Source: a virus. From it: a DNA stretch of 64,000 nucleotides. Location of the stretch: positions 1 through 64,000 of the IMG/VR virus record IMGVR_UViG_3300013099_000002, one strand, 5' to 3'. Positions 1 to 64,000 of the stretch are shown in pieces; within the stretch, counting starts at the first letter, position 1; every line of letters begins with the position of its first letter. The notes under the pieces are model-generated. The model saw nothing but the letters and a program-made list of their open reading frames with translations, was not told the DNA's origin and searched no databases. Both the position numbers and the translations under genes were made by a program.

Positions 1-15
1 AAATAAATATTTAAT

Positions 16-198
16 TTATTTTAATTGTTCTGAACCAGTTTTATACATCAATGTTACGCGGTCATAAGTATTCAACAAATTAGCTTCATCAGTTTTTGAC
101 CATTTATTTCTTCTTGAATCAACAAAAACCGCACCATTATCCCATTCAGCTTTTACGTCAATGGTTCCCATGTTTAAAAATAAGACAATTGTTTTCAT
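16..198 (-). CDS. small hypothetical phage protein
   Basis: 60 aa, no recognised family. It follows a near-consensus sigma70 promoter (232-259) and the recurring ACGGATTAAAT leader just before the ATG, which makes it a real early-type gene. The N-terminus (MKTIVLFLNMG) is hydrophobic but too short for a clear signal peptide. Confidence 0.65.
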   Translation of the reverse strand: MKTIVLFLNMGTIDVKAEWDNGAVFVDSRRNKWSKTDEANLLNTYDRVTLMYKTGSEQLK

Positions 199-231
199 AA
201 TGATTTAATCCGTTTTGGTAAGTGTAGGTCT

Positions 232-259
232 ATTATACCGTTATAATTTCAATTGTCAA
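232..259 (-). promoter_or_regulatory. sigma70-type early promoter
   Basis: Minus-strand -35 TTGACA (254-259), 16 bp spacer, -10 TATAAT (232-237). One of the repeated promoter family. It precedes the 60-aa gene at 16-198. Confidence 0.85.
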
Positions 260-266
260 ATCTTAT

Positions 267-563
267 TTAATATAGTCCTTCGCTATACAGTTCTTTTATT
301 TCACCACCATTCCTTTCTACATCCAATGATTGCTTATTACCAAGCACAATTTCCATAGCCTCAAATCTATCCATGAAGGTTCCAAACTGGTCAATAAATC
401 CTTGTATTTCTTTATCCGGTGGTAATTGGTCTTTGTTTATAAATCTCAAAATCTTATGCATTCGCTTATCGTAATGCCTTGCACTACAGATAATTAATTC
501 ACCGTACTTAATAGCGGCACAAACCACCACCCGTTTTCTACCATTTTCAGTTAATCGCACCAT
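267..563 (-). CDS. conserved phage protein downstream of DNA polymerase
   Basis: 98 aa. It resembles a small protein found in many phages (pattern YGxLIICSARHxD near residue 20-30, then QGFIDQFGxFMDRxEA near residue 55-70). Function unknown. Its start overlaps the end of the polymerase gene by 13 bases, so it is probably translationally coupled to it. Confidence 0.75.
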   Translation of the reverse strand: MVRLTENGRKRVVVCAAIKYGELIICSARHYDKRMHKILRFINKDQLPPDKEIQGFIDQFGTFMDRFEAMEIVLGNKQSLDVERNGGEIKELYSEGLY

Positions 564-2971
564 TCTGTATTCTCCAATTCAAGTTCTTCTAATTCAGCCA
601 TGTTATTTATACCTATTTCTATATCTACAGAAAAGGGTATTTGGTGGTTCCACCCGAACACCTTTTTAAGTGGCAAGTTTTCCATAGTATCCTTCATCCT
701 GTGTGCCCATAATTGAACTTCATCTTTAGGAACATAAGCAGTTATAGAATCATGGGTAAATCCATTAACCCAAAGTTCAGGGTATTTTTTGCTTAATTTA
801 GCAATCGCATATAAACCAATATCAGATAAAGTTGATTGCACCGGTGCATTGATAGCTTGACGTTCCTGCTTTGCCACAACAGACCTGTCGTATGAGTTTA
901 TTAAGGGTAGGTGCCTAATGCGCCCCAGTGGGCTTCTAACAAACCCATTCGCATGTGCATAAGCTATGTATTCCTCATGGTACATTAATATTCGTGGGTT
1001 TTGCTCAAAGAAAGTATCCCGAAACTTAACCGCTTCTTTTAAGGTTAAATCAACACCATAAGTTTTCTTGGCATAGATAACAAACCCCTCTGCAGACATT
1101 CCATAAATAAGTCCAAAGTTTCCAGCTTTGCCACCTTGTCGAATCATCTTTATGTCAGGATGTTTTTCTGCTTTCATTGCCAATGCTTCTTCCAGCTCAA
1201 TACCGTAAACTGAAGCACCGGTTATTAAATGCATATCTATACCTTTACGGTAAGCATTCAACATATTTTCTTCATTAGATATACAAGCCATTACCCTAAG
1301 TTCACCTTGAGAGTAATCGCCATTTAATATCACCATATCTTTAGGCGGTGTATAAACCGTTCTAAGAGGTTTTGCCCATATTGTATGTTTTGGTATTGTT
1401 TGATAGGCAGGGTCTTTTGCAGATGTTCTTCCGGTTACTGTACCGGCATCATCCCCTGAATCACCGTACTCACCTTTATGAAGCATATAAGTTGGATGAA
1501 ACTTACCATCTGTACGAAGATGTTTTAGAAACCCAACAATATAAGTAGACATTGTTTTAGAAGCAGAATTGTAGGCTGATAATAATTCCACCAATTCCTT
1601 AACCTTCTCATATTTTTTTCCTTTCTTATGCGAAAGTTGAATAATATGCTCCATTGCAGTTGAAGGCTTACCGGTTTTTTCCGTCACCATAATAGGTGTA
1701 AGCTTCAACCCATGGTGGTTATTAAATAGATAGTCCTTTATCATTGAGGGGCCTATAGGACTTTTTGTTTTGCTATGTTTTACCCTAAGTTGCATCGGCA
1801 TAAATGCTTTAGCCGTGTTGCTTGTTCGTGTAATTTCTTCTTGGACTTGATGACGTAGTACCTCGTATTGAGCAACGTCAACAACCATACCCCTTTGCTC
1901 CATAATTTGAATAGCTTTTGTTGCTGGATGTAAAAGCTTAATATAGAAGTTACGCAAAGCGGTATCTTTTCCCAATAATTTTTTAAGTGATTTACCAACT
2001 TGTAAACCAGCATCAGTATCGCCACCAGCATAATTAAGCAAATCGGTATCATTAACCAAATCCATTCGAGACTTGTCAATTTTGGCGTTGAATTCGTCAT
2101 CATAACCTCCAATCCTAGTGTATATTTTAGCGTGGTTGTTTAAACTATTTGAGCGGTTTTCATCCAACAATGAACCTACCAAAGTGGTATCCATTTTAAA
2201 AGAACTAAATTTAGTTATACCCCAGTGGTTCTGCATCCAGTTCATATCAAATTTAAAATTAGCACCCTTTAAGTTTATTATCTTTGAATCAACCAACCAT
2301 TTTATCTGCTTCAATAACATTACATTTATAGGCTGTATATTGGGTTCTAAGGTGTCGTAAAATTTACCTGCCGGTTGTTTATCATCATTAGCAGAATCGA
2401 AGCGTATAAGGTGCGCCTGACCGTTTTTAAAAGTAACTGATATGGAAACAATAAACACCCCATCTGTCCAAGGGTCTAAACCAACGGTTTCTAAATCTAT
2501 TGATATTTCTACAGGATGTTTAGTTTCTTTATTTATTCTTTTTATTTCTGATATGGTTTCAGTAAAATCATCCACCCATTTATACTCACCAAGAACCGGT
2601 TGTAGTTTTCCGGTTAATGCTTTCCTAATACATAATTTAACATCCCAAAGAAGTTCAGGCTTCTTACCATAATCCACCTCAATTATTGAAGGTGAATAAG
2701 TAAAGAACATTGAGCATTTACCAGAATGCAGTTTTAATTCTTTGCCACGCATGGAGCCGATTTTTCTACCCTTTGGAAGAAGCGAAGCCTTCTGTATAAT
2801 TTCCAAAGCTTGTTGCCCCATACCTAGTACAACATCCCCGTGTTGCATCTTCGGTAAGGTGTTTCCAATTGGAACCTGAATAAACTCCATTCCACAGTTA
2901 TAAAGTGCGGTTCCAATTGCTTGTTTAAGTGTTGCTGGGTGTGCTGAACTCCAAAGTAATAATCTAGGCAT
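551..2971 (-). CDS. polA: DNA polymerase, family A (PolA-like) with 3'-5' exonuclease
   Basis: 806 aa replicative polymerase. The exonuclease has DLET (D159, E161), NxxxFD and YAGGD motifs. The polymerase has motif A NGDYSQGELR, O-helix RQGGKAGNFGLIYG (611-624; Phe619 at the Phe762-equivalent of E. coli Pol I) and motif C HDS (740-742). The glutamate usually following HD in motif C is serine here. The first ~120 residues (GMGQQALEII, then FTYSPS) look like the uracil-DNA-glycosylase-like N-domain of some phage polymerases; this part is tentative. Start chosen at the ATG at 2971, 12 bases after the preceding gene's stop. Confidence 0.95.
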   Translation of the reverse strand: MPRLLLWSSAHPATLKQAIGTALYNCGMEFIQVPIGNTLPKMQHGDVVLGMGQQALEIIQKASLLPKGRKIGSMRGKELKLHSGKCSMFFTYSPSIIEVDYGKKPELLWDVKLCIRKALTGKLQPVLGEYKWVDDFTETISEIKRINKETKHPVEISIDLETVGLDPWTDGVFIVSISVTFKNGQAHLIRFDSANDDKQPAGKFYDTLEPNIQPINVMLLKQIKWLVDSKIINLKGANFKFDMNWMQNHWGITKFSSFKMDTTLVGSLLDENRSNSLNNHAKIYTRIGGYDDEFNAKIDKSRMDLVNDTDLLNYAGGDTDAGLQVGKSLKKLLGKDTALRNFYIKLLHPATKAIQIMEQRGMVVDVAQYEVLRHQVQEEITRTSNTAKAFMPMQLRVKHSKTKSPIGPSMIKDYLFNNHHGLKLTPIMVTEKTGKPSTAMEHIIQLSHKKGKKYEKVKELVELLSAYNSASKTMSTYIVGFLKHLRTDGKFHPTYMLHKGEYGDSGDDAGTVTGRTSAKDPAYQTIPKHTIWAKPLRTVYTPPKDMVILNGDYSQGELRVMACISNEENMLNAYRKGIDMHLITGASVYGIELEEALAMKAEKHPDIKMIRQGGKAGNFGLIYGMSAEGFVIYAKKTYGVDLTLKEAVKFRDTFFEQNPRILMYHEEYIAYAHANGFVRSPLGRIRHLPLINSYDRSVVAKQERQAINAPVQSTLSDIGLYAIAKLSKKYPELWVNGFTHDSITAYVPKDEVQLWAHRMKDTMENLPLKKVFGWNHQIPFSVDIEIGINNMAELEELELENTEWCD

Positions 2972-2982
2972 TTATGTTTTCC

Positions 2983-3411
2983 TCATGGTAGTCTTAGTTT
3001 TTTCCAGTCATCTATATTGGTATGCTTTTTTACTTCCGTTGCCCACATTTTTATTATGCCATGGCTTAGTTTATCTGAGCATTCCCTTATTGATAAACAC
3101 CTTCGTAGAAAGTTTAATTTTTTGTCGATAGTGAACCCGACTAATGAGCCATCAATTAACCAGTTGCTTATGTTATCGGTAGAACCATTATACATCGTTG
3201 CAAGATACAAGTTCCCCTTAATATGAGTAACAATTCCTGCTTGTTGTCGTGAGTCATTATAGAAAGATGCAATTATCTCAGTTTTTAAATGGAGTTTTGA
3301 TTTTCCTTTAAGTGTAATTGATTTAGTTTCTTTTCCAGATGCAACGTGTTTTTTAACTTTTAAATTAAGACTTATGCAATCCGCAATAGGATAGAACTGA
3401 TTCGCGCTCAT
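2983..3411 (-). CDS. hypothetical protein
   Basis: 142 aa, not recognised, lysine-rich and soluble. It lies in a run of genes with 4-base stop/start overlaps between the 252-aa gene and polA, so it probably belongs to the replication-polymerase operon. Confidence 0.65.
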   Translation of the reverse strand: MSANQFYPIADCISLNLKVKKHVASGKETKSITLKGKSKLHLKTEIIASFYNDSRQQAGIVTHIKGNLYLATMYNGSTDNISNWLIDGSLVGFTIDKKLNFLRRCLSIRECSDKLSHGIIKMWATEVKKHTNIDDWKKLRLP

Positions 3412-3632
3412 GGTTTTATCTCCTTAATCAGTACGGTGGTTTGCTTGGCATTTAGATGCATACGAAAGTCACACAACCAAACCCCGAAGAAGGATAAAGA
3501 AAAAATAAGACCATCCTTATTAGCTTCGGTGCATTGCCATAATACTTTTTCAAGTGATAGGCCTTTAAATAAAGTACATAGCTCAAAGACATCACCAACT
3601 TTCATAGCGTAATATTGTTTTAAAGTAATCAT
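3408..3632 (-). CDS. hypothetical protein
   Basis: 74 aa, not recognised. Overlaps both neighbours by 4 bases (ATGA-type junctions). The same operon leads into polA. Confidence 0.65.
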   Translation of the reverse strand: MITLKQYYAMKVGDVFELCTLFKGLSLEKVLWQCTEANKDGLIFSLSFFGVWLCDFRMHLNAKQTTVLIKEIKP

Positions 3633-4387
3633 GCGCCTTTACCGCAAATTAAGGATAAGTCCGGCATAGGTGTTTCAAGTTTGGGTATCCCCGAAAGAAT
3701 AGCCCCCAGTGTCCGTTTAGCCATAACAGTTGTACCTACATCCAAGTGTATTGAAACATAGCCATTTTCCGCAGGGTCAACATTCAACCCAGCTATCTTT
3801 AATTCAGAAATAAATTTCAACACATTCCCCTCAACCCGAACAGATAATGTAGTGTTCTTATACCGTGCCGCTACCTTTAGGTCTGTAGATAACCCAACCA
3901 CATGATATACCGAAGAACCTGTGGTTGAAGATACAGGTTGATACATGGTTGTAGCATTAGATAAAGCTATCTTTTTATCTTTCATGTGAGCGGCAAAATC
4001 GACACCTGCAACCAAAGGTTTATTTTTTATTAAACCCCCTTCCGACATTGGTAGTACTGAAGGTGCTTTAGGTAATTTTGATGGTGATGTAAATTTTACA
4101 GAACCATTTTGCTTAACATAGGTTAATGCTTCAGCAAGTGCCTTTTTTATCTTATAACTTAATGCCTCCTTAGATGCTGAACCCAAGGTGCCAGATGTTG
4201 CCATGGATAAGGCACCAGCTTTAACAGGTACGGTTTGAATCACTATACCATCAAATAAGAACTGGATAGTATTGGTGGTTGTTTTTAAAGTACCGCCACA
4301 TTTAAGCAGTTCTTCGTATATGGCTTCCGAACAATTGAAAGCCTGTATTAGTTTAATTGGATTTTTTTGTTTCACGATAATAGCCAT
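3629..4387 (-). CDS. hypothetical protein, first gene of the polA operon
   Basis: 252 aa, not recognised. N-terminus MAIIVKQKNPIK weakly echoes the MPxxIxKK start shared by six other proteins here. A low-complexity Pro/Ser/Lys stretch near residues 100-120 separates two probable domains. It follows a promoter at 4431-4458 and a strong GGAGG ribosome site. Confidence 0.7.
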   Translation of the reverse strand: MAIIVKQKNPIKLIQAFNCSEAIYEELLKCGGTLKTTTNTIQFLFDGIVIQTVPVKAGALSMATSGTLGSASKEALSYKIKKALAEALTYVKQNGSVKFTSPSKLPKAPSVLPMSEGGLIKNKPLVAGVDFAAHMKDKKIALSNATTMYQPVSSTTGSSVYHVVGLSTDLKVAARYKNTTLSVRVEGNVLKFISELKIAGLNVDPAENGYVSIHLDVGTTVMAKRTLGAILSGIPKLETPMPDLSLICGKGA

Positions 4388-4430
4388 TAGTTTTTCCTCC
4401 GTGGTATAAAATAATTAGATAACAGTTTTT

Positions 4431-4458
4431 ATTGTACGCATATAATTTTAATTGTCAA
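4431..4458 (-). promoter_or_regulatory. sigma70-type early promoter
   Basis: -35 TTGACA (4453-4458), 16 bp spacer, -10 TACAAT (4431-4436). Drives 4387 downwards, including polA. Confidence 0.85.
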
Positions 4459-4464
4459 ATTTAT

Positions 4465-5094
4465 TTACCAGATAGATAAAGAGGATTGCATACAGTCAAC
4501 TTCAAAGGTTGAGCTGAATTGCTTGGTTGGAATTGCTGATACATTATTTTTTCCAAAATCAGAATCATAGAAAGAATAATCCTTTGTTGCCTTTACTTTG
4601 TTTATGCCGAATTCTTCATGCAGGTATTCAATCTGTTTTTGTGACTCTACAGCCTTCTTACAGTAGTTATCCCGAACGTAAGTAACTGCCTCCTTATCAT
4701 TGGTTACGTTTTTATATAAAGCGGCTAATACAAGCCCTGTTCGACCATGCCCACCTATACAACCTATATGTATTTTCTGATTTGCAATCAATTGCACTGA
4801 GAGCCATTCAATTAACTTTTTAAATTCAACTGTATCTTTAGGGGTTCCCATATCCTGAATGAAGAATCCTATTTCGTGTCCAGCACTCCAAGGGTATTCC
4901 TTTTCAGTTAATTTCATGGAGGTGTCAAGACCTACATAAATATCAGCGTCAAGGTGTATTGGTTTGGAACACGAACCACCATAGACAAAGTAATTTTTAC
5001 CTTCAATAGTGATAGGTAGTGCTGGGTGTGATTCACAACACCGTTTGTGGGTAGAGGTGAAACCTATAGAGGTTGCCGGTTTTTTATAACTCAT
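4465..5094 (-). CDS. protein tyrosine / dual-specificity phosphatase-like
   Basis: 209 aa. The P-loop signature CIGGHGRTG (C112, R118) fits the CX5R(S/T) active site of cysteine phosphatases; the usual His before the Cys is Gly. An upstream Asp-containing loop (FFIQDMGTPKD) could supply the general acid. A second, shorter paralogue lies at 6226-6714, with an unknown 353-aa gene between them. The gene carries one copy of the dispersed 14-bp repeat (4783-4796). Substrate unknown; it could act on protein, RNA 5' ends or phosphoinositides. Confidence 0.8.
   Translation of the reverse strand: MSYKKPATSIGFTSTHKRCCESHPALPITIEGKNYFVYGGSCSKPIHLDADIYVGLDTSMKLTEKEYPWSAGHEIGFFIQDMGTPKDTVEFKKLIEWLSVQLIANQKIHIGCIGGHGRTGLVLAALYKNVTNDKEAVTYVRDNYCKKAVESQKQIEYLHEEFGINKVKATKDYSFYDSDFGKNNVSAIPTKQFSSTFEVDCMQSSLSIW
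4783..4796. repeat. dispersed 14-bp near-palindrome, copy 1
   Basis: TGCAATCAATTGCA, exact. Inside the phosphatase gene (residues around 102-106). This copy and the ones below differ only in orientation of the central CA/TG. Confidence 0.9.
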
Positions 5095-5096
5095 AG

Positions 5097-6158
5097 TTAT
5101 GCCCTTATCATTTTTACTTTTTTAACTTTCTCAATTGGTGTGACTTGGAACCAAGTTTTGTTTTCTTCGTTCAAGGCCAAATCAGCTTGAAGTTGTTTTA
5201 TTTCTTGTGCCTTTTTAATAGTGGCAAGTTTATCGGCATGGTTTTTAGGTACCCCATATTTTTTAACTTGTTCCTTTTGTAGAGAAACATAATTTTGAAC
5301 CGCCCCTAATTGTTCAACCATAAACCAATCCACGTAGCCGGAAACAGATTCGCCTAATATGGCTTGTGCCTGTAATCGGAAGTCTCGGTGTGTATTATTT
5401 ATAAAGGGGGATTCATTACCATCAATTAATTGAGGTATCTGCCCAGCACGTTGTACATCTAAAATCTTTACAATCTCATAAGAATCGTAAGATGAGAACA
5501 ACATTCCTTTATTAAATATAGGCCCGTTATTGTGACAAAGAGTGAAGGCGGTATCCATCATCATTTCAGCAGAATAAACCCCTGTAACGAAGTTGTGGAG
5601 GCATTGAGTCACCTCCCCCCATGCCTTACCACCATACCCACCGGAAAAACTACCTTCATTAAATAAATCCAATAAGTGTCCGGTGTATCTCCCAAGTATA
5701 AATAAGTGGGTAGTTTCTCTAAATCGTTTTACGGCACCGGTGGAGGATTCATGGCTTATTGATTTAGTAAATTGAATAGGGTCATCACCATGTTTTTTAG
5801 CCGCCCCTGACCAGTCGTAGTCATCGTAAACATGCCTTGATTCCCGTGTACAAATCAAAAGTAAATAATAGAACATACGAACCGCTGATTTAGATAATTC
5901 CTCTTGGTAACGCATAACCAGAATTAACTTATCTCCTAGTGGTTCGTGTTTTCCTGTGGAGGCCATCACTTCAGATAAAATATGATTAGTTAAATAAAAA
6001 TTTATTGCCTCTTCTTCTGGCACAGCATATTTAGATTGATTATCCATGTAATCATTCATAGCAGTTACAAGCCCATCAACCGGCACCATGCTTTTATCTA
6101 AGTGTTGAGTCATTGGCCTATTCATTTGCATTGCCAATGTATCTTGTTCAAGTTTCAT
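5097..6158 (-). CDS. hypothetical protein between two phosphatases
   Basis: 353 aa, not recognised. Largely helical, with a SGGYGGKAWGE glycine-rich stretch near residue 172-182 and a charged C-terminus. It ends 2 bases before the first phosphatase starts, so it is co-transcribed with it from the promoter at 6191-6218. Its position between two PTP-like genes suggests it may be their partner or substrate (inference). Confidence 0.75.
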   Translation of the reverse strand: MKLEQDTLAMQMNRPMTQHLDKSMVPVDGLVTAMNDYMDNQSKYAVPEEEAINFYLTNHILSEVMASTGKHEPLGDKLILVMRYQEELSKSAVRMFYYLLLICTRESRHVYDDYDWSGAAKKHGDDPIQFTKSISHESSTGAVKRFRETTHLFILGRYTGHLLDLFNEGSFSGGYGGKAWGEVTQCLHNFVTGVYSAEMMMDTAFTLCHNNGPIFNKGMLFSSYDSYEIVKILDVQRAGQIPQLIDGNESPFINNTHRDFRLQAQAILGESVSGYVDWFMVEQLGAVQNYVSLQKEQVKKYGVPKNHADKLATIKKAQEIKQLQADLALNEENKTWFQVTPIEKVKKVKMIRA

Positions 6159-6190
6159 TTAGACCTCCGTGAATTGCATATCTAAGACTT

Positions 6191-6218
6191 ATTGTACTGA
6201 TATAATTTTAATTGTCAA
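6191..6218 (-). promoter_or_regulatory. sigma70-type early promoter
   Basis: -35 TTGACA (6213-6218), 16 bp, -10 TACAAT (6191-6196). A GGAGG site precedes the ATG at 6158. Confidence 0.85.
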
Positions 6219-6225
6219 ATTTAAT

Positions 6226-6714
6226 TTACATTAGCCTAACAAGGTCTCTAATATCATCCACATTTAGTTTTTCTACATAATCCATTTGCTGTTTAGTTTC
6301 AACTGCGTGTGATAGGTATTCAAGTCGGGTAAATTGTACCGGTTCTAAATGAGGATACATCACCTTAACCAAACAGGCTATAAATAATCCAGTTCTACCA
6401 ATTCCACCCAGGCAACCAACATAAATAGCTTCACCTTTATGCATAGCTACCATTGTTTTTATTAACCCACGCCTTAACTGCTCAACATTAGGAACCGAAT
6501 AATCTTCAGTCGGAACACTAACATCAAAAGGTAGGTTTATTTCTTCTGCCATTTTCACACCAAACTTATCAGATGGTCTTGCCATATAGGGGCCTCCAAA
6601 TACGAATGCCGCCCTACCACTTGGTAATTGAAAGACAATATACCCGTTATGCCCACCTTGGATATAATCACCCTCATAGGGGTACAAAGTGTTAAATGCT
6701 TCTAATAGTGCCAT
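6226..6714 (-). CDS. protein tyrosine phosphatase-like, second copy
   Basis: 162 aa. Active-site loop GCLGGIGRTG (C101, R107), CX5R as in the paralogue at 4465-5094, again without the preceding His. The N-terminus differs from the first copy. It has its own promoter (6806-6833) and may be preceded by a 30-aa leader ORF. Confidence 0.8.
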   Translation of the reverse strand: MALLEAFNTLYPYEGDYIQGGHNGYIVFQLPSGRAAFVFGGPYMARPSDKFGVKMAEEINLPFDVSVPTEDYSVPNVEQLRRGLIKTMVAMHKGEAIYVGCLGGIGRTGLFIACLVKVMYPHLEPVQFTRLEYLSHAVETKQQMDYVEKLNVDDIRDLVRLM

Positions 6715-6784
6715 TGGTTTTTTCCTCAGTTGTTTTATATGAATACGTTGCTGGGTACAAATTGGTAAAGCTTTGCGCCATCAT
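6692..6784 (-). CDS. possible 30-aa leader peptide
   Basis: Directly after the promoter at 6806-6833 comes the recurring ACGGAGTAAATG ribosome site and an ATGATG start, giving a 30-aa ORF. It overlaps the start of the phosphatase at 6714 by 23 bases, so it could couple or regulate its translation. No homology recognised. Confidence 0.4.
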   Translation of the reverse strand: MMAQSFTNLYPATYSYKTTEEKTNGTIRSI

Positions 6785-6805
6785 TTACTCCGTTTAGTAT
6801 TTCTA

Positions 6806-6833
6806 ATTGTACTTGAATAATTTTAATTGTCAA
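6806..6833 (-). promoter_or_regulatory. sigma70-type early promoter
   Basis: -35 TTGACA (6828-6833), 16 bp, -10 TACAAT (6806-6811). About 90 bases upstream of the phosphatase ATG, longer than usual for this family. Confidence 0.85.
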
Positions 6834-7205
6834 TTATCGTTTAGCTGAACAATCTGGACAAGGTATCATACCTCGCACATCCCCCTTACCATTACAGCGT
6901 TTGCATCCATCCCCATAACAAACAGGGCATTCTTCATAAACCGTTATTCTTTTGGAATCATCACACGAATTACATTTTATTAAATGTAAGCCTATTAGAG
7001 TGCGTCTCTTGACTAAAAAAACCCAATCCTTATATCGCATATTGCCGTGGAAGTGTTTGGTCTTTACAGCCAACCACAAGGCTTCTCGTAATTGAATCAA
7101 AGTATCTTTTGAACAATCACCAAAACCTAGTAAGGTTGCCTTGTGTAAAACGTCATCAGTAATGTTCAAGTCAGATAACCTGTCAACTTCATTCCGCTTC
7201 TGCAT
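6834..7205 (-). CDS. zinc-finger protein with DnaJ-type CxxCxG motifs
   Basis: About 123 aa from the ATG at 7205 (ribosome site AAGGAAA). An upstream in-frame start at 7244 would overlap the previous gene by 56 bases. C-terminal CNSC, CPVCYGDGC, CNGKG and CPDC motifs form probable zinc sites like the DnaJ central domain. The N-terminal half is helical. Possible regulator or antitermination-type protein; not certain. Confidence 0.65.
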   Translation of the reverse strand: MQKRNEVDRLSDLNITDDVLHKATLLGFGDCSKDTLIQLREALWLAVKTKHFHGNMRYKDWVFLVKRRTLIGLHLIKCNSCDDSKRITVYEECPVCYGDGCKRCNGKGDVRGMIPCPDCSAKR

Positions 7206-7503
7206 TCGCTTTTTCCTTTTCGGCTTCACGCCATAATTTACCACGTAGAATTTTCAGTGTAAGTGGTGCATCAATTACCGCCTTAACCACCTCCTTTGTA
7301 ATATCCACATTATCACCAGCAGAAACTCTCACATTAGGTAAAATTTCTGTTTGATTCCTGTCAGTAATTTCGTAGATTTTATCAATACTTTTTCCAATTA
7401 CTTTAAGCTTATATCGTTTGCTGTGGTAAATCCGTTCAACCTTTACCTGAATATCATTAATATAAAAATCTGAAGTTGAGTATAAAGATATTGCTAAGGC
7501 CAT
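7189..7503 (-). CDS. CsrA-like RNA-binding protein (tentative)
   Basis: 104 aa. The C-terminal part, VKAVIDAPLTLKILRGKLW, matches the CsrA core (VxxGIxAPxxVxxxRxEL) and the N-terminal DFYINDIQVKVERI resembles IxIGDxIxVxV. About 35 residues are inserted between the two halves, so it is longer than CsrA (about 61 aa). Known CsrA binds GGA in mRNA leaders, and many leaders in this phage carry ACGGA at the ribosome site. Lies in the PPDK operon. Family call from pattern only. Confidence 0.5.
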   Translation of the reverse strand: MALAISLYSTSDFYINDIQVKVERIYHSKRYKLKVIGKSIDKIYEITDRNQTEILPNVRVSAGDNVDITKEVVKAVIDAPLTLKILRGKLWREAEKEKANAEAE

Positions 7504-7504
7504 G

Positions 7505-7954
7505 TTATGCTCCCAATTTTAATAAAGTTACTGCTATGTTGGTTAGCTTCCAAGTGGAACCACCAACCTTCCCCTTAGCACTTTCAACTTTTTCAATCAA
7601 ACCTTTGTGTTGAAGTACCATCATTTTGCTTGCAGTCAAACTGCTTTTTTCTTTTACTTGACCAGCCACGGTTCCCGTTAAAATATCTTCAGGGTATCTT
7701 GATGCAATTACCCCTAAATAGATTGATAAGTTGCTACCTTTTTCCGGCAATACAACCTTAGTTCTTGGTACAGTGTGCATGATAATACCGTTAGCGGTTT
7801 CTTCATACACAACCCGTAAATACCCACATATACATTTAAGGGTTAAAGTTTGTTGTGATTCCTGCTCATACCAAGCTTGATTAGCACGGCAATGAGGGCA
7901 TGTTTCAAAGCTCATAATTTTACCTAATTTAGTGTTTGACTCCATTAAGTTCAT
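7505..7954 (-). CDS. zinc-ribbon / winged-helix-like protein
   Basis: 149 aa from the first start; in-frame ATGs at residues 4 and 14 are alternatives. N-terminal CPHC plus CICG form a probable zinc ribbon. The C-terminal SLTASKMMVLQHKGLIEK looks like a winged helix recognition region. Possibly a transcription regulator. Lies 18 bases downstream of the PPDK-like gene. Confidence 0.55.
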   Translation of the reverse strand: MNLMESNTKLGKIMSFETCPHCRANQAWYEQESQQTLTLKCICGYLRVVYEETANGIIMHTVPRTKVVLPEKGSNLSIYLGVIASRYPEDILTGTVAGQVKEKSSLTASKMMVLQHKGLIEKVESAKGKVGGSTWKLTNIAVTLLKLGA

Positions 7955-7972
7955 TATACCAGTCCTTGCCGG

Positions 7973-10105
7973 TTATCCCAGCGTTTTGTGAATGAGTGCA
8001 TGGTTACTTATTGATGTAGGAACCGTGTTAAATTCCTTACCGGATTTTGCCGCCATAGATAAAAGTTTAATTGTTAGCTCCGAAGAACCAATGTTTTTTT
8101 CAAGTTCAGGTGTTTGTTCTATGTACCCATCTGCATCAAGAACATCCCCCAAAGTTGTTAGTTGTTGTGCCACCTCCCAACCCTCTGTAACCAAAGAATC
8201 CAATAAATCCTTATCGGTTTCGGCAGGTAGTAGCAAACAATAGTCTTTTTTGGATGATGAGACATGCGTGTTAAGGGTTTCTATTTTTTTACGCATAACC
8301 TCATAGGGAGAATCAAAAACATCCCCAAACGCGCCCATAAAGGCTTTATCAGAATCAGACAAGTAGGAGTGTTTGAGGGTCATATCCAAAAACACCTTGA
8401 CACCTTCCCCTATCGTAAGGTTTAAAAGTAATGATTGTATCCCGTCATCACCAGATAAATTGAAAGTATCAATGTAAGTATCTTCAGTTAAGGAAAGTGC
8501 TTCTCCATTATAATCAGTTATTCGGTTAATAGTTCCTTTTTGTTTAGTTATGCAATTCAATAATGATTTAGCTTCATTTGATAATTCCCCCATCGTAATA
8601 GGAACCTCAATACCAAACCAAACATTGCCAGTTTTTCCATCAATAGTAATTAAATCACCTTCTTTAACCGCACATTTACCAAGCTTCCAAGCCCCGTAGC
8701 CAAGTTCGTGTAGTTCGGTGCAACCAACCACACAAGACTTATTTAAACCCCTTGCCACAACAGCGGCATGTGAAGTTGCTCCACCGGTTTGAGTTAATAT
8801 GCCAACGCAAGCCTCCATTGCCTCAATATCATCCGGTGTAGTTTCCTTTGCAATTAAGATTGCATCCCCAGTGCAATTGATTGCAAACTCAGCAGATAAG
8901 GCAACGATACCGGAAACAACTGAACCCGAAGCAGGTATTCCTGTGCCGGTAGGTTTCACTTTAAATGAAGGATTAATGTTTGCCTGTTGCAGTAATTCAA
9001 ACTCTTTATAGGATACCCGTTTAAGTGCTTCTGTTTTAGTTATTATCTTTTCAGAATACAGGTCATAAGCAATTTTAAATGCAGCTTGGGCAGACCGTTT
9101 ACCGTTTCTGGTTTGAAGGATATAAACCTTCCCATTTTCTATAGTAAATTCAATGTCCTGCATATCTTTATTGTAAGCTTCCAATCGTTGTGCAATTTCC
9201 AACAATTCCAGCTCCACCGTTTCATTCCATTCAGCCATTTTATATAGTGGGTCAGGTGTTCGGATACCGGCAACAACATCTTCGCCTTGTGCATTAACCA
9301 AGTATTCTCCAACCGTCCCAATATCGCCCGTATTAGCACACCTAGTAAACAATACACCTGAACATGAATTATCATTCAAGTTACCAAAAACCATGGCTTG
9401 TATCGTTACAGCGGTACCCCATTCATCTGAATAGCCATGCATTTTACGATAATGTTTGGCGCGTGGATTATTCCAGCTATCCCAAACCGCCACAATAGAA
9501 TCACGTAGCTGGTCATAAAGTGGAACCTCAAAGCAAGAATCCACCTGAAAATGATTACCATAAATTGCTTCATAATCAGTAACCACCTTAGTTAAATCAT
9601 CTTCGGTCAAATCCGAATCTTCAAGAACCCCTTTTGTCTTGGATAGTGCATCTTCAAACAGTTCAGAATCAATACCGTAAGCGGTGGTTCCCATCATTTG
9701 CATTAGTCTACGTTTAGAATCCAACATAGCCCTGCGCCCCAAGCGTTCCTCCCAAAATGGTTCCGATTCCTCAGTAAGCCCAACATTCAATATAGTGTCC
9801 ATCATGCCAGGCATTGATACCCTTGCCCCAGACCGAACGGACAATAAAGGATGGAACCCATATAATTCTTTTAGCCAAGTTATCTGCTCAATAACATGGG
9901 TCATAGTTTCATTAATTATTTCTGCTTTTTTAAATTTAGGTGCATTCAAATAGTGCATACAGGCGGTAGTTGGAATAATGAATCCTGCCGGTACCGGTAT
10001 TTTTAGGTTTGCAATTTCACATAAACCAGCACCCTTTCCACCCAATGTATTGATTTGAGCTTTGGTACCAGATGCGCCATTTTTACTAAAGTTAAATATT
10101 TTCAT
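7973..10105 (-). CDS. pyruvate phosphate dikinase-like protein lacking the PEP/pyruvate barrel
   Basis: 710 aa. The ATP-grasp half is clearly PPDK: SVRSGARVSMPGMMDT (89-104), NAQGEDVVAGIRTP (271-284), DMQDIEF (314-320). The swivelling phosphohistidine domain is intact: GGATSHAAVVARG (441-453) with catalytic His446. PPDK is normally about 870 aa and ends in a TIM barrel binding PEP/pyruvate. After about residue 490 I see no barrel motifs, only an unrelated ~200-residue region. The protein may load phosphate onto His446 and pass it to another acceptor. It has its own promoter (10135-10162) and a GGAGG site. One 14-bp repeat lies inside (8872-8885). Confidence 0.85.
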   Translation of the reverse strand: MKIFNFSKNGASGTKAQINTLGGKGAGLCEIANLKIPVPAGFIIPTTACMHYLNAPKFKKAEIINETMTHVIEQITWLKELYGFHPLLSVRSGARVSMPGMMDTILNVGLTEESEPFWEERLGRRAMLDSKRRLMQMMGTTAYGIDSELFEDALSKTKGVLEDSDLTEDDLTKVVTDYEAIYGNHFQVDSCFEVPLYDQLRDSIVAVWDSWNNPRAKHYRKMHGYSDEWGTAVTIQAMVFGNLNDNSCSGVLFTRCANTGDIGTVGEYLVNAQGEDVVAGIRTPDPLYKMAEWNETVELELLEIAQRLEAYNKDMQDIEFTIENGKVYILQTRNGKRSAQAAFKIAYDLYSEKIITKTEALKRVSYKEFELLQQANINPSFKVKPTGTGIPASGSVVSGIVALSAEFAINCTGDAILIAKETTPDDIEAMEACVGILTQTGGATSHAAVVARGLNKSCVVGCTELHELGYGAWKLGKCAVKEGDLITIDGKTGNVWFGIEVPITMGELSNEAKSLLNCITKQKGTINRITDYNGEALSLTEDTYIDTFNLSGDDGIQSLLLNLTIGEGVKVFLDMTLKHSYLSDSDKAFMGAFGDVFDSPYEVMRKKIETLNTHVSSSKKDYCLLLPAETDKDLLDSLVTEGWEVAQQLTTLGDVLDADGYIEQTPELEKNIGSSELTIKLLSMAAKSGKEFNTVPTSISNHALIHKTLG
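8872..8885. repeat. dispersed 14-bp near-palindrome, copy 2
   Basis: TGCAATTGATTGCA, inside the PPDK-like gene. A degenerate look-alike (TGCAATTAAGATTGCA) lies about 10 bases upstream on the + strand. Confidence 0.9.
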
Positions 10106-10134
10106 GTTTCCTCCGTGGTGTTAATGTAGGTCTA

Positions 10135-10162
10135 ATTATACTTACATAATTTTAATTGTCAA
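10135..10162 (-). promoter_or_regulatory. sigma70-type early promoter for the PPDK operon
   Basis: -35 TTGACA (10157-10162), 16 bp, -10 TATAAT (10135-10140). The leader ends in ACGGAGGAAAC before the ATG. Confidence 0.85.
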
Positions 10163-10381
10163 ATTTATTTAATGCATCAGGGCTGGGGGGCAATATACAC
10201 CCCAATTCATGTATAGCCTTAACCAGCCCTTGATTAATCAATCTCGTTTGATTTAGACGACTTCGCCCAAGGTGAAAAAACTAATAGCAGAAGTTACCGT
10301 TTATGCTACCGAGGTAAAATACCCTGTCTCCGTTGCTACCAGTTATATGCCCCACTGATTAGCTAGGGTTGTGAAAAAATT
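10163..10381. other. 219-base gap with an inverted repeat
   Basis: No convincing gene. An 8-bp inverted repeat (AGGGCTGG 10179-10186 with CCAGCCCT 10223-10230) encloses a smaller GGGG/CCCC pair. No T-run follows on either strand, so it is not a typical terminator. A TTG-started 29-aa frame (10152-10241) runs through it and into the promoter. Confidence 0.4.
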
Positions 10382-10582
10382 TTAATGTCCTACGCAGTCC
10401 TCAATAGCACCACCTAAACTGAATACAAAGTCCACCGAAGATTGACTATCATTTAAAACATAGCTTCGTAGGTGTACCCCGTTTTCCCCTCTATCCTCAT
10501 AGTCAGTTTGGTTGTAATTATCCTCCATAAAGGATACAAATATTTGCTGATTAGTTCCCGAAGGAAATGTTACCAAAGCCAT
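10382..10582 (-). CDS. hypothetical protein
   Basis: 66 aa, acidic, not recognised. Overlaps the end of the dNMP kinase gene by 32 bases and is presumably translated from the same mRNA. Confidence 0.55.
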   Translation of the reverse strand: MALVTFPSGTNQQIFVSFMEDNYNQTDYEDRGENGVHLRSYVLNDSQSSVDFVFSLGGAIEDCVGH

Positions 10583-11153
10583 TTTCAGTTATCTCCAAAT
10601 ATAGATTACTTACCTTAACAGCCAATTCATCTAAATTAGGGCTGTCATTTATAAAACGAATATCCCCCTGCATTTCCCCATTACCATTCCAGAAACGCAC
10701 CCCATTCTCCGAAGCATGTTGATTGCTCTCTATTTCTTCAGAATCCGGTCTTTCAATATGGACTATAACACCACCAAGCTTACGAATCCATGAAGCCTCA
10801 TTATTGAATCTAACATCTGTTATCACCATAGTAAATTCGGTGTCACATTTCAATTGAGTTAAATGTAATTCTGCACGTCTAATCCAAAAATCATTTCTAA
10901 ATACATTCCTTGCACATTCAGTACCAAGCAATTGTAGCATTTCTCTTCGACTGAAACCCCAGTAGGTTACTTCTTCTTCTCGGTCAGGAAACGCCCCATA
11001 AAATTCCTCAACAGGTAGACCAAACATTTCAGAAGCCGCCCTTCTTAACGGGTCTGCAAAACCATAGCATCCGGTGTTTTTAAATTCCTGTAAGGTCATA
11101 TTAATAGTATCTTTTCCAGCTCTTGCTTTACCAGCCAAACCAATCAATCTCAT
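10551..11153 (-). CDS. deoxynucleoside monophosphate kinase
   Basis: 200 aa, phage dNMP kinase family (as T4 gene 1). P-loop GKARAGKDT (residues 8-16), FADPLRRAASEMFG, the REMLQLLGTE segment and VITDVRFNNEA. It converts dNMPs to dNDPs and should work with ThyX (13350-14285) and dCMP deaminase (35468-35932) in supplying the phage dNTP pool. Confidence 0.9.
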   Translation of the reverse strand: MRLIGLAGKARAGKDTINMTLQEFKNTGCYGFADPLRRAASEMFGLPVEEFYGAFPDREEEVTYWGFSRREMLQLLGTECARNVFRNDFWIRRAELHLTQLKCDTEFTMVITDVRFNNEASWIRKLGGVIVHIERPDSEEIESNQHASENGVRFWNGNGEMQGDIRFINDSPNLDELAVKVSNLYLEITENGFGNISFGN

Positions 11154-11353
11154 TATAGTTCCCTTAGTTGTTTTAATATAGATTTAATAAAGCCACAAAA
11201 TGCATAAGTTACCCATATAGGCCATAAAACCACAACAATAACCCCATCTACCCAATCAGGTTTAGGGTACCCAGACCTTTTATTTTCGTAACAATGTCGC
11301 TTGTTTAATAAGATGGCAACAATACACCCTATAAATAAATAATGAATTATCAT
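11153..11353 (-). CDS. small membrane protein
   Basis: 66 aa with two likely membrane segments (about residues 3-16 and 36-58). Function unknown. Start and stop codons overlap the neighbours. Confidence 0.6.
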   Translation of the reverse strand: MIIHYLFIGCIVAILLNKRHCYENKRSGYPKPDWVDGVIVVVLWPIWVTYAFCGFIKSILKQLREL

Positions 11354-11652
11354 AGTTCTACCTTTTTAGCTTTAACAAATAAATTATTTTCAAAAATAAG
11401 TTCGTAGTTCGGTACTGCATCACCTTCAATTAGTTGTTCAAATAAATCACTTATGCCAGTGTATTCGATACCACCATAAGCAAACATGTATTCAGCCCGA
11501 ACTACAACCACATTACTGAATACACTCAAACATAATTCTGGGTTTGTTTTTATCTCCTTATCCTTAATAGTAAACATCCCAACTCTTTTACTCCATTGCT
11601 CGGCATCCTTGCCTTTTGCAATGAGTTTAATATCAGCTACCGTTATCGCCAT
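11350..11652 (-). CDS. hypothetical protein
   Basis: 100 aa from the ATG at 11652 (MAITVADIK). An in-frame TTG at 11676 is an alternative. Not recognised. Overlaps the upstream gene by about 20 bases. Confidence 0.55.
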   Translation of the reverse strand: MAITVADIKLIAKGKDAEQWSKRVGMFTIKDKEIKTNPELCLSVFSNVVVVRAEYMFAYGGIEYTGISDLFEQLIEGDAVPNYELIFENNLFVKAKKVEL

Positions 11653-11959
11653 CGGATTTTTCAACAACTTCGTCAACTTTATTTGCTTCAGCTAATGCCT
11701 TTTGTTCGTTACGTGCCTTTTCAAATTCATGTTCAGTCGAAGCCACAATCATTACAGCACTGGCTGTATTTAAAAATCTACCTTCTGCTATTTGCACAAC
11801 ACCGAAGCGTTTAAATTCTCTACAAGCCGCCTGTTTGGTGTAAGCAGATACCATGTGATTAACGGTAAAGCTTTTTATTCCATCCTCTAACGCCATCGCT
11901 GGAAATATACCAGTTACCACAAATTCCTGCATGTCCTTTTTTACTTTATTTTTACTCAC
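11633..11959 (-). CDS. hypothetical protein
   Basis: 108 aa, not recognised, with a charged C-terminal tail (EKSDGDNGS). Overlaps the next gene's start. Confidence 0.6.
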   Translation of the reverse strand: MSKNKVKKDMQEFVVTGIFPAMALEDGIKSFTVNHMVSAYTKQAACREFKRFGVVQIAEGRFLNTASAVMIVASTEHEFEKARNEQKALAEANKVDEVVEKSDGDNGS

Positions 11960-12183
11960 GTTCTTAGCCTCGCTATTTCGATTAAAAAGTTTAATTCATC
12001 TAAAAGTTTTTTGTTTCCACCCATTGACCTATCGACACAACTTAACCCTCGGATGAAAGAAGGTAAATTGTGACCACCATTAGCCCAAGCATGTTGAACA
12101 AGTATAGCTAGTGGTGGGTATTTTTCTATTTCAGATGCATACCTATCAGTGAGTCGTTTTTTCTTTAGAATCCGTACTGCCAC
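11956..12183 (-). CDS. hypothetical protein, GTG start
   Basis: 75 aa. I choose the GTG at 12183 because a perfect GGAGG lies five bases upstream. The GTG at 12195 has no such site. Sequence begins MAVRILKKKRLTDRYASEI. Unknown function. Confidence 0.6.
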   Translation of the reverse strand: MAVRILKKKRLTDRYASEIEKYPPLAILVQHAWANGGHNLPSFIRGLSCVDRSMGGNKKLLDELNFLIEIARLRT

Positions 12184-12661
12184 ATTGACCTCCACAGTGA
12201 GGAAGAATCATATTACCCTTTGAACAACCCTCATGTTCATATCCTACGGGGTCAGGTGCCATGATACCAGATTCTTTACGTACATCTTTAGCAAGTTCAT
12301 TTTCGGGTCGTAAAGCACCCTGTAAGCCACATTCTGCACATCGTAAAAACACGCCCCCAGCTTCAACAACTTCACTGATAGCTATTATCTCTTCTTGACA
12401 AGATTTACAGGGTTGTGAAGCTGGTACCTTCTCACATTCCAATACTGGTTGCCATGGGCTTATATGCCCCTTATACCCCTGCTTTATTACAGACCTTTCT
12501 GCCCTTTTGACTTCACCTCGGTTAGCGTAAAGCCATTGCCCATTATCAAGTTGTGCTTTTTTTAATACACCTATAGTCAACTCATCACCATCACCGCCAC
12601 AACGTAGACAGAAAGTTAAGTGAGGCTCAAGGCCTCCTTCTTTACTAATTGGAATGTTCAT
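12146..12661 (-). CDS. multi-cysteine zinc-binding protein
   Basis: 171 aa with CLRCGGDG (18-25), CKSC (about 84-87), CAEC and a His/Cys-rich C-terminus (HEGCSKG, HCGGQCG). Probably several structural zinc sites. Role unknown. It starts in an ATGA overlap with the 56-aa gene upstream. Confidence 0.6.
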   Translation of the reverse strand: MNIPISKEGGLEPHLTFCLRCGGDGDELTIGVLKKAQLDNGQWLYANRGEVKRAERSVIKQGYKGHISPWQPVLECEKVPASQPCKSCQEEIIAISEVVEAGGVFLRCAECGLQGALRPENELAKDVRKESGIMAPDPVGYEHEGCSKGNMILPHCGGQCGSTDSKEKTTH

Positions 12662-12828
12662 TTTATACCCCTAATATAAGCCATCACCACCCCCTGTTCA
12701 GGTCTCCAAGTTAAGTAACATCCTGCTTCTTTAGCAATAATTGCCGCTTCGGATAATAACATAACCCCAAGGGTTTTAAAGTCCTGAAGCACCACTTCAT
12801 CTTCACATTGTTTATTTACACGTACCAT
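12658..12828 (-). CDS. small hypothetical protein
   Basis: 56 aa, too short to be listed by size-filtered gene finding. ATG at 12828 preceded by ACGGAGAT, and its stop overlaps the next ATG (ATGA). Begins MVRVNKQCEDEVVLQDFK. Unknown function. Confidence 0.6.
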   Translation of the reverse strand: MVRVNKQCEDEVVLQDFKTLGVMLLSEAAIIAKEAGCYLTWRPEQGVVMAYIRGIK

Positions 12829-12867
12829 TTTTTATCTCCGTAAAAGCCATCCATGGCATTGTTATAA

Positions 12868-13002
12868 TTAATAGAAACCGTATCCTTGGGCATCTATATC
12901 AGATTGTATGGAAGCCCATTCATCGTTGCGAGCTTCGATAGCTTCTTCAACTAATTGGTCACAATCAAAACCATCTTCCTCATCACATTCAAAATCATCC
13001 AT
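12868..13002 (-). CDS. small acidic hypothetical protein
   Basis: 44 aa, begins MDDFECDEEDGFDCDQ, strongly acidic. A ribosome site GAGAGG lies about 7 bases before the ATG. Acidic mini-proteins in phage early regions sometimes act as DNA mimics or host inhibitors; that is inference. Confidence 0.55.
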   Translation of the reverse strand: MDDFECDEEDGFDCDQLVEEAIEARNDEWASIQSDIDAQGYGFY

Positions 13003-13049
13003 CACAGTACCTCTCAAAGTGTTAAGCCATCCGTGGCGGTTATTCCATG

Positions 13050-13265
13050 TTACCCACGGGCATAATGAACAGGTCTTTCATACATGCCGTTATTATTACG
13101 AAAGATTGTAATATAATGTCCGTATTTTGTGCCGTCATCATGGGTAGTTGAAGCCGATTCCCCGTACCCGATATTCAAGCCAAATTCCCAAGAATCAACC
13201 AACCCTTCTGAATCCAAAGATTGATTTAATGTTTCAAACCAGTTTTGTTTAATTTGAGTAGCCAT
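13050..13265 (-). CDS. hypothetical protein
   Basis: 71 aa, not recognised, promoter-proximal (13301-13328) with the ACGGATTAAAT leader. Confidence 0.65.
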   Translation of the reverse strand: MATQIKQNWFETLNQSLDSEGLVDSWEFGLNIGYGESASTTHDDGTKYGHYITIFRNNNGMYERPVHYARG

Positions 13266-13300
13266 GATATTTAATCCGTTTTGTTGTTGAGTGTGAGTTA

Positions 13301-13328
13301 ATTATACATGAATAATTTTAATTGTCAA
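13301..13328 (-). promoter_or_regulatory. sigma70-type early promoter
   Basis: -35 TTGACA (13323-13328), 16 bp, -10 TATAAT (13301-13306). Confidence 0.85.
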
Positions 13329-13335
13329 ATTTAAT

Positions 13336-13349
13336 TGCAATCAATTGCA
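13336..13349. repeat. dispersed 14-bp near-palindrome, copy 3
   Basis: TGCAATCAATTGCA, immediately after the thyX stop codon and 7 bases from the next promoter's -35. Confidence 0.9.
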
Positions 13350-14285
13350 CTACATAATCTGACGGTATTGAGTCCACCCCTTGAAATTGCCTGACCACCA
13401 GTTACCCTCAAGGTCTCTATGAGTCGCCCCTATTGGTGGTACGTCTGGGTCATTATTAAGCATAAGTTTGGCTACATGCTCAAAAGGGCTCATGTGCCTT
13501 ACTGCCGCCAAATCATCATGCAGTTTAATATCTGATAAGTAATCCGGTTGTGACTTATCATGGTTTAAATAAGAAACTCTCGCACATCTACCGGATGAAA
13601 CAGCACAAAGCTGGTCAAGTGTAACGTCCCCATTGTAGTATCTTTCATAATCAGCATCCTGTAAGTAAGGTAAGTGGGTATAAGGGTCTGAATTGTTCTT
13701 GTTCATCATTCCATTAACAGGCCTTTCAGGTGTACTGAAATTCATAGCTGAACGCATACAGTTTGCCAGTTCTTGAATTTCAGGTTGAGCATCCGGTGCT
13801 ATTCGTAACCCGAAGAAGTTATCCCATTCTGTTGCAGTAACCACAACTTTAATAAATTGATGAGATTCTGTTAATCTGTTTACAACTTGTTTATGGTACC
13901 CAGCTTTATTGAATGCATCAGCAAATATAGCTTTATCTTTTCCGGCAAGTTCCCACGCTTCTTGTGGAGAATACTCCTTCCCCATAATAAACACCGGTGT
14001 ATCTTGTTCACCATCTGCTTCCATACCGGCTTTATTTTTTCCCCAATGAACAGGTGTAGCTGGTTCGTTATTTATATTATCAAGTACCCGTTTCACTGGA
14101 ACCGCTCTACTGCTTGAAGCATTACGGCTAAATACTCTATGGGTCATAAATTCCGCATGGATATATCTATGATATTTTAATTCCAAGGTAAATAGCTCTG
14201 GTATATCTGGATAAAGTGGATTGCTTGAATGTTCAACCACTTTTGCATAGATACCGCCCTCACCTTCAACTGTCGTTTTGTACAT
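13350..14285 (-). CDS. thyX: flavin-dependent thymidylate synthase
   Basis: 311 aa, ThyX family. It makes dTMP from dUMP using FAD and methylenetetrahydrofolate. Signature region THRVFSRNASSSRAVP (residues 48-63) is the divergent phage form of RHRxxSxNxxSxR. ESHQFIKVVVTATEWDNFFGLR (about 150-171) and the C-terminal FKGWTQYRQ are also typical of long phage ThyX proteins. Its start lies within the end of the upstream 78-aa gene. Confidence 0.92.
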   Translation of the reverse strand: MYKTTVEGEGGIYAKVVEHSSNPLYPDIPELFTLELKYHRYIHAEFMTHRVFSRNASSSRAVPVKRVLDNINNEPATPVHWGKNKAGMEADGEQDTPVFIMGKEYSPQEAWELAGKDKAIFADAFNKAGYHKQVVNRLTESHQFIKVVVTATEWDNFFGLRIAPDAQPEIQELANCMRSAMNFSTPERPVNGMMNKNNSDPYTHLPYLQDADYERYYNGDVTLDQLCAVSSGRCARVSYLNHDKSQPDYLSDIKLHDDLAAVRHMSPFEHVAKLMLNNDPDVPPIGATHRDLEGNWWSGNFKGWTQYRQIM

Positions 14286-14502
14286 TTGTTTCCTCTTCTT
14301 TTTTGTAAGTAGAAATAGTTAATCTGTCTGAACTATCATTCAGCCCAGAATAAATTATAATGCCATCATCAAACTTTGTAGCGTAACAATATTGAGCATC
14401 ATTATTGCTAATTCTACCTATGGCTAATACCTGCCCAACGTGGGTAAGTAATTCAGCCATAGGTATATTAGTTCGATTTTCAAGAATCAACTTCTCAATC
14501 AT
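14266..14502 (-). CDS. hypothetical protein
   Basis: 78 aa, not recognised. Overlaps thyX by 20 bases and the upstream gene by 4. Confidence 0.6.
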   Translation of the reverse strand: MIEKLILENRTNIPMAELLTHVGQVLAIGRISNNDAQYCYATKFDDGIIIYSGLNDSSDRLTISTYKKEEETNVQNDS

Positions 14503-14756
14503 TGAAAAGGACTCCCATCTTTTACCGCTTGTTTTACCGTTATAACTATTTGATTTTGCATTCTTTCAACAGAATAATCGGAACTTATTACCGCTATAAT
14601 TTTCTGTGCAAGTGCTTCTCTCATTTGTTTTTCGGCATCCTTTAAGGCTTGTTGAATTATTGGTTCAGCCGCCTCCAACATTTCTTTATTCAATACATCG
14701 AACATGGCTTTTCTAAAACCATCAGTATTCAACATATTGGTATCTGATAGTGCCAT
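14499..14756 (-). CDS. hypothetical helical protein
   Basis: 85 aa, almost entirely helical (AAEPIIQQALKDAEKQMREA), likely a coiled coil. Copy 4 of the 14-bp repeat lies just before its start, between it and the previous stop. Confidence 0.6.
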   Translation of the reverse strand: MALSDTNMLNTDGFRKAMFDVLNKEMLEAAEPIIQQALKDAEKQMREALAQKIIAVISSDYSVERMQNQIVITVKQAVKDGSPFQ

Positions 14757-14767
14757 ACTGCCTCCAG

Positions 14768-14781
14768 TGCAATTGATTGCA
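14768..14781. repeat. dispersed 14-bp near-palindrome, copy 4
   Basis: TGCAATTGATTGCA, in a 26-base intergenic space between two small genes. Confidence 0.9.
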
Positions 14782-14782
14782 A

Positions 14783-15118
14783 CTAACTTACAATAGTTAA
14801 TAAATATTGATACATTAATAATTCTTCAACCTTCGGTGCTTTTGGCGCGTTCGGGTCGATATAAATATAAGGGTCTGCTGGTGTTGCTTCAGGATATTTT
14901 GTAGCTAATACCGTGTTTATTGATTCCCTTACCCGTTCTATTCGCGCTTCATATACTGCACAAGTTTTACCCACCTCATTAGCTTCACTTACTGCATCAC
15001 GAACTTTTCGCTCAAGGTCTTTTATGGTTTGTTCAAGTTTGGCTTTTTCCCCAATAACATCAGATACCAAGGTATCCTTTTCTTCAATTATTTTTTCTAA
15101 ATCTGCTTTAGTAGCCAT
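14783..15118 (-). CDS. coiled-coil protein
   Basis: 111 aa from the ATG at 15118 (GGAG six bases upstream); a TTG at 15130 is less likely. Residues 5-65 form a heptad-like coiled coil. Unknown function. Confidence 0.6.
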   Translation of the reverse strand: MATKADLEKIIEEKDTLVSDVIGEKAKLEQTIKDLERKVRDAVSEANEVGKTCAVYEARIERVRESINTVLATKYPEATPADPYIYIDPNAPKAPKVEELLMYQYLLTIVS

Positions 15119-15314
15119 ACGCTTCTCCAAGTGGTTTGTGTTCTACAGCACACCAGCACCTTACTTTATGACTTGTGGAGGTAATGTCTGGAATGTATGT
15201 ATTGTTTGTATAAATACCAGAAATAATCATGTCGTTAGTCAACATAAATAAGCAATTAGTGTCCTGTTTTGGGTGGGTAGATTCCTGCGTCCATTCTATT
15301 AATACATTACTCAT
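15108..15314 (-). CDS. DUF551-like small protein (tentative)
   Basis: 68 aa from the ATG at 15314, overlapping the previous stop. The SNVLIEWTQESTHPKQD start and a mid-protein VRCWCAVE are loosely like small phage proteins of DUF551 type. Weak call. Confidence 0.5.
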   Translation of the reverse strand: MSNVLIEWTQESTHPKQDTNCLFMLTNDMIISGIYTNNTYIPDITSTSHKVRCWCAVEHKPLGEAYGY

Positions 15315-15492
15315 TAGATTCACTCCATGCATTACCTTCAAAATGAGTAACAACTATTCGGTCTTTTAATTCCGCAAAGTCGTTACCTCGTATTAGGCCT
15401 TCAATAACATGTTCATCTTCGTGAGGCTCCAATTCAATGTACCCCCCTTCTGTTATTGATACGCCTATTCTTTTTTTACCAGTTGCCATCAT
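15307..15492 (-). CDS. hypothetical protein
   Basis: 61 aa, acidic, not recognised. First gene after the promoter at 15523-15550, with ACGGAGTAAATG before its start. Confidence 0.65.
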   Translation of the reverse strand: MMATGKKRIGVSITEGGYIELEPHEDEHVIEGLIRGNDFAELKDRIVVTHFEGNAWSESNE

Positions 15493-15522
15493 TTACTCCG
15501 TTGTTATTTAATGGTAGCCTTA

Positions 15523-15550
15523 TATTAACTGATATAATTTATATTGTCAA
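15523..15550 (-). promoter_or_regulatory. sigma70-type early promoter, divergent copy
   Basis: -35 TTGACA (15545-15550). The -10 is degenerate (TTAATA at 16 bp, or TAATAT at 17 bp spacing). Confidence 0.65.
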
Positions 15551-15551
15551 A

Positions 15552-15818
15552 TCACATCCGCTGTACACGTTCAAAGCAACGCCAAAACTCTTGACTGCTT
15601 TGAAGCAAACAACGTATTGCAGACTTTCTGAAGTCGATTACAGAGCCAACACCGCCTTCCTTGAATGAATCCATGAAATCATCATTTAAAGCCGGTAGTT
15701 CGTCCCTACGTTCGGATAACAAGAACAATAAAGCCCTATCGGTATTATCCCCACGCTCAAATGCGGAAGTATGTAATAACTCCAGTAATTTTGCTATCTG
15801 TTCATTGTGGCTCATCAC
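15552..15818 (-). CDS. hypothetical protein
   Basis: 88 aa, helical, not recognised. Overlaps the next gene upstream by 17 bases. Confidence 0.6.
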   Translation of the reverse strand: MMSHNEQIAKLLELLHTSAFERGDNTDRALLFLLSERRDELPALNDDFMDSFKEGGVGSVIDFRKSAIRCLLQSSQEFWRCFERVQRM

Positions 15819-16257
15819 TACCTCTACGCTTTAACATGTTTCTGCTTGTCTTAATACCGAAGGCCACCTTCATAAATCTGGAAGCACCATCATTGCATAC
15901 GTCTATCATGCATCGTTGCCCAGCGTTACTGGTTTCGGCATCCAAGAAACTCATTGCCAAATTACAATGCCACCCATGAGCATAATCAGGGGCTTTCTCA
16001 AAGGCATCCTTGAGGATTCCCATAGCCATACTTATCAATGTCTCAGTTTTTGGTTTTGCTTCTGGTATGAAGTCTTGAGAATCGAATTCACGTAACCCTT
16101 TACTTCGTGCTTCATGTATCTGCATTTCATAAAAATTAACTTCTGATTTTACAGCTAAATAATAATTAGTTTTTGATTCCAATTCACGCCTTAATGTTTC
16201 TAGATTAAGTTCCCTATTGTGTAGTTGGTCTTTATGTTGCTGAAGTAGTTTTTTCAT
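15802..16257 (-). CDS. hypothetical protein with N-terminal coiled coil
   Basis: 151 aa. Residues 1-50 predict as coiled coil. The C-terminal half, with HGWHCNLAMSFLDA and CMIDVCNDGASRFMKVAFG, resembles small phage proteins of unknown role. Confidence 0.6.
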   Translation of the reverse strand: MKKLLQQHKDQLHNRELNLETLRRELESKTNYYLAVKSEVNFYEMQIHEARSKGLREFDSQDFIPEAKPKTETLISMAMGILKDAFEKAPDYAHGWHCNLAMSFLDAETSNAGQRCMIDVCNDGASRFMKVAFGIKTSRNMLKRRGSDEPQ

Positions 16258-16510
16258 ACCGCACCTGTTTAGTATTTTTTATTAAAGTAATCACAAAATC
16301 ATCCATTTGAGATATGGTAGCTTTTGCCATGGTTTCAAACATTTTCTTTTGGTAACCATTAGCTTTATAGCTTGCCATTTTAAATATTGTACGCCAGTCT
16401 CCATCATATTCAAAGACCGTAGCCGCATCTAAAAAAATACAGTGAACTTTCATTCTATGTTGGACTGGTTGTTTTCTAAAAGTGGATGTAGATTTAAGTG
16501 TTGTAGTCAT
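16232..16510 (-). CDS. hypothetical protein
   Basis: 92 aa, not recognised. Overlaps both neighbours. Confidence 0.6.
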   Translation of the reverse strand: MTTTLKSTSTFRKQPVQHRMKVHCIFLDAATVFEYDGDWRTIFKMASYKANGYQKKMFETMAKATISQMDDFVITLIKNTKQVRYEKTTSAT

Positions 16511-16809
16511 TATTTGAATTCCTGTACAGTGAAGTTATGAGCTAATAGTAGCCCGTCAATATAGTTCTGAATACTACTGTGAACATTCCGTAAAGGTTCT
16601 AACGCCATAACATTACCTTCTGTAGTCTCATAAAGGTCAGGTCTGTCGTTCTGTGTAAGGGGTATTAGTCCGTGTTTTAATGGATTACCAAGGTATGTGG
16701 TTATTTGCACTCTAGGTACGTTCTCAAGCTCTTCATCGGCTTGAATTAAAGCATCCTGTAAATTGGATGCAATCATTTGCAGCATTACTGCTGTTTGTTC
16801 ATTAGTCAT
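16510..16809 (-). CDS. hypothetical protein
   Basis: 99 aa, not recognised. Shares one base with the next gene's start (TAATG junction). Confidence 0.6.
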   Translation of the reverse strand: MTNEQTAVMLQMIASNLQDALIQADEELENVPRVQITTYLGNPLKHGLIPLTQNDRPDLYETTEGNVMALEPLRNVHSSIQNYIDGLLLAHNFTVQEFK

Positions 16810-16818
16810 TAAGTTTCC

Positions 16819-17160
16819 TTAGAATAATTCGATACCTGCGAAGTCGCAGATGCTTCTGTGTTTAAAGTTTCCGGTTTTAATCATATTTAATGCATGTTCA
16901 ATATGCTTAATCTGCCCACGAAGAATATGAAGGTGCCTTCTTTTTCTTGCAAGAAAACAATCCATGGCTTCTGGTTCAGTTTCGGAAGCGTATTGCTTAA
17001 CGGCATTTAGATTAACGAAACGCTCCCTATACAAACCATTGACCGCCACAACTCTTATCCAAGCACCACAAGGCGTTCTACGGATTATATTGAAGTGTTC
17101 TGTGTTAATGTAATCACCGGATATTGATACCCTAAATAGGGTTCCTAGTTGTTCTGGCAT
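16819..17160 (-). CDS. hypothetical basic protein
   Basis: About 113 aa from the ATG at 17160. ATGs at 17172 and 17223 are alternatives with larger overlaps. The C-terminal half is basic (LARKRRHLHILRGQIKHIE) and could bind nucleic acid. Confidence 0.55.
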   Translation of the reverse strand: MPEQLGTLFRVSISGDYINTEHFNIIRRTPCGAWIRVVAVNGLYRERFVNLNAVKQYASETEPEAMDCFLARKRRHLHILRGQIKHIEHALNMIKTGNFKHRSICDFAGIELF

Positions 17161-17378
17161 CTTGTATGGCATCCTTTGTATTTTAAGTAATCCATCATTA
17201 TTGAATCGAAGTCGAAGTAACAAGATAAAAATGGAAACGTCCTTCCATTCTGCATGTCATTATAAGCTTCCGTGGCATCATGGCAAGCCGCCATCCATTT
17301 CTCAGTGCTTTCATCTTCTGCCCATTCAACCTGTGCATCTATATAAAGAAATACGTCAAGTTGTTCGGTCTCAGTCAT
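17145..17378 (-). CDS. hypothetical acidic protein
   Basis: 77 aa, acidic N-terminus, not recognised. Shares one base with the upstream gene's stop. Confidence 0.6.
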   Translation of the reverse strand: MTETEQLDVFLYIDAQVEWAEDESTEKWMAACHDATEAYNDMQNGRTFPFLSCYFDFDSIMMDYLKYKGCHTRCQNN

Positions 17379-17575
17379 TAGTCTAACCTTTTGTATCGGT
17401 CAATAAATATTATAAGAGGTCTTGACCATAGCTTAAGGTCTTGGTCAATATAAAATACATGAGGCACGAAGTCTGTTCGGTCATCATCTGCTTCAAGGTT
17501 TGATATTCCCAACACGCGGTAGATTGTTCCTTTCTTCATGTGCTGGTATCTACGTCCTACTAAAATTTCACCCAC
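17378..17575 (-). CDS. DUF1653-like small protein
   Basis: 65 aa from the GTG at 17575, which has GGAG 8 bases upstream; the ATG at 17605 is an alternative. The pattern GRRYQHMKKGTIYRVLGI and LWSRPLIIFIDR fits the DUF1653 type (YrHyKG, then LWVRPxxxF). Function of the family unknown. Confidence 0.6.
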   Translation of the reverse strand: MGEILVGRRYQHMKKGTIYRVLGISNLEADDDRTDFVPHVFYIDQDLKLWSRPLIIFIDRYKRLD

Positions 17576-17759
17576 GTTGGTTCTCCGGTACAAGTATACA
17601 TTCAAGTTCTAACATTACCCCAAATACATCATCTTGTATTGCAGGTGGAGCAATTTGATTTAAGCTGTTAGCAATTGTAACCATCGCTTGATACATTGCT
17701 TTGTTTTGTTTTTCGAGTACAAGTATTCTCTCTTGTATTCCCGATACCTCATTATCCAT
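17568..17759 (-). CDS. hypothetical coiled-coil protein
   Basis: 63 aa with a strong GAGGGGG site before the ATG. Its first 100 bases also code, in another frame, for the end of the gene at 17660-18148. Confidence 0.6.
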   Translation of the reverse strand: MDNEVSGIQERILVLEKQNKAMYQAMVTIANSLNQIAPPAIQDDVFGVMLELECILVPENQRG

Positions 17760-18148
17760 ATTAGTTCCCCCTCTTCTAAAGTTACGTCCGTTGGTGGTTT
17801 AATGCGTGGCTCAGCACCATTACGCTTCCTTCGGATATGCTTCTTTATCAATATACAAGATTCCGTCCAAACACCGCCATATTCAATTACCGCAATCTTT
17901 ACAGCATCATCTGTAAAAAACCAAAACTCAGGGTCTCCTATATCTTTTATTGATTCCCGTAAAGTTCGATACTCATTACTGTAAAGTACCGGCTTATCTC
18001 TTGCAAGTAATACCTCCCCATCACTATCAACAACCATGTACTTATTATTTTTTATTTCCTCCTTGGTTAGTAAAAATGTAAGACCATAAACATCAATCGC
18101 CACATAAGGCTTTTTTCGTTCCTCAATTTTAACGCCTATATTATTCAT
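17660..18148 (-). CDS. hypothetical protein with long out-of-frame overlap
   Basis: 162 aa from the ATG at 18148 (GGGAGGGGG just upstream). Begins MNNIGVKIEERKKPY. Not recognised. The last ~33 residues, rich in Arg/Lys/Tyr, overlap the next gene by 100 bases, which is unusual here. Confidence 0.6.
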   Translation of the reverse strand: MNNIGVKIEERKKPYVAIDVYGLTFLLTKEEIKNNKYMVVDSDGEVLLARDKPVLYSNEYRTLRESIKDIGDPEFWFFTDDAVKIAVIEYGGVWTESCILIKKHIRRKRNGAEPRIKPPTDVTLEEGELIWIMRYREYKREYLYSKNKTKQCIKRWLQLLTA

Positions 18149-18308
18149 GCCCCCTCCCATTACACTCACCACATTCACCACTGCCTCCACAGTATTCACA
18201 GGAAACATCCTCATCAGGGTCAGGGTCAGGGTTTTCTCCAGAGCCATCACAATACAGGCAAGTACTTGCCCCATTACAATAACCACATACAGGTTTCTCG
18301 TTGCACAT
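18141..18308 (-). CDS. tiny DnaJ-type zinc-finger protein
   Basis: 55 aa with four CxxC-type pairs (CGYCNG, CLYCDGSG, CEYCGGSG, CGECNGRG) split by a PDPDPDED acidic linker. Like an isolated DnaJ cysteine-rich domain. AGGTGA ribosome site, TAATG overlap with the upstream gene. Too short for most ORF filters. Confidence 0.65.
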   Translation of the reverse strand: MCNEKPVCGYCNGASTCLYCDGSGENPDPDPDEDVSCEYCGGSGECGECNGRGHE

Positions 18309-18544
18309 TAGCTCACCTCTAGCTCAGTGTAGTTGTGTTTGAAATCACTTTTACCTATAAATACTGTTTCGGGTTTCGATAAAGCAATGCTACATTGTTG
18401 CTTGTTTCCGGTAACTGTTGCATAAGTTCTGAACGTCCCGTAAGGTATCTTCATTAACTCTGCCGCCCGTCTTTGGGTATACGTTGCCACCACCAGTTCA
18501 TTCATGCCATCAAAGCACCCAGAAAACACTTTTAAATTTTTCAT
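18308..18544 (-). CDS. conserved small phage protein
   Basis: 78 aa from the ATG at 18544 (AAGG upstream). The VFSGCFDGMNELVVAT region resembles a small protein common in phages of proteobacteria. Function unknown. Confidence 0.6.
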   Translation of the reverse strand: MKNLKVFSGCFDGMNELVVATYTQRRAAELMKIPYGTFRTYATVTGNKQQCSIALSKPETVFIGKSDFKHNYTELEVS

Positions 18545-18551
18545 AATAACC

Positions 18552-18818
18552 TTAGTTTTCAATTTCAATTCCAAGTCTGCTTAACAAATTAAACACACCC
18601 CTGCCTTGTAAACCAGTTCGGAACTTCCATCTTCCGGTGCCAGCCCAAAAATCAATTACCTGATTCCCGTAAGAAACAATAAAGTGTGCCTCCCCATTAT
18701 GAGAAGTGAAGGGTACCCCATACCGCTCCAATATCTCCTTTGAAGATTGCCTATTATGTGCCCGTTTCTGCTTGCTATGTTCATTCAGTTCTTTGAACCC
18801 TTCAGCCCTATCGCCCAT
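18552..18818 (-). CDS. conserved small phage protein
   Basis: 88 aa. The pattern KQKRAHNRQSS, YGVPF, IDFWAGTGRWKFR and GRGVFNLL is typical of a widespread small phage family of unknown function. Confidence 0.65.
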   Translation of the reverse strand: MGDRAEGFKELNEHSKQKRAHNRQSSKEILERYGVPFTSHNGEAHFIVSYGNQVIDFWAGTGRWKFRTGLQGRGVFNLLSRLGIEIEN

Positions 18819-19006
18819 TACATTTTCCTCTTAGATTTAGTGGGGTTTATCATCCGTTCTACCATAGATTTTCTGATAAGGTGTATTCGCCACGCAAAAA
18901 ACAATTGAAGCATTCCCAATATAGTGGAAACCGTATAAAAAAACAGAAAGATTGTAGCCGCCCATAAAAACCACATAGGCACCACAAGATGTATTGATTC
19001 CATCAT
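18818..19006 (-). CDS. small membrane protein
   Basis: 62 aa with one long or two short hydrophobic segments (residues 8-40) and a basic tail (TKSKRKM). Unknown function. Confidence 0.6.
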   Translation of the reverse strand: MMESIHLVVPMWFLWAATIFLFFYTVSTILGMLQLFFAWRIHLIRKSMVERMINPTKSKRKM

Positions 19007-19191
19007 ACCATTAGACCTTTTTCCAATATTAAATGCTCACAAGCCATTAACCACTCCTTCCCCGATAGTTTGTCTTTCGCCTCATCACATTGAGCAATAA
19101 GAAACCCGACACCTTTTGAAGTTGGATGGTTTACCTTAATTTCTTCGCGCCTAACAATAAGATTGATGTACGCAGTTTGTAATTCGTTCAT
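19003..19191 (-). CDS. hypothetical protein
   Basis: 62 aa, promoter-proximal, with the ACGGATTATC leader. Not recognised. Confidence 0.6.
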   Translation of the reverse strand: MNELQTAYINLIVRREEIKVNHPTSKGVGFLIAQCDEAKDKLSGKEWLMACEHLILEKGLMV

Positions 19192-19223
19192 TTTGATAAT
19201 CCGTTTTGGTAAAGTGTAGGTCT

Positions 19224-19251
19224 ATTGTACTTGAATAATTTTAATTGTCAA
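19224..19251 (-). promoter_or_regulatory. sigma70-type early promoter
   Basis: -35 TTGACA (19246-19251), 16 bp, -10 TACAAT (19224-19229). The -35 lies inside the last codons of the upstream gene. Confidence 0.85.
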
Positions 19252-19471
19252 ATTTATTTTCATTAGCAAATTTAATCTCATTGCCAGCCAAGCGTTCACT
19301 CAATGCAGATTGTATCTTTATAAGTTCCACATCCAAACTTTGTGCAATCAATTGCAATTCACAACGCCTACCTGTAATACGTTCATGCTTTGCCCAGAAT
19401 ATTTTAGCCCACTCATAATTAGTTTCGATTATTCCTGAATCTTTCCCGTTCACTATTACCTTGTATTGCAT
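19241..19471 (-). CDS. hypothetical protein
   Basis: 76 aa, not recognised. Its last codons (NKFDN) encode the -35 of the next promoter. Contains copy 5 of the 14-bp repeat. Confidence 0.6.
   Translation of the reverse strand: MQYKVIVNGKDSGIIETNYEWAKIFWAKHERITGRRCELQLIAQSLDVELIKIQSALSERLAGNEIKFANENKFDN
19343..19356. repeat. dispersed 14-bp near-palindrome, copy 5
   Basis: TGCAATCAATTGCA, inside the 76-aa gene, encoding LQLIAQ. Confidence 0.9.
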
Positions 19472-19851
19472 TTCCCTTCCCCACTTATACCCATAAGAAA
19501 ATTGGACTTACTTACCACCCAACCATCAGAAGGTAAATGGTACCCAGTGCTTCCATCCCAATCAGCAAACCACTCATCGTAGTAATCCCAATCAGTACCA
19601 TAATCCTTTTGTACCTCCACCAACTCATCAGCCCATTGTTGCCACAAGGTATCCGGTACAAGTTGATTATCTAATTTATAATACAGATATGAGTGAATCA
19701 GCATATTGCGCCTTAGACGCAGTATAAACTCCTTTATTGTTGGTTTCCAGTTCGGGTACCGAGCCGCCAATTCACCTACAAGCTTTCCGCTGGTATCCTT
19801 CTTTGGTTTGGTATCAACAATTTTCTTTCTTCGTTTGATTATAACTGGCAT
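19456..19851 (-). CDS. DNA ligase LigA-related protein (tentative)
   Basis: 131 aa. The core MLIHSYLYYKLDNQLVPDTL followed by WADEL resembles the short phage proteins related to the N-terminal Ia domain of NAD-dependent ligase; no catalytic ligase domain is present. N-terminus MPVIIKRRKK belongs to the shared MPxxIxKK group. Confidence 0.6.
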   Translation of the reverse strand: MPVIIKRRKKIVDTKPKKDTSGKLVGELAARYPNWKPTIKEFILRLRRNMLIHSYLYYKLDNQLVPDTLWQQWADELVEVQKDYGTDWDYYDEWFADWDGSTGYHLPSDGWVVSKSNFLMGISGEGKCNTR

Positions 19852-19854
19852 AGC

Positions 19855-20103
19855 TCATTTCCGTTTTTCAAATAGGTCATTAAGTTCAGCGATTGATATT
19901 TCTACCAAGTCCCACTCCCAAGGCCCCACTGCTCGGTTCATTCCATTAGGTTTCCAAATCTCATAGCGTGGGTTAATATGCCGCCCTTTATGCCTTTTGA
20001 ATATGGAACCCTTAACAGAAAATGTACCTTTCCCGTTATAGTTGTGAATCAAGACTGGAAACCCGTTCACAGTCTTGTAATGTTTGCCTTCAGTGATTAT
20101 CAT
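19855..20103 (-). CDS. conserved small phage protein
   Basis: 82 aa, begins MIITEGKHYKTVNGFPVLI. Resembles phage proteins with a VDGxPVxI opening and a central G-rich, W-ending core. Function unknown. Confidence 0.6.
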   Translation of the reverse strand: MIITEGKHYKTVNGFPVLIHNYNGKGTFSVKGSIFKRHKGRHINPRYEIWKPNGMNRAVGPWEWDLVEISIAELNDLFEKRK

Positions 20104-20477
20104 TTACCATGCTCCATATAAACTTTATCTATTAAGTCAGGTTCCCCTTTTGCATACATAGGTTTCCACCGTTTAAGTATTTTCTTTCTATCCCCATCAA
20201 ATAAGTTTCTTAATGTTTCCCCAAATTCAATACCAGTATTTTCTTTTTGAGTAAAGTCTGTGCCGGTATCTGGTTTTTCTTTGGTGCCGTAATTCACAGA
20301 AAAATAACTTAGTTCAAAAGTCATCATAAAACAACAGGCTTCTTTATTAGTTAATTTCAAAATCTCTACTGTGTGAGGGTCAATAGATTCATCTATGTTA
20401 GCATCTATATCCTTTTTATTACCGGCAACAACACCGCAATAATCAGTTGCAGGGTTTCTCCATAGCCAAATATTCAT
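20100..20477 (-). CDS. hypothetical protein
   Basis: 125 aa from the ATG at 20477, which follows ACGGAGTAAATGAT. Begins MNIWLWRNPATDYCGVV. Not recognised. Confidence 0.6.
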   Translation of the reverse strand: MNIWLWRNPATDYCGVVAGNKKDIDANIDESIDPHTVEILKLTNKEACCFMMTFELSYFSVNYGTKEKPDTGTDFTQKENTGIEFGETLRNLFDGDRKKILKRWKPMYAKGEPDLIDKVYMEHGK

Positions 20478-20491
20478 ATCATTTACTCCGT

Positions 20492-20674
20492 TTAGTATTT
20501 TTGGTTCATTCGATACCAAGGCTGTTCAGCTTTGATTTGAGGTACCGTTACTTCAGGTATTGATTCCCTGATAGTAGTTAAGGCTACCACTAATTCATCT
20601 GTTTGTTTGGCAGTTCGGGAGAATGCTTGTTCAAGTGCGAGTAATGCCGCACATGCCTGTTTAGATTGTTTCAT
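20492..20674 (-). CDS. hypothetical helical protein
   Basis: 60 aa, helical, not recognised. Overlaps the upstream gene by 14 bases. Confidence 0.55.
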   Translation of the reverse strand: MKQSKQACAALLALEQAFSRTAKQTDELVVALTTIRESIPEVTVPQIKAEQPWYRMNQKY

Positions 20675-20873
20675 TTGTTACTTCAACCTGTTTAGTTTCA
20701 ACCCAACCAAACCCTGACCGCACCATCCAGCCGTCAGCAGGGTCTCCATGAGCGGTTTGGGTTTTGATTATTTCATGGAAATGAACACTTACCGCTTTTT
20801 CAGCTTCTTCCCGTGATGCATAAACAGGTGAATAGAATTTGAATTTATCTGTAGTTCTTGATAAGGCCAACAT
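20661..20873 (-). CDS. hypothetical protein
   Basis: 70 aa, promoter-proximal, ACGGATTAAAAC leader. Not recognised. Confidence 0.6.
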   Translation of the reverse strand: MLALSRTTDKFKFYSPVYASREEAEKAVSVHFHEIIKTQTAHGDPADGWMVRSGFGWVETKQVEVTNETI

Positions 20874-20905
20874 TGTTTTAATCCGTTTTGTTATTCGTGA
20901 GCTTC

Positions 20906-20933
20906 ATTATACTTGAATAATTTTAATTGTCAA
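20906..20933 (-). promoter_or_regulatory. sigma70-type early promoter
   Basis: -35 TTGACA (20928-20933), 16 bp, -10 TATAAT (20906-20911). Confidence 0.85.
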
Positions 20934-20935
20934 AT

Positions 20936-21133
20936 TTATTTACCGCCTCTTCCCAGTTCCATCAATAAACCATTAACATTTATAGGTGTCAAAGTTTCAC
21001 CTGTAGGGCTTTTCCAAGGCATTGCTTCATTATCCCTTTTAATTAGCCCTATAAATCTTTCTTGTAAATAAACATACAAATAATCACCATCACATACGAT
21101 ACGGTACCCAAGTCCTTCAATTATCTTTTTCAC
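20936..21133 (-). CDS. hypothetical protein
   Basis: 65 aa, not recognised. Ends within 3 bases of the promoter. Confidence 0.55.
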   Translation of the reverse strand: MKKIIEGLGYRIVCDGDYLYVYLQERFIGLIKRDNEAMPWKSPTGETLTPINVNGLLMELGRGGK

Positions 21134-21689
21134 CTAACACCTTATTGCAATCAATTGCACTTGCAAGCCGCAAATACTTTTCCTCATCAACTTCAAGTAT
21201 ATCATAGAGCCATGTTTTAAAATAATAGTCCAGCTCTTGTGAGCGTGGATGTTTACCTTTGTGGTAGGTAAGAAAATCCTTCCGGTTCTGAACTTTATCT
21301 GCTATTGCCATTGGTCGCAAATAAGGTGTTTTGCTCATCACATCATTAAGATTCTTAATAAGCAATTGCCTTCGTGGATTAATTACAGTTTGGGAGGAAA
21401 ATCTATTGAGTTGTTGCCGGTATTCCATGGCTATGATTATTGAAGCTGGATTACATTCTGCTAATAAATTAGGATGATAAGCTAACATCCTATGTAATTC
21501 TTCATCTAATTGAACCACCGGATGTAAACAATAGCCCTGTTTGCTTATTAAAGGGGCTGAGAGCGTATCTAAGACCACTAACCCCTCATCAATATGCGTT
21601 ATATAAGGTACATCGGTTCTTTTGGCTTTACGGCCTTTATACAGGTTCTTGATTATCTGGTAATGAACATCCTGATTAAATGGTGTCAT
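21117..21689 (-). CDS. HD-superfamily phosphohydrolase-like protein (tentative)
   Basis: 190 aa. The pattern RTDVPYITHI, GYCLHPVVQLDEEL and IIIAMEYRQQLN resembles a phage family related to HD / (p)ppGpp-hydrolase-type enzymes, with LHP where HD is normally found. Whether it is catalytic is unclear. Copy 6 of the 14-bp repeat is in its C-terminal codons. Confidence 0.55.
   Translation of the reverse strand: MTPFNQDVHYQIIKNLYKGRKAKRTDVPYITHIDEGLVVLDTLSAPLISKQGYCLHPVVQLDEELHRMLAYHPNLLAECNPASIIIAMEYRQQLNRFSSQTVINPRRQLLIKNLNDVMSKTPYLRPMAIADKVQNRKDFLTYHKGKHPRSQELDYYFKTWLYDILEVDEEKYLRLASAIDCNKVLGEKDN
21146..21159. repeat. dispersed 14-bp near-palindrome, copy 6
   Basis: TGCAATCAATTGCA, in the last ~15 codons of the HD-like gene. 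Confidence 0.9.
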
Positions 21690-22041
21690 TAGCCGCCCAC
21701 CCTGCTAAGTAAAATTGGTTCATTGGTGCTTCGGTTATTAACCACTTACCTATATTTTCTAAATACATTTTAGTTCTATCTAGTTCCGGTTGTCTATTAG
21801 TGGAGTGATAATCTGCTTGTTCGGTATAAGTAACCAAACATCCTAATTTAAAAGTGAGCATCCTACATAAAACATCCTTTGCATGTTTCGGGTCATTGGC
21901 AAAGAAAACTACATCCATATCGAAGGTAGTATTCAATCCACTATCATGGGGAGAAAAATGATAAAGCTTTGAACCCCCTTCATACTCGAAAGATAATTCT
22001 TGATTACCATTTACAAAAAACTTAGCTGGATTACAAATCAT
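21676..22041 (-). CDS. hypothetical protein
   Basis: 121 aa, not recognised. The central DMDVVFFANDPKHAKDVLCRML stretch may be one strand-helix unit. Confidence 0.6.
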   Translation of the reverse strand: MICNPAKFFVNGNQELSFEYEGGSKLYHFSPHDSGLNTTFDMDVVFFANDPKHAKDVLCRMLTFKLGCLVTYTEQADYHSTNRQPELDRTKMYLENIGKWLITEAPMNQFYLAGWAANDTI

Positions 22042-22235
22042 AGTTTCTCTCCTGTTCTTATATCAGTTGCTTCAATATTACAGGCATCCCAATTACAGCC
22101 GCGATTACCTATATAAGTTTTTACCTTCACATGTTGGTAAGGAAAACTATCAGTTATTTTAGATACTCTTCCCAACCCATCAGAGCAAATAACTTCTTGC
22201 CCTATTACCAATTTACTTAGATTTTCTGCTTTCAT
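22038..22235 (-). CDS. hypothetical protein
   Basis: 65 aa from the ATG at 22235 (MKAENLSKLVIGQEVICSDG). An ATG at 22277 is possible but overlaps more. A small beta-barrel-like fold is suggested by the sequence; function unknown. Confidence 0.55.
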   Translation of the reverse strand: MKAENLSKLVIGQEVICSDGLGRVSKITDSFPYQHVKVKTYIGNRGCNWDACNIEATDIRTGEKL

Positions 22236-22482
22236 CTTCTCGCACCAGTTTAAATAACATCTTTCCTCGTTCCTCAAAAAACATATTGAGTTCTTGATGC
22301 AAACCTTCAGTTAATTCAATCGCTATATCTTCAGGTGAATCTGAAAAGGTTTGCATTAAATGCATAGTGGCTACCGCACCGGCATAAAATCCTTGTTCGG
22401 TTTCCATTAATTGAGTTTTTCCGGCATCAGGGCTTATAACTGTGTCTCGGTAAGATTCCCACTGTTCTTGTAAAGTATTCAT
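22213..22482 (-). CDS. conserved small phage protein
   Basis: 89 aa. The pattern QWESYRDTVI then MRRAFYAGAxxxxxLM-like sequence (EQGFYAGAVATMHLM) is widespread in phages; function unknown. Confidence 0.65.
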   Translation of the reverse strand: MNTLQEQWESYRDTVISPDAGKTQLMETEQGFYAGAVATMHLMQTFSDSPEDIAIELTEGLHQELNMFFEERGKMLFKLVREDESRKSK

Positions 22483-22492
22483 TTTTTCTCCA

Positions 22493-22828
22493 TTAGTAAT
22501 TATCGAAGTCTTTAGGTCTCACTTCGTTATGTTGGTAAGTAAAGCTCAATCTTTCCATCTTTGAAGATATGTCATTGGCTTTTGATATTAGTTGCAAGAG
22601 TTCATCCATTTTCTTTTCAAATTCTGCTTCCATTTGTGGAGTCGATACTTCCAACTCATCCGAGTCTTGTAATAGTTGCCTATCAATACCGTGTATGCTT
22701 TCTTTACAACCATTAGGACAATAACAGTTTGCCCCATACTCAGTAAGTTCAGCCACGTTATCATTTGTTAGTTCTTCATCCGTGAAGAAACATATACAAG
22801 CTGGGCAATAGTTCCCAGTATTAATCAT
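22493..22828 (-). CDS. cysteine-rich hypothetical protein
   Basis: 111 aa with CPACIC and CYCPNGC, a probable zinc site, and a C-terminal coiled coil (residues 60-95). Not recognised. Confidence 0.6.
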   Translation of the reverse strand: MINTGNYCPACICFFTDEELTNDNVAELTEYGANCYCPNGCKESIHGIDRQLLQDSDELEVSTPQMEAEFEKKMDELLQLISKANDISSKMERLSFTYQHNEVRPKDFDNY

Positions 22829-23106
22829 ACGAAAGGAAGAACCACCTCAATTTCAGCGGCCTTGTTACACCATTCACGAGAACCCTCATTACGAAGGTCT
22901 ACCGAAGCATACCGCCCATAATCCGTTGCGGCCTCATTAACAGTGCGCCAGAATGTTTGTTGAATTGTCCGGTGTTCCTTTTGAACAGTGTCGGAAATTA
23001 CCTTCCCAACATCTGCTTCACGGATACCCATATAATTAAGGTGTTTCAAAATAACCGCCATGGCTTCTTGAATTTCTTGTTGTGATTCTGGTTTTAAGTT
23101 TGACAT
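22825..23106 (-). CDS. hypothetical protein
   Basis: 93 aa, not recognised. Preceded by an ACGGATTAAATC leader but no nearby family promoter. Confidence 0.6.
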   Translation of the reverse strand: MSNLKPESQQEIQEAMAVILKHLNYMGIREADVGKVISDTVQKEHRTIQQTFWRTVNEAATDYGRYASVDLRNEGSREWCNKAAEIEVVLPFV

Positions 23107-23132
23107 TTGATTTAATCCGTTTGAAAAAATTA

Positions 23133-23345
23133 TTAAAGGTTCAAGTTATCGGTAAAAGCGATTGCATAATCTTCCACCTCATTGATTTTGTCATCACATA
23201 CATCTGTATCTTCTTTTGGATTTACAGATATTAAAAACAACGCACCTTCTTGTTCAATATCAACATGCAGGTGTCTATGGTATTTTTGGAACAATTCATT
23301 ATAAAGAGGTTTTGCAGCTCTTGATGATAATAAGAAAGTAACCAT
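23133..23345 (-). CDS. hypothetical protein
   Basis: 70 aa, promoter-proximal, acidic C-terminal half. Not recognised. Confidence 0.6.
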   Translation of the reverse strand: MVTFLLSSRAAKPLYNELFQKYHRHLHVDIEQEGALFLISVNPKEDTDVCDDKINEVEDYAIAFTDNLNL

Positions 23346-23379
23346 TTTTTAATCCGTTGTTTTCGTAAAGTGTAGGTCT

Positions 23380-23407
23380 ATTATACCGTTATAATTTCAA
23401 TTGTCAA
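23380..23407 (-). promoter_or_regulatory. sigma70-type early promoter
   Basis: -35 TTGACA (23402-23407), 16 bp, -10 TATAAT (23380-23385). Spacer identical to the copy at 232-259. Confidence 0.85.
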
Positions 23408-23784
23408 ATATTATTTAAGGGTTTTGGAGTATAAAGTAAATCATGGTGCTGAACAAATCGCATCCAGTCCATACTATTATTAGATAAATCTTTCTTTACG
23501 GCATTTCTTATGCGGTTCAAATCAGGGTCTCTTGGGGCAATACAGCTTTTTGCCATGCATTCCATAAAGCCACGGCATAACGGTAACTCACCAGCCTTCA
23601 CAGCCCTCATGCATTCATCGTTATCTGTATCCTGTTTAACATGCTTATGGCAAATAAAGTAAACACTATTATTTAAGTAGTAACGTATCTGCTCAATAGT
23701 ATAAGTTGCCAAGAACCCCCTTATTGAGTTTTTTGAAAAAGGACAATCATTGCACATAGCCCCACATAATTTTATAGTATTCAT
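23404..23784 (-). CDS. DUF6283-like cysteine-rich protein
   Basis: 126 aa with CNDCPFSK (15-22), a FICHKH motif and C-terminal cysteines, matching the CxxCPFrK...CHK pattern of DUF6283-type phage proteins. A shorter paralogue is at 54748-55035. Probably metal-binding; function unknown. Confidence 0.6.
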   Translation of the reverse strand: MNTIKLCGAMCNDCPFSKNSIRGFLATYTIEQIRYYLNNSVYFICHKHVKQDTDNDECMRAVKAGELPLCRGFMECMAKSCIAPRDPDLNRIRNAVKKDLSNNSMDWMRFVQHHDLLYTPKPLNNI

Positions 23785-23786
23785 TA

Positions 23787-24236
23787 TTACCCTCTCAGTG
23801 CAATTGATTGCAATTGTTCTTCACGTTCTTTACAGTGTTTGATTACCACCTTACATTGGTCTATTGACATTGAGCCAATATGACAGGCATGGTGGTCAAG
23901 TCCGGTTTTGCTACGCAACCATGCATAAGCTTTACCTCTGGATAGTTGTTTTTTCTTCCAAATATTATCGAAGAATGAGTGTGCCTGCATTCGCCATTGC
24001 CTTAGTTCTACATTGGCAAGATTCCCTAATGGTTCCTCAGTATTAGGATGACATCCTACACGGGCATCACATGGCTCACAGACAAAAAATATCTTTGTCC
24101 ACAAATCCTTACGGTGGGGGTAAACATCCTTACCTGTGGCTCTCACAGCAGAATTACCGCAATAGTTGCACGTTACTTCGCCTACTTTTGGCTCCTTTAC
24201 ACCTGCATCCAACATAGCTTGTCTTAAATTATTCAT
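23787..24236 (-). CDS. DUF3268-type zinc-finger protein
   Basis: 149 aa from the ATG at 24236. CNYCG...YPHRKDL...FFVCEPCDARVGCHP, PLGNLA and AYAWLRSKTG follow the DUF3268 zinc-finger pattern. Function unknown. Its last codons contain copy 7 of the 14-bp repeat (LQSIALRG). Confidence 0.7.
   Translation of the reverse strand: MNNLRQAMLDAGVKEPKVGEVTCNYCGNSAVRATGKDVYPHRKDLWTKIFFVCEPCDARVGCHPNTEEPLGNLANVELRQWRMQAHSFFDNIWKKKQLSRGKAYAWLRSKTGLDHHACHIGSMSIDQCKVVIKHCKEREEQLQSIALRG
23799..23812. repeat. dispersed 14-bp near-palindrome, copy 7
   Basis: TGCAATTGATTGCA, in the last codons of the DUF3268-type gene. Confidence 0.9.
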
Positions 24237-24237
24237 A

Positions 24238-24609
24238 TTAGTCTCTATAAAATCCAAATCTGTTAAGAGCGTTTAGCATCCCACCATGGTAAGTTTCGGC
24301 TCTTATGTTTTTTAATTCTTTTTGTTGTCCGGCAAGAAATACCGATTTTAATAGCAATGCAGATTCTTCATCTGCGGTAAAGAGAATCATAGTTTTCTTG
24401 CCATACATTAATAAGTGTTCAGCTACAATCTCAACCGTTGTGAAGTTTACTTCTTTTGGTGATGTACTGGCATAAGGTGCCACATTAATTGATTCAAATA
24501 CTGGGAGGGTTACGCGGTTATTTTCTACTAAGTTTTTTACCGCAAAAGGTTCAAGTCTTAGTACAGTTATTGGTTCAAGGTCGATGCTGGAGTAAAGTAC
24601 CGCTCTCAT
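24238..24609 (-). CDS. hypothetical protein
   Basis: 123 aa, not recognised. The central KKTMILFTADEESALLLKSV is a plausible beta-alpha unit. Confidence 0.55.
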   Translation of the reverse strand: MRAVLYSSIDLEPITVLRLEPFAVKNLVENNRVTLPVFESINVAPYASTSPKEVNFTTVEIVAEHLLMYGKKTMILFTADEESALLLKSVFLAGQQKELKNIRAETYHGGMLNALNRFGFYRD

Positions 24610-24893
24610 TTGATTACCACATCACTTTTAAGATGAGCCTCCTTGATAATCAACCCCACCACTTTATCTCCATACATTAGCGGTGGTAGTTCTTCAAACT
24701 TCGGCAATAAGTCCGGCCTTTCAGTATTGTTTTCTTCCGACTGCCGTTTACGCCTATGTTGGTAGGTTATATAGCCATTTAATTCTGCTATTGATTCATT
24801 ACCGAGGTGGGCTTCTGTAGGGTTATAAGTATGGCAGTTTTGGAATTCACGCTTCTTTACTGCTATGGCGGTGAGTGGATTGTATCTGGTCAT
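24606..24893 (-). CDS. hypothetical protein
   Basis: 95 aa, not recognised. Overlaps neighbours by 1 to 4 bases. Confidence 0.55.
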   Translation of the reverse strand: MTRYNPLTAIAVKKREFQNCHTYNPTEAHLGNESIAELNGYITYQHRRKRQSEENNTERPDLLPKFEELPPLMYGDKVVGLIIKEAHLKSDVVIK

Positions 24894-25261
24894 TACAGTA
24901 CCTTTAGGATAGTTTGTGAGATTGCACGTTGGTAATCAATTACCTTTAGTTTTTGCATGAATCTATTTAGCCTACCATCAAATCCGAAGCTACTAATCGG
25001 CATTACATTATGCCCCTTTTGAGTATGCCATAAGCTTTCATCTGATACCCGAAGAAACCAATCCCCTTTATCTTCATCAAAGAACACCTCGGTTATTTCA
25101 ACTTCATGGTAGGATGCCGCAAATTTAGAAGAACCTTCATCAGAATAAATAATAAGGTTATCGTATTTTCCCACCAATGGAAGGTAGTAAACAACACCGG
25201 CCTCCCAATTAAATAATTGCTTCAAGTAAATAACATTAACTATGTTTGCTGGGTTAGCCAT
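24893..25261 (-). CDS. hypothetical protein
   Basis: 122 aa, not recognised. Single-base stop/start overlaps with both neighbours. Confidence 0.55.
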   Translation of the reverse strand: MANPANIVNVIYLKQLFNWEAGVVYYLPLVGKYDNLIIYSDEGSSKFAASYHEVEITEVFFDEDKGDWFLRVSDESLWHTQKGHNVMPISSFGFDGRLNRFMQKLKVIDYQRAISQTILKVL

Positions 25262-25491
25262 TATCCTTCACTCCCATCAAACCAAGTTTCATCATCCTCA
25301 ACAACTTCAATCAGATTGAGGTACAAAGAATTAGCTTCATCAGAAGTCCACCATTCAGATGTTTCCCCCTCATCCATTACATAAGCAGGAATACCAGCAT
25401 TATTAGCCATCAGTTGCTCATATTCAGGTGTTTCTTTGATATGGTCAAGCAATGCTGGTATCGCTGTGTGTAGGTCGATAGAATCGCACAT
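25261..25491 (-). CDS. acidic hypothetical protein
   Basis: 76 aa, strongly acidic, not recognised. Confidence 0.55.
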   Translation of the reverse strand: MCDSIDLHTAIPALLDHIKETPEYEQLMANNAGIPAYVMDEGETSEWWTSDEANSLYLNLIEVVEDDETWFDGSEG

Positions 25492-25728
25492 TTATATTTT
25501 CTCCAGTAAGTGTCTTTGAATATTCAAACCGTAATAGGTGAGGTCGTGAATGAGAGCGTGTTGAGGGGTTCCATCTTCATGCGGTGGTACCCATGCAAAG
25601 GTTGATATGAAATTGTAGTCCTCATCGACTCCACAGGCGGTTTGGTGGGTGGTTGGGGTACCTTTCGGTATAGTAACCTCCCCATACACCATGAATTTTT
25701 GCTTAATATCTGCTTTAGTCACCAACAT
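25492..25728 (-). CDS. hypothetical protein
   Basis: 78 aa, not recognised. Adjacent to, not overlapping, the 76-aa gene. Confidence 0.55.
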   Translation of the reverse strand: MLVTKADIKQKFMVYGEVTIPKGTPTTHQTACGVDEDYNFISTFAWVPPHEDGTPQHALIHDLTYYGLNIQRHLLEKI

Positions 25729-26036
25729 TACAATTTACCTTCGTTATAAGTGTCGAATGCCACGCTTCTATCCCGTTCCACCTTCAGACCAAAGGGGCCT
25801 CGTATATCCTTGAGTTGAGAAAGATTGAAATAGCCCATTTCATTTTCCTGACCGTGAATCATACCGAAGAACTCCCAATCCCCATCAGCCAATTCCCGAC
25901 CTTCAAAAACAAACCAAGTATAATTGCTCCATGGTGTAAAGAATTTAACTGCCACCTGTTTGTTGCATAATTCAATCTTATCAGTTGAATATAAAGCTGG
26001 TATGGTTTTTTTGATTGCTTTCGTTAATAACATCAT
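25728..26036 (-). CDS. hypothetical protein
   Basis: 102 aa, beta-rich, not recognised. Preceded by ACGGAGTAAATTG. Confidence 0.6.
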   Translation of the reverse strand: MMLLTKAIKKTIPALYSTDKIELCNKQVAVKFFTPWSNYTWFVFEGRELADGDWEFFGMIHGQENEMGYFNLSQLKDIRGPFGLKVERDRSVAFDTYNEGKL

Positions 26037-26061
26037 TTCAATTTACTCCGTTAAGTACCGT

Positions 26062-26370
26062 TTATGCTTCTGTGTTAGATAAAGATTTTAATACACGGTT
26101 CATTGTATTAGCTTCAGATAATGAAGCCGCAACACGCGCACCTGTTTCCAAACCACGTACCGATTGTTGAGTCTCATTAGTTACCCAAGAAACATAATCA
26201 GTTTTCTGTGCCAAGGTAGAATCACCATTCATCATTTCTTGGTATTTTTTCATTTCACGAAGCTGACGTTCAGCATTATCAACCATTGATTGCATCCAAT
26301 CAGAAGCATCAGATACCGCATGTTTAGTTAAGTATTTTGCTTCAAGTTGTACATCGTTTAAGTTTGACAT
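26062..26370 (-). CDS. hypothetical helical protein
   Basis: 102 aa, mostly helical, promoter-proximal with the ACGGATTAAATAA leader. Not recognised. Confidence 0.6.
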   Translation of the reverse strand: MSNLNDVQLEAKYLTKHAVSDASDWMQSMVDNAERQLREMKKYQEMMNGDSTLAQKTDYVSWVTNETQQSVRGLETGARVAASLSEANTMNRVLKSLSNTEA

Positions 26371-26402
26371 TTTATTTAATCCGTTTGGTTAGTGTGAGTT
26401 CC

Positions 26403-26430
26403 ATTATACATTGATAATTTTAATTGTCAA
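26403..26430 (-). promoter_or_regulatory. sigma70-type early promoter
   Basis: -35 TTGACA (26425-26430), 16 bp, -10 TATAAT (26403-26408). Confidence 0.85.
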
Positions 26431-26605
26431 ATCTTTTTCCATTTAATTTTTTTAGCTTATCAAATCGGTTATGAATTGCTTCAGCTATTCTATGGTAATA
26501 GGAATCTGCGAGGTATTCAGGATTATTCAGGACTTCATTCAATAATACCCACTCATCCATGTTAGCTATTAAGTAAAGATAATCCTCCGGTGTATCTGCA
26601 CCCAT
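26420..26605 (-). CDS. hypothetical protein
   Basis: 61 aa, not recognised. Its C-terminal RFDN codons form the -35 of the next promoter. Confidence 0.55.
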   Translation of the reverse strand: MGADTPEDYLYLIANMDEWVLLNEVLNNPEYLADSYYHRIAEAIHNRFDKLKKLNGKRFDN

Positions 26606-26606
26606 A

Positions 26607-26843
26607 TTAGGCTCCCAGTATTTTTACGTTGCGGTCAATTACTGATTCAGCTTTCGCCACCAACTTCTTAGCGTGAGCATTCAAATCACCTTCCAACATT
26701 TTAATCAATTCCAACCCAACTTTAGACAGGTACATTTTCGCACGGTTGCGTTCCTTATCAGTTACGCAGGGCATTACATTACCTTGCGCCTGTTTAACTT
26801 GGTCGATTTTATCATTAAGTGTTGCCATTGATATTTTAGCCAT
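26607..26843 (-). CDS. hypothetical helical protein
   Basis: 78 aa, helical and basic, AAGGGG ribosome site. Not recognised. Confidence 0.6.
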   Translation of the reverse strand: MAKISMATLNDKIDQVKQAQGNVMPCVTDKERNRAKMYLSKVGLELIKMLEGDLNAHAKKLVAKAESVIDRNVKILGA

Positions 26844-26854
26844 TTCTATTCCCC

Positions 26855-27017
26855 TTAATCAGTTAAGCCAACGTGTTTCATTGCCGCAAATCCTTGTGAT
26901 TTTGCAATAGGACTGTAGTTTTTCCAGTCCCCAGATTTACGTGCCTTTTTAGATTTATACGCCAACAATGTTATTTGAGTAGAAGTTAATGAAGATAATA
27001 AAGTTGAAGTAGTCATG
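26855..27017 (-). pseudogene. small early gene with an apparent one-base frameshift
   Basis: A promoter (27051-27078) and full leader precede ATG at 27017, but that frame (MTTSTFIIF...) stops after 20 codons. The long open frame ending at 26855 (about 53 codons, ...KNYSPIAKSQGFAAMKHVGLTD) is joined by removing one T from the TTTT run at about 26998-27003, giving MTTSTLLSSLTSTQ. Either a real frameshift, a sequencing indel, or programmed slippage. Confidence 0.5.
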
Positions 27018-27050
27018 TTATTTAATCCGTTTTCGTAAAGTGTAGGTTAA

Positions 27051-27078
27051 TTATACATGAATAATTTTAATTGTCAAA
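27051..27078 (-). promoter_or_regulatory. sigma70-type early promoter
   Basis: -35 TTGACA (27073-27078), 16 bp, -10 TATAAT (27051-27056). Confidence 0.85.
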
Positions 27079-27083
27079 TTTAA

Positions 27084-27299
27084 TTAACTTGCCGTGATAA
27101 TTGGGCACATTGAATAAGAGCCGCAAGGTTTTATTCTTTCAACACCATCATAAATACTAACCCTGTAGGTTTTTAATTCACCGTGGAATAATGCCTTAAT
27201 AGTTTTGGCGGTTCGAGAAACAACTTTTATTTCAAAGATGCAATTATGGTCACAAATTGACCGCGTAGAATATTTTGTTGCTGGTTTAAACATTGACAT
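27084..27299 (-). CDS. conserved small phage protein
   Basis: 71 aa from the ATG at 27299, which follows AAGGAGAAT. Begins MSMFKPATKYSTRSICDHN; the KYSTRSIxDxNCIFE...VVSRTAKT pattern is common in phage early regions. Function unknown. Confidence 0.65.
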   Translation of the reverse strand: MSMFKPATKYSTRSICDHNCIFEIKVVSRTAKTIKALFHGELKTYRVSIYDGVERIKPCGSYSMCPIITAS

Positions 27300-27300
27300 T

Positions 27301-27516
27301 TTATTCTCCTTGGAAATCAGAAGCCCAATCAACAAAGCGTTGAACTTCACCCCTTGATTCATCCGTATCAAATACCGACCAAACCGAAAAGGTAGACCAG
27401 AAATCACCCGATTCAACTTCCCAGTCTACGTTTTGAAACAATTGCATCCCCAATGCATCAACAGATTCAGCTTCACCGTTTGCAACCGATACGTTCATTT
27501 GAGTTTGAGTAGTCAT
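27301..27516 (-). CDS. hypothetical acidic protein
   Basis: 71 aa, acidic, promoter-proximal. Leader and first codons (MTTQTQ) closely resemble those of the frameshifted gene at 27017, suggesting a duplicated expression cassette. Confidence 0.6.
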   Translation of the reverse strand: MTTQTQMNVSVANGEAESVDALGMQLFQNVDWEVESGDFWSTFSVWSVFDTDESRGEVQRFVDWASDFQGE

Positions 27517-27549
27517 GTTATTTAATCCGTTTCGTTTATGTTGAGTTCA

Positions 27550-27577
27550 ATTATACATGATAATTTTAAATTGTCAA
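27550..27577 (-). promoter_or_regulatory. sigma70-type early promoter
   Basis: -35 TTGACA (27572-27577), 16 bp, -10 TATAAT (27550-27555). The last family promoter before the packaging/modification block (none seen between here and 40113). Confidence 0.85.
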
Positions 27578-27579
27578 AC

Positions 27580-27777
27580 TTATTTCACTTCTAAGTTTGC
27601 AATTGATTGCACTGGGATTCTATACTCACTGTAATACTCTTCTGGGTATACTTCATACCCACCTAATTCATTGAGCTTGTTAAGTATGGCTTCGTTGTTA
27701 TGGTACCGCATACCCAATATCAGTTTTAGGTCTACACAAGCATAACACCGATTCTTATAAACAAGCTCATCTTGCAT
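27580..27777 (-). CDS. hypothetical protein
   Basis: 65 aa, not recognised. Its ATG overlaps the terminase stop. Copy 8 of the 14-bp repeat is in its final codons. Confidence 0.55.
   Translation of the reverse strand: MQDELVYKNRCYACVDLKLILGMRYHNNEAILNKLNELGGYEVYPEEYYSEYRIPVQSIANLEVK
27598..27611. repeat. dispersed 14-bp near-palindrome, copy 8
   Basis: TGCAATTGATTGCA, in the last codons of the 65-aa gene next to terL. Confidence 0.9.
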
Positions 27778-29645
27778 TATTGCCCCCCTTTCATGTTATC
27801 TGCCGCAGCTTGTGATTCCAACGCGCCTACAACCGACTGAGGTACCTTATTGAATGAAATACCATGCTTAAACCAAAGTTCTTTACGGGTCGTTAATCCA
27901 TACACTACCCCACCTAATGAATCTGATACATCTTTTGTAGATGTACTGGGGTGGTCAATCTTCCCCTTCTTCTGGTCAATCTCCAAAGACAATAATTCAT
28001 GCTTCAGTTTAGGATGTTCCGGTGTAGTTAATCTGCCATCATAAATACAAGTCTTGAGAATATTATAGGGCATCGTGGTTCTGTCTAATGAGATTAAACC
28101 CGTTTTATATCCCTTCACACGAAGTATCTGTAAAAAATCTGACGACTGAAAACTATCCAAGCTTACCCATTTAATGATTACCCCATATTCCGATAGCTTA
28201 TAGATTAGAGACCGCAACTTATGGAACTGAATCTCATCCCCTTTCGGTGGTTCAATCTCCAAGGTGAAGTCCATCTTTATGTTCGGTAATATTTCGTTTT
28301 CTAGCTCCCCACGTTTTATAGATTTAAAGTTCTTTATGTAGCCCATACTTATACCGGCACTATCTCCGGTCAATGCCAAATCTAAATGCACCCAGCGCGG
28401 TTCTTGTAAATCCCGAAAGCGGTCAGGATAAATAGCTAATTGAGTATCCTTGAAATCAACCAACTCCCTTGATAAGATGGATAAATGATTAGGTTGGAAT
28501 GCTTCCGCAACTTTCTCAGTATTCACCATGAAAGGATGTTTCGCCAAGGTACTGACACCAGCAATTTCCCTCAATGAGTTCATTATATCGGTCTCGAATT
28601 CCGTTCTGTATTCCACCGGCACAGATATTACTAATTCAAGTTCATCTTTGTGTCGTTTCAAGTCCTTTTCATTTTTAAGTATATAAGGCTTCTTGGATTC
28701 ATCCCCAATAAATACATTGAATCTGCCACCTAAAAATCTATCAGGCGGTATAACATCCCACGAACGCTTATCATAAACATAAATGGTAGTTTTGCCGTCT
28801 CTCTCAATCTCGGTTTCTGCTTCATCCATCTTAATATCCGTAAACTGACCAGGATACCGTTTTGAAGAAACCAAACACAATACTCCAGGCAATGAGCCCT
28901 TGCTCATAAACCTAGATTTTCTTCTTCGTGCCAATGAGTTGTACAGGGCTACCGCTTGGTCGTATGTACCTCCATCTACACTGTTTTTAGACCGCTCAGT
29001 AACCGCCATGTAGTTTAATTCATCAATCACACCGCCTATTACATTTTGCCCTATAGCGGCTGTCTCTTGCCCCGATACAGGTATCACTTCTATTCTGTTT
29101 GGAAACTTTAATTTCGATTCAAGATTCTTATCGAACATAAAATGCTTAGTGAAATATTCACTGTTTTCAACCATGGCTTTAAATCGTGCAAAGTCAACCT
29201 GCTTGGCTAACCCTGCATTTATTGATTGGAAGATGAATATTATCTCTGATGCTGGGTCAAGCCCGAACTGTTCGTGGGGGGTTCTTAGGCATGATAATAA
29301 ATATAATTGATAAGCGGTAGTATACAAGGCTAACGTGGTCTTACCACAACCAATAGAGCCTGTAAGTACCGCTTCAGTATACTTACCGTTATTCAGTTCC
29401 AGCATACATTTCATTATTTCTGGATACAGAGCGTTTGGGGTTCCTAACAAGGTATCTTCCGCAATAAACACGTTTGCTGGTACCGGTAAGCGTTTATATT
29501 TCTTTTCTATTTCGGATACTATACCGTGGTGCCTTGCCTTCAATATCTCCAAGAAAAATTCTTTATGATATGGAGGTATTTCGGTATCAATTATCTGATT
29601 AATTCTATCATTTTTAATTTGCTGGTTCGACTTCTTCAAAGACAC
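27777..29645 (-). CDS. terL: terminase large subunit
   Basis: About 622 aa from the GTG at 29645 (AAGGAG upstream); a TTG at 29669 is an alternative. ATPase: Walker A GSIGCGKTT (about 96-104), Walker B region NVIGGVIDELNYM. Nuclease: VHLDLALTGDSAGISMG and a later YGVIIKWVSLDSF segment with acidic residues. Packages phage DNA into proheads with the small subunit encoded just upstream. Confidence 0.92.
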   Translation of the reverse strand: MSLKKSNQQIKNDRINQIIDTEIPPYHKEFFLEILKARHHGIVSEIEKKYKRLPVPANVFIAEDTLLGTPNALYPEIMKCMLELNNGKYTEAVLTGSIGCGKTTLALYTTAYQLYLLSCLRTPHEQFGLDPASEIIFIFQSINAGLAKQVDFARFKAMVENSEYFTKHFMFDKNLESKLKFPNRIEVIPVSGQETAAIGQNVIGGVIDELNYMAVTERSKNSVDGGTYDQAVALYNSLARRRKSRFMSKGSLPGVLCLVSSKRYPGQFTDIKMDEAETEIERDGKTTIYVYDKRSWDVIPPDRFLGGRFNVFIGDESKKPYILKNEKDLKRHKDELELVISVPVEYRTEFETDIMNSLREIAGVSTLAKHPFMVNTEKVAEAFQPNHLSILSRELVDFKDTQLAIYPDRFRDLQEPRWVHLDLALTGDSAGISMGYIKNFKSIKRGELENEILPNIKMDFTLEIEPPKGDEIQFHKLRSLIYKLSEYGVIIKWVSLDSFQSSDFLQILRVKGYKTGLISLDRTTMPYNILKTCIYDGRLTTPEHPKLKHELLSLEIDQKKGKIDHPSTSTKDVSDSLGGVVYGLTTRKELWFKHGISFNKVPQSVVGALESQAAADNMKGGQ

Positions 29646-30225
29646 CACTATCTCCTTGTATAACTTCAATTAAACTACCAATAACCGAATCGACCTTCCC
29701 GTAAGTTAGTTCAACTTTATTGTTTACTGGTTCCTGTAGTATTAACGTGGCATCATCCACCATACCTAGAGCCTTACGCTCATTCTCAACACCGAACCGC
29801 ATAAAATCTAACGCTTCCCTAACAGATAATTTATCTGGGTCTACCTTATCAATCTTAGCCATTGCCTTCATCATAACTTTACGAGACAAAGCTAAATGCC
29901 GTTGCCGTACTGCAAGCTCATCATTGATATTTTTTGCTTGTAGTTTCGCTATTGCCTTCTTCTTATTCCCAAGCAGTAAAGCTTCATCCACCGCATCTTG
30001 TCCTTCGGCAAACATCCCATTTAATTCTTCATACCATTTTTCTTTTGCCGCCCGATTCTGCAAAGTACCAATGTTTAGCTTATGTTTAGCCGCCAACTTC
30101 AAAAAGGTCATGCTGTTTTTCTTTTCAAGATTGCATTTAAAGAAATCAGCTTTTATATCATCCCATGGTATCTTTGCAGTATAGGCATTTTTTACCCTAT
30201 TTTTTTTGATTATCTTTATAGGCAT
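29614..30225 (-). CDS. terS: terminase small subunit (probable)
   Basis: 203 aa. N-terminal helix-turn-helix-like region (TFLKLAAKHKLNIGTLQNRA) followed by a long helical oligomerisation segment, and its position directly before terL, fit TerS. Starts MPIKIIKKNRVK, one of the shared MPxxIxKK N-termini. Confidence 0.75.
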   Translation of the reverse strand: MPIKIIKKNRVKNAYTAKIPWDDIKADFFKCNLEKKNSMTFLKLAAKHKLNIGTLQNRAAKEKWYEELNGMFAEGQDAVDEALLLGNKKKAIAKLQAKNINDELAVRQRHLALSRKVMMKAMAKIDKVDPDKLSVREALDFMRFGVENERKALGMVDDATLILQEPVNNKVELTYGKVDSVIGSLIEVIQGDSGVFEEVEPAN

Positions 30226-30235
30226 ATTATCCCCG

Positions 30236-30865
30236 TTAAGCGTTTTTGTCTTTTCTTAATCTAGTAATGGTTTTCTCTAATCTGGCTCGGTTCAGCTCAT
30301 TACCAACGAAAGACATATTATTATCTATACACGCTTGAGCCGTGTATCCCATACCACAACATAAGTCCATACCTAGCCCTCCATCAGCCGGTCTAAGCAA
30401 CTTAAATACTTCTCTTGTACATTTGTACCCTTTCAAGTGATAAATGGGCGTAGCATCCAATGGCATCTTCCCTTCGGTATGGAAGAATATAATCTCCATT
30501 GGTAAGTTTTGCCCAGAATATACGGTTTCAATCTGAGTACAATAAGTCAATCCTGCCTCTTCAGCAAAATCAATTACTTTTTGAATCCACCGCTTACCAT
30601 ATTCGATAACCACCCAACCTTCGGTTTTATCTGCGGCATGAGACAACACTGTTTTAAGGAATACATCCACATCGAAATTACCAGTTGAAGTGTCTATATT
30701 GTTCATCTTCTTATTCATGGTGTCCCAGTATTTTAAGTTACCAGAACCCCACGGAGGGTCTGAGTAATAAATATCTGCTTTACGGTTCCCGACAAGTGTA
30801 GCTATACCCTTCTCATCGTGAATATCTCCGTGTCGTATTCTGTGCTTGCCTATATTTTTAATCAT
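30236..30865 (-). CDS. DNA N6-adenine / N4-cytosine methyltransferase
   Basis: 209 aa. Catalytic motif IV DPPW (36-39) precedes the SAM-binding motif I-like GLGMDLCCGMGYTAQ (about 162-176), the order of beta-class amino-methyltransferases. Small, with no recognition domain evident. Starts in a 4-base overlap with the IbrB-like gene, so it is part of the modification-type cluster 30236-34017. Confidence 0.8.
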   Translation of the reverse strand: MIKNIGKHRIRHGDIHDEKGIATLVGNRKADIYYSDPPWGSGNLKYWDTMNKKMNNIDTSTGNFDVDVFLKTVLSHAADKTEGWVVIEYGKRWIQKVIDFAEEAGLTYCTQIETVYSGQNLPMEIIFFHTEGKMPLDATPIYHLKGYKCTREVFKLLRPADGGLGMDLCCGMGYTAQACIDNNMSFVGNELNRARLEKTITRLRKDKNA

Positions 30866-31590
30866 ACCTTTTTGCCTTTACGTTTAATAGTTACACCTTT
30901 AGAATTCTTCGGTGCAATTGATTGCAATTTTTCTGCTTCATTAAAGTTCTTTTTAATCTGCAGTTGTTTTTTGGTTTCCCACGCTTTTGCATAGTCAGTA
31001 TCCTCAAACAATTTGGAGAAACCGGTTACATGTTTAAGCTTTAATAGTTCTTCGGGTTCCATGCCCAACTCATTACAAATTTGAGCATCCTCCCAACCAT
31101 TATCAAGCATTTCAAATACCATGCTGGACATACCGTTTACAGAATGCTTCCCCCGTGCCCTATTATGGCGAACTGTTGAGGCCATTCTGTCATTGATGTT
31201 TGAGTTGATTACCACCACCGGTAACTTACCCAAATTCATTTCAGTAATATCCTTATTATTAAGCATAGTGAAGTATCTGTGAAACCCATCAACAATCACA
31301 TAGGTATCAGTTTCTTCATCGTGTATGGTCACTACAGGCTGTGTATAACCATCATGCTTGATAGATGTATGCAATAATTTTAATTCAACGGAAGCAACGC
31401 TATTAGGGTTGTAATCGTTTGGCTTAACTTTCGCAATATCCACCCACCGAATTAAATCTACCGGCTGATGTTTTCGTGGAGAAATACTGTTATGCAAATA
31501 TTCACGCAACTCATAAAGAAATGCATCTTTATCTTTTGCTGAATCGTAAGCCTCTTTTATTTCTTCTTTTAAGTGTTTTTTTATGCTCAT
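30862..31590 (-). CDS. ibrB: ParB-like nuclease-domain protein, IbrB type
   Basis: 242 aa. NDYNPNSVA, SIKHDGYTQPVV, VDGFHRYF and RMASTVRHNRARGKH match IbrB/ParB-like proteins. In E. coli IbrA/IbrB activate prophage-borne Eib genes; in phages the pair is frequent but its role is not settled. The gene's start lies inside the end of the IbrA-like gene (62-base overlap). Copy 9 of the 14-bp repeat encodes KLQSIAPK near its end. Confidence 0.82.
   Translation of the reverse strand: MSIKKHLKEEIKEAYDSAKDKDAFLYELREYLHNSISPRKHQPVDLIRWVDIAKVKPNDYNPNSVASVELKLLHTSIKHDGYTQPVVTIHDEETDTYVIVDGFHRYFTMLNNKDITEMNLGKLPVVVINSNINDRMASTVRHNRARGKHSVNGMSSMVFEMLDNGWEDAQICNELGMEPEELLKLKHVTGFSKLFEDTDYAKAWETKKQLQIKKNFNEAEKLQSIAPKNSKGVTIKRKGKKV
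30913..30926. repeat. dispersed 14-bp near-palindrome, copy 9
   Basis: TGCAATTGATTGCA, in the last ~20 codons of the IbrB-like gene. Confidence 0.9.
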
Positions 31591-32746
31591 ATTCTTTTAA
31601 ATCCAAGATGTATTTATTGTTTACGTTATTAGGTCTTTCAACCCCACGAATGAAAGCTCTATATTCACGAACATCAGATATAGTTTCAAAATTACCCAAC
31701 TTTGCCCCTGTATCATTAGTCATTACTGCAACTATATTAGAGCGCAAATACAGGTCTCTAATTAATGGAGACTGATAGTATTTATCATGCCCCTCAAAAT
31801 ATTTTTTAAACTTCCCACGCACCTCAGAATCAGTAACTAAATGCTTAACCAAATAGTCTCGGTATTCCATCCAATCCTTAAACATATAAGGTAATTGTTT
31901 AGGTGGAGAAATGCTTTCCTTCTGTAAATGACCTGCGGTATTTATCCCTTGCAATCGCTTGGTTAGTTTTTCCCAAACCTTCGGGTCAATCTCTTGTAGG
32001 ATATAAAGATTCTGTATAGCAGTTTCATGGTGTAAATTAGAAACCCTCATATTATTTACTGTAATACCATATTGATACATCCTATCGTACAGCTCACAAT
32101 ACTCCCACTTATTATCATGTATAGCCTTCCAAACATCTTTATATCCCCAATCGTAAATAGGGTAAAAAGTGAAATGGTTTAGCTTCTTGGTTAGTATCTT
32201 TCCCCATGTAATAAATTTATAAGTAACCGCACCAGTTAAGCCTAAGTAGCGTGCTGGTGATTCTTGGGTTCTTACACCCCCCAAATTAGCCGTAGATTGC
32301 CCTTTAAATTCTTTTCGGATAATGGCATCAAATAATTCATAAAACCTGTCTGTGCCGTAAGTATTCTCTTTAATACTTATAGGGTCTTTTGGATGCACCC
32401 AGTTTTCTTCTTCACCTTCCTTCCAACAATACAACCAAGGGTCAGTTGTTGAAGTCGAATTAGTTATCTTTATCGGCATCTGGAACCAATAAGGTTTTAT
32501 CCTTGGGTCATGCATTACCTTTTTCATATAGGTTTGCACAAAGCTCCATTCCGCTTCTTGGTCTATAAATATTACATTTAGTGGTAATCGTTTTCTTTCT
32601 TCGGCAACAATTAAGGCCAACTGTAAACAAATTGTGCTATCTTTTCCCCCCGAAAAACTTACTGTTATGTTTTCAAATTCATCATACAAGTATCGAATTC
32701 TATCTAATGCCGCCTCGTATACACTCTTATTAGTAAAAATTTTCAT
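31529..32746 (-). CDS. ibrA: PAPS-reductase-family protein, IbrA type
   Basis: 405 aa. PP-loop SFSGGKDST (about 30-38) of the adenine nucleotide alpha-hydrolase / PAPS reductase superfamily, FIDQEAEWSF, VRTQESPARY and YPIYDWGYKDVWKAI as in IbrA/DUF3440 proteins. The CysH catalytic C-terminal ECGIH-type motif is not seen, so it is probably not a simple PAPS reductase. Next to a GNAT gene and the IbrB partner. Confidence 0.85.
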   Translation of the reverse strand: MKIFTNKSVYEAALDRIRYLYDEFENITVSFSGGKDSTICLQLALIVAEERKRLPLNVIFIDQEAEWSFVQTYMKKVMHDPRIKPYWFQMPIKITNSTSTTDPWLYCWKEGEEENWVHPKDPISIKENTYGTDRFYELFDAIIRKEFKGQSTANLGGVRTQESPARYLGLTGAVTYKFITWGKILTKKLNHFTFYPIYDWGYKDVWKAIHDNKWEYCELYDRMYQYGITVNNMRVSNLHHETAIQNLYILQEIDPKVWEKLTKRLQGINTAGHLQKESISPPKQLPYMFKDWMEYRDYLVKHLVTDSEVRGKFKKYFEGHDKYYQSPLIRDLYLRSNIVAVMTNDTGAKLGNFETISDVREYRAFIRGVERPNNVNNKYILDLKEYEHKKTLKRRNKRGLRFSKR

Positions 32747-33125
32747 ACACTACCTTGGTATTTTTATTCTTATACATCGCTATTATTTTTGCCCCTGCTT
32801 TCAAGTGTGAGTTTAATGCCATTGGTGTTACGCTTGAATAAATAGTATCAATCGAATTATCCGCAGCAAAAGACTTTATCCTTATTAATGTTTTTGCTAA
32901 GGCACCCCGACCTCTATATCTTGTTGTGACAAAATTATGCATGATATTTCCAGTGGTATTTGAATAAGAAAAACAACAAACACCAACCAAAGTATTGCTA
33001 CTGAATACCCCAAGCCATAAATCCCTTTTCCTGTATTGGAATGTTTGAGGCATCCCTACGAAAACAGAATATTTTTCAGCCTCATCAATAGTAATACTTT
33101 TTATCCGTAAATACCCCCGTTTCAT
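32730..33125 (-). CDS. GNAT-family acetyltransferase-like protein
   Basis: 131 aa. TTRYRGRGALAKTLI gives the acyl-CoA pyrophosphate loop (R/QxxGxG/A) of GNAT enzymes, followed by the usual strand with ALNSHLKAGAKIIAMY. In the modification cluster; a Mom-like DNA-modifying role (phage Mu Mom has a GNAT-type fold) is speculative. Confidence 0.7.
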   Translation of the reverse strand: MKRGYLRIKSITIDEAEKYSVFVGMPQTFQYRKRDLWLGVFSSNTLVGVCCFSYSNTTGNIMHNFVTTRYRGRGALAKTLIRIKSFAADNSIDTIYSSVTPMALNSHLKAGAKIIAMYKNKNTKVVYENFY

Positions 33126-33412
33126 TTCTCCTTAGCCTTATTTATAAGTCGGGTATATGGTGAGCCATCGGGTCTATTAAGTGGGCAGCCCATAGTCCAG
33201 TAACGGTACCCATCTATAATAAGTATAATATACTGGGTTTTGCCAAACATTACCTTTTTACCATTCTTTCTTATGTACATCACCACGGCACAAAATAAGG
33301 CATCATCCTCCCAATTTTTTCTTAAAGTATAATAGTGAGGATTCTTTGGCATAGACTTAGCGAACGTCCATTTTAATTTTTCAAATATTGCACCAACCTC
33401 TGGATTATCCAT
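33122..33412 (-). CDS. conserved protein in the IbrAB cluster
   Basis: 96 aa with a GYRYWTMGCPL motif near the C-terminus that recurs in phage proteins encoded near DNA-modification genes. Family not named with confidence. Overlaps both neighbours by 1 to 4 bases. Confidence 0.55.
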   Translation of the reverse strand: MDNPEVGAIFEKLKWTFAKSMPKNPHYYTLRKNWEDDALFCAVVMYIRKNGKKVMFGKTQYIILIIDGYRYWTMGCPLNRPDGSPYTRLINKAKEK

Positions 33413-34017
33413 TAAACCCTCACATCGAAAGTTTCAGCGCAATGAGGGCAAATCACTTCTAAAGTTTCTTCCGTGTTATCTTTGAATTTATCATCCAACT
33501 CTTTAGCCGTTTTATCCATATCACCATCCTCAACTTCTGAGTAATTTTTTGAGGTAGGATTTATCTCCGGTGTAAAACCCGAACCATCCAATTCTGCGGC
33601 CTCAGATAGAGCTAATAATTCTTCTTCAATATCTGCCATGTCTTGTTCACCAAAACCCATTATATTGAAATCAATTTCATCAGATTCTTGTAGTGCAACC
33701 AGCTCCGCATTTAAGGCTTCAACATCCCATTCAGAATTCATAGCTAATTTATTATCAGCTAACATATAAGCACGTTTTTGGATGTCAGATAATCCTTCAA
33801 TTATCACCACCCGTACCTTAGTTTTTTTCAGTAAAGTAAGGGCCTCAAATCGACAATGCCCTGCCAAAATCCCAAAGTTTTCATCCACTACGATAGGGTT
33901 TGTATATCCGAATTCTTCAATGCTCGCAATCACTTCATTCACCTGTTCTTCGGTGTGAATTCGCACGTTATTTTCAGAAGGAATTAGTTGTTTTAGGGGT
34001 ATAATTTTTGTTTTCAT
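33412..34017 (-). CDS. ParB-like nuclease-domain protein with C-terminal zinc ribbon
   Basis: 201 aa. ENNVRIH, VIASIEEFGYTNPIVVDENFGILAGHCR and ADNKLAMNSEWD are the N-terminal ParB/Srx-like domain, often fused to a DNA methyltransferase in phages; here it stands alone and ends in CPHC (possible zinc). First gene of the cluster after the 313-base gap. Confidence 0.8.
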   Translation of the reverse strand: MKTKIIPLKQLIPSENNVRIHTEEQVNEVIASIEEFGYTNPIVVDENFGILAGHCRFEALTLLKKTKVRVVIIEGLSDIQKRAYMLADNKLAMNSEWDVEALNAELVALQESDEIDFNIMGFGEQDMADIEEELLALSEAAELDGSGFTPEINPTSKNYSEVEDGDMDKTAKELDDKFKDNTEETLEVICPHCAETFDVRV

Positions 34018-34282
34018 AAGGGTCTAATTGTTTTTAATAAAATATTATTAACGCTACACACCGCATATACTGTGGTATACAGCATAACGTCTACAAATTA
34101 ACGTAGAAATGTATCATTATTAGGGCTGTTTTTTATTCACATATTGAAATTATGATTATACACAATATTGATTAACATAGTTATTAAGATGTTCTCTCTA
34201 TACTCTCTATAGTATTCTCTTTAGTTGTTACTTAGTATTCAGAGCTTTTTCCCAACTTTTGAGAATTGGATAATGTTAAGAG

Positions 34283-34311
34283 CCGCCCCCCCGAATGTGA
34301 AGGCGGTTTTT
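34283..34311 (+). terminator. plus-strand intrinsic terminator-like hairpin
   Basis: CCGCC stem pairs with GGCGG, followed by TTTTT on the + strand. On the minus strand no T-run follows. No + strand gene is known here, so it may end an antisense RNA or be a hairpin with another role. Confidence 0.4.
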
Positions 34312-34314
34312 CAG

Positions 34315-34328
34315 TGCAATTGATTGCA
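34315..34328. repeat. dispersed 14-bp near-palindrome, copy 10
   Basis: TGCAATTGATTGCA, between the hairpin and the stop codon of the next gene. Confidence 0.9.
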
Positions 34329-34330
34329 AA

Positions 34331-34519
34331 CTACCGTTGTTTTAATCTTTGGTAAGCATTATGTTTTGTTACTTTATCATCAGATAGTATCTTCCCATTA
34401 TTGGAAGGTTTCATTCTTACTTTCGGGTCGTGGCATACATGGCACCAATAACCTATATAACGATAAAGTTTTTCATTATCACCACCGGTAACTCCACACT
34501 CAGGGCAACAGTATTGCAT
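34331..34519 (-). CDS. zinc-ribbon mini-protein
   Basis: 62 aa with CCPEC and CHVC pairs near the N-terminus, a probable zinc ribbon. Overlaps the thermonuclease stop by one base. Confidence 0.6.
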   Translation of the reverse strand: MQYCCPECGVTGGDNEKLYRYIGYWCHVCHDPKVRMKPSNNGKILSDDKVTKHNAYQRLKQR

Positions 34520-34872
34520 TACCTTTTCCCACCATAATAAGGCATGGCTAAATTCAAATCCAACATTTGCTCATTGAGATTTACATGGTCTACCATAAGG
34601 GTACCCAACAATCGACCATACTTACCAGAATCATCCTTTTCAGTTAGCAGTTCAAAATAACCACTACCATCAACTTTGATTCTGTTTTCCAACCATTCCT
34701 TTGATTCAATACCGTGTACTTTTTCTTCTTTATCCCGTGTACGAGTCTCGGGCGCGTCTATGCCCATTAATCGTATCCGCTTATGGATTGTAAGTTTAAA
34801 TCCTAAATCAATAAAAGCATCCACGGTGTCCCCGTCAACAACCCTATCTAGTTTACATTGATAATGATACAT
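34519..34872 (-). CDS. staphylococcal-nuclease-like thermonuclease
   Basis: 117 aa. VVDGDTVDAFIDLGF, RIRLMGIDAPETR and the YGRLLGTL segment are SNase-domain hallmarks. The calcium-binding Asp, Arg and catalytic Glu (DAPET) are present. No signal peptide, so it acts inside the cell, perhaps on host DNA. Confidence 0.85.
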   Translation of the reverse strand: MYHYQCKLDRVVDGDTVDAFIDLGFKLTIHKRIRLMGIDAPETRTRDKEEKVHGIESKEWLENRIKVDGSGYFELLTEKDDSGKYGRLLGTLMVDHVNLNEQMLDLNLAMPYYGGKR

Positions 34873-34875
34873 TTT

Positions 34876-35088
34876 TTAATCCACCTCGTAAAAAGTCATA
34901 AATAACCCAACCCCAAAAAAATTAAAGCAACGTCTACCTATCACCCCTGTGTATACCGTGTCTCTTGTTATATCTTTTTCTAAGCACACGGTAGTTACTT
35001 GAGTAATGCTTGTTCTATTTATAGCTATACGTTCATCAACAAATCTGGGAATAATTATATCCAACAATAATAGTATTGTCTTTTTCAT
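34876..35088 (-). CDS. hypothetical protein
   Basis: 70 aa, hydrophobic N-terminus (KKTILLLLDIIIP), possible signal anchor. Not recognised. Confidence 0.55.
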   Translation of the reverse strand: MKKTILLLLDIIIPRFVDERIAINRTSITQVTTVCLEKDITRDTVYTGVIGRRCFNFFGVGLFMTFYEVD

Positions 35089-35291
35089 TAGCCTTCTAAA
35101 GTTACGGTAGTGTCAACCACATCTGAATAATCAGCTTCAGTTATCCGTTCTACTTTTATTGGAAACCCTGACCGACCATCCTTAAAAAAATGGATAGGTT
35201 CTTGTGGTACAGGGAAGGTAGCGGCTTCAGATATTTCTGCCACCATTGCACCCGAATATTGCTCTAATACAGTAATTCTATATTTATTCAT
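35088..35291 (-). CDS. hypothetical protein
   Basis: 67 aa, not recognised. One-base overlap with the next gene. Confidence 0.55.
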   Translation of the reverse strand: MNKYRITVLEQYSGAMVAEISEAATFPVPQEPIHFFKDGRSGFPIKVERITEADYSDVVDTTVTLEG

Positions 35292-35306
35292 TAGTTCCTC
35301 TTATTT

Positions 35307-35468
35307 TTAATCACAAATTACATCACCTGTATAAATTACTTTAGGTTGTTTTGGTTTCGACACCTCCGATTTTATTAATAAAGCCCCCAATAGCATCCCA
35401 GTAGTAATAAGAACCAAGCTAATGCATACCCACCAACCTAACTCTTGTTTTCTGAAAGCAAGGCACAT
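35307..35468 (-). CDS. small single-pass membrane protein
   Basis: 53 aa with one membrane helix (WWVCISLVLITTGMLLGALL, about residues 12-31). TAATG overlap with the dCMP deaminase stop. Unknown function. Confidence 0.6.
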   Translation of the reverse strand: MCLAFRKQELGWWVCISLVLITTGMLLGALLIKSEVSKPKQPKVIYTGDVICD

Positions 35469-35932
35469 TAAAAATCACCATCAACAATAGTGGTAGAAAT
35501 CCCAGCATCATGGAATACACGTTTAGCTAATTGAGTGCTTTCTTTCCACCGGTCAATAAACTGCGGTTCAGGATGAATCCAAACCACCCGACTAATACCA
35601 GTTTGGGCAACCATAGCGGCACAACCAGCACAAGTAGGATGAGTAGAATAAATCGTAAAGCCGGTTAAATTTACATTAGCAAATAGTATTGCATTGGCTT
35701 CTGCATGAATAGTTAAAGGGTATTTTACGTTCCTATCCCCTAAAGATTCTTCATCATCAATAACCCCCCGTGGAAACCCGTTATAGCCGGTAGCAACAAT
35801 TCTTTGATTAGTGTCAACAATTACCGCCCCAACTTTTGTTGAGGGGTCTTTGCTCCAAGTGCCAATAAGTTGAGCCATCATCAAAAATCGCTTGTCCCAC
35901 TTATCAATCACCCTAGTATCTCTTTCATTCAT
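35468..35932 (-). CDS. dCMP deaminase
   Basis: 154 aa from the ATG at 35932 (GTGGGTGA upstream). Zinc and catalytic motif HAEANA, then HPTCAGC; STKVGAVIV and GYNGFPRG substrate region. Makes dUMP for ThyX. Flanked by an HNH endonuclease. Confidence 0.93.
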   Translation of the reverse strand: MNERDTRVIDKWDKRFLMMAQLIGTWSKDPSTKVGAVIVDTNQRIVATGYNGFPRGVIDDEESLGDRNVKYPLTIHAEANAILFANVNLTGFTIYSTHPTCAGCAAMVAQTGISRVVWIHPEPQFIDRWKESTQLAKRVFHDAGISTTIVDGDF

Positions 35933-35936
35933 AGAA

Positions 35937-36518
35937 TCACCCACATTTGCTTTCTGTTAAAGCCCGTTCTAAAGGCCAACCTCTTTTTATTCTTGATTGT
36001 AGCCTCCCATAAGGCATGTTATATAATTCTGCTAAAGCTTTAATAGTGTATGTGCGTCCTGCGTGTTGTATATTAGTGCTTTTGTTTGAGGCTTGTTCTG
36101 CCGAAGTAGACCATTTGCAATTGGATACCTCGTAGTTACCTTCATTATCAATCCTATCTAAAGTGGTACCTTCTGGCCTAACCCCCATATCATCAAAAAA
36201 CTTTTCAAAAGAATCACGCCAATCAGAACAAATAGTAATACCTCTACCACCATAATTAGAATAGCGGTCATTGTTTTTATTAAAGCACCGTTGCTTCATA
36301 CTATCCCAAGAATTATATTCTCGTTTATGAAAAAAACAACCACTCCTTTTAGACATACCATAACAGTATTTACATTTAGTTGAATTACCTTTCACTAAAT
36401 GAGTAATAATTACAAATTTTTCTAAACCACAACTACATTTAGCTAACCATCTTTTTTTATCAGGATAGTAATCTAATAGAGTCCACTGATTAAAAGTATC
36501 ACCTTTTTTATATTTCAT
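35937..36518 (-). CDS. free-standing HNH-type homing endonuclease
   Basis: 193 aa. YNSWDSMKQRC, YGGRGITICSDW, DRIDNEGNYEVSNCKW are the core of a phage HNH-like endonuclease family also present at 48465-48890. The C-terminus has a short HTH-like DNA-binding segment (TIKALAELYNMPYGRLQSRI). Sits between dCMP deaminase and the NrdJ-like gene, a common target area for homing endonucleases. Confidence 0.82.
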   Translation of the reverse strand: MKYKKGDTFNQWTLLDYYPDKKRWLAKCSCGLEKFVIITHLVKGNSTKCKYCYGMSKRSGCFFHKREYNSWDSMKQRCFNKNNDRYSNYGGRGITICSDWRDSFEKFFDDMGVRPEGTTLDRIDNEGNYEVSNCKWSTSAEQASNKSTNIQHAGRTYTIKALAELYNMPYGRLQSRIKRGWPLERALTESKCG

Positions 36519-36549
36519 AAGTAATCATAACAACATTTAGATTCCTATG

Positions 36550-37227
36550 TCAATTGCAATGGGACTCACCGCAACTTAAACAAGTTTGGCACCCATCCAT
36601 AAGGATAACAGCCTTAACGCTACACTTTGGGCATACAGTGGACTGTGGGGGGTATTCTGCTGTGTTATTATCGTCTGGGTTAGCTTTTTTGTACTCTTCA
36701 CGCTTCTGAGCAATAAATTCTTCCGTGGCTTTATCTTTTTGAACTTCTATAATCCCAATAGCAATTAAATGTTTTTCAAGTATATGCCCAACTTCAGCAA
36801 TTATAGAGGGCATAAATACCCCCCCTTTTTTGAAGTAACCACCGGCAGGGTCAAATACGCTTTTTAGTTCATCTGCTAAAAAGACAACATCGCCACCTTT
36901 TCTAAATACTGCAGATATTACTCTGGTCAAAGCAAATACCCATTGTGCGCTCTCAGGGTCTTTACAGTTGATAAAAATTTCATACGGGTACAGATTACCG
37001 TTTATTTCTTTATCGTTCAAAGTAACGTAATAAGCGAAGTCTTTAACAGGATGTTTGAACTTGTATGTTCGTCCGTTTAGAATCTCATCCCGTTCTATTT
37101 CTTCATGCATCCCTGTTTGTTCACAAATCAACCCTTCTACTTCTTCAGGTTCATCTGTTAATACTTTAAAGCCAACAATTTTCTTGTCAATAACTGTAGG
37201 TGGTGGTTTCTTCTCTTCTTCAGCCAT
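36550..37227 (-). CDS. NrdJ (class II ribonucleotide reductase) C-terminal/TSCPD-like protein
   Basis: 225 aa from the ATG at 37227 (GGAG upstream). FKHPVKDFAYYVTLND, GNLYPYEIFIN, VFRKGGDVVFLADELKSVFDP and a C-terminal CPKC...CQTCLSCGESHC cysteine set match the TSCPD/NrdJb half of B12-dependent ribonucleotide reductase. The large catalytic NrdJ half is not in this window. Confidence 0.72.
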   Translation of the reverse strand: MAEEEKKPPPTVIDKKIVGFKVLTDEPEEVEGLICEQTGMHEEIERDEILNGRTYKFKHPVKDFAYYVTLNDKEINGNLYPYEIFINCKDPESAQWVFALTRVISAVFRKGGDVVFLADELKSVFDPAGGYFKKGGVFMPSIIAEVGHILEKHLIAIGIIEVQKDKATEEFIAQKREEYKKANPDDNNTAEYPPQSTVCPKCSVKAVILMDGCQTCLSCGESHCN

Positions 37228-37846
37228 TATTATCTCCGGTGCCGGTAGAAATAGTAATGTTCCCCCGTTCATTTAAAAAAGCAATAATGTTTCTTATGCA
37301 TACCAGCTCAATATCATGCACTTCAATATTGAAAGTCAGTTCTGCATCTTTTGGAAATTCGTATGAAGAACTAATGCCTGTAAAATCTTTTAATTTCCCA
37401 GACCGTGCCTTTGCATAATTTCCTTTTGCATCCACGCTTTCACAATATTCTAAAGATGCATTCATGTGAATTTCTATGAATTGGTTTTCTTCCACCGAAT
37501 CCCTAACCATAGCCCTATCAATAAGAATAGGTGAAACCAAAGACACCACTGCAAACATACCAGCGTCTACCAATAATTTTGCCACCTCCCCCACACGCGC
37601 CACATTTTCTGACCGGTCTTTTAAAGAAAAACCTAAATCAGAACAAATACCTTTTCTTAATTCATCACCATCAAGGTTACATGCACCGTAACCCCTCACA
37701 CGAAGTTCATCCACAATCTTTGTAGCCAACATTGACTTACCAGAACCACATAATCCAGTAAGCCAAATAATAGCTGGTTTAGGCTGTGTAATACTCCCAA
37801 TCTGTTTTTCGCCTTCCAACACTTCTCTCCAATCGTTCGGCTTCAT
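37220..37846 (-). CDS. cysC: adenylylsulfate (APS) kinase
   Basis: 208 aa. P-loop GLCGSGKSM (31-39), LDGDELRKGICSDLGFS, RSENVARVGEVAKLL, VSPILIDR, KARSGKLKDFTGISS and YEFP are APS-kinase signatures. It phosphorylates APS to PAPS. P-loop residues differ slightly from the usual GLSGSGKST. Its start overlaps the membrane gene by 68 bases, but this start gives the family's normal spacing before the P-loop. Confidence 0.9.
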   Translation of the reverse strand: MKPNDWREVLEGEKQIGSITQPKPAIIWLTGLCGSGKSMLATKIVDELRVRGYGACNLDGDELRKGICSDLGFSLKDRSENVARVGEVAKLLVDAGMFAVVSLVSPILIDRAMVRDSVEENQFIEIHMNASLEYCESVDAKGNYAKARSGKLKDFTGISSSYEFPKDAELTFNIEVHDIELVCIRNIIAFLNERGNITISTGTGDNNG

Positions 37847-38045
37847 CCAGTTTGCTTTTTTCTACATACCACAAAATAACAGTAAAAGTAGCACCGGCAT
37901 AAAACCCCAAATAAATAAAACTAAGAACTATCGTTATCATTTCAATAAGAAACCGGATAGCATTACCCACGCCTACAAACAAGGGGGCTATATGTTGTGT
38001 TCGCCCCCTCCTATCTACAAGGCCGGTTCTTCTATTAACCTGCAT
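37779..38045 (-). CDS. membrane protein
   Basis: 88 aa with a central hydrophobic region (about residues 28-62, probably two helices) between basic ends. Unknown function. Confidence 0.6.
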   Translation of the reverse strand: MQVNRRTGLVDRRGRTQHIAPLFVGVGNAIRFLIEMITIVLSFIYLGFYAGATFTVILWYVEKSKLDEAERLERSVGRRKTDWEYYTA

Positions 38046-38598
38046 CTTCCATTGCCTTTCGTTCAGCTTCGGTATCCCGATTCAAAGCATCTTCTGTATT
38101 GAATTTTTCTGGGTACCGCGCCAGCAATTTATTGATATTTTTATCCATGCATTCCTCAATAGATACACCAGCATCACGAAGTAAAATAGCATCGTACCAA
38201 AAGCCGTCCCCAACTTCTTCGATAGTATTTTTTACATCATAGTTTTGTTTGTCTGAAGAAACAAAGGCAAATACATTTTCCATCACTTCCCCAGCTTCGG
38301 TTAATTTACCTAGTGCCGCGTGAAGCAAATCAACTTCCCGTGAATCAAACTTTTGCAAAGCTTCAAGTTCATCCGGTTCTAAGGCCATGGTATCGGCATC
38401 AGATAAAATTACCGCGCCATCAACCATAGGCTTACCGTAGTAAATATTCTTTTTTAATGCATCTAATTGCTGGCAAACATCAATAGCTTGTTTAATCACA
38501 TTACCTAAAGATTTTGCTGTGTCACTTGATAGCCCTAAACCATCAGGAAATTTTGATAAGGTGCGTTCCGAATCAACTAAATATTGTTCTGGTGTCAT
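38035..38598 (-). CDS. MazG-like nucleotide pyrophosphohydrolase
   Basis: 187 aa. The C-terminal half holds KLTEAGEV and EEVGDGFWYDAILLRDAGVS motifs (ExxE...ExxD) plus KNINKLLARYPEKF, as in phage MazG-like enzymes that hydrolyse nucleoside triphosphates. Possibly lowers ppGpp or non-canonical dNTPs. Confidence 0.82.
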   Translation of the reverse strand: MTPEQYLVDSERTLSKFPDGLGLSSDTAKSLGNVIKQAIDVCQQLDALKKNIYYGKPMVDGAVILSDADTMALEPDELEALQKFDSREVDLLHAALGKLTEAGEVMENVFAFVSSDKQNYDVKNTIEEVGDGFWYDAILLRDAGVSIEECMDKNINKLLARYPEKFNTEDALNRDTEAERKAMEDAG

Positions 38599-38624
38599 AC
38601 GTTGTACTCCTAGTTAAGTTAAAA

Positions 38625-38972
38625 TTAAAACCGGTTTGATTCCATAGGCATATCTTTACAGCCCCCAGTATGTCTTACTTCCTTTACTACTTTTGGTTTT
38701 AGCAGTTTTAGACGTGGCTCATCGAACTGCTGTCTTTCTTTTGGCTTACCATGAGGGTCTAATCCAGACGGTAATACCCCGTAAGCGTTGCAATTAGTTA
38801 GCCATTGCATACGGTATTCTATTACACCTTTAAAGCCGGTAATGTCATCTTTGACCTCATCACCAAGATTAAATTTAAAATCTGTATCGGTATTCGCATC
38901 TTTAACTACTTGTAGTTCAGCTATATCAGTTTTTGCCTTATTACCGAAGATATTTTTTATTGATTCAAACAT
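38625..38972 (-). CDS. conserved phage protein
   Basis: 115 aa. The LGDEVKDDITGFKGVIEYR core is common in phage proteins of unknown function. Follows the terminator at 38993-39022, so it likely has another promoter. Confidence 0.65.
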   Translation of the reverse strand: MFESIKNIFGNKAKTDIAELQVVKDANTDTDFKFNLGDEVKDDITGFKGVIEYRMQWLTNCNAYGVLPSGLDPHGKPKERQQFDEPRLKLLKPKVVKEVRHTGGCKDMPMESNRF

Positions 38973-38992
38973 TTTGCTTTGTCCATTGGTTT

Positions 38993-39022
38993 AAAAAAAA
39001 TGGTGAGGTTTTTACACCCCAC
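38993..39022 (-). terminator. intrinsic terminator
   Basis: Minus-strand stem GGTGGGG / CCTCACC followed by ATTTTTTTT. Ends the transcript started at 40113-40140 after the gene at 39043-39903. Confidence 0.75.
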
Positions 39023-39042
39023 CGAGTTACCACAGCGCTTGG

Positions 39043-39903
39043 TTAATCCACTTCTGCAGTTAAGGAAACATCAGGCCATAATTCTTCAAATATTTCTAGT
39101 ACCTCTTCCCATGAAGAGCCTTTCATTGTATCTTTTAATGATTTAGGTTTAGGTGCCTTCTTAGGTTTGTTACCAGACAAATATGCCAAACAAATAGATT
39201 CCATTGCCACGTTAGCAAATTCCGTGTCAGCATCATTTTTAGCCTTATCCACGGCATCATTGATGACCTCTTTTTGGTCATCATGCACCTTAAAGGTTAA
39301 GGTTGATAATTTAGTTGATTCTTCCATTGCATCTGGAGCATCTTCATCATCCTCGTCATCAGAGGCAGTCGAACCTTTTTGTTGTTCTTTGATGTAGGCT
39401 TGTAATTGAATCACGGTTAGCTCGGAAGCAATTTCCACCCATTCATCAACATTTTCTTCATTGATAATATCGCACAGTTCTTTCAGTTTAGACCAACCCA
39501 AACCTTCAACCTTTTCCCATGGAATATTAGCTTCAACCAAGCCGTTATAAATCCCAACCATATACATTGCTTTACGATAACCAAGCCCATATTCTTCTTC
39601 AACAAAAGATTTGAAATTATCAAAACCCTCATCAGTGTACCAACCATTTGATTGAATAACCGATAGAACCCCACCCAACTGAAAATATGAAAAGTCAATA
39701 TCTTGAGCCAATTTTGAAACCATGGCATAAGCTTTCACCTTGGTTAAATTTTCAAGTTTGTGAGCGGTATCGACAATTAAATCAGATTTTGCTTTGGTAG
39801 CAGTTTTTGGTTTTACTGCTGTGGTAGTTTTTGGTTTCGCAGTTGTTGTTTTTTTACCTGCCGCAACTTTCGCAGCAGTTGTTGTTTTTTTAGCTTCAGC
39901 CAT
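39043..39903 (-). CDS. DUF3102-like protein with basic low-complexity N-terminus
   Basis: 286 aa from the ATG at 39903 (GGAG upstream). Residues 1-45 are Lys/Thr/Ala repeats. The middle (VLSVIQSNGWY, FVEEEYGLGYRKAMYMV) resembles DUF3102-type phage proteins. The C-terminus has an acidic linker and a KPKKAPKPK stretch. Probably DNA-binding. Confidence 0.6.
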   Translation of the reverse strand: MAEAKKTTTAAKVAAGKKTTTAKPKTTTAVKPKTATKAKSDLIVDTAHKLENLTKVKAYAMVSKLAQDIDFSYFQLGGVLSVIQSNGWYTDEGFDNFKSFVEEEYGLGYRKAMYMVGIYNGLVEANIPWEKVEGLGWSKLKELCDIINEENVDEWVEIASELTVIQLQAYIKEQQKGSTASDDEDDEDAPDAMEESTKLSTLTFKVHDDQKEVINDAVDKAKNDADTEFANVAMESICLAYLSGNKPKKAPKPKSLKDTMKGSSWEEVLEIFEELWPDVSLTAEVD

Positions 39904-39951
39904 TTTTGTATCTCCAATAATAAAATAAACCATCCATGGTATAAAGTTTTC

Positions 39952-40080
39952 CTAGTACCCAGTAATTTCAAACACCCAACTGCCGTTTAATTTGTGGCAA
40001 TTAAAAGCCGCCCCTTTTTCAGTTAAGGACATTGCAATTTCAGTCATTTCCAATAAATCGTCAGTTGTGATAGTTTTCAT
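39952..40080 (-). CDS. small hypothetical protein
   Basis: 42 aa, too short for most ORF filters. Directly after the promoter at 40113-40140 with the ACGGATTAAAAAA leader. Begins MKTITTDDLLEMTEIAMSL. Unknown function. Confidence 0.6.
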   Translation of the reverse strand: MKTITTDDLLEMTEIAMSLTEKGAAFNCHKLNGSWVFEITGY

Positions 40081-40112
40081 TTTTTTAATCCGTTTCGTTT
40101 AATGTGAGCTTC

Positions 40113-40140
40113 ATTATACGCATATAATTTTAATTGTCAA
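40113..40140 (-). promoter_or_regulatory. sigma70-type early promoter
   Basis: -35 TTGACA (40135-40140), 16 bp, -10 TATAAT (40113-40118). Confidence 0.85.
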
Positions 40141-40152
40141 ATTTAATTTTAA

Positions 40153-40713
40153 TCATATTTCACTATTTGCAATCAATTGCAATTTTTCTATATCTTTAGG
40201 ATGTTTCTTAGCCCACTCTGTTAAAGCGGTTGCATTAACTTTAGGGACTTTTACATACCCCAATAAACCCAAACCAAATTGAGCTAAACAAAAAGCATCG
40301 ACCTCATTATCAGTCCCTTCTAGGTGCCAACGCTTGTAAGTTTCCAACATCATAACATCTTTCTTTACATTACCTTTACCAGAAACGAACTTTTTTAATG
40401 AAGTTGGGGGTATATCTAAAATAAGCACTCGGTATAAATGCAACGTGTATTTAATCACTGTACCCACTTCAACCAGCGTTACCAGTGTGTGCTTATTAGC
40501 GAACCCGTAGCCCTCAATTATGCAAACATCAGGCTCATACTTATCCAGTAATTCATAAAGCCTGTCTGCGAATGCTTTTAATCGTGGCATCCCTTTTAGT
40601 GTTGGAAAGTTCCATTCCTGCTTATACAGTAAATTTATTTTTTCTTCCCCGTGTTTCAATTCCAAGATAACCACGCCTGTTTTAGTTGAAGTATCCAACC
40701 CTAAAACAATCAT
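40153..40713 (-). CDS. RuvC-like Holliday-junction resolvase
   Basis: 186 aa from the ATG at 40713 (ATGA overlap with the upstream gene). RNase H-like fold: GLDTSTKTG, CIIEGYGF and NEVDAFCLAQ hold the acidic active-site residues of RuvC-type resolvases. Probably resolves recombination or replication junctions before packaging. Copy 11 of the 14-bp repeat is in the last codons (KLQLIANSEI). Confidence 0.8.
   Translation of the reverse strand: MIVLGLDTSTKTGVVILELKHGEEKINLLYKQEWNFPTLKGMPRLKAFADRLYELLDKYEPDVCIIEGYGFANKHTLVTLVEVGTVIKYTLHLYRVLILDIPPTSLKKFVSGKGNVKKDVMMLETYKRWHLEGTDNEVDAFCLAQFGLGLLGYVKVPKVNATALTEWAKKHPKDIEKLQLIANSEI
40168..40181. repeat. dispersed 14-bp near-palindrome, copy 11
   Basis: TGCAATCAATTGCA, in the last codons of the RuvC-like gene. 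Confidence 0.9.
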
Positions 40714-41180
40714 GTTAAGTACTTCCATTTAGTGATATGTTCTGCTTCCACAAAATCACCCCCACCAATAATGGCATTAGTATAAAATCCAAATTCATGC
40801 TCATCATGGTTAAATACTCCAAGATAAACACAATCCCCATATTGAAATAGTACAGGTCTTTCTGAGTCCGGCAAATTAACCAGCCTACCTTCAACACTAT
40901 CAACCAGTGCCCATTCAGATTGCTCAGTAATATACCCCTCTTCAAAAGATTCTGCTGGTGAAAAGGATTTATACCCACCCTCATAAACAACATAATACCC
41001 ACCGGCTTCAGGTTTATGTTTATTTACATAATCCATGCTTAGTTGTATCGGTGTAAATCTGTCATCGGTGGCCTTAAAAAATACAGCATCACCTTCATGG
41101 AATATTTCTTTTATTTTCAAAGCCCACACTTTTTTAATGCATTGGTACTTTGGTAGTTCGCACATTGAGCCATCAGTCAT
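40710..41180 (-). CDS. conserved phage protein
   Basis: 156 aa. The pattern MCELPKYQCIKKVWALKI, FFKATDDRFTPIQLS and GGYYVVYEGGYKSFSPA is found in many phages of marine proteobacteria. Function unknown. Confidence 0.7.
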   Translation of the reverse strand: MTDGSMCELPKYQCIKKVWALKIKEIFHEGDAVFFKATDDRFTPIQLSMDYVNKHKPEAGGYYVVYEGGYKSFSPAESFEEGYITEQSEWALVDSVEGRLVNLPDSERPVLFQYGDCVYLGVFNHDEHEFGFYTNAIIGGGDFVEAEHITKWKYLT

Positions 41181-41191
41181 ATTAAGTCCTC

Positions 41192-42115
41192 TTATGTTTC
41201 TTTTTTATTCCACGTTATTTGAGCTGGGTATTTTCCAGAAAAACACTCAGATACAACTGGGCAGGTTTTTGCCCGTTTACAAAATGAAGTATTACATACA
41301 CCATCAGGCATCTTGCCGTTACCCCGAAACTTTTTAATCAGCTTCGCCTTCCGTGTAAATATTAAGGTAGTTGAATCATCCCTATGAACAGTGAATTCTT
41401 TGAAAGGTGAAAAGGCCGCATCTTTCAACCCCATCAGTTTTAATGATTCATCTTTACAACCAAACCCTTTACACACGTAAAGAATATTAGCCACCTCAGT
41501 ATTTACCCTATCGTGAAGCTCTGTGGTGTCCTCAGCGACTAAACGCATATAAAGGTTTGTCCTTATCCGATGTTCGGCTAAAGGGGCTACTAACGCTTTA
41601 AATGCATCCGAAGCCATGGTCTTAATTTCATAGATTCGATATTTAGGTTCTCCGGTAATAATCAAGGCATCAATGCCGCCTGATATTCCAGATATTTTTG
41701 ATAAGGGTCTTGGTTCCTCATACTGCCAATTATGGTCAATACCAGATTTAGTAAAGCAATGGCCTTTTGTTGGTTTCCTACATAACTGCTTTATTTCACC
41801 ACAATTTCTGCATACCCAATTACCCACCATAATATCTTCAAGATAAACCTCATTGATTCGTCTTTGTAAATCCTCCCCATGGTGGAATGTGGTTCTAAGT
41901 GAAGTCCCAATAAATTCATCCCTTCGTTTTTTGCCGGTAATATCTACTAAGCAATATTCCCTTGGGCAAAATTCCTTATCCCCTTTAGTCACATCAGAAG
42001 CGTGAATATTATGCATAGGTCTTGCTTCTTGAACACCTGCAATTTTTTCATGCAAAATCTTCTTTAAACTAAATGCATTTTTGTTTTTTAGTTTCTTAGT
42101 TATTTTTAATGGCAT
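41192..42115 (-). CDS. PD-(D/E)XK nuclease, Cas4/RecB-like
   Basis: 307 aa from the ATG at 42115 (GGAGGATTG upstream). GIDALIITGEPKYRIYEIKTM supplies the GxxD...ExK nuclease motif. EFCPREYC and C-terminal CNTSFCKRAKTCPVVSEC are cysteine clusters like the Fe-S site of Cas4. N-terminus MPLKITKKLKNK is one of the shared MPxxIxKK starts. Probably a recombination exonuclease. Confidence 0.75.
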   Translation of the reverse strand: MPLKITKKLKNKNAFSLKKILHEKIAGVQEARPMHNIHASDVTKGDKEFCPREYCLVDITGKKRRDEFIGTSLRTTFHHGEDLQRRINEVYLEDIMVGNWVCRNCGEIKQLCRKPTKGHCFTKSGIDHNWQYEEPRPLSKISGISGGIDALIITGEPKYRIYEIKTMASDAFKALVAPLAEHRIRTNLYMRLVAEDTTELHDRVNTEVANILYVCKGFGCKDESLKLMGLKDAAFSPFKEFTVHRDDSTTLIFTRKAKLIKKFRGNGKMPDGVCNTSFCKRAKTCPVVSECFSGKYPAQITWNKKET

Positions 42116-42131
42116 CAATCCTCCAACCGGC

Positions 42132-42383
42132 CTAATTGCCGTGATAGTTCCATATACTTTTCAACCTTGATTTTCTTTTCTTTTCTTCCATAATATCAAA
42201 TAAATTTAAAAGACAAGGTATTGTTTCATCTTGTGTAAGCATTTTGCTAACCGCCATGGCTTCGGCAAATTCCTGTGCAATATCACCTACTTTAGTTCTT
42301 TTAGCCAAGGCTATCAATCTAACAAAAACACCGGTTTTTGAATCATAATGCAAATGTTTTTTTAGTTTATCTTGAGTAATCAT
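42132..42383 (-). CDS. hypothetical protein, HNH-like N-terminus and possible frameshift
   Basis: 83 aa. The start (KKHLHYDSKTGVFVRLIALA) resembles the opening of HNH endonucleases, but no HNH core follows. Near the end, a shift in an A-rich run (GAAAAGAAAAG) would give KVEKYMELSRQLGRLED, a much more natural helix ending in GGAGGATTGATG at the next gene. Function unknown. Confidence 0.5.
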   Translation of the reverse strand: MITQDKLKKHLHYDSKTGVFVRLIALAKRTKVGDIAQEFAEAMAVSKMLTQDETIPCLLNLFDIMEEKKRKSRLKSIWNYHGN

Positions 42384-42751
42384 AAATCCCCTATGTTTAT
42401 ATTTTCTATTAGTTGAGAAAAAACATCTTCAGGAACCATTACCCATCGACCTCTTTTTAAGGAAGTGCCTTGAGAATCCACAAATTGAATAGATAAGGCA
42501 GGTGTTTTTCCAACTTCAAGAGCTTCTTGTGATACCTTAAGCAACCAATCCAAATCCAGTTTCATACTTCTATGAATAGTCGCTTTGTTTTCAATCTTGA
42601 ATTCCTTTACAGTAAAATCTGCTTTTACCCCCATGTTGCCACTACCAGCATGAAGTTTACCCCCCATCCTTCTAGCGGCCTTAACTTCTGCTTTTCGCCC
42701 GTGGTCGTTTTTCTTCCCTGTATGTTTTTTCATCCACGGGTTATCACTCAC
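42380..42751 (-). CDS. PD-(D/E)XK-type nuclease / resolvase-like
   Basis: 123 aa from the GTG at 42751 (AAGGAGGGG upstream). HAGSGNMGVKADFTVKEFKIENKAT gives a D...ExK pattern, followed by WLLKVSQEALEVGKTPALSIQF, as in Hjc/VRR-type phage nucleases. Could be a second junction-processing enzyme. Confidence 0.65.
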   Translation of the reverse strand: MSDNPWMKKHTGKKNDHGRKAEVKAARRMGGKLHAGSGNMGVKADFTVKEFKIENKATIHRSMKLDLDWLLKVSQEALEVGKTPALSIQFVDSQGTSLKRGRWVMVPEDVFSQLIENINIGDL

Positions 42752-42933
42752 GCCAACCCCTCCTTTGTAGCAAACCATAATGATACTTCTATGGTAGCTT
42801 CTTCTCCTTCACCATATTCTTCAGCATCAGTAATCTGGGATTTAGGTATCCAATGTTCTTCCCCATCATCTACCAAAAAAGCCTTTGGTGTTTCTCGTAT
42901 AACAACAACACTCATTTCTATAGTTTCGCTCAT
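42748..42933 (-). CDS. conserved small phage protein
   Basis: 61 aa. FLVDDGEEHWIPKSQI and WFATKEGLA are typical of a small phage family associated with recombination genes. Function unknown. Confidence 0.7.
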   Translation of the reverse strand: MSETIEMSVVVIRETPKAFLVDDGEEHWIPKSQITDAEEYGEGEEATIEVSLWFATKEGLA

Positions 42934-42935
42934 AA

Positions 42936-43991
42936 CTATTCCTCTGTTTCGGCATCCTCATTATCCTCTTCATCATCACCTAACGCAGTTTCAAATACCA
43001 ATTCACGTAAGGCTAAATTAAGAGACTCATCTTCATCAATATGCTTTCTTATTGATGAAATAGTTTTAAATTCCTGCTCCCCCAAAAACCAACTACCGGC
43101 TTTTTCTCCTTTTCTGATTATCCCAAAATCCTGCATATACTTCTTAAAAGTATTCCAATCATCCACATCACCGATAGCAAAACCAGTATTTTTGTTGATT
43201 GACATTCTGAACTCAAAGGACTTTGAAAAAATCGGTATCTTATATTTCTTTACGATACCGGAACATATTTTCCATGAAGGTAAGGTAGCATTTATTTTCT
43301 TATCAATTTCATCTTTACCATAAAGACGAAGAATCAAAGCCGCACCGTACCTAAAAGCATTTCCTCCAGGCATTGTTTCAGGGTCGCCATACATAACCCC
43401 AATTTTAAAACGTATCTGATTAATACATATCAAAGTCGGGTATCTTTCTTTTCTAATAGCGGTTGATATAGCCATAACAGCTTTACGGTAAAATCGCCCG
43501 ATAACCAAACCGGAACCACCCACCACGGCCTTCTCAGCACTACTGTTTAGCTCATTTGCCGTTACCATTGCCGCTAATGAATCAACTACAACCACTCCGC
43601 AATCATCAGCGTATAAAATCCCTTCAATCAAATCTACTGCCATTTCAGCATAAGTGGGTCGCAATAACTTTAATTTTTCAGTTTGCACCCCTAACTTTAT
43701 TGCCCAGTCTTTATCATAACTAGCTTCAATATCCACAAACACACAAGTCTTGTCTGGATTAGTTCGTTGGTACTGAGCAATAGCTTTTAATGCCACCGTT
43801 GTTTTAAGGCTAGACTCAGGCCCGTATATTATGCTCATTTTACCGACTGGAAAACCCCCACCTATTGCTAAATCAATAGGAAACATCCCTGTGTCAGCTC
43901 TGGTATATTCTGGTTGGTCGTGCCCATTACCTACAACAGCATCACCATACTGCTTATCCATTTCTTTTAATAGTTCATCAACAGAACTCAT
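42936..43991 (-). CDS. recA: RecA-like recombinase
   Basis: 351 aa. Walker A GPESSLKTT (57-65), FVDIEASYD, VVVVDSLAAM (Walker B) and an NQIR loop are RecA/UvsX-family features. Works with the SSB, SF2 helicase and nucleases encoded nearby. Confidence 0.9.
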   Translation of the reverse strand: MSSVDELLKEMDKQYGDAVVGNGHDQPEYTRADTGMFPIDLAIGGGFPVGKMSIIYGPESSLKTTVALKAIAQYQRTNPDKTCVFVDIEASYDKDWAIKLGVQTEKLKLLRPTYAEMAVDLIEGILYADDCGVVVVDSLAAMVTANELNSSAEKAVVGGSGLVIGRFYRKAVMAISTAIRKERYPTLICINQIRFKIGVMYGDPETMPGGNAFRYGAALILRLYGKDEIDKKINATLPSWKICSGIVKKYKIPIFSKSFEFRMSINKNTGFAIGDVDDWNTFKKYMQDFGIIRKGEKAGSWFLGEQEFKTISSIRKHIDEDESLNLALRELVFETALGDDEEDNEDAETEE

Positions 43992-44005
43992 TACCTATCC
44001 CCCAT

Positions 44006-44019
44006 TGCAATTGATTGCA
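44006..44019. repeat. dispersed 14-bp near-palindrome, copy 12
   Basis: TGCAATTGATTGCA, in the 29-base gap before recA. Confidence 0.9.
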
Positions 44020-44020
44020 C

Positions 44021-44497
44021 TTATTCTTTGTGAGTTGATATTTCTGATTGTAGCTCTTCAATCTTGTCATCCACCCACGTTTTTGCAAATTCGTAAGTAT
44101 CTTCAATTTCCTCATGTGAGCAAGGTACATGAAGCGATACTTGCGCCTTTACATTTTCATAATTGCCGATATTAACGGTAAGCCCCAAACTTATACCCAC
44201 ATTTACTGTAGGCCCTACATAGTTTGAGGCATTGGCTAATTTAATCTGAATATTCTTCGTGGTGCCATCTGGATACTCAAGACTTACATTCCCAGTTGGT
44301 TCCTTCATGTTGAATATTTCGCCATCAGAAACTTCATCACCATCAACCAACAATTTAGTTTCCTTAGATTGTTTAGCAATATCTTTGGTTTCTGGTTTCT
44401 TTGCAACGGTTTTTTTCGCTACAGGTTTTTGTTTTGCTTTTTTCGGTGCTTCTTCTTCTTCCGTGGCGGTACTTTTCTTTTTTATTTTTACTGGCAT
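44021..44497 (-). CDS. hypothetical protein with shared N-terminal tag
   Basis: 158 aa. Starts MPVKIKKK, then a Lys/Ala/Glu-rich tether to about residue 48, then a beta-rich domain. Adjacent to recA; similar proteins occur next to phage recA genes. Function unknown. Confidence 0.65.
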   Translation of the reverse strand: MPVKIKKKSTATEEEEAPKKAKQKPVAKKTVAKKPETKDIAKQSKETKLLVDGDEVSDGEIFNMKEPTGNVSLEYPDGTTKNIQIKLANASNYVGPTVNVGISLGLTVNIGNYENVKAQVSLHVPCSHEEIEDTYEFAKTWVDDKIEELQSEISTHKE

Positions 44498-44983
44498 TTA
44501 TTTCTCCCAATTATGGAACACAATTTTTGAGGCTTCTTTTAAATCCTGCTCGGCATCTAATTTAGCCCCACTCAATCCTCTCCTAATATCGGCAAAGGTA
44601 CATAATAATTTTACTTGATTAACAGTGTAGTATTTATTCCGTTTATCATCTTGAATAAAACCGGTAGGAATATCTTTATTTTTTATCCACAACCGGATAG
44701 TTTGTAGACCTCTACCAATTAAAGTACAGGCATCTTTTATGGAATAACATTCAAGGGTTTTTCTGCCGTGTAAATTTAATGTCACCACTTCAAAAGAATC
44801 AAACGGTTTTCTTGGTTTGGGTTTCCGTTTTGACTTCTTGGCATTTTCAAGGCGTACCTTTTCCCTATAATTTGGGTCGTTTTTATATCGTTCCCTTCGT
44901 TGCTCATTGAAATCCGCTTTATTGTCATCGTACCACTTTTTAAAGGGTTTCTTTTTTGGTCGTTTCTTAATTTTAACTGGCAT
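44498..44983 (-). CDS. MerR-like HTH protein with shared N-terminal tag
   Basis: 161 aa. Starts MPVKIKKRPKKK, highly basic to residue 60. The C-terminus, SIKDACTLIGRGLQTIRLWIK, is a MerR/excisionase-like helix-turn-helix. Possible DNA-binding regulator or recombination accessory. Confidence 0.65.
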   Translation of the reverse strand: MPVKIKKRPKKKPFKKWYDDNKADFNEQRRERYKNDPNYREKVRLENAKKSKRKPKPRKPFDSFEVVTLNLHGRKTLECYSIKDACTLIGRGLQTIRLWIKNKDIPTGFIQDDKRNKYYTVNQVKLLCTFADIRRGLSGAKLDAEQDLKEASKIVFHNWEK

Positions 44984-45017
44984 TGTTTATCTCCTTAACC
45001 TTATTTCAGTTTTGACA

Positions 45018-45046
45018 ATTATAATTTATTTAAGGCTAGAAGTCAA
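45018..45046 (-). promoter_or_regulatory. sigma70-type promoter, divergent
   Basis: -35 TTGACT (45041-45046), 17 bp, -10 TATAAT (45018-45023). Does not share the spacer of the repeated family. The -35 overlaps the stop of the helicase gene. Drives the MerR-like / recA operon. Confidence 0.6.
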
Positions 45047-46386
45047 TTCTTTATCTTCACGGTGCAACCAATATCAGCATACCATTTTCTCCGGTTGTTA
45101 TAGTATCCTGTTAGTACGTTGCTACACCTGTCAACTACATCAAAGACTATCGGCTCTTTTTTGTCTGGGTATTCCCGTAAAATTCTCCCGACTATTTGAA
45201 CCACATCTGACCGAGGTGTTCCCAAAACTGCCGTATCCAACCATGGAATATCTGTGGCCTCTGAAGTCATGGCATAAGTTGCAAAAATCACTGGTTTTAC
45301 TTTCGCCCGTTCTCTATCCTTTTTTGATAAACCCCCCACGTAGAAAGACATATCTTTCTGAGGAATAGCATTCATCACACAAATCTCATAAAGCCTATCA
45401 AGATGCGCTTTCATATCTGAAAATACAATAATATTTCGACCTTTGGAATAAGCAGTTTTTATGAAGGTGCCTATCATTTTGTTTCTGGCAACGCTTTTGA
45501 TTAAATATTTATTTACCCCTTGGATTCGCCCTGGAGTATGCGGTAATGGAACCTGTTTAAATCGACCATTTACTTTTCTAGGTACCATTGGAAGCTTGAA
45601 CGTGGAATTAACTACCAGTATCTTTGGTATCATTTTCATTTGTTCGGTAGCAACTCTTACTTTACCGATATGAGCCGCTATAACAACGTCCTTACCGTCT
45701 TTTCGTTCTGGGGTTGCCGATAACCCCATTCTTAATTTTGCAGGCAATAGCCATGCGCTATTGCTGAAATGGTCAGCCGCCACCCTATGCACTTCATCCC
45801 AAATAACAAAACCAAAATCAGCCCATGTACTAGGTGCGTATTTTCCGGCCTTCGATAAAGATTGAATCATACCTATGCAGAACTTCTTGCCTTTGGTATT
45901 GCATGAATCACCTTGGATAATTCCAATTTCAGAATTTTTTAGTCCAAGTATCATTTTTGCGGCATCTATCCACTGGTCACGTATATCTTCTTTGGTCACA
46001 ACTATTAAGGTTTTACGCCCAACATTGTGAATCATCTGCATAGCACAAATTGTTTTTCCGAAACCAGTTGGAGCCCTAACAACAAAAGACTGTCCATCCA
46101 ACAATAAAGTTGAAGCTTCATTTACCACTCTTGCTTGTTCATCACTTCTGGGTTCAAATATTGAAGTAAATTTTACCGGTACCCCAGAAACTCTTTTATC
46201 GACACCCATAGGGCATACTTGTCTGGGTAGTAAAATTCGGTGTTGAGTGCCTTCTCCTATTTCCCTGAAAAGGGTTATCGGTTCTTCATACCGACTCATT
46301 AAGGAAAACTTCTTTTTTAGTAAAGGGGAGTATGGGTATACAGCCGCCTCTTTTGTAATCAATGGAACTTTATTAGTCCAAGTCAT
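45043..46386 (-). CDS. SF2 DEAD/DEAH-type helicase (UvsW-like)
   Basis: 447 aa. Motif I APTGFGKT (105-112), motif II DEVH (197-200), motif III SATPE, C-terminal QIVGRILRE (motif VI). Likely remodels recombination or replication forks, like T4 UvsW. Confidence 0.88.
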   Translation of the reverse strand: MTWTNKVPLITKEAAVYPYSPLLKKKFSLMSRYEEPITLFREIGEGTQHRILLPRQVCPMGVDKRVSGVPVKFTSIFEPRSDEQARVVNEASTLLLDGQSFVVRAPTGFGKTICAMQMIHNVGRKTLIVVTKEDIRDQWIDAAKMILGLKNSEIGIIQGDSCNTKGKKFCIGMIQSLSKAGKYAPSTWADFGFVIWDEVHRVAADHFSNSAWLLPAKLRMGLSATPERKDGKDVVIAAHIGKVRVATEQMKMIPKILVVNSTFKLPMVPRKVNGRFKQVPLPHTPGRIQGVNKYLIKSVARNKMIGTFIKTAYSKGRNIIVFSDMKAHLDRLYEICVMNAIPQKDMSFYVGGLSKKDRERAKVKPVIFATYAMTSEATDIPWLDTAVLGTPRSDVVQIVGRILREYPDKKEPIVFDVVDRCSNVLTGYYNNRRKWYADIGCTVKIKN

Positions 46387-46477
46387 TTCTATCTCCGTAA
46401 AATGATTAGGGAACCCTCAATACCTGCAAAGGTGTGATGAGCTAATACCAAGAATCCCCAAATCAAAACCTTAAAGC

Positions 46478-47164
46478 TTATACGTCATCATCATATTGAG
46501 CTTCTTCATCATCATCATCAACATCCGGCTCCGCGCCAACAGTTAAGGAACCAAAGCCCTCATCACGAAGTTCTTGGGCTGTTTTGTAAGTCAAAATTTC
46601 TTGGTAATCATAAGGCATAGCTTCCTTATATTTTTTACCCAAAACAGATAATGTTTTCTTCTGTACGAAGTCGAACATATCGCCAACACTTGCCGCTTTT
46701 TCACCGATACGCGAAACTTCAAAAGTACAACCAAGTAAACCTTTACGCTTGGTAGCAATTTTTTGAAGCTGTTTCAGTGTTTGACGTTTGGCTACAAAAA
46801 GTCGTCTTTCGTCTTTATGTACTGAGCCGTCTTTTTTGGAAGTCCATTCTGAGTGGTCAATAACCGTAAATACGCCAACTAATGAAGGTGTATCTCCACC
46901 CTCACAAATAGGGCAAGGTTCATCCTCACTGGTACATGCATACCAATTTTGCCACGAACCGTTTAGATTTAATTGATGTTCCAGAAATGTAGTGTTGTCT
47001 AGCAGTCCATCTGGTAATAATTTACCGTCAAGAAATGTGATAGTTGTTTCAGCATCTTTTGGCATCCAGAATCTACGAATAAACCCCTCTTCCATTTGTT
47101 TTGCTTTTTCATCCGCAGCCGCCATTTGTTTTTGACTGGCCTTGCCTTTCTTCAAAAAACCCAT
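46478..47164 (-). CDS. ssb: single-stranded DNA-binding protein
   Basis: 228 aa from the ATG at 47164 (AGGAGA upstream); the open frame extends further but lacks another good start. RRFWMPKDAETTITFLDG opening, a CxxC...CPIC metal-site-like region and a strongly acidic C-terminal tail (EPDVDDDDEEAQYDDDV) are typical of phage gp32-like SSBs. Confidence 0.8.
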   Translation of the reverse strand: MGFLKKGKASQKQMAAADEKAKQMEEGFIRRFWMPKDAETTITFLDGKLLPDGLLDNTTFLEHQLNLNGSWQNWYACTSEDEPCPICEGGDTPSLVGVFTVIDHSEWTSKKDGSVHKDERRLFVAKRQTLKQLQKIATKRKGLLGCTFEVSRIGEKAASVGDMFDFVQKKTLSVLGKKYKEAMPYDYQEILTYKTAQELRDEGFGSLTVGAEPDVDDDDEEAQYDDDV

Positions 47165-47235
47165 TGTACTTCTCCTAATATTACACCTGACCGGTGTTTG
47201 ATTAAATAAAGCTAAACTTATCGTTAGCTCATACA

Positions 47236-47263
47236 ATTATACATATAAATTATCTATTGTCAA
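47236..47263 (-). promoter_or_regulatory. sigma70-type early promoter
   Basis: -35 TTGACA (47258-47263), 16 bp, -10 TATAAT (47236-47241). The leader to ssb is unusually long (about 70 bases) and contains a small CACC/GGTG hairpin. Confidence 0.8.
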
Positions 47264-47264
47264 A

Positions 47265-47501
47265 TTAGTTCATTACGTGCTGTTCTATCTGTATGCCTGT
47301 GTAAAGTTTGTTGGAAAAAATATCATGCTCAGTACAAAGGTTGACAATTAAATGGCCTACAAGGTCTGTTGCAGAACCACCATCAACTTTTAAGGTTACT
47401 AATTGCTCCGGTTCAATTTGTGCAAGAAACCAAATCAACCGATTTAATCTAATTCCTTCAGTCACGTTCAAAGTGCTGAAAGGTTCTTCTTGTTCGCTCA
47501 T
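47265..47501 (-). CDS. hypothetical protein
   Basis: 78 aa, not recognised. ATGA overlap with the primase stop. Confidence 0.55.
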   Translation of the reverse strand: MSEQEEPFSTLNVTEGIRLNRLIWFLAQIEPEQLVTLKVDGGSATDLVGHLIVNLCTEHDIFSNKLYTGIQIEQHVMN

Positions 47502-48472
47502 TTCTCATCCAGTGTTAAGTAGGGTTCAAGTGCTTCGTATATTTCCAGCTCGGTCATGTTTCCGGCATCATCCTGTTCTTCTGTTGGTATTAAGTGAATT
47601 ATTGCAGAGTTCTTTAAAAACTTATCTAAGCCCTCTCTTGCCATGTTTCCTCCTTTACCATAGTCGTACAAGGTAATAACATCTAACGCGCCTCTAATAC
47701 GCTCTATTTTCTGCTTACCCATACCGCAGGATAAACTGCACATCACATTTTTATAGACTTTTCGTATCTGAATAAAATCGAATACCGACTCACATAAAAC
47801 TACGGTCATTTCGAGGTCTACCCATTCTTCTCCAAGCCACGGTAATTTATTCCAATGATTATTGTATTTATAGGCATTATACGAAGGCGTGGTGCCTTTT
47901 AAGATTGCTCGCCCATGCAATCCCATCAACTTCCCATCAAAGTCTCTTAAAGGTATGCATACGCGCTTATATTTTGAATCGAACCTGAAATCAAGTTCGT
48001 GTATTTCTAGTGGTGTTAATCCACGGCTTTCTAGGTATAACAAACCATCCTTGAAGAACTTTGCTTTCTTAAAGGACTCCAAGAATGATTCGGCAAATAT
48101 CTTGGTTACAACTTTAGGTTTCACAGTCCCATTCTCATAGTCTGGAATATCAAGTTCGGCATTTTCATTTTCGTCAGCAATCAGTTGCAAAGCCGTAGAA
48201 AAATCATAACCCTCATCTGAGGTTGCCCCTTCATGTTTTAAGTCGATAACCATATCCATTAAATCACCATGGGAGTTACAGCTAAAACAGTAAAATCTTG
48301 ATTGTTCATTAGGTTTCTTTTCCACCCCGAATGAAGGGTGGTTGTCTACACCGCCTTCATGGAACCAAGGTGCAAAAACACAAGTGGCTAACACCCAATC
48401 ATCCCTGTTTTGATTTTCGCATGGCTCAGAGCCTAATGCTTTTAAAAATTTATGTATACGTTGCTCATCCAT
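47498..48472 (-). CDS. DnaG-type primase (TOPRIM)
   Basis: 324 aa. Zinc-binding CVFAPWF...HPSFGV...FYCFSCNSHG, then a TOPRIM region (VVLCESVFDF, LYDYGKGG). The catalytic DxD-type motif is divergent (DYGKGG). Full length. Its first ~32 residues are duplicated, diverged, as a truncated copy upstream (48887-49003). Confidence 0.85.
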   Translation of the reverse strand: MDEQRIHKFLKALGSEPCENQNRDDWVLATCVFAPWFHEGGVDNHPSFGVEKKPNEQSRFYCFSCNSHGDLMDMVIDLKHEGATSDEGYDFSTALQLIADENENAELDIPDYENGTVKPKVVTKIFAESFLESFKKAKFFKDGLLYLESRGLTPLEIHELDFRFDSKYKRVCIPLRDFDGKLMGLHGRAILKGTTPSYNAYKYNNHWNKLPWLGEEWVDLEMTVVLCESVFDFIQIRKVYKNVMCSLSCGMGKQKIERIRGALDVITLYDYGKGGNMAREGLDKFLKNSAIIHLIPTEEQDDAGNMTELEIYEALEPYLTLDEK

Positions 48473-48890
48473 AACCGTTAGATATTCTCCATACAGTTGT
48501 TTTTCCTACACCTAATTTAGATGCAATAGCTCTAGTGGTTTTTCCCTCCTCTAATAATTTTTTTACTTCTGATTTTATTTTAGAAGTTTTGTATTTAGTT
48601 CTGGTGTAAGGTCTACGATTGTATGTTTGCTGACTAGGTGTAGCCCAGCGACAATTATCTTTTGAGTAGCCCTTACTGTTATCCCGTCTATCAAGAGATA
48701 ACCCTTTTGGGCAGGTACCCATATCTTCAAAGTAATTGGAAAAAATCAACCACCTATTGCAGACAGCTATACCTCGCCCACCATAATCTTTATCATTTTT
48801 ATCAGCACACCTAGCTTTCATTTTTTGCCATCTTGAATATTCAGGGTTACGTTTACCATTTAACCTTGACATACCGTGTGTTTTTTTCAT
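48465..48890 (-). CDS. HNH-type homing endonuclease inserted at the primase start
   Basis: 141 aa from the ATG at 48890 (GGAG upstream). EYSRWQKMKARC, YGGRGIAVCNRW, SLDRRDNSKGYSKDNCRW match the paralogue at 35937-36518; C-terminal HTH (TTRAIASKLGVGKTTVWRI). It lies between a 38-codon primase N-terminal fragment and the full primase, and its stop overlaps the primase ATG. Confidence 0.82.
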   Translation of the reverse strand: MKKTHGMSRLNGKRNPEYSRWQKMKARCADKNDKDYGGRGIAVCNRWLIFSNYFEDMGTCPKGLSLDRRDNSKGYSKDNCRWATPSQQTYNRRPYTRTKYKTSKIKSEVKKLLEEGKTTRAIASKLGVGKTTVWRISNGYG

Positions 48891-49003
48891 AATAACTCCA
48901 AAAAAAAAGGACAAGTTGCCAGTACCCACTCATCCCGATTCTGAACATCACACGGTTCAGAACCGAGAGCTTGCAGGAATTTTACAATCCGTTGTTCATC
49001 CAT
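48887..49003 (-). pseudogene. truncated duplicate of the primase N-terminus
   Basis: 38 aa, starts MDEQRIVKFLQALGSEPC, closely related to the primase start MDEQRIHKFLKALGSEPC (DNA clearly diverged). After LATC it runs into the endonuclease leader and stops. TAATG overlap with the upstream gene shows it is the old 5' end of the primase gene left by the endonuclease insertion, or a donor copy. Confidence 0.75.
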
Positions 49004-49479
49004 TATGCAAGGGCATTAACCTTCACAGTTCTGGCATTAAGTCGCTCAATTTGTGTGACTGCTTTTATTTCATTTGGTGTCAGGTATTGTTTTAATTCAG
49101 TCAATTTAAAAGAAATCAGTTTGAGTACCAATGCTTCATCAATATTATCCAGCAAATCAATAATTCTTGACTTATCAGTAATCGTGGTTTTATTTCCCTT
49201 CATCCCAATATCAGCTAAATAATCATCAGTGGTTATCACCGCTTTTTTATCAGCATCATATTGCTCATCAGCCAACACCAATAATTCTGCCTTAGCAGTT
49301 GAATAAGTTTCCTGTAATGGCATTAAGGCTTGAGCGTGGCGTTCCATTGCTTTTTGAGTTACGCCCATCACATCCACCAATTCTTTGATAGCATCAGATT
49401 GTATTGCCGCTTTTGCTTTTGAAGCAAGTTTCTTTTTAGATGTGGTTTTTGTTTTCTTCTTATTAATTGTTACTGGCAT
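49003..49479 (-). CDS. hypothetical helical protein with shared N-terminal tag
   Basis: 158 aa. Starts MPVTINKKKTKTTSKKK, then an almost all-helical protein. First gene after the promoter at 49538-49565, upstream of the primase. Function unknown. Confidence 0.65.
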   Translation of the reverse strand: MPVTINKKKTKTTSKKKLASKAKAAIQSDAIKELVDVMGVTQKAMERHAQALMPLQETYSTAKAELLVLADEQYDADKKAVITTDDYLADIGMKGNKTTITDKSRIIDLLDNIDEALVLKLISFKLTELKQYLTPNEIKAVTQIERLNARTVKVNALA

Positions 49480-49537
49480 TTTTGTTACCCCATTGGTTTA
49501 AGCCTCATTCCCGAAGTAGGAATGATAGCGTAGGTTA

Positions 49538-49565
49538 ATTATACATACATAATTTTAATTGTCAA
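49538..49565 (-). promoter_or_regulatory. sigma70-type early promoter
   Basis: -35 TTGACA (49560-49565), 16 bp, -10 TATAAT (49538-49543). The leader holds a CATTCC/GGAATG hairpin. Confidence 0.85.
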
Positions 49566-49577
49566 ATAATTATTTAT

Positions 49578-49591
49578 TGCAATCAATTGCA
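49578..49591. repeat. dispersed 14-bp near-palindrome, copy 13
   Basis: TGCAATCAATTGCA, immediately after the DnaB-like stop codon. Confidence 0.9.
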
Positions 49592-50938
49592 TTAATATTG
49601 CAAGTCCTCCACGTTTTCTTCCATTTGCGGTAGCTCTTCTTCATCACCAAAATCCATTTCAGCGTGTCCGGCCTTATCGTCCTTGTCGTGGTATTTTTCT
49701 GTATTGAGTTCCGAGAAATCCATATAAGGCCATGTAGAAAATTTCCAGTTAATTTTAAATGAACCGGTTTCTCCGTTCCGACCTTTCAATACTTCAATTA
49801 TTTTTACGTGGTCATGGAAGGATGGAAGGGAGGGGTCATTTTCGCCCGATACCCCCAGTACTACCGAAGCAATCTGACCAATGGCATCTGAGCCACCAAT
49901 ATGCTGAACTCCAGTTTTGCCTTTTTCTGCCGCCTTGGTTTGTTCCCGATTGAACTGGTAACTTGCCACAACAGGAATATCTAAAGTACCGGCTATTTTT
50001 TCTTTTAGCCCTTGTATTGAATCTGCTATCTGTTCGTGTTTTGCAAATCCCGATTCTGACTTCAACATATACGCCCCATCAACATAAACACAATCTGGTT
50101 TTAATTGATGACAAAGTAATGCAATATCATTTACTGAAGCTGTTAAGTTTCCATCCACAATCCAGAAAGGAGGTTTCCCTTCATCTTCGGCATTTTCGGA
50201 TAGTACATTGAATACTTTATCTTTGAACTTGGGAGGAATATCCCCAGTTTTAATGTAGTTTGCTGGTACATTTGCTTGCATTGCCGCAATACGTTGTGAC
50301 AGTGCTAGTGGGTTCATTTCCATAGACACCACAAGCGGTACTTTACCTTGTAGCCATGGATGCATTGCCATGTGCAAAAGGTTGTAGGTTTTGCCGGTTC
50401 CTGGCCTTCCGACAATAACCAGAACATCCCCACCCAATAAACCACCCGTTAAGCGGTCTAAATAAGGCCAACCAACGTGAATACCATCTTCCCCCAGCCA
50501 TTGTTGCATATAATTATCTTTAATCAACTTATAGGCTTCTGTAGTGTAATTCACCATTTTTTGTCGGTTACGTTTTAAGGTTAAATTAACCACCTCATCT
50601 TGTAACAGTTCTAAGGCCGCTTTCGGTTGTTTCTTTTTTAACGAACCTTGAGCTTCCAACATTATTTTCTTTAACCGTTGTTGGAAGTACCGGTTTTCAA
50701 AATGCTCCAGATAATAGGTTGCCGGTTCCGTCACCGTAGGCAATTCCACATCTATCTGTTCTTCTATTGTATCGGCATGAGGGAACACCCCATGAGCTTG
50801 TACGTGGTCATCCACGAAAGTAAATAGGTCATCTTCAATACCTAAGAACAATTCTTTGCTTAACCCCATTTGTAAATAGTCTGATAATTCCCCCTCAATT
50901 ATTAGACTTGATATAAGTTTCGCACCAACTGACTGCAT
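49592..50938 (-). CDS. dnaB: DnaB-like replicative helicase
   Basis: 448 aa. N-terminal helical DnaB-N-like part; Walker A GRPGTGKT (177-184), SMEMNPLALSQR, VYVDGAYML (Walker B), SYQFNREQ. Works with the primase and initiator-like proteins in this block. Confidence 0.9.
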   Translation of the reverse strand: MQSVGAKLISSLIIEGELSDYLQMGLSKELFLGIEDDLFTFVDDHVQAHGVFPHADTIEEQIDVELPTVTEPATYYLEHFENRYFQQRLKKIMLEAQGSLKKKQPKAALELLQDEVVNLTLKRNRQKMVNYTTEAYKLIKDNYMQQWLGEDGIHVGWPYLDRLTGGLLGGDVLVIVGRPGTGKTYNLLHMAMHPWLQGKVPLVVSMEMNPLALSQRIAAMQANVPANYIKTGDIPPKFKDKVFNVLSENAEDEGKPPFWIVDGNLTASVNDIALLCHQLKPDCVYVDGAYMLKSESGFAKHEQIADSIQGLKEKIAGTLDIPVVASYQFNREQTKAAEKGKTGVQHIGGSDAIGQIASVVLGVSGENDPSLPSFHDHVKIIEVLKGRNGETGSFKINWKFSTWPYMDFSELNTEKYHDKDDKAGHAEMDFGDEEELPQMEENVEDLQY

Positions 50939-51002
50939 AGACTACTCCATATTTTTGAGACAAAGATACCCCCACCGGTCTCAGTTCCGGCTAAGGTGTC
51001 TT

Positions 51003-51572
51003 TTATAAAAAAGTGTAATGACTGTTTAAATGGTCATACATTGCCTTACCGTAGGCTAATTTCAACTGCTCCATATCCTCAACATAAAGTATGGTTAAAT
51101 TGCTGGAACATAGGCGTTTAATTAACAAGCCTTGAAGGTTATTAATCTGCCAGTCAGGTACGGTAATACCTTTCTTTGGAATAAAGAAGTTTGGAATAAG
51201 TAAAACATCTGACTCATCTTTATCCCCATCCTTCATTTCATCCAATAAATCTTGAACAATAACAAGCCTCGCATCAATAAAGTTACGAATCAACTTACCA
51301 GCCATCAACATCATTTTTGCTTCAGGTGAATGAAGCTGTGTTGAGTTGTTTGTGATAACCAGCCCAGCACTACCCTCAAACCGGTATTTCCTGCATTGAA
51401 TAATGTATTTCCATTCTTTACGAGAACAGACTTGGTTATCATCCTCAGACCAAATAAATTTTTTAGGCACACCTGTAGCCAGTGAAATCTTATCTAAATT
51501 TTTCACTAAGCTCATGTGAATATCTTTATGAAGCACGTTCGATTTAAAGGCTTCTTCTACCATAGTGGTCAT
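51003..51572 (-). CDS. degenerate DnaC-like helicase loader (tentative)
   Basis: 189 aa. The C-terminal SDVLLIPNFFIP and LLIKRLCSSNLTILYVE resemble the Walker B and sensor parts of DnaC/DnaI ATPases, but no P-loop is visible and the Walker B acids are lost. Position between the DnaB-like helicase and a replication initiator-like gene fits a loader or a dead paralogue. Confidence 0.5.
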   Translation of the reverse strand: MTTMVEEAFKSNVLHKDIHMSLVKNLDKISLATGVPKKFIWSEDDNQVCSRKEWKYIIQCRKYRFEGSAGLVITNNSTQLHSPEAKMMLMAGKLIRNFIDARLVIVQDLLDEMKDGDKDESDVLLIPNFFIPKKGITVPDWQINNLQGLLIKRLCSSNLTILYVEDMEQLKLAYGKAMYDHLNSHYTFL

Positions 51573-51641
51573 AATTACTCCCCCTATCTCCTGTATGTTT
51601 TTTATAAATGGTATTACTACCGGCTTATTATTGCAACTTAG

Positions 51642-52628
51642 TTATTCATCATCCTCTTCCCAGTCAAACTTCTTACCATAGTTCTTGTTAGTTGCAATGG
51701 TTTCTTCCGTCACCGAAAAGCTTGGAATTGCCATCTTAAATTTAAGTAAGTATGGAATCATCGGAGTAACAGGTGAATTGAAGGCTGCAAAGCCGTTCTC
51801 GCAGTGCTGAGTGAATTCATACCATTTTCCGATAAGGATACCAAGGGTCTTGTATTTATCCTCTTCTATCGTCACCATAAGCGTATCCAGCATTTTCTTT
51901 TCAACACCTATTACAGTCGGCACCGTTTTTAACTTATCCTTGTAGCATACGGTCATGCATTTTCTCCAATAATCAGAAACCCTTTTCGGGTTATATTCTG
52001 TTTCGGAAAATTCTTCAATCAGTTGGTCAATAGTATAATCTTCGGATGAATCAACAAAGTCTTTATATAATTCATTAACCGTATAATTGCTTTTAGGTTT
52101 TACTATTGTTTTAGTTTCTTTTATTTTTCCTTTATTTAGTTTATTTCCCGAATCAGCTTTAATTTTCGGAAATGTCTTTAATTGATTCTCCGAAGGTGAA
52201 TCCATGTTTATCTTATCTGTTTTCTTATTTGTAGTTATAACTGGTATAGGTTGTTGCGTTTCAACTTTTGCATTGTTGCTTTTGCCACTATCCATTGTTG
52301 CATTTCCAACAATGGTGAATTCCGTGTAATAGGTATCTGAAAACGAGTACCAAAGTGTCCGGTCATAAGTGTGTTTGTTGTAGTTTCCGGTTATCAATAC
52401 CTCTTGTTTTTTTAAGCTGGCTAGTATCCTCTTAACCTGTTCATACGTCCAAAAGTGATACAGTACCGCATAGTATTTTTTTGAGTTATATGTCCAAGCT
52501 TTCCCTTCATGTATATTCTTATTATCTGCTTTATTTTTTATTATCCAGAATTTAAAGTTTTCCAACATGATAGCTTCATTAACCCCGAATCTTGCCGCAA
52601 GGTCTGTATTAAACAATAAGCAATCCAT
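51642..52628 (-). CDS. replication initiator / replisome organiser-like protein
   Basis: 328 aa. N-terminal NEAIMLENFKFWI and YEQVKRILASLKKQEVLI look like a winged-helix DNA-binding domain of phage initiators, then a Ser/Thr/Lys-rich linker and a C-terminal domain. Next to the loader-like and DnaB genes. No origin repeats were recognised. Confidence 0.65.
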   Translation of the reverse strand: MDCLLFNTDLAARFGVNEAIMLENFKFWIIKNKADNKNIHEGKAWTYNSKKYYAVLYHFWTYEQVKRILASLKKQEVLITGNYNKHTYDRTLWYSFSDTYYTEFTIVGNATMDSGKSNNAKVETQQPIPVITTNKKTDKINMDSPSENQLKTFPKIKADSGNKLNKGKIKETKTIVKPKSNYTVNELYKDFVDSSEDYTIDQLIEEFSETEYNPKRVSDYWRKCMTVCYKDKLKTVPTVIGVEKKMLDTLMVTIEEDKYKTLGILIGKWYEFTQHCENGFAAFNSPVTPMIPYLLKFKMAIPSFSVTEETIATNKNYGKKFDWEEDDE

Positions 52629-53176
52629 TAAGTATCCTCTTCAATATAGTCAATATCAGTCGGGTTTAATTTCTCCTTATAGTCACCCAAGCTGACCACC
52701 GAATTAGTAGCATTAAGTTTCGGTAGCGGCATTGGTTTTATATACTCCTTATTTAGTTTCAATAAATAAAAATCTTTAAGCAATTTACGGTTATCAAAAG
52801 GGTCAAGAAAAAACATATCTTTAACCTTATCCAGTAATACATTAACTATGTTTTTTTCCCGAAACCATTTGTGTAAAGCTTCTGGGTGGTTGTAAGGAAT
52901 ATTAACCACGCATCCACCCACCAACGAAAGCCGTGTATCATTTTTTTGTTGCCAAGGTATATGAGGAAAATAAGAAAGCATTTGTTCTTTTGGTTTGAAT
53001 GCCAACACACTTGTTTCATGGTTTTTAGGTACCAGTCGAATCCGCATACCCACAAAAGTTTGAGGCCCCTGAGAATCAAACAAAGGTTTCAATCCTATTT
53101 GATAATCCTCAGATTCCAACACCACCGCATAATCAAAATTTTTACCAGTGCCTTGCATCTTCTTTAATTCTTGCAT
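52628..53176 (-). CDS. hypothetical protein
   Basis: 182 aa, not recognised. First gene after promoter 53206-53234 with an ACGGAGTAATAC leader; one-base overlap with the initiator-like gene. Confidence 0.65.
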   Translation of the reverse strand: MQELKKMQGTGKNFDYAVVLESEDYQIGLKPLFDSQGPQTFVGMRIRLVPKNHETSVLAFKPKEQMLSYFPHIPWQQKNDTRLSLVGGCVVNIPYNHPEALHKWFREKNIVNVLLDKVKDMFFLDPFDNRKLLKDFYLLKLNKEYIKPMPLPKLNATNSVVSLGDYKEKLNPTDIDYIEEDT

Positions 53177-53205
53177 TGTATTACTCCGTTTTGGTTTGAG
53201 TGCTT

Positions 53206-53234
53206 ATATTACCGTATAATCTTTAAATTGTCAA
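53206..53234 (-). promoter_or_regulatory. sigma70-type early promoter
   Basis: -35 TTGACA (53229-53234), 17 bp, -10 TAATAT (53206-53211). Overlaps the end of the AAA+ gene. Confidence 0.7.
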
Positions 53235-54484
53235 ATTGTTACTAGATATTGTTTCACCGCTTTATAAACCATACTTGTCAGGTCAGCATGGCTTACGGCA
53301 GGATAATAAACTGTTAGCTCTTCATCGGTTTCTGTTTTCGGGAACTTATCCAACTCAATAATATTCTCCCAAATAACATCAAAAGGTTTTCCTTCAATGC
53401 AATCAATTTCATATTCCACATAACCGAAGTTTTCAAGTATACCTACCATTAACTCATTAGCAGATTCACAGCTTGTTATTCCATTAAAATCAAATATGTC
53501 ATCAATCCTTCCAGCCCTGTACAGCTCTTTAGGGAGTATTTCGGCATCATTGGTGGTCATTATGGTAAGAACTCTTGAATCACGTTCCTGAAGCCACCAC
53601 AGGACTGCAGATAGCATTCGTGAACTAACCCCCGAATCATCCCCAGCTTTAATTGATTTTTCAATCTCATCAAACAACAATACGCATGGCTGGCAGTTAT
53701 CGACAATAGCTAATGCATTGGCAAGGTTTTCTTCTGATTCACCTACATATTTTCCCATCAATGCCCCAAGGTCAATTCTGTAAAGTGGAACACCTAATTG
53801 ATTAGCCAAATATTTAGCTCCCAAAGTTTTACCAGCTCCAGGAATACCATCAAATAATAAGCCTTTTGGAACCAGTACCGGCTCAACACCATAATCAACA
53901 AATATTTTTCCTTCAATTGCCAACCATTTCTTTAAAAATGAAGGTGGTTTGTAATAATCGTACTTAGTTGAAACTTGTTGTATACCTTGCAATCGCCCAA
54001 CGTAAATTCTACGGGTTTCCATTATCGCCCGTGGAGTCAATTCCTTAAATTTAGTTTGGGCTAACCGGCATATTTCCCCAACATCTTTTAAACACAATCC
54101 GCTTAGTGTTGCCGCCAAGGGTTGTACAGTTTCCTCATCAGTTAAATTAGATAAAAAATCAAGTAACATACCTTGAGGTAGTTGCACCACACCGGCATCA
54201 AACATTAAGGGGCTAGAATCGCTTGGATTGATTACTATGAGGGTTTTTTCTGAGTCAACCATACATTCATAAGCCATATAGTAATTTACGTTCTCAGGAT
54301 GCAATAAATAGAAATACTGGGTTTCGGGTTCAAAGTCCTCTTGTTTGATTTTTTTAATATGGTTTTCGTCAATAAGCATAACCGATTCATCTACAATGTA
54401 AGATAAAACATCCCCTACATTTACAGTGTCATCGGTTGTTACCTTGATAAGTGGAAGTCCTGATTTTAATGATAGTTCAAGCAT
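53231..54484 (-). CDS. AAA+ ATPase
   Basis: 417 aa. Walker A GIPGAGKT (213-220), GKYVGESEENL, VLLFDEIEK (Walker B), MTTNDAEILP (sensor 1), RAGRIDDIFDF (arginine finger/sensor region), of FtsH/Cdc48-type AAA+. Residues 1-190 are unique. Function in the phage unknown; possibly a remodelling factor for the replisome or packaging. Confidence 0.82.
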   Translation of the reverse strand: MLELSLKSGLPLIKVTTDDTVNVGDVLSYIVDESVMLIDENHIKKIKQEDFEPETQYFYLLHPENVNYYMAYECMVDSEKTLIVINPSDSSPLMFDAGVVQLPQGMLLDFLSNLTDEETVQPLAATLSGLCLKDVGEICRLAQTKFKELTPRAIMETRRIYVGRLQGIQQVSTKYDYYKPPSFLKKWLAIEGKIFVDYGVEPVLVPKGLLFDGIPGAGKTLGAKYLANQLGVPLYRIDLGALMGKYVGESEENLANALAIVDNCQPCVLLFDEIEKSIKAGDDSGVSSRMLSAVLWWLQERDSRVLTIMTTNDAEILPKELYRAGRIDDIFDFNGITSCESANELMVGILENFGYVEYEIDCIEGKPFDVIWENIIELDKFPKTETDEELTVYYPAVSHADLTSMVYKAVKQYLVTI

Positions 54485-54499
54485 AAATTATCCAGTTGT

Positions 54500-54742
54500 T
54501 TATATTCTTTCAGTTATAGGCAATAAAGCATAATGAGTAACCCTATGCTTATTTAGTATTGGAAATTTCCAGAAAATTCTCCAGTCATAAGAAACCAATA
54601 ATTCATTTGCACCAACATACTTATCAGTATATTTAGTTATAAGTTGGTATTTAGTTTCATCGAATACAGGCTGGGTTCCTTTATTCATTACCCACACAGG
54701 GTTGTATTTTTTATTTATTTCAGATAGCAGTCGTATACTCAT
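54500..54742 (-). CDS. hypothetical protein
   Basis: 80 aa from the ATG at 54742 (GGAG upstream). Not recognised. Confidence 0.55.
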   Translation of the reverse strand: MSIRLLSEINKKYNPVWVMNKGTQPVFDETKYQLITKYTDKYVGANELLVSYDWRIFWKFPILNKHRVTHYALLPITERI

Positions 54743-54747
54743 TATTA

Positions 54748-55035
54748 TCACTCCTTTAGTTTGTGGTGGTTTATACAGTCGGTTTGATTATCGAACACTA
54801 ATTCCCGACCAGATAAATTAAGTGGTATCCCCATTCGATTAGCTAAATTAACGAAATCATTTTGATGCCCCATTAAAAGCATGTGACCGGCACATTGAAG
54901 CGTGGTTTCTTTGTGGCATACAAAACTACCAGCCATTAAAATTTCAATCATACGTTCTTTACCAAGCCACCCAAGTAAACTGTCTTTACGAAAAGGACAA
55001 GCACCACAAGGTTTCTTTACGTTAGGTAATTTCAT
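54748..55035 (-). CDS. DUF6283-like protein, second copy
   Basis: 95 aa from the ATG at 55035. KKPCGACPFRKDS and FVCHKETTLQCAGH give the CxxCPFRK...CH...CAG pattern; paralogue of 23404-23784. The start is unusual: copy 14 of the 14-bp repeat fills the place of the ribosome site between leader and ATG. Confidence 0.65.
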   Translation of the reverse strand: MKLPNVKKPCGACPFRKDSLLGWLGKERMIEILMAGSFVCHKETTLQCAGHMLLMGHQNDFVNLANRMGIPLNLSGRELVFDNQTDCINHHKLKE

Positions 55036-55042
55036 TGGTTTT

Positions 55043-55056
55043 TGCAATTGATTGCA
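55043..55056. repeat. dispersed 14-bp near-palindrome, copy 14
   Basis: TGCAATTGATTGCA, 8-21 bases upstream of the ATG of the DUF6283-like gene. Confidence 0.9.
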
Positions 55057-55086
55057 CCGCTATTTAATCCGTTTATTTGAGTCCTA

Positions 55087-55114
55087 ATTATACATAATAA
55101 TTTAGAATTGTCAA
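55087..55114 (-). promoter_or_regulatory. sigma70-type early promoter
   Basis: -35 TTGACA (55109-55114), 16 bp, -10 TATAAT (55087-55092). Lies just downstream of the terminator 55134-55181, restarting transcription. Confidence 0.85.
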
Positions 55115-55133
55115 ATTTATTTCCACTAGGCAT

Positions 55134-55181
55134 AAAAAAACCCCCAACTTACGATAATACCTGAGCGGTAAGTTAAGGGTT
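55134..55181 (-). terminator. strong intrinsic terminator ending the virion/lysis operon
   Basis: Minus-strand stem AACCCTTAACTTAC / GTAAGTTGGGGGTT with a TTTTTTT run. Separates the virion/lysis block from the replication block. Confidence 0.88.
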
Positions 55182-55280
55182 CTCTAATTTTCGTACCAAA
55201 CCAATGGAGTAACTTAGCAAAGCAACCAAGTTGAACTAAAGTTTACATTACCCCATCGGCTATGTAAAGCACTATTTCTA

Positions 55281-55655
55281 TCACTTAGTAAGAATATTGA
55301 ACATCTGTCCAGCTTTGGAAGGTAGATTGTTTGCTTTCAAATCTTCTAAAGTTGCGTGGTCTTGCATATTCTGTAAATGTATACTTCGGGTTTTCAATAC
55401 TCTATTAGATTCTTTCAAATCATTAATAGTTACTGAATCCCTCTTAGTCACAGGTACCCTTAATTCTCTCCGTAAATCATTACGAATCTGAATTTGTTGC
55501 ATGTAATTAAGACTTTGCTCAATAGACCAGTTTTGTATTTGCGATTTAGTTTTAACCCGTTGTAAATCTTGAGCATGAGCGAAGTACGAATCCATAAAAA
55601 ACCAAGATGAGAATAATAGTGAAACAACGGTTAAAGTAGTTTTACTTATATTCAT
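55281..55655 (-). CDS. secreted protein of the lysis cluster
   Basis: 124 aa from the ATG at 55655 (GGAGG upstream). Classic signal peptide (LTVVSLLFSSWFFMDSYFAHA, likely cleaved before QDLQ). The mature part is basic and helical. Directly downstream of the amidase; could be a spanin-type or periplasmic lysis accessory (inference). Confidence 0.6.
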   Translation of the reverse strand: MNISKTTLTVVSLLFSSWFFMDSYFAHAQDLQRVKTKSQIQNWSIEQSLNYMQQIQIRNDLRRELRVPVTKRDSVTINDLKESNRVLKTRSIHLQNMQDHATLEDLKANNLPSKAGQMFNILTK

Positions 55656-56230
55656 GTAGCCTCCAAGTATTGTTTTACTCCTTCGGCAATGGCAACACAA
55701 GCACTATCTTCATATTTCCAGATATTATTTAATTGAGAAATAAATTCCGGTTCCAGTATCAATGCAGGGCAAGCTGTTTTCCGAAGAAAATAATCAGCTA
55801 TTTCATCCCCCTCTTTGTCTCCAGGGTAATCTTCAAAGTCAGGTCTATCCATTTTATACCAACCTTCCTTGATACCACGGTCTTTACAATGCATTTCTGG
55901 GGCATATAAAGCGTGTACAGTGGTCGCAAAAGCTTTACCCTTTACCGAATTGGGACAATAAAGCGTTTCCACTCCTGATACGTTTCTTGAGGCCGCACCA
56001 TTAAAATGAATTTCTATAGCAACATCAGAATCATGCTCATTAACGTAGTTCACTTTATTGCGTAAACCCCCGATAGGTGCAATTGCTACACTGATTCCCA
56101 ATAACTCCAATTGATTACGAAGATTCTTAGTCCAAACTTCTGAAACTTCATGCTCATGTATGCCATTAAAGCCAGCACCTGATTTTGCAGGAAAATGTGC
56201 AATACTTAATGTAACTATTTTTCTATTCAT
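55652..56230 (-). CDS. N-acetylmuramoyl-L-alanine amidase (endolysin)
   Basis: 192 aa from the ATG at 56230 (AAGGAG upstream), overlapping the lipoprotein stop; a longer open frame reaches 56395 but has no good start. Amidase_3 motifs: AHFPAKSG (zinc His region), HEHE, EIHFNG and LEPEF. Hydrolyses peptidoglycan stem peptides. Confidence 0.82.
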   Translation of the reverse strand: MNRKIVTLSIAHFPAKSGAGFNGIHEHEVSEVWTKNLRNQLELLGISVAIAPIGGLRNKVNYVNEHDSDVAIEIHFNGAASRNVSGVETLYCPNSVKGKAFATTVHALYAPEMHCKDRGIKEGWYKMDRPDFEDYPGDKEGDEIADYFLRKTACPALILEPEFISQLNNIWKYEDSACVAIAEGVKQYLEAT

Positions 56231-56540
56231 TTTGTTGGACTCCTTCAGTATCTCCTCCATCACTATTGGGTTCTGCGGCTGCGACTGCTGCGGCTCCAAG
56301 TTCGGTACAGATTCCTTCGGCTGGGTAGTAAGGGAGGTCTTTTCTAATGGCTGCGATTGCCAAGTCTTTAGCCAAGCTATCAGTTGTTTTATCACAATAC
56401 GTCCTCCGGTGTTCAGCCAAGGTGGTGATAGTTTCGCACCCTGTAATAAATGTAATCAGTGCTAAAAACAATACCAGAATTAGTGCTGGTACCGCATGGA
56501 TTAAACCAGTAATAGGTTTCTTGTATGTTGTTGCCACCAT
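56223..56540 (-). CDS. lipoprotein of the lysis cluster
   Basis: 105 aa. Hydrophobic segment ending in a lipobox-like FITGC (residues 31-35), so probably a lipoprotein on the outer-membrane pathway. The mature C-terminus is Ala/acid-rich. Just upstream of the amidase; an o-spanin-like role is plausible but the pair is not typical. Confidence 0.6.
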   Translation of the reverse strand: MVATTYKKPITGLIHAVPALILVLFLALITFITGCETITTLAEHRRTYCDKTTDSLAKDLAIAAIRKDLPYYPAEGICTELGAAAVAAAEPNSDGGDTEGVQQNE

Positions 56541-56570
56541 AGTTTACTCCTAAGTCATTCCTAATAGTAG

Positions 56571-56584
56571 TGCAATCAATTGCA
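56571..56584. repeat. dispersed 14-bp near-palindrome, copy 15
   Basis: TGCAATCAATTGCA, directly after the stop codon of the 140-aa gene. Confidence 0.9.
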
Positions 56585-56585
56585 A

Positions 56586-57008
56586 TTATTTTAATTTTAC
56601 TGCAGTTGAACCGTGAATAATGAATTCATCTTTTGGCAATAGTTCCATATTACCTTTCTCAATAGAAAAGAATGCATCGTCACCTAATTCATGTACAGCA
56701 TCATAATAAGTTACAGCTCTATATCTTCGTGGTACCGCCAACCAACCACCATTAAAGTTAATAAATCTAATAAGGTTAATAAGCATTGAAATATCAGCCC
56801 TACATTTATCTTCATAGGTTCTACCTACATGATAAGCATAATCGTGTAAATCAAATACTTGAGTACAATCCAACCCCCATAAAGTATTAGGAATTAAAGC
56901 ACTTCTCCAATCACTAGATGCACCAGCACCGTTACAAATTTTAGCTTTCTCTTCAGGCGTTAATTCATTAAATCCTGCTTCTGCTATCAGTTCGTGGTTA
57001 TGCTTCAT
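56586..57008 (-). CDS. conserved phage protein, PLA2-like histidine motif
   Basis: 140 aa. CTQVFDLHDYAYHVGR and YYDAVHELGDDAFF are found in phage lysis-region proteins. The C...HDYAYH arrangement recalls phospholipase A2 (CxxHDxCY) but the other PLA2 cysteines are missing. Function unknown. Confidence 0.5.
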   Translation of the reverse strand: MKHNHELIAEAGFNELTPEEKAKICNGAGASSDWRSALIPNTLWGLDCTQVFDLHDYAYHVGRTYEDKCRADISMLINLIRFINFNGGWLAVPRRYRAVTYYDAVHELGDDAFFSIEKGNMELLPKDEFIIHGSTAVKLK

Positions 57009-57489
57009 CGGTATCCTCCACTTTTGGTTTTATTGTATAGGCAGGACAGGACTGACCATCTATTCTTTCCAGACAATCCCGTACTCGTCTTGAATCTTCC
57101 GTGTTTTGTGTTACAACTACTACCAGCTGTTCGATAGACTTCTGCAAAGAAATCATATTTTTACTAACAAAACTTTTAAACTCTACCCCTTCCGAAATAG
57201 AACTCTGTAATGTTATTTGCTGGTTTAAAAGTACAGACTTATGTTCTTGTAGTGTAACTTGTACGTGTGCTTCAATCATAGGTTCTAACTCCAAAAATAT
57301 CCTCTTACTTCGTTCATTTTCCCTACTCTTAAAAAAAGCATCAATATTATCAACCATGGGTTTTATACAAGTTCGGTAAATAATATTTTTAGCCTTTATA
57401 AAGGCAAACCACAATGAAACTATTGCGGCTAGTATCCCGAAGATTGCATTCCATATTGGTAAGTCAGATGCTATTAGTTCGTCTATCAT
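56998..57489 (-). CDS. membrane-anchored coiled-coil protein (holin candidate)
   Basis: 163 aa from the ATG at 57489 (GGAGG upstream). One membrane helix (about 13-30) then a long helical cytoplasmic part with several cysteines. In the lysis cluster; no clear holin family. Could also be a membrane tether or an i-spanin-type protein. Confidence 0.55.
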   Translation of the reverse strand: MIDELIASDLPIWNAIFGILAAIVSLWFAFIKAKNIIYRTCIKPMVDNIDAFFKSRENERSKRIFLELEPMIEAHVQVTLQEHKSVLLNQQITLQSSISEGVEFKSFVSKNMISLQKSIEQLVVVVTQNTEDSRRVRDCLERIDGQSCPAYTIKPKVEDTDEA

Positions 57490-57970
57490 GGTGCCTCCGT
57501 TCACTTGCTTGCCTGCCCTCAGACTTATCTCTAAATCTCCAAACAGGTTGTGGTTGATGAAGCCAGATATTAACCACCTGATTCATCATAATGTCGTACT
57601 CCTTTGCAGTTCTAGGTTTCACTAGATAAGCATTAACTCCAAGCCTATACAGCTTCGTAATAAGCCCCCCACTCCCTAAACACGCGCCTAAAACTACCAC
57701 CGGTACAGGTGGGTAATTTTTGTACAATTCCTCAGCAACCGTAAGTCCATTTACCGCACCTAAAAGAAAGTCCAAAATGATAACCGAAGGTACCGTTTTG
57801 GTTTCTAATAGCCTATCAAAAGTATTATATAATTCATCTGGTGTTTCGGATTCATAAATAGCTATATTAGCATTAGAATTAGACACTAAAGATTTAGTAA
57901 TAAACTTGCGCTCAAATCTACTATCATCAGTAACCAATACAATGTGCTTTTGTTCTAATTCTGGAATCAT
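57464..57970 (-). CDS. CheY-like response-regulator receiver domain
   Basis: 168 aa. Acidic pocket DD (15-16), phospho-acceptor Asp67 in VIILDFLLG, Lys118 in AYLVKPR. The conserved Thr/Ser is Ala96. No output domain is attached; a short basic C-terminus follows. It overlaps the next gene by 26 bases. Unusual in a phage virion/lysis operon. Confidence 0.8.
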   Translation of the reverse strand: MIPELEQKHIVLVTDDSRFERKFITKSLVSNSNANIAIYESETPDELYNTFDRLLETKTVPSVIILDFLLGAVNGLTVAEELYKNYPPVPVVVLGACLGSGGLITKLYRLGVNAYLVKPRTAKEYDIMMNQVVNIWLHQPQPVWRFRDKSEGRQASERRHHDRRTNSI

Positions 57971-58569
57971 ATCGCCTCCAACAGCGTTACAGACACGAAA
58001 CGAAATTTGCTTGACGTTGAACCGTTCTTATCGGCTTCAAGGCGTATAGTGGATTCTCCGACTCTTGGAAGGGCTGAATTATACAAAGTAAACTTCTCCC
58101 AAGCACCCTCGGTATCATCACATATAAAAGGGGCTGGTGTAAGCATGGAAGCAACACCATCTTGCTCTTCCATAACCTTTAGTTTTGCACCACCACCTGT
58201 ACAATAATATTCGCCAACAACTTTAGCAACAATCCTTGTTAAATCTTCTACAAAAAAACTCATATTGGTTATCACGCCCCCAATAAGCTCCCATTCCCCA
58301 CCGGCAAGCGTTATTTCAACTTCACCCTCAATCATTTTTGATGAAGCATGATACTTATACTCTTGAATAACATCACCACTATGAGCATTAATAACATTAG
58401 CTAAATCAATATCATCAGGCTCCGAAGAAAAATCAATAGATAAATTACCTTTATTTTCCATACTACCTGTAACCGGTATTGATTGCGCCTCAAGCTCCAA
58501 CCATAAAGTATCCAAATTAACTTTACCTGAAGGAATATCAGTGGAGACTGTATACGTTTTTGTTACCAT
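57967..58569 (-). CDS. virion protein (probable tail/baseplate)
   Basis: 200 aa, beta-rich, not recognised by family, but sits in a row of coupled beta-rich genes (one-base overlaps) typical of phage structural operons. Confidence 0.5.
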   Translation of the reverse strand: MVTKTYTVSTDIPSGKVNLDTLWLELEAQSIPVTGSMENKGNLSIDFSSEPDDIDLANVINAHSGDVIQEYKYHASSKMIEGEVEITLAGGEWELIGGVITNMSFFVEDLTRIVAKVVGEYYCTGGGAKLKVMEEQDGVASMLTPAPFICDDTEGAWEKFTLYNSALPRVGESTIRLEADKNGSTSSKFRFVSVTLLEAI

Positions 58570-59159
58570 TACTGAATCCTTCTTAAATCAATTAAAGCTG
58601 AAAACATACTTGCCGTTTTACCAGCTTTCGTTGACCTAAAATTCAAATCAATCGTCAATACCCCAGAATGATTTTCCAACAAAAAAGCTCTTGATAGAAA
58701 ATGAGTATCTGTAGAATCAGTTGGTTTTTGGCTATGTACTTCTTGGCTAACACCATCCAACACTACTTCACTTTCAAAAGAAAACGAAGTGTTAGAAAAT
58801 TGCCAACCATACTGAATTTGAATCCGATAATTAGCCGCTGTTAAATCAGATGAAACTAATTGCAACTTCGATATAAAGGTACTACTGTTTGTTGAAGTTA
58901 CAGTTTGGTCTTGTATAAATTCATAAAGTGGGTTAAATGTTGCGCCTTGTTCCCAATCTCCAGCCAATGAACCATTACCGCCACCAGCATTAGTTAATCT
59001 GTAGACCTCTCCAGTACTCCGATAATACATGGAATACATAGGGGCATCAGGCACCGCTATATGAGGCAAAACCCCACCGGAAAAAATCCCGATAAGGTTA
59101 GGCTCAGAGCCTACGATAAGTGATTCCACTTCGTAGGCGTTTTCCACATCAGTAGACAT
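58569..59159 (-). CDS. virion protein (probable tail/baseplate)
   Basis: 196 aa, beta-rich, Gly/Asn-rich middle. Same coupled operon. No family assigned. Confidence 0.5.
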   Translation of the reverse strand: MSTDVENAYEVESLIVGSEPNLIGIFSGGVLPHIAVPDAPMYSMYYRSTGEVYRLTNAGGGNGSLAGDWEQGATFNPLYEFIQDQTVTSTNSSTFISKLQLVSSDLTAANYRIQIQYGWQFSNTSFSFESEVVLDGVSQEVHSQKPTDSTDTHFLSRAFLLENHSGVLTIDLNFRSTKAGKTASMFSALIDLRRIQ

Positions 59160-60592
59160 TAGACTATTGATAACCTTGAGCTAGAAGATACAACCGCACT
59201 TGTGGCCTCAACAGTAAGTTCCATTGTTTGCGCTCCGGCAGAACCTTGGATTCTTACATTGATAACAATGCCAACAATATTGCCGTTCATTTTCAAACGA
59301 GCATACTTAGTGAAATCAGTTGCAGTTGCATCACTTGATGGAGTGCCATCATGCGTTGCATCAATCTCATAAGTAATTACTTTCGTACCTTGTTGAGCAT
59401 GTACTAACCAACGAACAGCCTTCACATCATCAACTAATACTGAATCAACAACCTGTAAAGTCGTAATACCAGAAATAGCTACAGGGTGGTTAGTTTGGTC
59501 TGCAAAAGCATCCAATTTACCAATCGCAACTTCAAGATTATCATTATCTGCAACTACATTGTTTGTAGTGTAATCCGGTAATTCAGCACCGGTTGCAGAT
59601 TTACCCATGAACAGATTTTGGTCTGTATCATCGTTAGATATTAAACCAATAGCATCGGCATTGGCTTTAATCTGAGTATCTAAATCAGTTAAATCTTCTG
59701 ATACTGAACCATTACTATCAATGTAGTTTGTGGTACTGAAAGCAACATAATCACCATTACCATCAATAACCGCACCCATGGCAGTTTCAATCGCATCAAC
59801 TTCAGTTTGAACATTGCCAATTGAAGTAGCATTGGTACCAATATCAGTATCATTGCTACCAACAGCCGCATCCAATTTACCTAAAGCAACTTCCAAAGTA
59901 TCGTTATTAGCGATATGGTTTGTTGAAGTGTATCCTGGGAGTTCAGAACCAGCCGCATCTTTTCCAATAAAGGCGCGTAAAAATCCAAGCTCATCTAGGC
60001 TTGTTTGATTAGAACGCACCCATGAATCTGAAGTAGCATTATAATTAAATTGATTACCGGCAAAAGAACCATCATCAATAATTATTGCATCATTATTAGT
60101 TTCAGCATTAACATCTTCAACTAAGGTTGCACCGGCTCCAGGGGTTCCAGTAACTATAAATACGTTTTTAGCTTCACCAGTGATTGCCGTAAGTAAAATA
60201 CGGTCATTTTCTGATAGTGCAACACCGTCAATGGTACCTGTATTAACAGCAACTTCAGCCGCAGCCAAGTTTGCATAAACCGTGTCATCTTTTACAAGTG
60301 CAGGTTCTCTCCAAGACTCAGTTCCACTTGATGCAGTAATATCATCAGCATCAGCTAAACGTACCCACTTATCCGTACCTGAACCAGCAGTCTTTTTGCG
60401 GTACTCAAAACCACTTGTTGAATCCAATGCTTTAGAGCCAACAGGTGCATTATTGGATAATGTTTGTTCTGCGGCTGGTAAGCCCCCGTCTCCAGGTAAT
60501 CCTGTGGTTACAAATTGCTCATATACTGGAGAACCAGTTGTTTCGTTTTCGATTGCAAAGCCTAAACTCGCACCGAATAATTGTTCTGACAT
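59159..60592 (-). CDS. tail fibre-like protein with internal repeats
   Basis: 477 aa. Two ~36-residue repeats (208-243 and 328-363): FxGKxAxGxELPxYT, then NxxADND/NNDTLEVAxGKLDA. A partial third lies near 283-305. A long stretch of ~15-residue heptad-like units lies between. Such repeats make trimeric fibres in tail proteins. N-terminal Gly/Ala-rich head. Confidence 0.65.
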   Translation of the reverse strand: MSEQLFGASLGFAIENETTGSPVYEQFVTTGLPGDGGLPAAEQTLSNNAPVGSKALDSTSGFEYRKKTAGSGTDKWVRLADADDITASSGTESWREPALVKDDTVYANLAAAEVAVNTGTIDGVALSENDRILLTAITGEAKNVFIVTGTPGAGATLVEDVNAETNNDAIIIDDGSFAGNQFNYNATSDSWVRSNQTSLDELGFLRAFIGKDAAGSELPGYTSTNHIANNDTLEVALGKLDAAVGSNDTDIGTNATSIGNVQTEVDAIETAMGAVIDGNGDYVAFSTTNYIDSNGSVSEDLTDLDTQIKANADAIGLISNDDTDQNLFMGKSATGAELPDYTTNNVVADNDNLEVAIGKLDAFADQTNHPVAISGITTLQVVDSVLVDDVKAVRWLVHAQQGTKVITYEIDATHDGTPSSDATATDFTKYARLKMNGNIVGIVINVRIQGSAGAQTMELTVEATSAVVSSSSRLSIV

Positions 60593-60601
60593 ATCAGACT
60601 C

Positions 60602-60796
60602 CTATCTAATTAGTTTTCGTAAATTAATTAATTCCGTGTCGTGTCTATGACAGCACGAATTCAAATATTCAACTTCCCATTCTGATTCTGTTTTTTCAGA
60701 GTCAAATGCGAACTTCCCAGAAGCCACTTCAATTAACTTGCCATTGTTCATTTTAATAAAAGCCGCTAACCCTAATTTTCTTGTTTCAATTCTCAT
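60602..60796 (-). CDS. conserved small phage protein
   Basis: 64 aa. RKLGLAAFIKM and SEWEVEYLNSCCHRHDTELINLR resemble small DUF5659-type phage proteins. Function unknown. Confidence 0.55.
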   Translation of the reverse strand: MRIETRKLGLAAFIKMNNGKLIEVASGKFAFDSEKTESEWEVEYLNSCCHRHDTELINLRKLIR

Positions 60797-61254
60797 ATCA
60801 CTCTACTCTCTATTTTGTGGTACTTAACTTTGCCTGCCAAGTAAGCACTTGAGGCTAATTTTTCTGAATTATAACAACCCAAACTAATACGTTTACCATG
60901 CAACACAATTCTAGCTTCAAAGGAACCATTATTAACCATAGAATAACCTTTTACATTACTACGGTTAAATTGTTGCTCACTATGAGTAAGTAAACGTAAA
61001 TTAGAAATATCATTACTATTTCTAATTCTATTAAAATGGTCTACTTCAAACCCTTCCGGTATAGCACCATAATGATATACCCAAATAAGATTATGCGCCT
61101 TGTGCTGGATACCATCAACCCGTACACAAACATAGCCATAAGAATTAACACCAGTTACGGCATCGCCTAATCTAGCTCTACCTTTATCAACTAGCCAGAA
61201 TAAAGTACCATCTTTGTATGTAAATAAAGATTTTATTTCCTCAACAGTAATCAT
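60793..61254 (-). CDS. HNH/AP2-type homing endonuclease
   Basis: 153 aa. DHFNRIRNSNDISNLRL is a HNH core (HxxxN...N), with FEARIVLHGKRISLGCYNSEKLASSAY as an AP2-like DNA-binding part. Inserted among virion genes; stop/start overlaps with both neighbours (4 bases). Confidence 0.85.
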   Translation of the reverse strand: MITVEEIKSLFTYKDGTLFWLVDKGRARLGDAVTGVNSYGYVCVRVDGIQHKAHNLIWVYHYGAIPEGFEVDHFNRIRNSNDISNLRLLTHSEQQFNRSNVKGYSMVNNGSFEARIVLHGKRISLGCYNSEKLASSAYLAGKVKYHKIESRVI

Positions 61255-61796
61255 ATTACTGTACTCAATCTCAACACTTTGAGGTCTAAAACCTCAGAGT
61301 GATTATTAGTTAATTCCAATTGGAAAAAAAGCCCACCCGAAATAAATACATCTATTGAGTATGGAACTAAATCACCAGTTATTCCGTAATGAGTATGTTT
61401 TGCTACAGTACCATTATGGATTGCTACAACTTCACTAATTCTTCGTTTATTGCCCACTGCATCAAGAGCCGTAATTATCCACTTTGAAGATGGATTTAAG
61501 GCCACTGACAGACTATCAACAATAACACTTGCACCAACACCAACAGAAGCATTTATTTGCTGTGCCGCTGTCCCATCGTTACCTTTAGGCCCTATTGCAC
61601 CTTGAGTACAGGATTCTAAAATTTCAGTAACATTGGCTACAGATAATATTTCAGTCTCTTCCACCGATTCAATAATTTCAGTAACATCTGCCACATCATC
61701 AATGTAGGTAATGTTATCAACAGATAATAATTCTGTAACTTGGTCTTGTGTAACCAACTCACAAACTGTTTCTGTTTCTGTAATTATAGAAGTCAT
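61251..61796 (-). CDS. virion protein with collagen-like segment
   Basis: 181 aa. A helical acidic N-terminal half, then GAIGPKGNDG (collagen-like GxY triplets), then a beta-rich C-terminus. Typical of phage tail or fibre-associated proteins. Confidence 0.55.
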   Translation of the reverse strand: MTSIITETETVCELVTQDQVTELLSVDNITYIDDVADVTEIIESVEETEILSVANVTEILESCTQGAIGPKGNDGTAAQQINASVGVGASVIVDSLSVALNPSSKWIITALDAVGNKRRISEVVAIHNGTVAKHTHYGITGDLVPYSIDVFISGGLFFQLELTNNHSEVLDLKVLRLSTVI

Positions 61797-62158
61797 GGTC
61801 TTGTTACTTCAGGGTCAACAGTGAAACCACCCTTAACAATACGAATAACATTTTCTGGGTCTGCGGTTTCTACAAGTTCTAAATCGTAAACACCCGATAC
61901 CCAAACCATTGCTTCAGTATCCGTTGCCCCAACATATAAATCTATACGTCCAGTTTCCGAACCAGCTTCAATAGTTATTCTACCGTTAGCAGTTGTGAAT
62001 TCCTCCAATACTGTATCAGAATCAATAGATTCACGAATCTGCATTCTAGCTTCATAACCGGCTAAAGAAATCGCCACCTTATCAGCGTCACGCCTAAAAA
62101 ACGTGTGCCTAAACGTAGCCCCTTGTTCTATCAATAAGTCTTTTTCGACTGCCGCCAT
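61793..62158 (-). CDS. baseplate/tail assembly-type protein
   Basis: 121 aa. EQGATFRHTFF, DLTGYxARMxIR-like (SLAGYEARMQIR) and VYDLELV are typical of a small phage structural family near tail genes. Role not established. Confidence 0.55.
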   Translation of the reverse strand: MAAVEKDLLIEQGATFRHTFFRRDADKVAISLAGYEARMQIRESIDSDTVLEEFTTANGRITIEAGSETGRIDLYVGATDTEAMVWVSGVYDLELVETADPENVIRIVKGGFTVDPEVTRP

Positions 62159-62175
62159 AATTCACCTCCACTCGT

Positions 62176-62189
62176 TGCAATCAATTGCA
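62176..62189. repeat. dispersed 14-bp near-palindrome, copy 16
   Basis: TGCAATCAATTGCA, in the 35-base gap between two virion genes. Confidence 0.9.
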
Positions 62190-62193
62190 AAAA

Positions 62194-62511
62194 TTAAGTT
62201 TGAGCAAATGCTTTAATATCTTGGGCACCAGTTCGGACTAACTTAACGAAATTCCAACGTGGGTCAAATACATGAAACTGGTCAGGGTTTGTTGCCCCAT
62301 CAAGATTCACAATTTCCTGAAAAGTTGAAGTTGGGTCAACTGCTACTTGAATTGAGATAGTGGTTCCAGCCGCCATGTTTTCAACCGTAATAATCCTTGG
62401 TACTCTGGATATTTTTGATTCATTGGCATTGGCACCTTGAATTGAGTTAGCTGGGTCGTAAATTAAACTAACTGGGAAGTGCGGTGCAACCGCTACTGTT
62501 ATGTTTGGCAT
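62194..62511 (-). CDS. virion protein
   Basis: 105 aa, beta-rich, not recognised. Follows the gap holding repeat copy 16 on its 3' side. Confidence 0.5.
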   Translation of the reverse strand: MPNITVAVAPHFPVSLIYDPANSIQGANANESKISRVPRIITVENMAAGTTISIQVAVDPTSTFQEIVNLDGATNPDQFHVFDPRWNFVKLVRTGAQDIKAFAQT

Positions 62512-62559
62512 CGTTCGTAGCCTCTTAATTTATTTAATATAAAAATCATACAACCTCTA

Positions 62560-62796
62560 CTACACAAAGTATACAGGTATTGTTTCTTCACTTGATACTT
62601 TGCCTAATAAATTGTTGCCATCTAATACAACCTTATCACCAACCAAAAATTGAACATCAGTTTGGTTCTCAATAACCTTTAATCCAGATGGAGAAGATAC
62701 AGATACAACTACCCCATCTACTTTAGCCACCACACCTGTAACTTCACCCTTACCTTTAAAAAGTAATTTTCTTAATTGAACTAAACCTTGACTCAT
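62560..62796 (-). CDS. virion protein
   Basis: 78 aa, beta-rich, not recognised; 4-base overlap with the upstream gene. A 48-base AT-rich gap follows. Confidence 0.5.
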   Translation of the reverse strand: MSQGLVQLRKLLFKGKGEVTGVVAKVDGVVVSVSSPSGLKVIENQTDVQFLVGDKVVLDGNNLLGKVSSEETIPVYFV

Positions 62797-63098
62797 GTTG
62801 GTCTCCGTAAAGTAAGAGTAGTAAGTAATGTGCCGTTTCGGGCTACATGGTTAATGCCTATAATTTTGCCAACCCAAGAAACACCTTGTAAAGAATCATG
62901 TACTTCAGTTAATTGGCCTAATAATACCCCTGACCTAAATACGGTGGTCATGGTTACTTGTTGTAAGTTTTCGCCATTCTCATCAATTTCTGCTTGGCCT
63001 CTTGATAGTCCAACAGGCACAGAATTTATCAAAGGGTCGATAATATCCACCCCTTGTTTATCCCCTGACCCTCGTTGAACAATCATAGAAAATGACAT
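62793..63098 (-). CDS. virion protein
   Basis: 101 aa, not recognised; coupled to both neighbours. Confidence 0.5.
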   Translation of the reverse strand: MSFSMIVQRGSGDKQGVDIIDPLINSVPVGLSRGQAEIDENGENLQQVTMTTVFRSGVLLGQLTEVHDSLQGVSWVGKIIGINHVARNGTLLTTLTLRRPT

Positions 63099-63598
63099 TA
63101 GATAATCCCGATTAAAACTACTAATATTCTAAAATCAGCTTCACCGTTTATTGTAGTTGGTGCTGTTAATTTATAAATAGTGTAATTAGTGGTGTATGTT
63201 ATTTTAGCAACCGCTGTACCTGAAATAGCCGCACGAACCTTACCCCCACCCAAATAAGCAACCGCACCTAAATCAGTACCAAACCATTGAATTGATAACC
63301 CCCCTGCCGGTGGAAATTGTAATGCAGCTTCATCAATATTAACGAAGTCTACAAATTCCTCTATTGTTCTGGTGCCGGAACCTGTGGATACTAAAGTACC
63401 TGCGGAAACTAAACTTTGAATACTAGCTAAACCTTCTTGGTAAGCTAAAATAAATACCGAGTCACCGCCTATAAAAGAAGTGGAAGTATTTAATCCACCC
63501 TCGGACTCTTCCCTTGAATCTACCTCAGCTACTAACTGAGCGTTGCTTTCAGAATCCAGTCCTTTGAATTCCACAACTATTGAAGCTGAAATAGCCAT
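63098..63598 (-). CDS. virion protein, related in its C-terminus to the neighbouring gene
   Basis: 166 aa. The C-terminal FxSIQWFGTDLGAVAYLGG... YTTNYTIYKL segment resembles the end of the upstream gene (ISWLDTNLGGITFSG...YETKSINYEA), suggesting a duplicated domain. Confidence 0.5.
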   Translation of the reverse strand: MAISASIVVEFKGLDSESNAQLVAEVDSREESEGGLNTSTSFIGGDSVFILAYQEGLASIQSLVSAGTLVSTGSGTRTIEEFVDFVNIDEAALQFPPAGGLSIQWFGTDLGAVAYLGGGKVRAAISGTAVAKITYTTNYTIYKLTAPTTINGEADFRILVVLIGII

Positions 63599-64000
63599 TA
63601 TGCTGTCTCCATTAAAAATTGAATTTGTCTATCACTTATCGCGTATTGGGCCTCGTAATTTATGCTTTTAGTTTCATAAACTATTTCAAGTAACCCAAAT
63701 CTATCTACCAAGCTTGTTGATTTTACCTGCTTACCGGAAAATGTGATTCCACCTAAATTAGTATCAAGCCAAGATATTGATACCACGGACTCTATAGGAT
63801 ACTTAACCGAACCACTACCATCAAATATCTCTATTATCTCAGTTTCGGTTCTGGTTATCTCACCTAGTTTAGATAACAACACCCCTACAGGCCCCGTATG
63901 AGTGATATTAATATCTCTGAATGGGCTTGGGTACGCCTTTAAAATTCCGGCTGTAGAATCATCTTCCTTAACTATAAATTCTATAGTATCGGCATCCGTT
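63598..64000 (-). CDS. virion protein, 5' end outside the window
   Basis: At least 134 codons. The frame is open to the window edge (starting with TDADTIEFIV), so the in-frame TTG near 63882 is not the start. The C-terminal domain is shared with the gene downstream (63098-63598). Confidence 0.6.
   Translation of the reverse strand, partial: TDADTIEFIVKEDDSTAGILKAYPSPFRDINITHTGPVGVLLSKLGEITRTETEIIEIFDGSGSVKYPIESVVSISWLDTNLGGITFSGKQVKSTSLVDRFGLLEIVYETKSINYEAQYAISDRQIQFLMETA

Follow-up and report, generated by a model that had tools for sequence, protein, structure and literature searches.

A dispersed 14-bp palindrome and its candidate cognate helix-turn-helix protein in a family of large siphophages

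The palindrome TGCAAT-(CA/TG)-ATTGCA occurs 16 times in a 64-kb stretch of viral DNA (positions 1 to 64,000 of IMG/VR record IMGVR_UViG_3300013099_000002, hereafter the window), which raises the question of which protein recognises it and what so many dispersed sites are for. Following the analyses below, the motif is most probably recognised by a previously unnamed phage protein, called gpX here, that is encoded within the window itself.

Distribution of the palindrome

An initial annotation of the window had placed 16 copies, eight per orientation; all were recovered and no orientation preference was found. It had also considered chance occurrence almost nil, and this is consistent with dinucleotide-preserving shuffles of the window, in which 0.01 +/- 0.1 copies of TGCAATNNATTGCA were expected against the 16 observed. 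When the count was extended to the complete phage record (89,837 bp), 21 copies were found, all with CA/TG at the centre, and a reversed control pattern gave no match in the same record. The sites of the window are listed below, with strand in brackets (a dot where none is assigned).

4783..4796 (.) site TGCAATCAATTGCA, within gene 4465-5094
8872..8885 (.) site TGCAATTGATTGCA, within PPDK-like gene 7973-10105
13336..13349 (.) site immediately 3' of a stop codon, upstream of a TTGACA/TATAAT promoter; the orthologous site in relative G004 has the centre CA flipped to TG
14768..14781 (.) intergenic site, adjoins the RBS of 14499-14756
19343..19356 (.) site within gene 19241-19471
21146..21159 (.) site in final codons of 21117-21689; kept in G004
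23799..23812 (.) site in final codons of 23787-24236
27598..27611 (.) site in final codons of 27580-27777; a promoter lies downstream of it (-35 at 27577)
30913..30926 (.) site close to the end of ParB_N-like gene 30862-31590
34315..34328 (.) site shortly past the stop of 34331-34519
40168..40181 (.) site in final codons of the RuvC-like gene; the gpX promoter (-35 at 40140) lies downstream of it; kept in G004
44006..44019 (.) site shortly past the stop of 44021-44497; kept in G004
49578..49591 (.) site immediately past the helicase gene stop, upstream of a promoter (-35 at 49565)
55043..55056 (.) site 5' of the start codon of 54748-55035
56571..56584 (.) site shortly past the stop of 56586-57008; kept in G004, centre flipped
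62176..62189 (.) site shortly past the stop of 62194-62511

By our own gene calls, eight of the 16 sites are in intergenic gaps (seven at 0-4 nt past a stop codon and one just before a start), five are in the final ~17 codons of a gene, and three (4783, 8872 and 19343) are deeper in genes. The earlier description of most copies as lying in gaps or final codons is therefore accurate for this window but does not hold as a generality, since 19 of the 27 sites in the cultured relative DLP5 are within genes, mostly deep. Sites are enriched between genes (43% versus 6% in genome G000, 22% versus 3% in DLP5), yet the majority are genic.

The sites follow one another every 2-5 kb along the phage DNA, and they do so evenly. 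The coefficient of variation of the gaps between sites is 0.44 in G000, compared with 0.93 for random placement, and the combined p for even spacing over 32 genomes is ~3e-29. The evenness was retained when the in-gene or intergenic status of each site was held (p<=0.0005 in five of six genomes and 0.002 in the sixth). Four genomes (G010, G006, G009 and G014) have few sites or none, or have them unevenly spaced. The initial annotation had overlooked this spacing, as well as the recurrence of the motif in relatives, its sequence differences among them, and the proposed cognate protein in the window.

Dozens of related siphophages (38-62% G+C, genomes of ~80-120 kb) share the motif, with sites throughout. 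The TGCAAT-type motif is present in 18-50 copies in relatives, including two cultured phages of Stenotrophomonas, DLP5 with 27 copies and DLP3 with 25. Other relatives have a different 14-bp palindrome of equal layout (TCCAAT, TGCACT, TGCAGA, TGCAGT, TGCAAC, TGAAAT, TGATCT and others), uniform within each genome and present in up to ~50 copies; in G001, one MCP relative, the exact sequence is absent and the cognate variant TCCAAT-YR-ATTGGA is present. Loss of the sites in close relatives, an outcome raised by the initial annotation, is not what we see, as 9 of 14 aligned sites are exact at orthologous places between G000 and G004 (75% identity), against 0.25 expected. None of three motif sequences was found in the literature searched. 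The prophages of two cultured members, DLP5 (PMC5834331) and VHS1 (PMC3148565), are extrachromosomal.

gpX as the candidate binding protein

The search for a phage-encoded binding protein, which the initial annotation had recommended, led to gpX, a putative helix-turn-helix protein that adjoins RuvC-, exonuclease- and RecA-like genes. Its DLP5 counterpart is gp067.

39043..39903 (-) gpX, 286 aa, phrog_17202 (function not annotated), proposed site-binding protein
39481..39483 (-) codon for K141 of gpX, a residue covarying with half-site base 5
39574..39576 (-) codon for R110 of gpX, an almost invariant residue
40111..40143 (-) TTGACA-N17-TATAAT promoter, upstream of gpX and downstream of site 40168

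Every complete motif-rich genome encodes gpX, and so do the distant motif-rich contigs recovered by motif (G027, G029, G030 and G032); long contigs with one chance motif copy lack it. Three motif-rich fragments (G028, G002 and G023) are also without gpX, and G028 is without the remainder of the gene module too. In 28 of 57 cases a site falls between -450 and +150 relative to the start of gpX, where 9.3 were expected, and 22 of these are at -66 to -119; for five control genes the frequency of sites was at expectation.

Residue 141 of gpX changes with the motif. Lysine is accompanied by A5 in 45 of 45 cases and arginine by C5 in four of five, and with alanine, serine or glutamine base 5 is G or an A/G mix. 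Natural orthologues have R141 in G005 and L370, and alanine or serine at this position in G050 and G049. Independent changes of residue and base are few: in all four supported pairs both change together, with no opposite case (sign test p 0.125). Residue 110 is a serine in G001, the sole genome seen with TC and not TG at half-site bases 1-2. A simple residue-base code does not fit SM1, where A141 goes with A5, or SIO-2, where base 5 is an A/C mix beside K141. The C5 palindromes predicted for G010 and L386, both R141, were also sought, and the prediction is unsupported there because neither yielded a dominant palindrome. Column covariation with the motif was highest for gpX (top score 5.4 versus 3.1-4.3 in other proteins), although this is modest alone, and gpX is singled out by the site-level tests only: at the genome level motif distance and protein distance correlated at -0.45 for gpX and -0.47 for the exonuclease. 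The pairing of gpX with the motif is strongly supported, and the most likely reading is that one gpX-type protein recognises the palindromes of each genome.

Two unannotated proteins (5097-6158 and 3629-4387) and a DnaD-like initiator are conserved as well. The ParB_N proteins of the window (30862-31590 and 33412-34017) were rejected as binders, not being conserved across motif-bearing phages, and a CsrA-like reading of 7189-7503 found no PDB sequence support. The DLP3 virion protein list omits gpX (PMC7326821), so gpX does not count as an established protein of virion DNA.

Possible roles of the sites

We propose that gpX binds the 14-bp palindromes as a dimer that would contact both TGCAAT half-sites, residue 141 contributing to the recognition of base 5. 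Its fold is predicted to have a helical core (41-177) and a C-terminal helical region (200-286) that is probably dimerising, and the weak likeness of this fold to the DNA-binding domains of Spo0J/ParB and Noc, detailed below, speaks for the proposal. By binding near its own promoter, gpX would probably control its own level. If selection maintains a site per 2-5 kb in genic and intergenic DNA alike, the whole phage DNA could be decorated with gpX, and the even spacing suggests that the purpose is not to switch single genes but most likely the organisation, tethering or segregation of the phage chromosome, in keeping with the extrachromosomal prophages of DLP5 and VHS1. We consider it fairly probable that the palindromes are gpX sites and that gpX has such a role, on which the literature searched contained nothing. 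More tentatively, an autoregulated helix-turn-helix protein outside the ParB CTPase family may coat the genome via evenly spaced palindromes to organise or segregate it, with a recognition code that diversifies from phage to phage and so marks each genome as self. The protein-binding site first suggested for the motif fits all the evidence. Its parS-like or nucleoid-organising option is favoured, whereas the stoperator option is disfavoured because spacing is even, many sites are deep in genes and no general link to promoters was seen.

Perhaps gpX is instead a master repressor of lysogeny, and the sites are stoperators or operators silencing the whole prophage, like those of L5 Rep or P1 C1. 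There are temperate members in the family (PMC5834331, PMC3148565), the gpX promoter has a site, four G000 sites precede a -35 box, with starts 21-41 bp before it, and the lineage-specific motifs look like immunity groups. However, instead of being concentrated in short gaps and promoters as in the L5 type, the sites are mostly genic, many of them deep, with the majority off promoters, and their evenness is independent of gene layout. Those near promoters are upstream of the -35 box and do not overlap it, and gpX is also encoded by relatives described as lytic. We regard a repressor as unlikely.

Less likely again is a classical ParABS system in which the sites act as scattered centromeres, like IR1-4 of N15, and gpX is a ParB whose ParA is yet to be found. 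This would agree with the extrachromosomal prophages and with the example of N15, in which several inverted repeats serve as centromere sites (PMC7205306). The predicted fold of gpX also weakly resembles Spo0J/ParB and Noc DNA-binding domains, with Spo0J-parS (4umk; prob 0.72, E 1.2) and Noc-NBS (6y93) in the top seven Foldseek matches, both weak (E 1.2-2.3). An hhalign comparison of gpX with two ParBs was not significant, a two-sequence template having little power, and gpX has no Pfam match, HTH_ParB included. The ParB_N CTPase domain matched neither gpX nor 60 aligned homologues, although it does match other proteins of the window; gpX residues 1-40 are predicted to be disordered, and the Noc-type CTPase domain is absent. 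In a signature search for ParA, KGGxGK[ST] was absent from 13 of 15 genomes, and two glycine-rich matches, which fall in large tail proteins, are probably spurious. Finally, the sites are spread evenly genome-wide and not clustered as a parS centromere, which needs far fewer than 20-50 evenly spaced copies.

Similarly improbable is that the sites mark the DNA as self when it is processed (in a Chi-like role, in packaging, or as a shield against the phage's own nucleases), comparable to uptake sequences. The RuvC-, exonuclease- and RecA-like neighbours of gpX would suit this, and uptake sequences are reported to be evenly spaced (PMC1939737). However, palindromic, protein-matched and lineage-specific sites, one of them at the gpX promoter, are unlike uptake or Chi sequences, and an orientation preference is absent. 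Nor is the host chromosome enriched, as it would be for uptake sequences: among 23 motif-like sites in a 6.4-Mb metagenome bin containing such a phage contig, 19 are on two contigs and 4 elsewhere, so the equal density in the host genome envisaged by the initial annotation is not found.

A small MerR-like helix-turn-helix protein (44498-44983), whose gene is conserved beside RecA in 19 of 23 genomes, is a very improbable binder because it is missing at many motif-bearing loci that have both flanking genes (RcZahn, G015, L329, L344, L372, L383 and others), and its column covariation is weaker. Binding by a host protein (a host motif, methylation or uptake signal) is the most improbable of all, as the motif varies among related phages and tracks the phage protein, and the host contigs of the bin are not enriched.

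Evenly spaced protein sites across a whole genome are hardly known in phages. If gpX does organise or segregate phage DNA, it would offer a testable model of chromosome management in large non-integrating temperate phages, and phrog_17202 would gain a named function. The residue 141/base 5 series would then be a natural set of protein-DNA specificity switches. There is also a bearing on therapy-candidate phages, as members infect Stenotrophomonas and Pseudomonas, some with extrachromosomal lysogens.

Comparison with known systems

Mycobacteriophage L5 Rep with its stoperators and the P1 C1 operators are cases of many dispersed phage repressor sites with lineage-specific sequence. Those sites silence transcription, whereas here many are deep in genes and regularly spaced. 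KorB of RK2 is a ParB-type helix-turn-helix protein with ~12 dispersed palindromes (OB) that serve regulation and partition, and it has a ParB_N domain and a ParA partner, IncC. gpX would be like KorB in pairing a helix-turn-helix protein with dispersed palindromes and unlike it in being without ParB_N.

The DNA uptake sequences of Pasteurellaceae and Neisseriaceae are likewise short, abundant and reported to be evenly spaced (PMC1939737), but they are not phage-borne and not palindromic sites of an encoded cognate helix-turn-helix protein. N15 is also an extrachromosomal temperate phage with several separate inverted-repeat sites and one DNA-binding protein, SopB (PMC7205306); it has only four sites (IR1-4) and a full SopA/SopB system, whereas the phages described here have 20-50 sites at even intervals and showed no ParA.

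The logic of the proposed gpX system would be comparable to that of Noc/NBS or MatP/matS, except that gpX is missing the ParB CTPase domain and no ParA was detected. Noc of Bacillus subtilis nucleoid occlusion has ~70 dispersed palindromes around the chromosome (PMC4331003), its complex with NBS is a weak fold match to gpX, and its R201 reads half-site C6 (PMC7383237), much as phage R141 accompanies C5. Noc differs in having CTPase activity, a ParB_N domain and a helix that binds the membrane, and the terminus is without NBS, whereas gpX sites recur at even intervals throughout the phage genome. MatP, to which gpX (with no Pfam match) has no relation that we could see, is the one organising protein that binds a 13-bp target spread in 23 copies over the E. 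coli Ter macrodomain (PMC3330122); matS is confined to one 800-kb domain, whereas the gpX sites cover the whole phage genome.

Copies, spacing and conservation of the palindrome

The initial annotation reported 16 copies of a 14-bp near-palindrome, TGCAAT-(CA/TG)-ATTGCA, in the window, eight in each orientation. All were found there, against about 0.01 expected from shuffled sequence, which bears out the claim that they are not due to chance. The full IMG/VR record (89,837 bp; phage G000) holds 21 copies, every one with CA or TG at its centre. Most copies in the window lie, as also claimed, directly 3' of a stop codon or within a gene's last codons, and sites are enriched in intergenic DNA (43% of sites versus 6% of positions in G000, 22% versus 3% in phage DLP5); the majority are nonetheless intragenic, many of these deep inside genes.

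The sites are evenly spaced, with a gap CV in the record of 0.44 versus 0.93 under random placement, and this evenness is unchanged when the null preserves the in-gene or intergenic status of sites. Comparable spacing was found in G011, G019, G020, G021, G045, G050 and DLP5, and Fisher's combination over 32 genomes gave p about 3e-29, an indicative figure because near relatives are not fully independent. Evenness was not significant in G006, G008, G009, G013, G014, G032, G043, G044, G046, G047, G051 and RcZahn.

Alignment with the related phage G004 (75% identity where the two align) shows exact conservation at 9 of 14 sites, versus 0.25 expected, two of these having changed centre from CA to TG with the palindrome intact, and four of the remaining five differ by a single half-site base. 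The sites are therefore not generally lost in close relatives, a possibility that the initial annotation had raised. Of 33 records that are related or bear the motif, 23 contain TGCAATNNATTGCA (maximum 50 copies), as do DLP5 (27) and DLP3 (25); its sequence is identical in genomes spanning 38% to 62% G+C. In de novo inverted-repeat scans, relatives without it proved to have a different dominant palindrome with this 14-bp layout; a dominant palindrome was weak or absent in G010 and G014. The centre is as a rule a pyrimidine-purine step, with G047/G048 and G015/RHph_TM16 as exceptions.

Variant palindromes in related phages (half-site unless sequence token given; copies)
G001: TCCAAT; 12
G005: TGCACT type; 19
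G009: TGATCT; 7
G046: TGAAAT; 8
G047/G048/G051: TGCAAC; 30/49/12, counted on the inner ten defined bases
G049: TGCAGT; 14
G050: TGCAGA; 28
Pseudomonas phage SM1: TGCAARCGYTTGCA; about 30

The phage and other features of the window

Major capsid protein matches, all below 60% identity, are to siphophages of Stenotrophomonas (DLP3, DLP5, Summit), Vibrio (SIO-2, VHS1), Rhizobium and Rhodobacter, and the phage collection searched held no close DNA match to the window's first 24 kb. DLP5 DNA is reported to be heavily modified (PMC5834331). The following features were also observed.

259-55114, minus strand: about 16 near-identical promoters, TTTGACAATTAAAATTAT-N3-GTATAAT (e.g. 13328, 27077, 40140), with an unusual, strongly conserved -35/-10 spacer; G004 has a similar set
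3629-4387 and 5097-6158, minus strand: conserved families phrog_25950 and phrog_20946, near the polymerase, in nearly all relatives
7189-7503, minus strand: 104-aa protein conserved in the phage's family, CsrA-like by eye, a likeness for which a PDB sequence search gave no support
30236-34017: two ParB_N-type proteins, a PAPS-reductase/DUF3440 protein and a partial methyltransferase-like ORF, possibly for DNA modification
44498-44983, minus strand: conserved basic protein adjoining RecA, with a MerR-like HTH and an N-terminal W-Y...R-x-R-Y-x-x-D-x-x-Y-R motif
47498-48472: DnaG-like primase
48465-48890: ORF with HTH_23 domain
48887-49003: 38-aa ORF, 82% identical to the first 33 residues of the primase

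Because the HTH_23 ORF separates the primase from the 38-aa copy, the 47498-49003 arrangement looks like a mobile-gene insertion that duplicated the primase start.

A candidate site-binding protein

39043-39903, minus strand: gpX, 286 aa, phrog_17202, no Pfam match

The MerR-like HTH protein beside RecA (44498-44983), the first candidate for the binder, was rejected because it is missing from many motif-bearing loci. Every complete motif-bearing genome encodes gpX, as do motif-rich contigs retrieved by motif alone (G027, G029, G030, G032), and gpX is missing from long contigs with one chance copy (G024, G031, G033). Three fragments, G028, G002 and G023, contain the motif but do not encode gpX, likely through fragmentation, since G028 is without the entire replication/recombination module.

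Of 57 genomes or loci, 28 have a site between -450 and +150 relative to the gpX start (9.3 expected); in 22 of these it falls at -66 to -119, where density predicts about one. No such excess was found near the control genes (RecA, exonuclease, helicase, primase, VRR-NUC). The DLP5 site precedes a -35-like element by 9 bp. gpX probably regulates its own gene.

Residue 141 of gpX, in LGW-S/T-K-L-K-E/D-L, varies with base 5 of the half-site. In all 45 genomes or loci with K141 the commonest base 5 is A; four genomes combine R141 with C5, G008 being mixed, and A, S or Q141 is paired with G5 or an A/G mixture. SM1 and SIO-2 were later seen to be exceptions, and forward predictions from residue 141 for G010 and L386 were not borne out. 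Base 5 switches at least six times on the gpX tree, and among four supported independent pairs residue 141 moves with it in almost all pairings drawn and oppositely in none, four pairs being too few for significance (sign test, p 0.125). The nearly invariant R110 is replaced by S only in G001, the one genome in which TC was seen to take the place of TG.

Probable role of the sites and weak resemblance to ParB and Noc

Equal motif density in the host, against which the initial annotation had cautioned, was not seen: two contigs accounted for 19 of the 23 motif-like sites in a 6.4-Mb bin that includes a gpX contig. Among 84,980 species genomes, a search pattern biased to close relatives detected gpX in only 3, each time on a MAG contig of 46-68 kb, which is consistent with a non-integrating phage. 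DLP5 is temperate with a phagemid prophage (PMC5834331), and an extrachromosomal prophage is described for VHS1 (PMC3148565). Together with such prophages, the even genome-wide spacing, their independence of genes and a dedicated, probably autoregulated protein point to a role of the sites and gpX in chromosome organisation or segregation. The main rival is global repression through the same sites. A role of gpX inside the capsid is weakly disfavoured by its absence from the DLP3 virion protein list (PMC7326821), and strict ParABS is not supported, gpX being without a ParB_N domain and no ParA signature having been found in the genomes scanned.

Public records name gpX homologues 'ribonuclease E/G family' (in Rhizobium phage RHph_TM16 and Vibrio phage J26) or, in some Pseudomonas phages, 'single-stranded DNA binding protein', and neither name is supported for gpX. 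The gpX model (mean pLDDT 82; helical core at residues 41-177) gave only weak Foldseek matches to the PDB, the first seven of which include Spo0J-parS (4umk) and Noc-NBS (6y93), and viral structure matches were to phage proteins of unknown function, DUF3102 proteins and one Spo0J-like protein. Profile comparisons, one of them with a two-sequence template, failed to confirm a relationship to ParB. The pairing of R141 with C5 is reminiscent of ParB/Noc, in which R201 reads C6 (PMC7383237).
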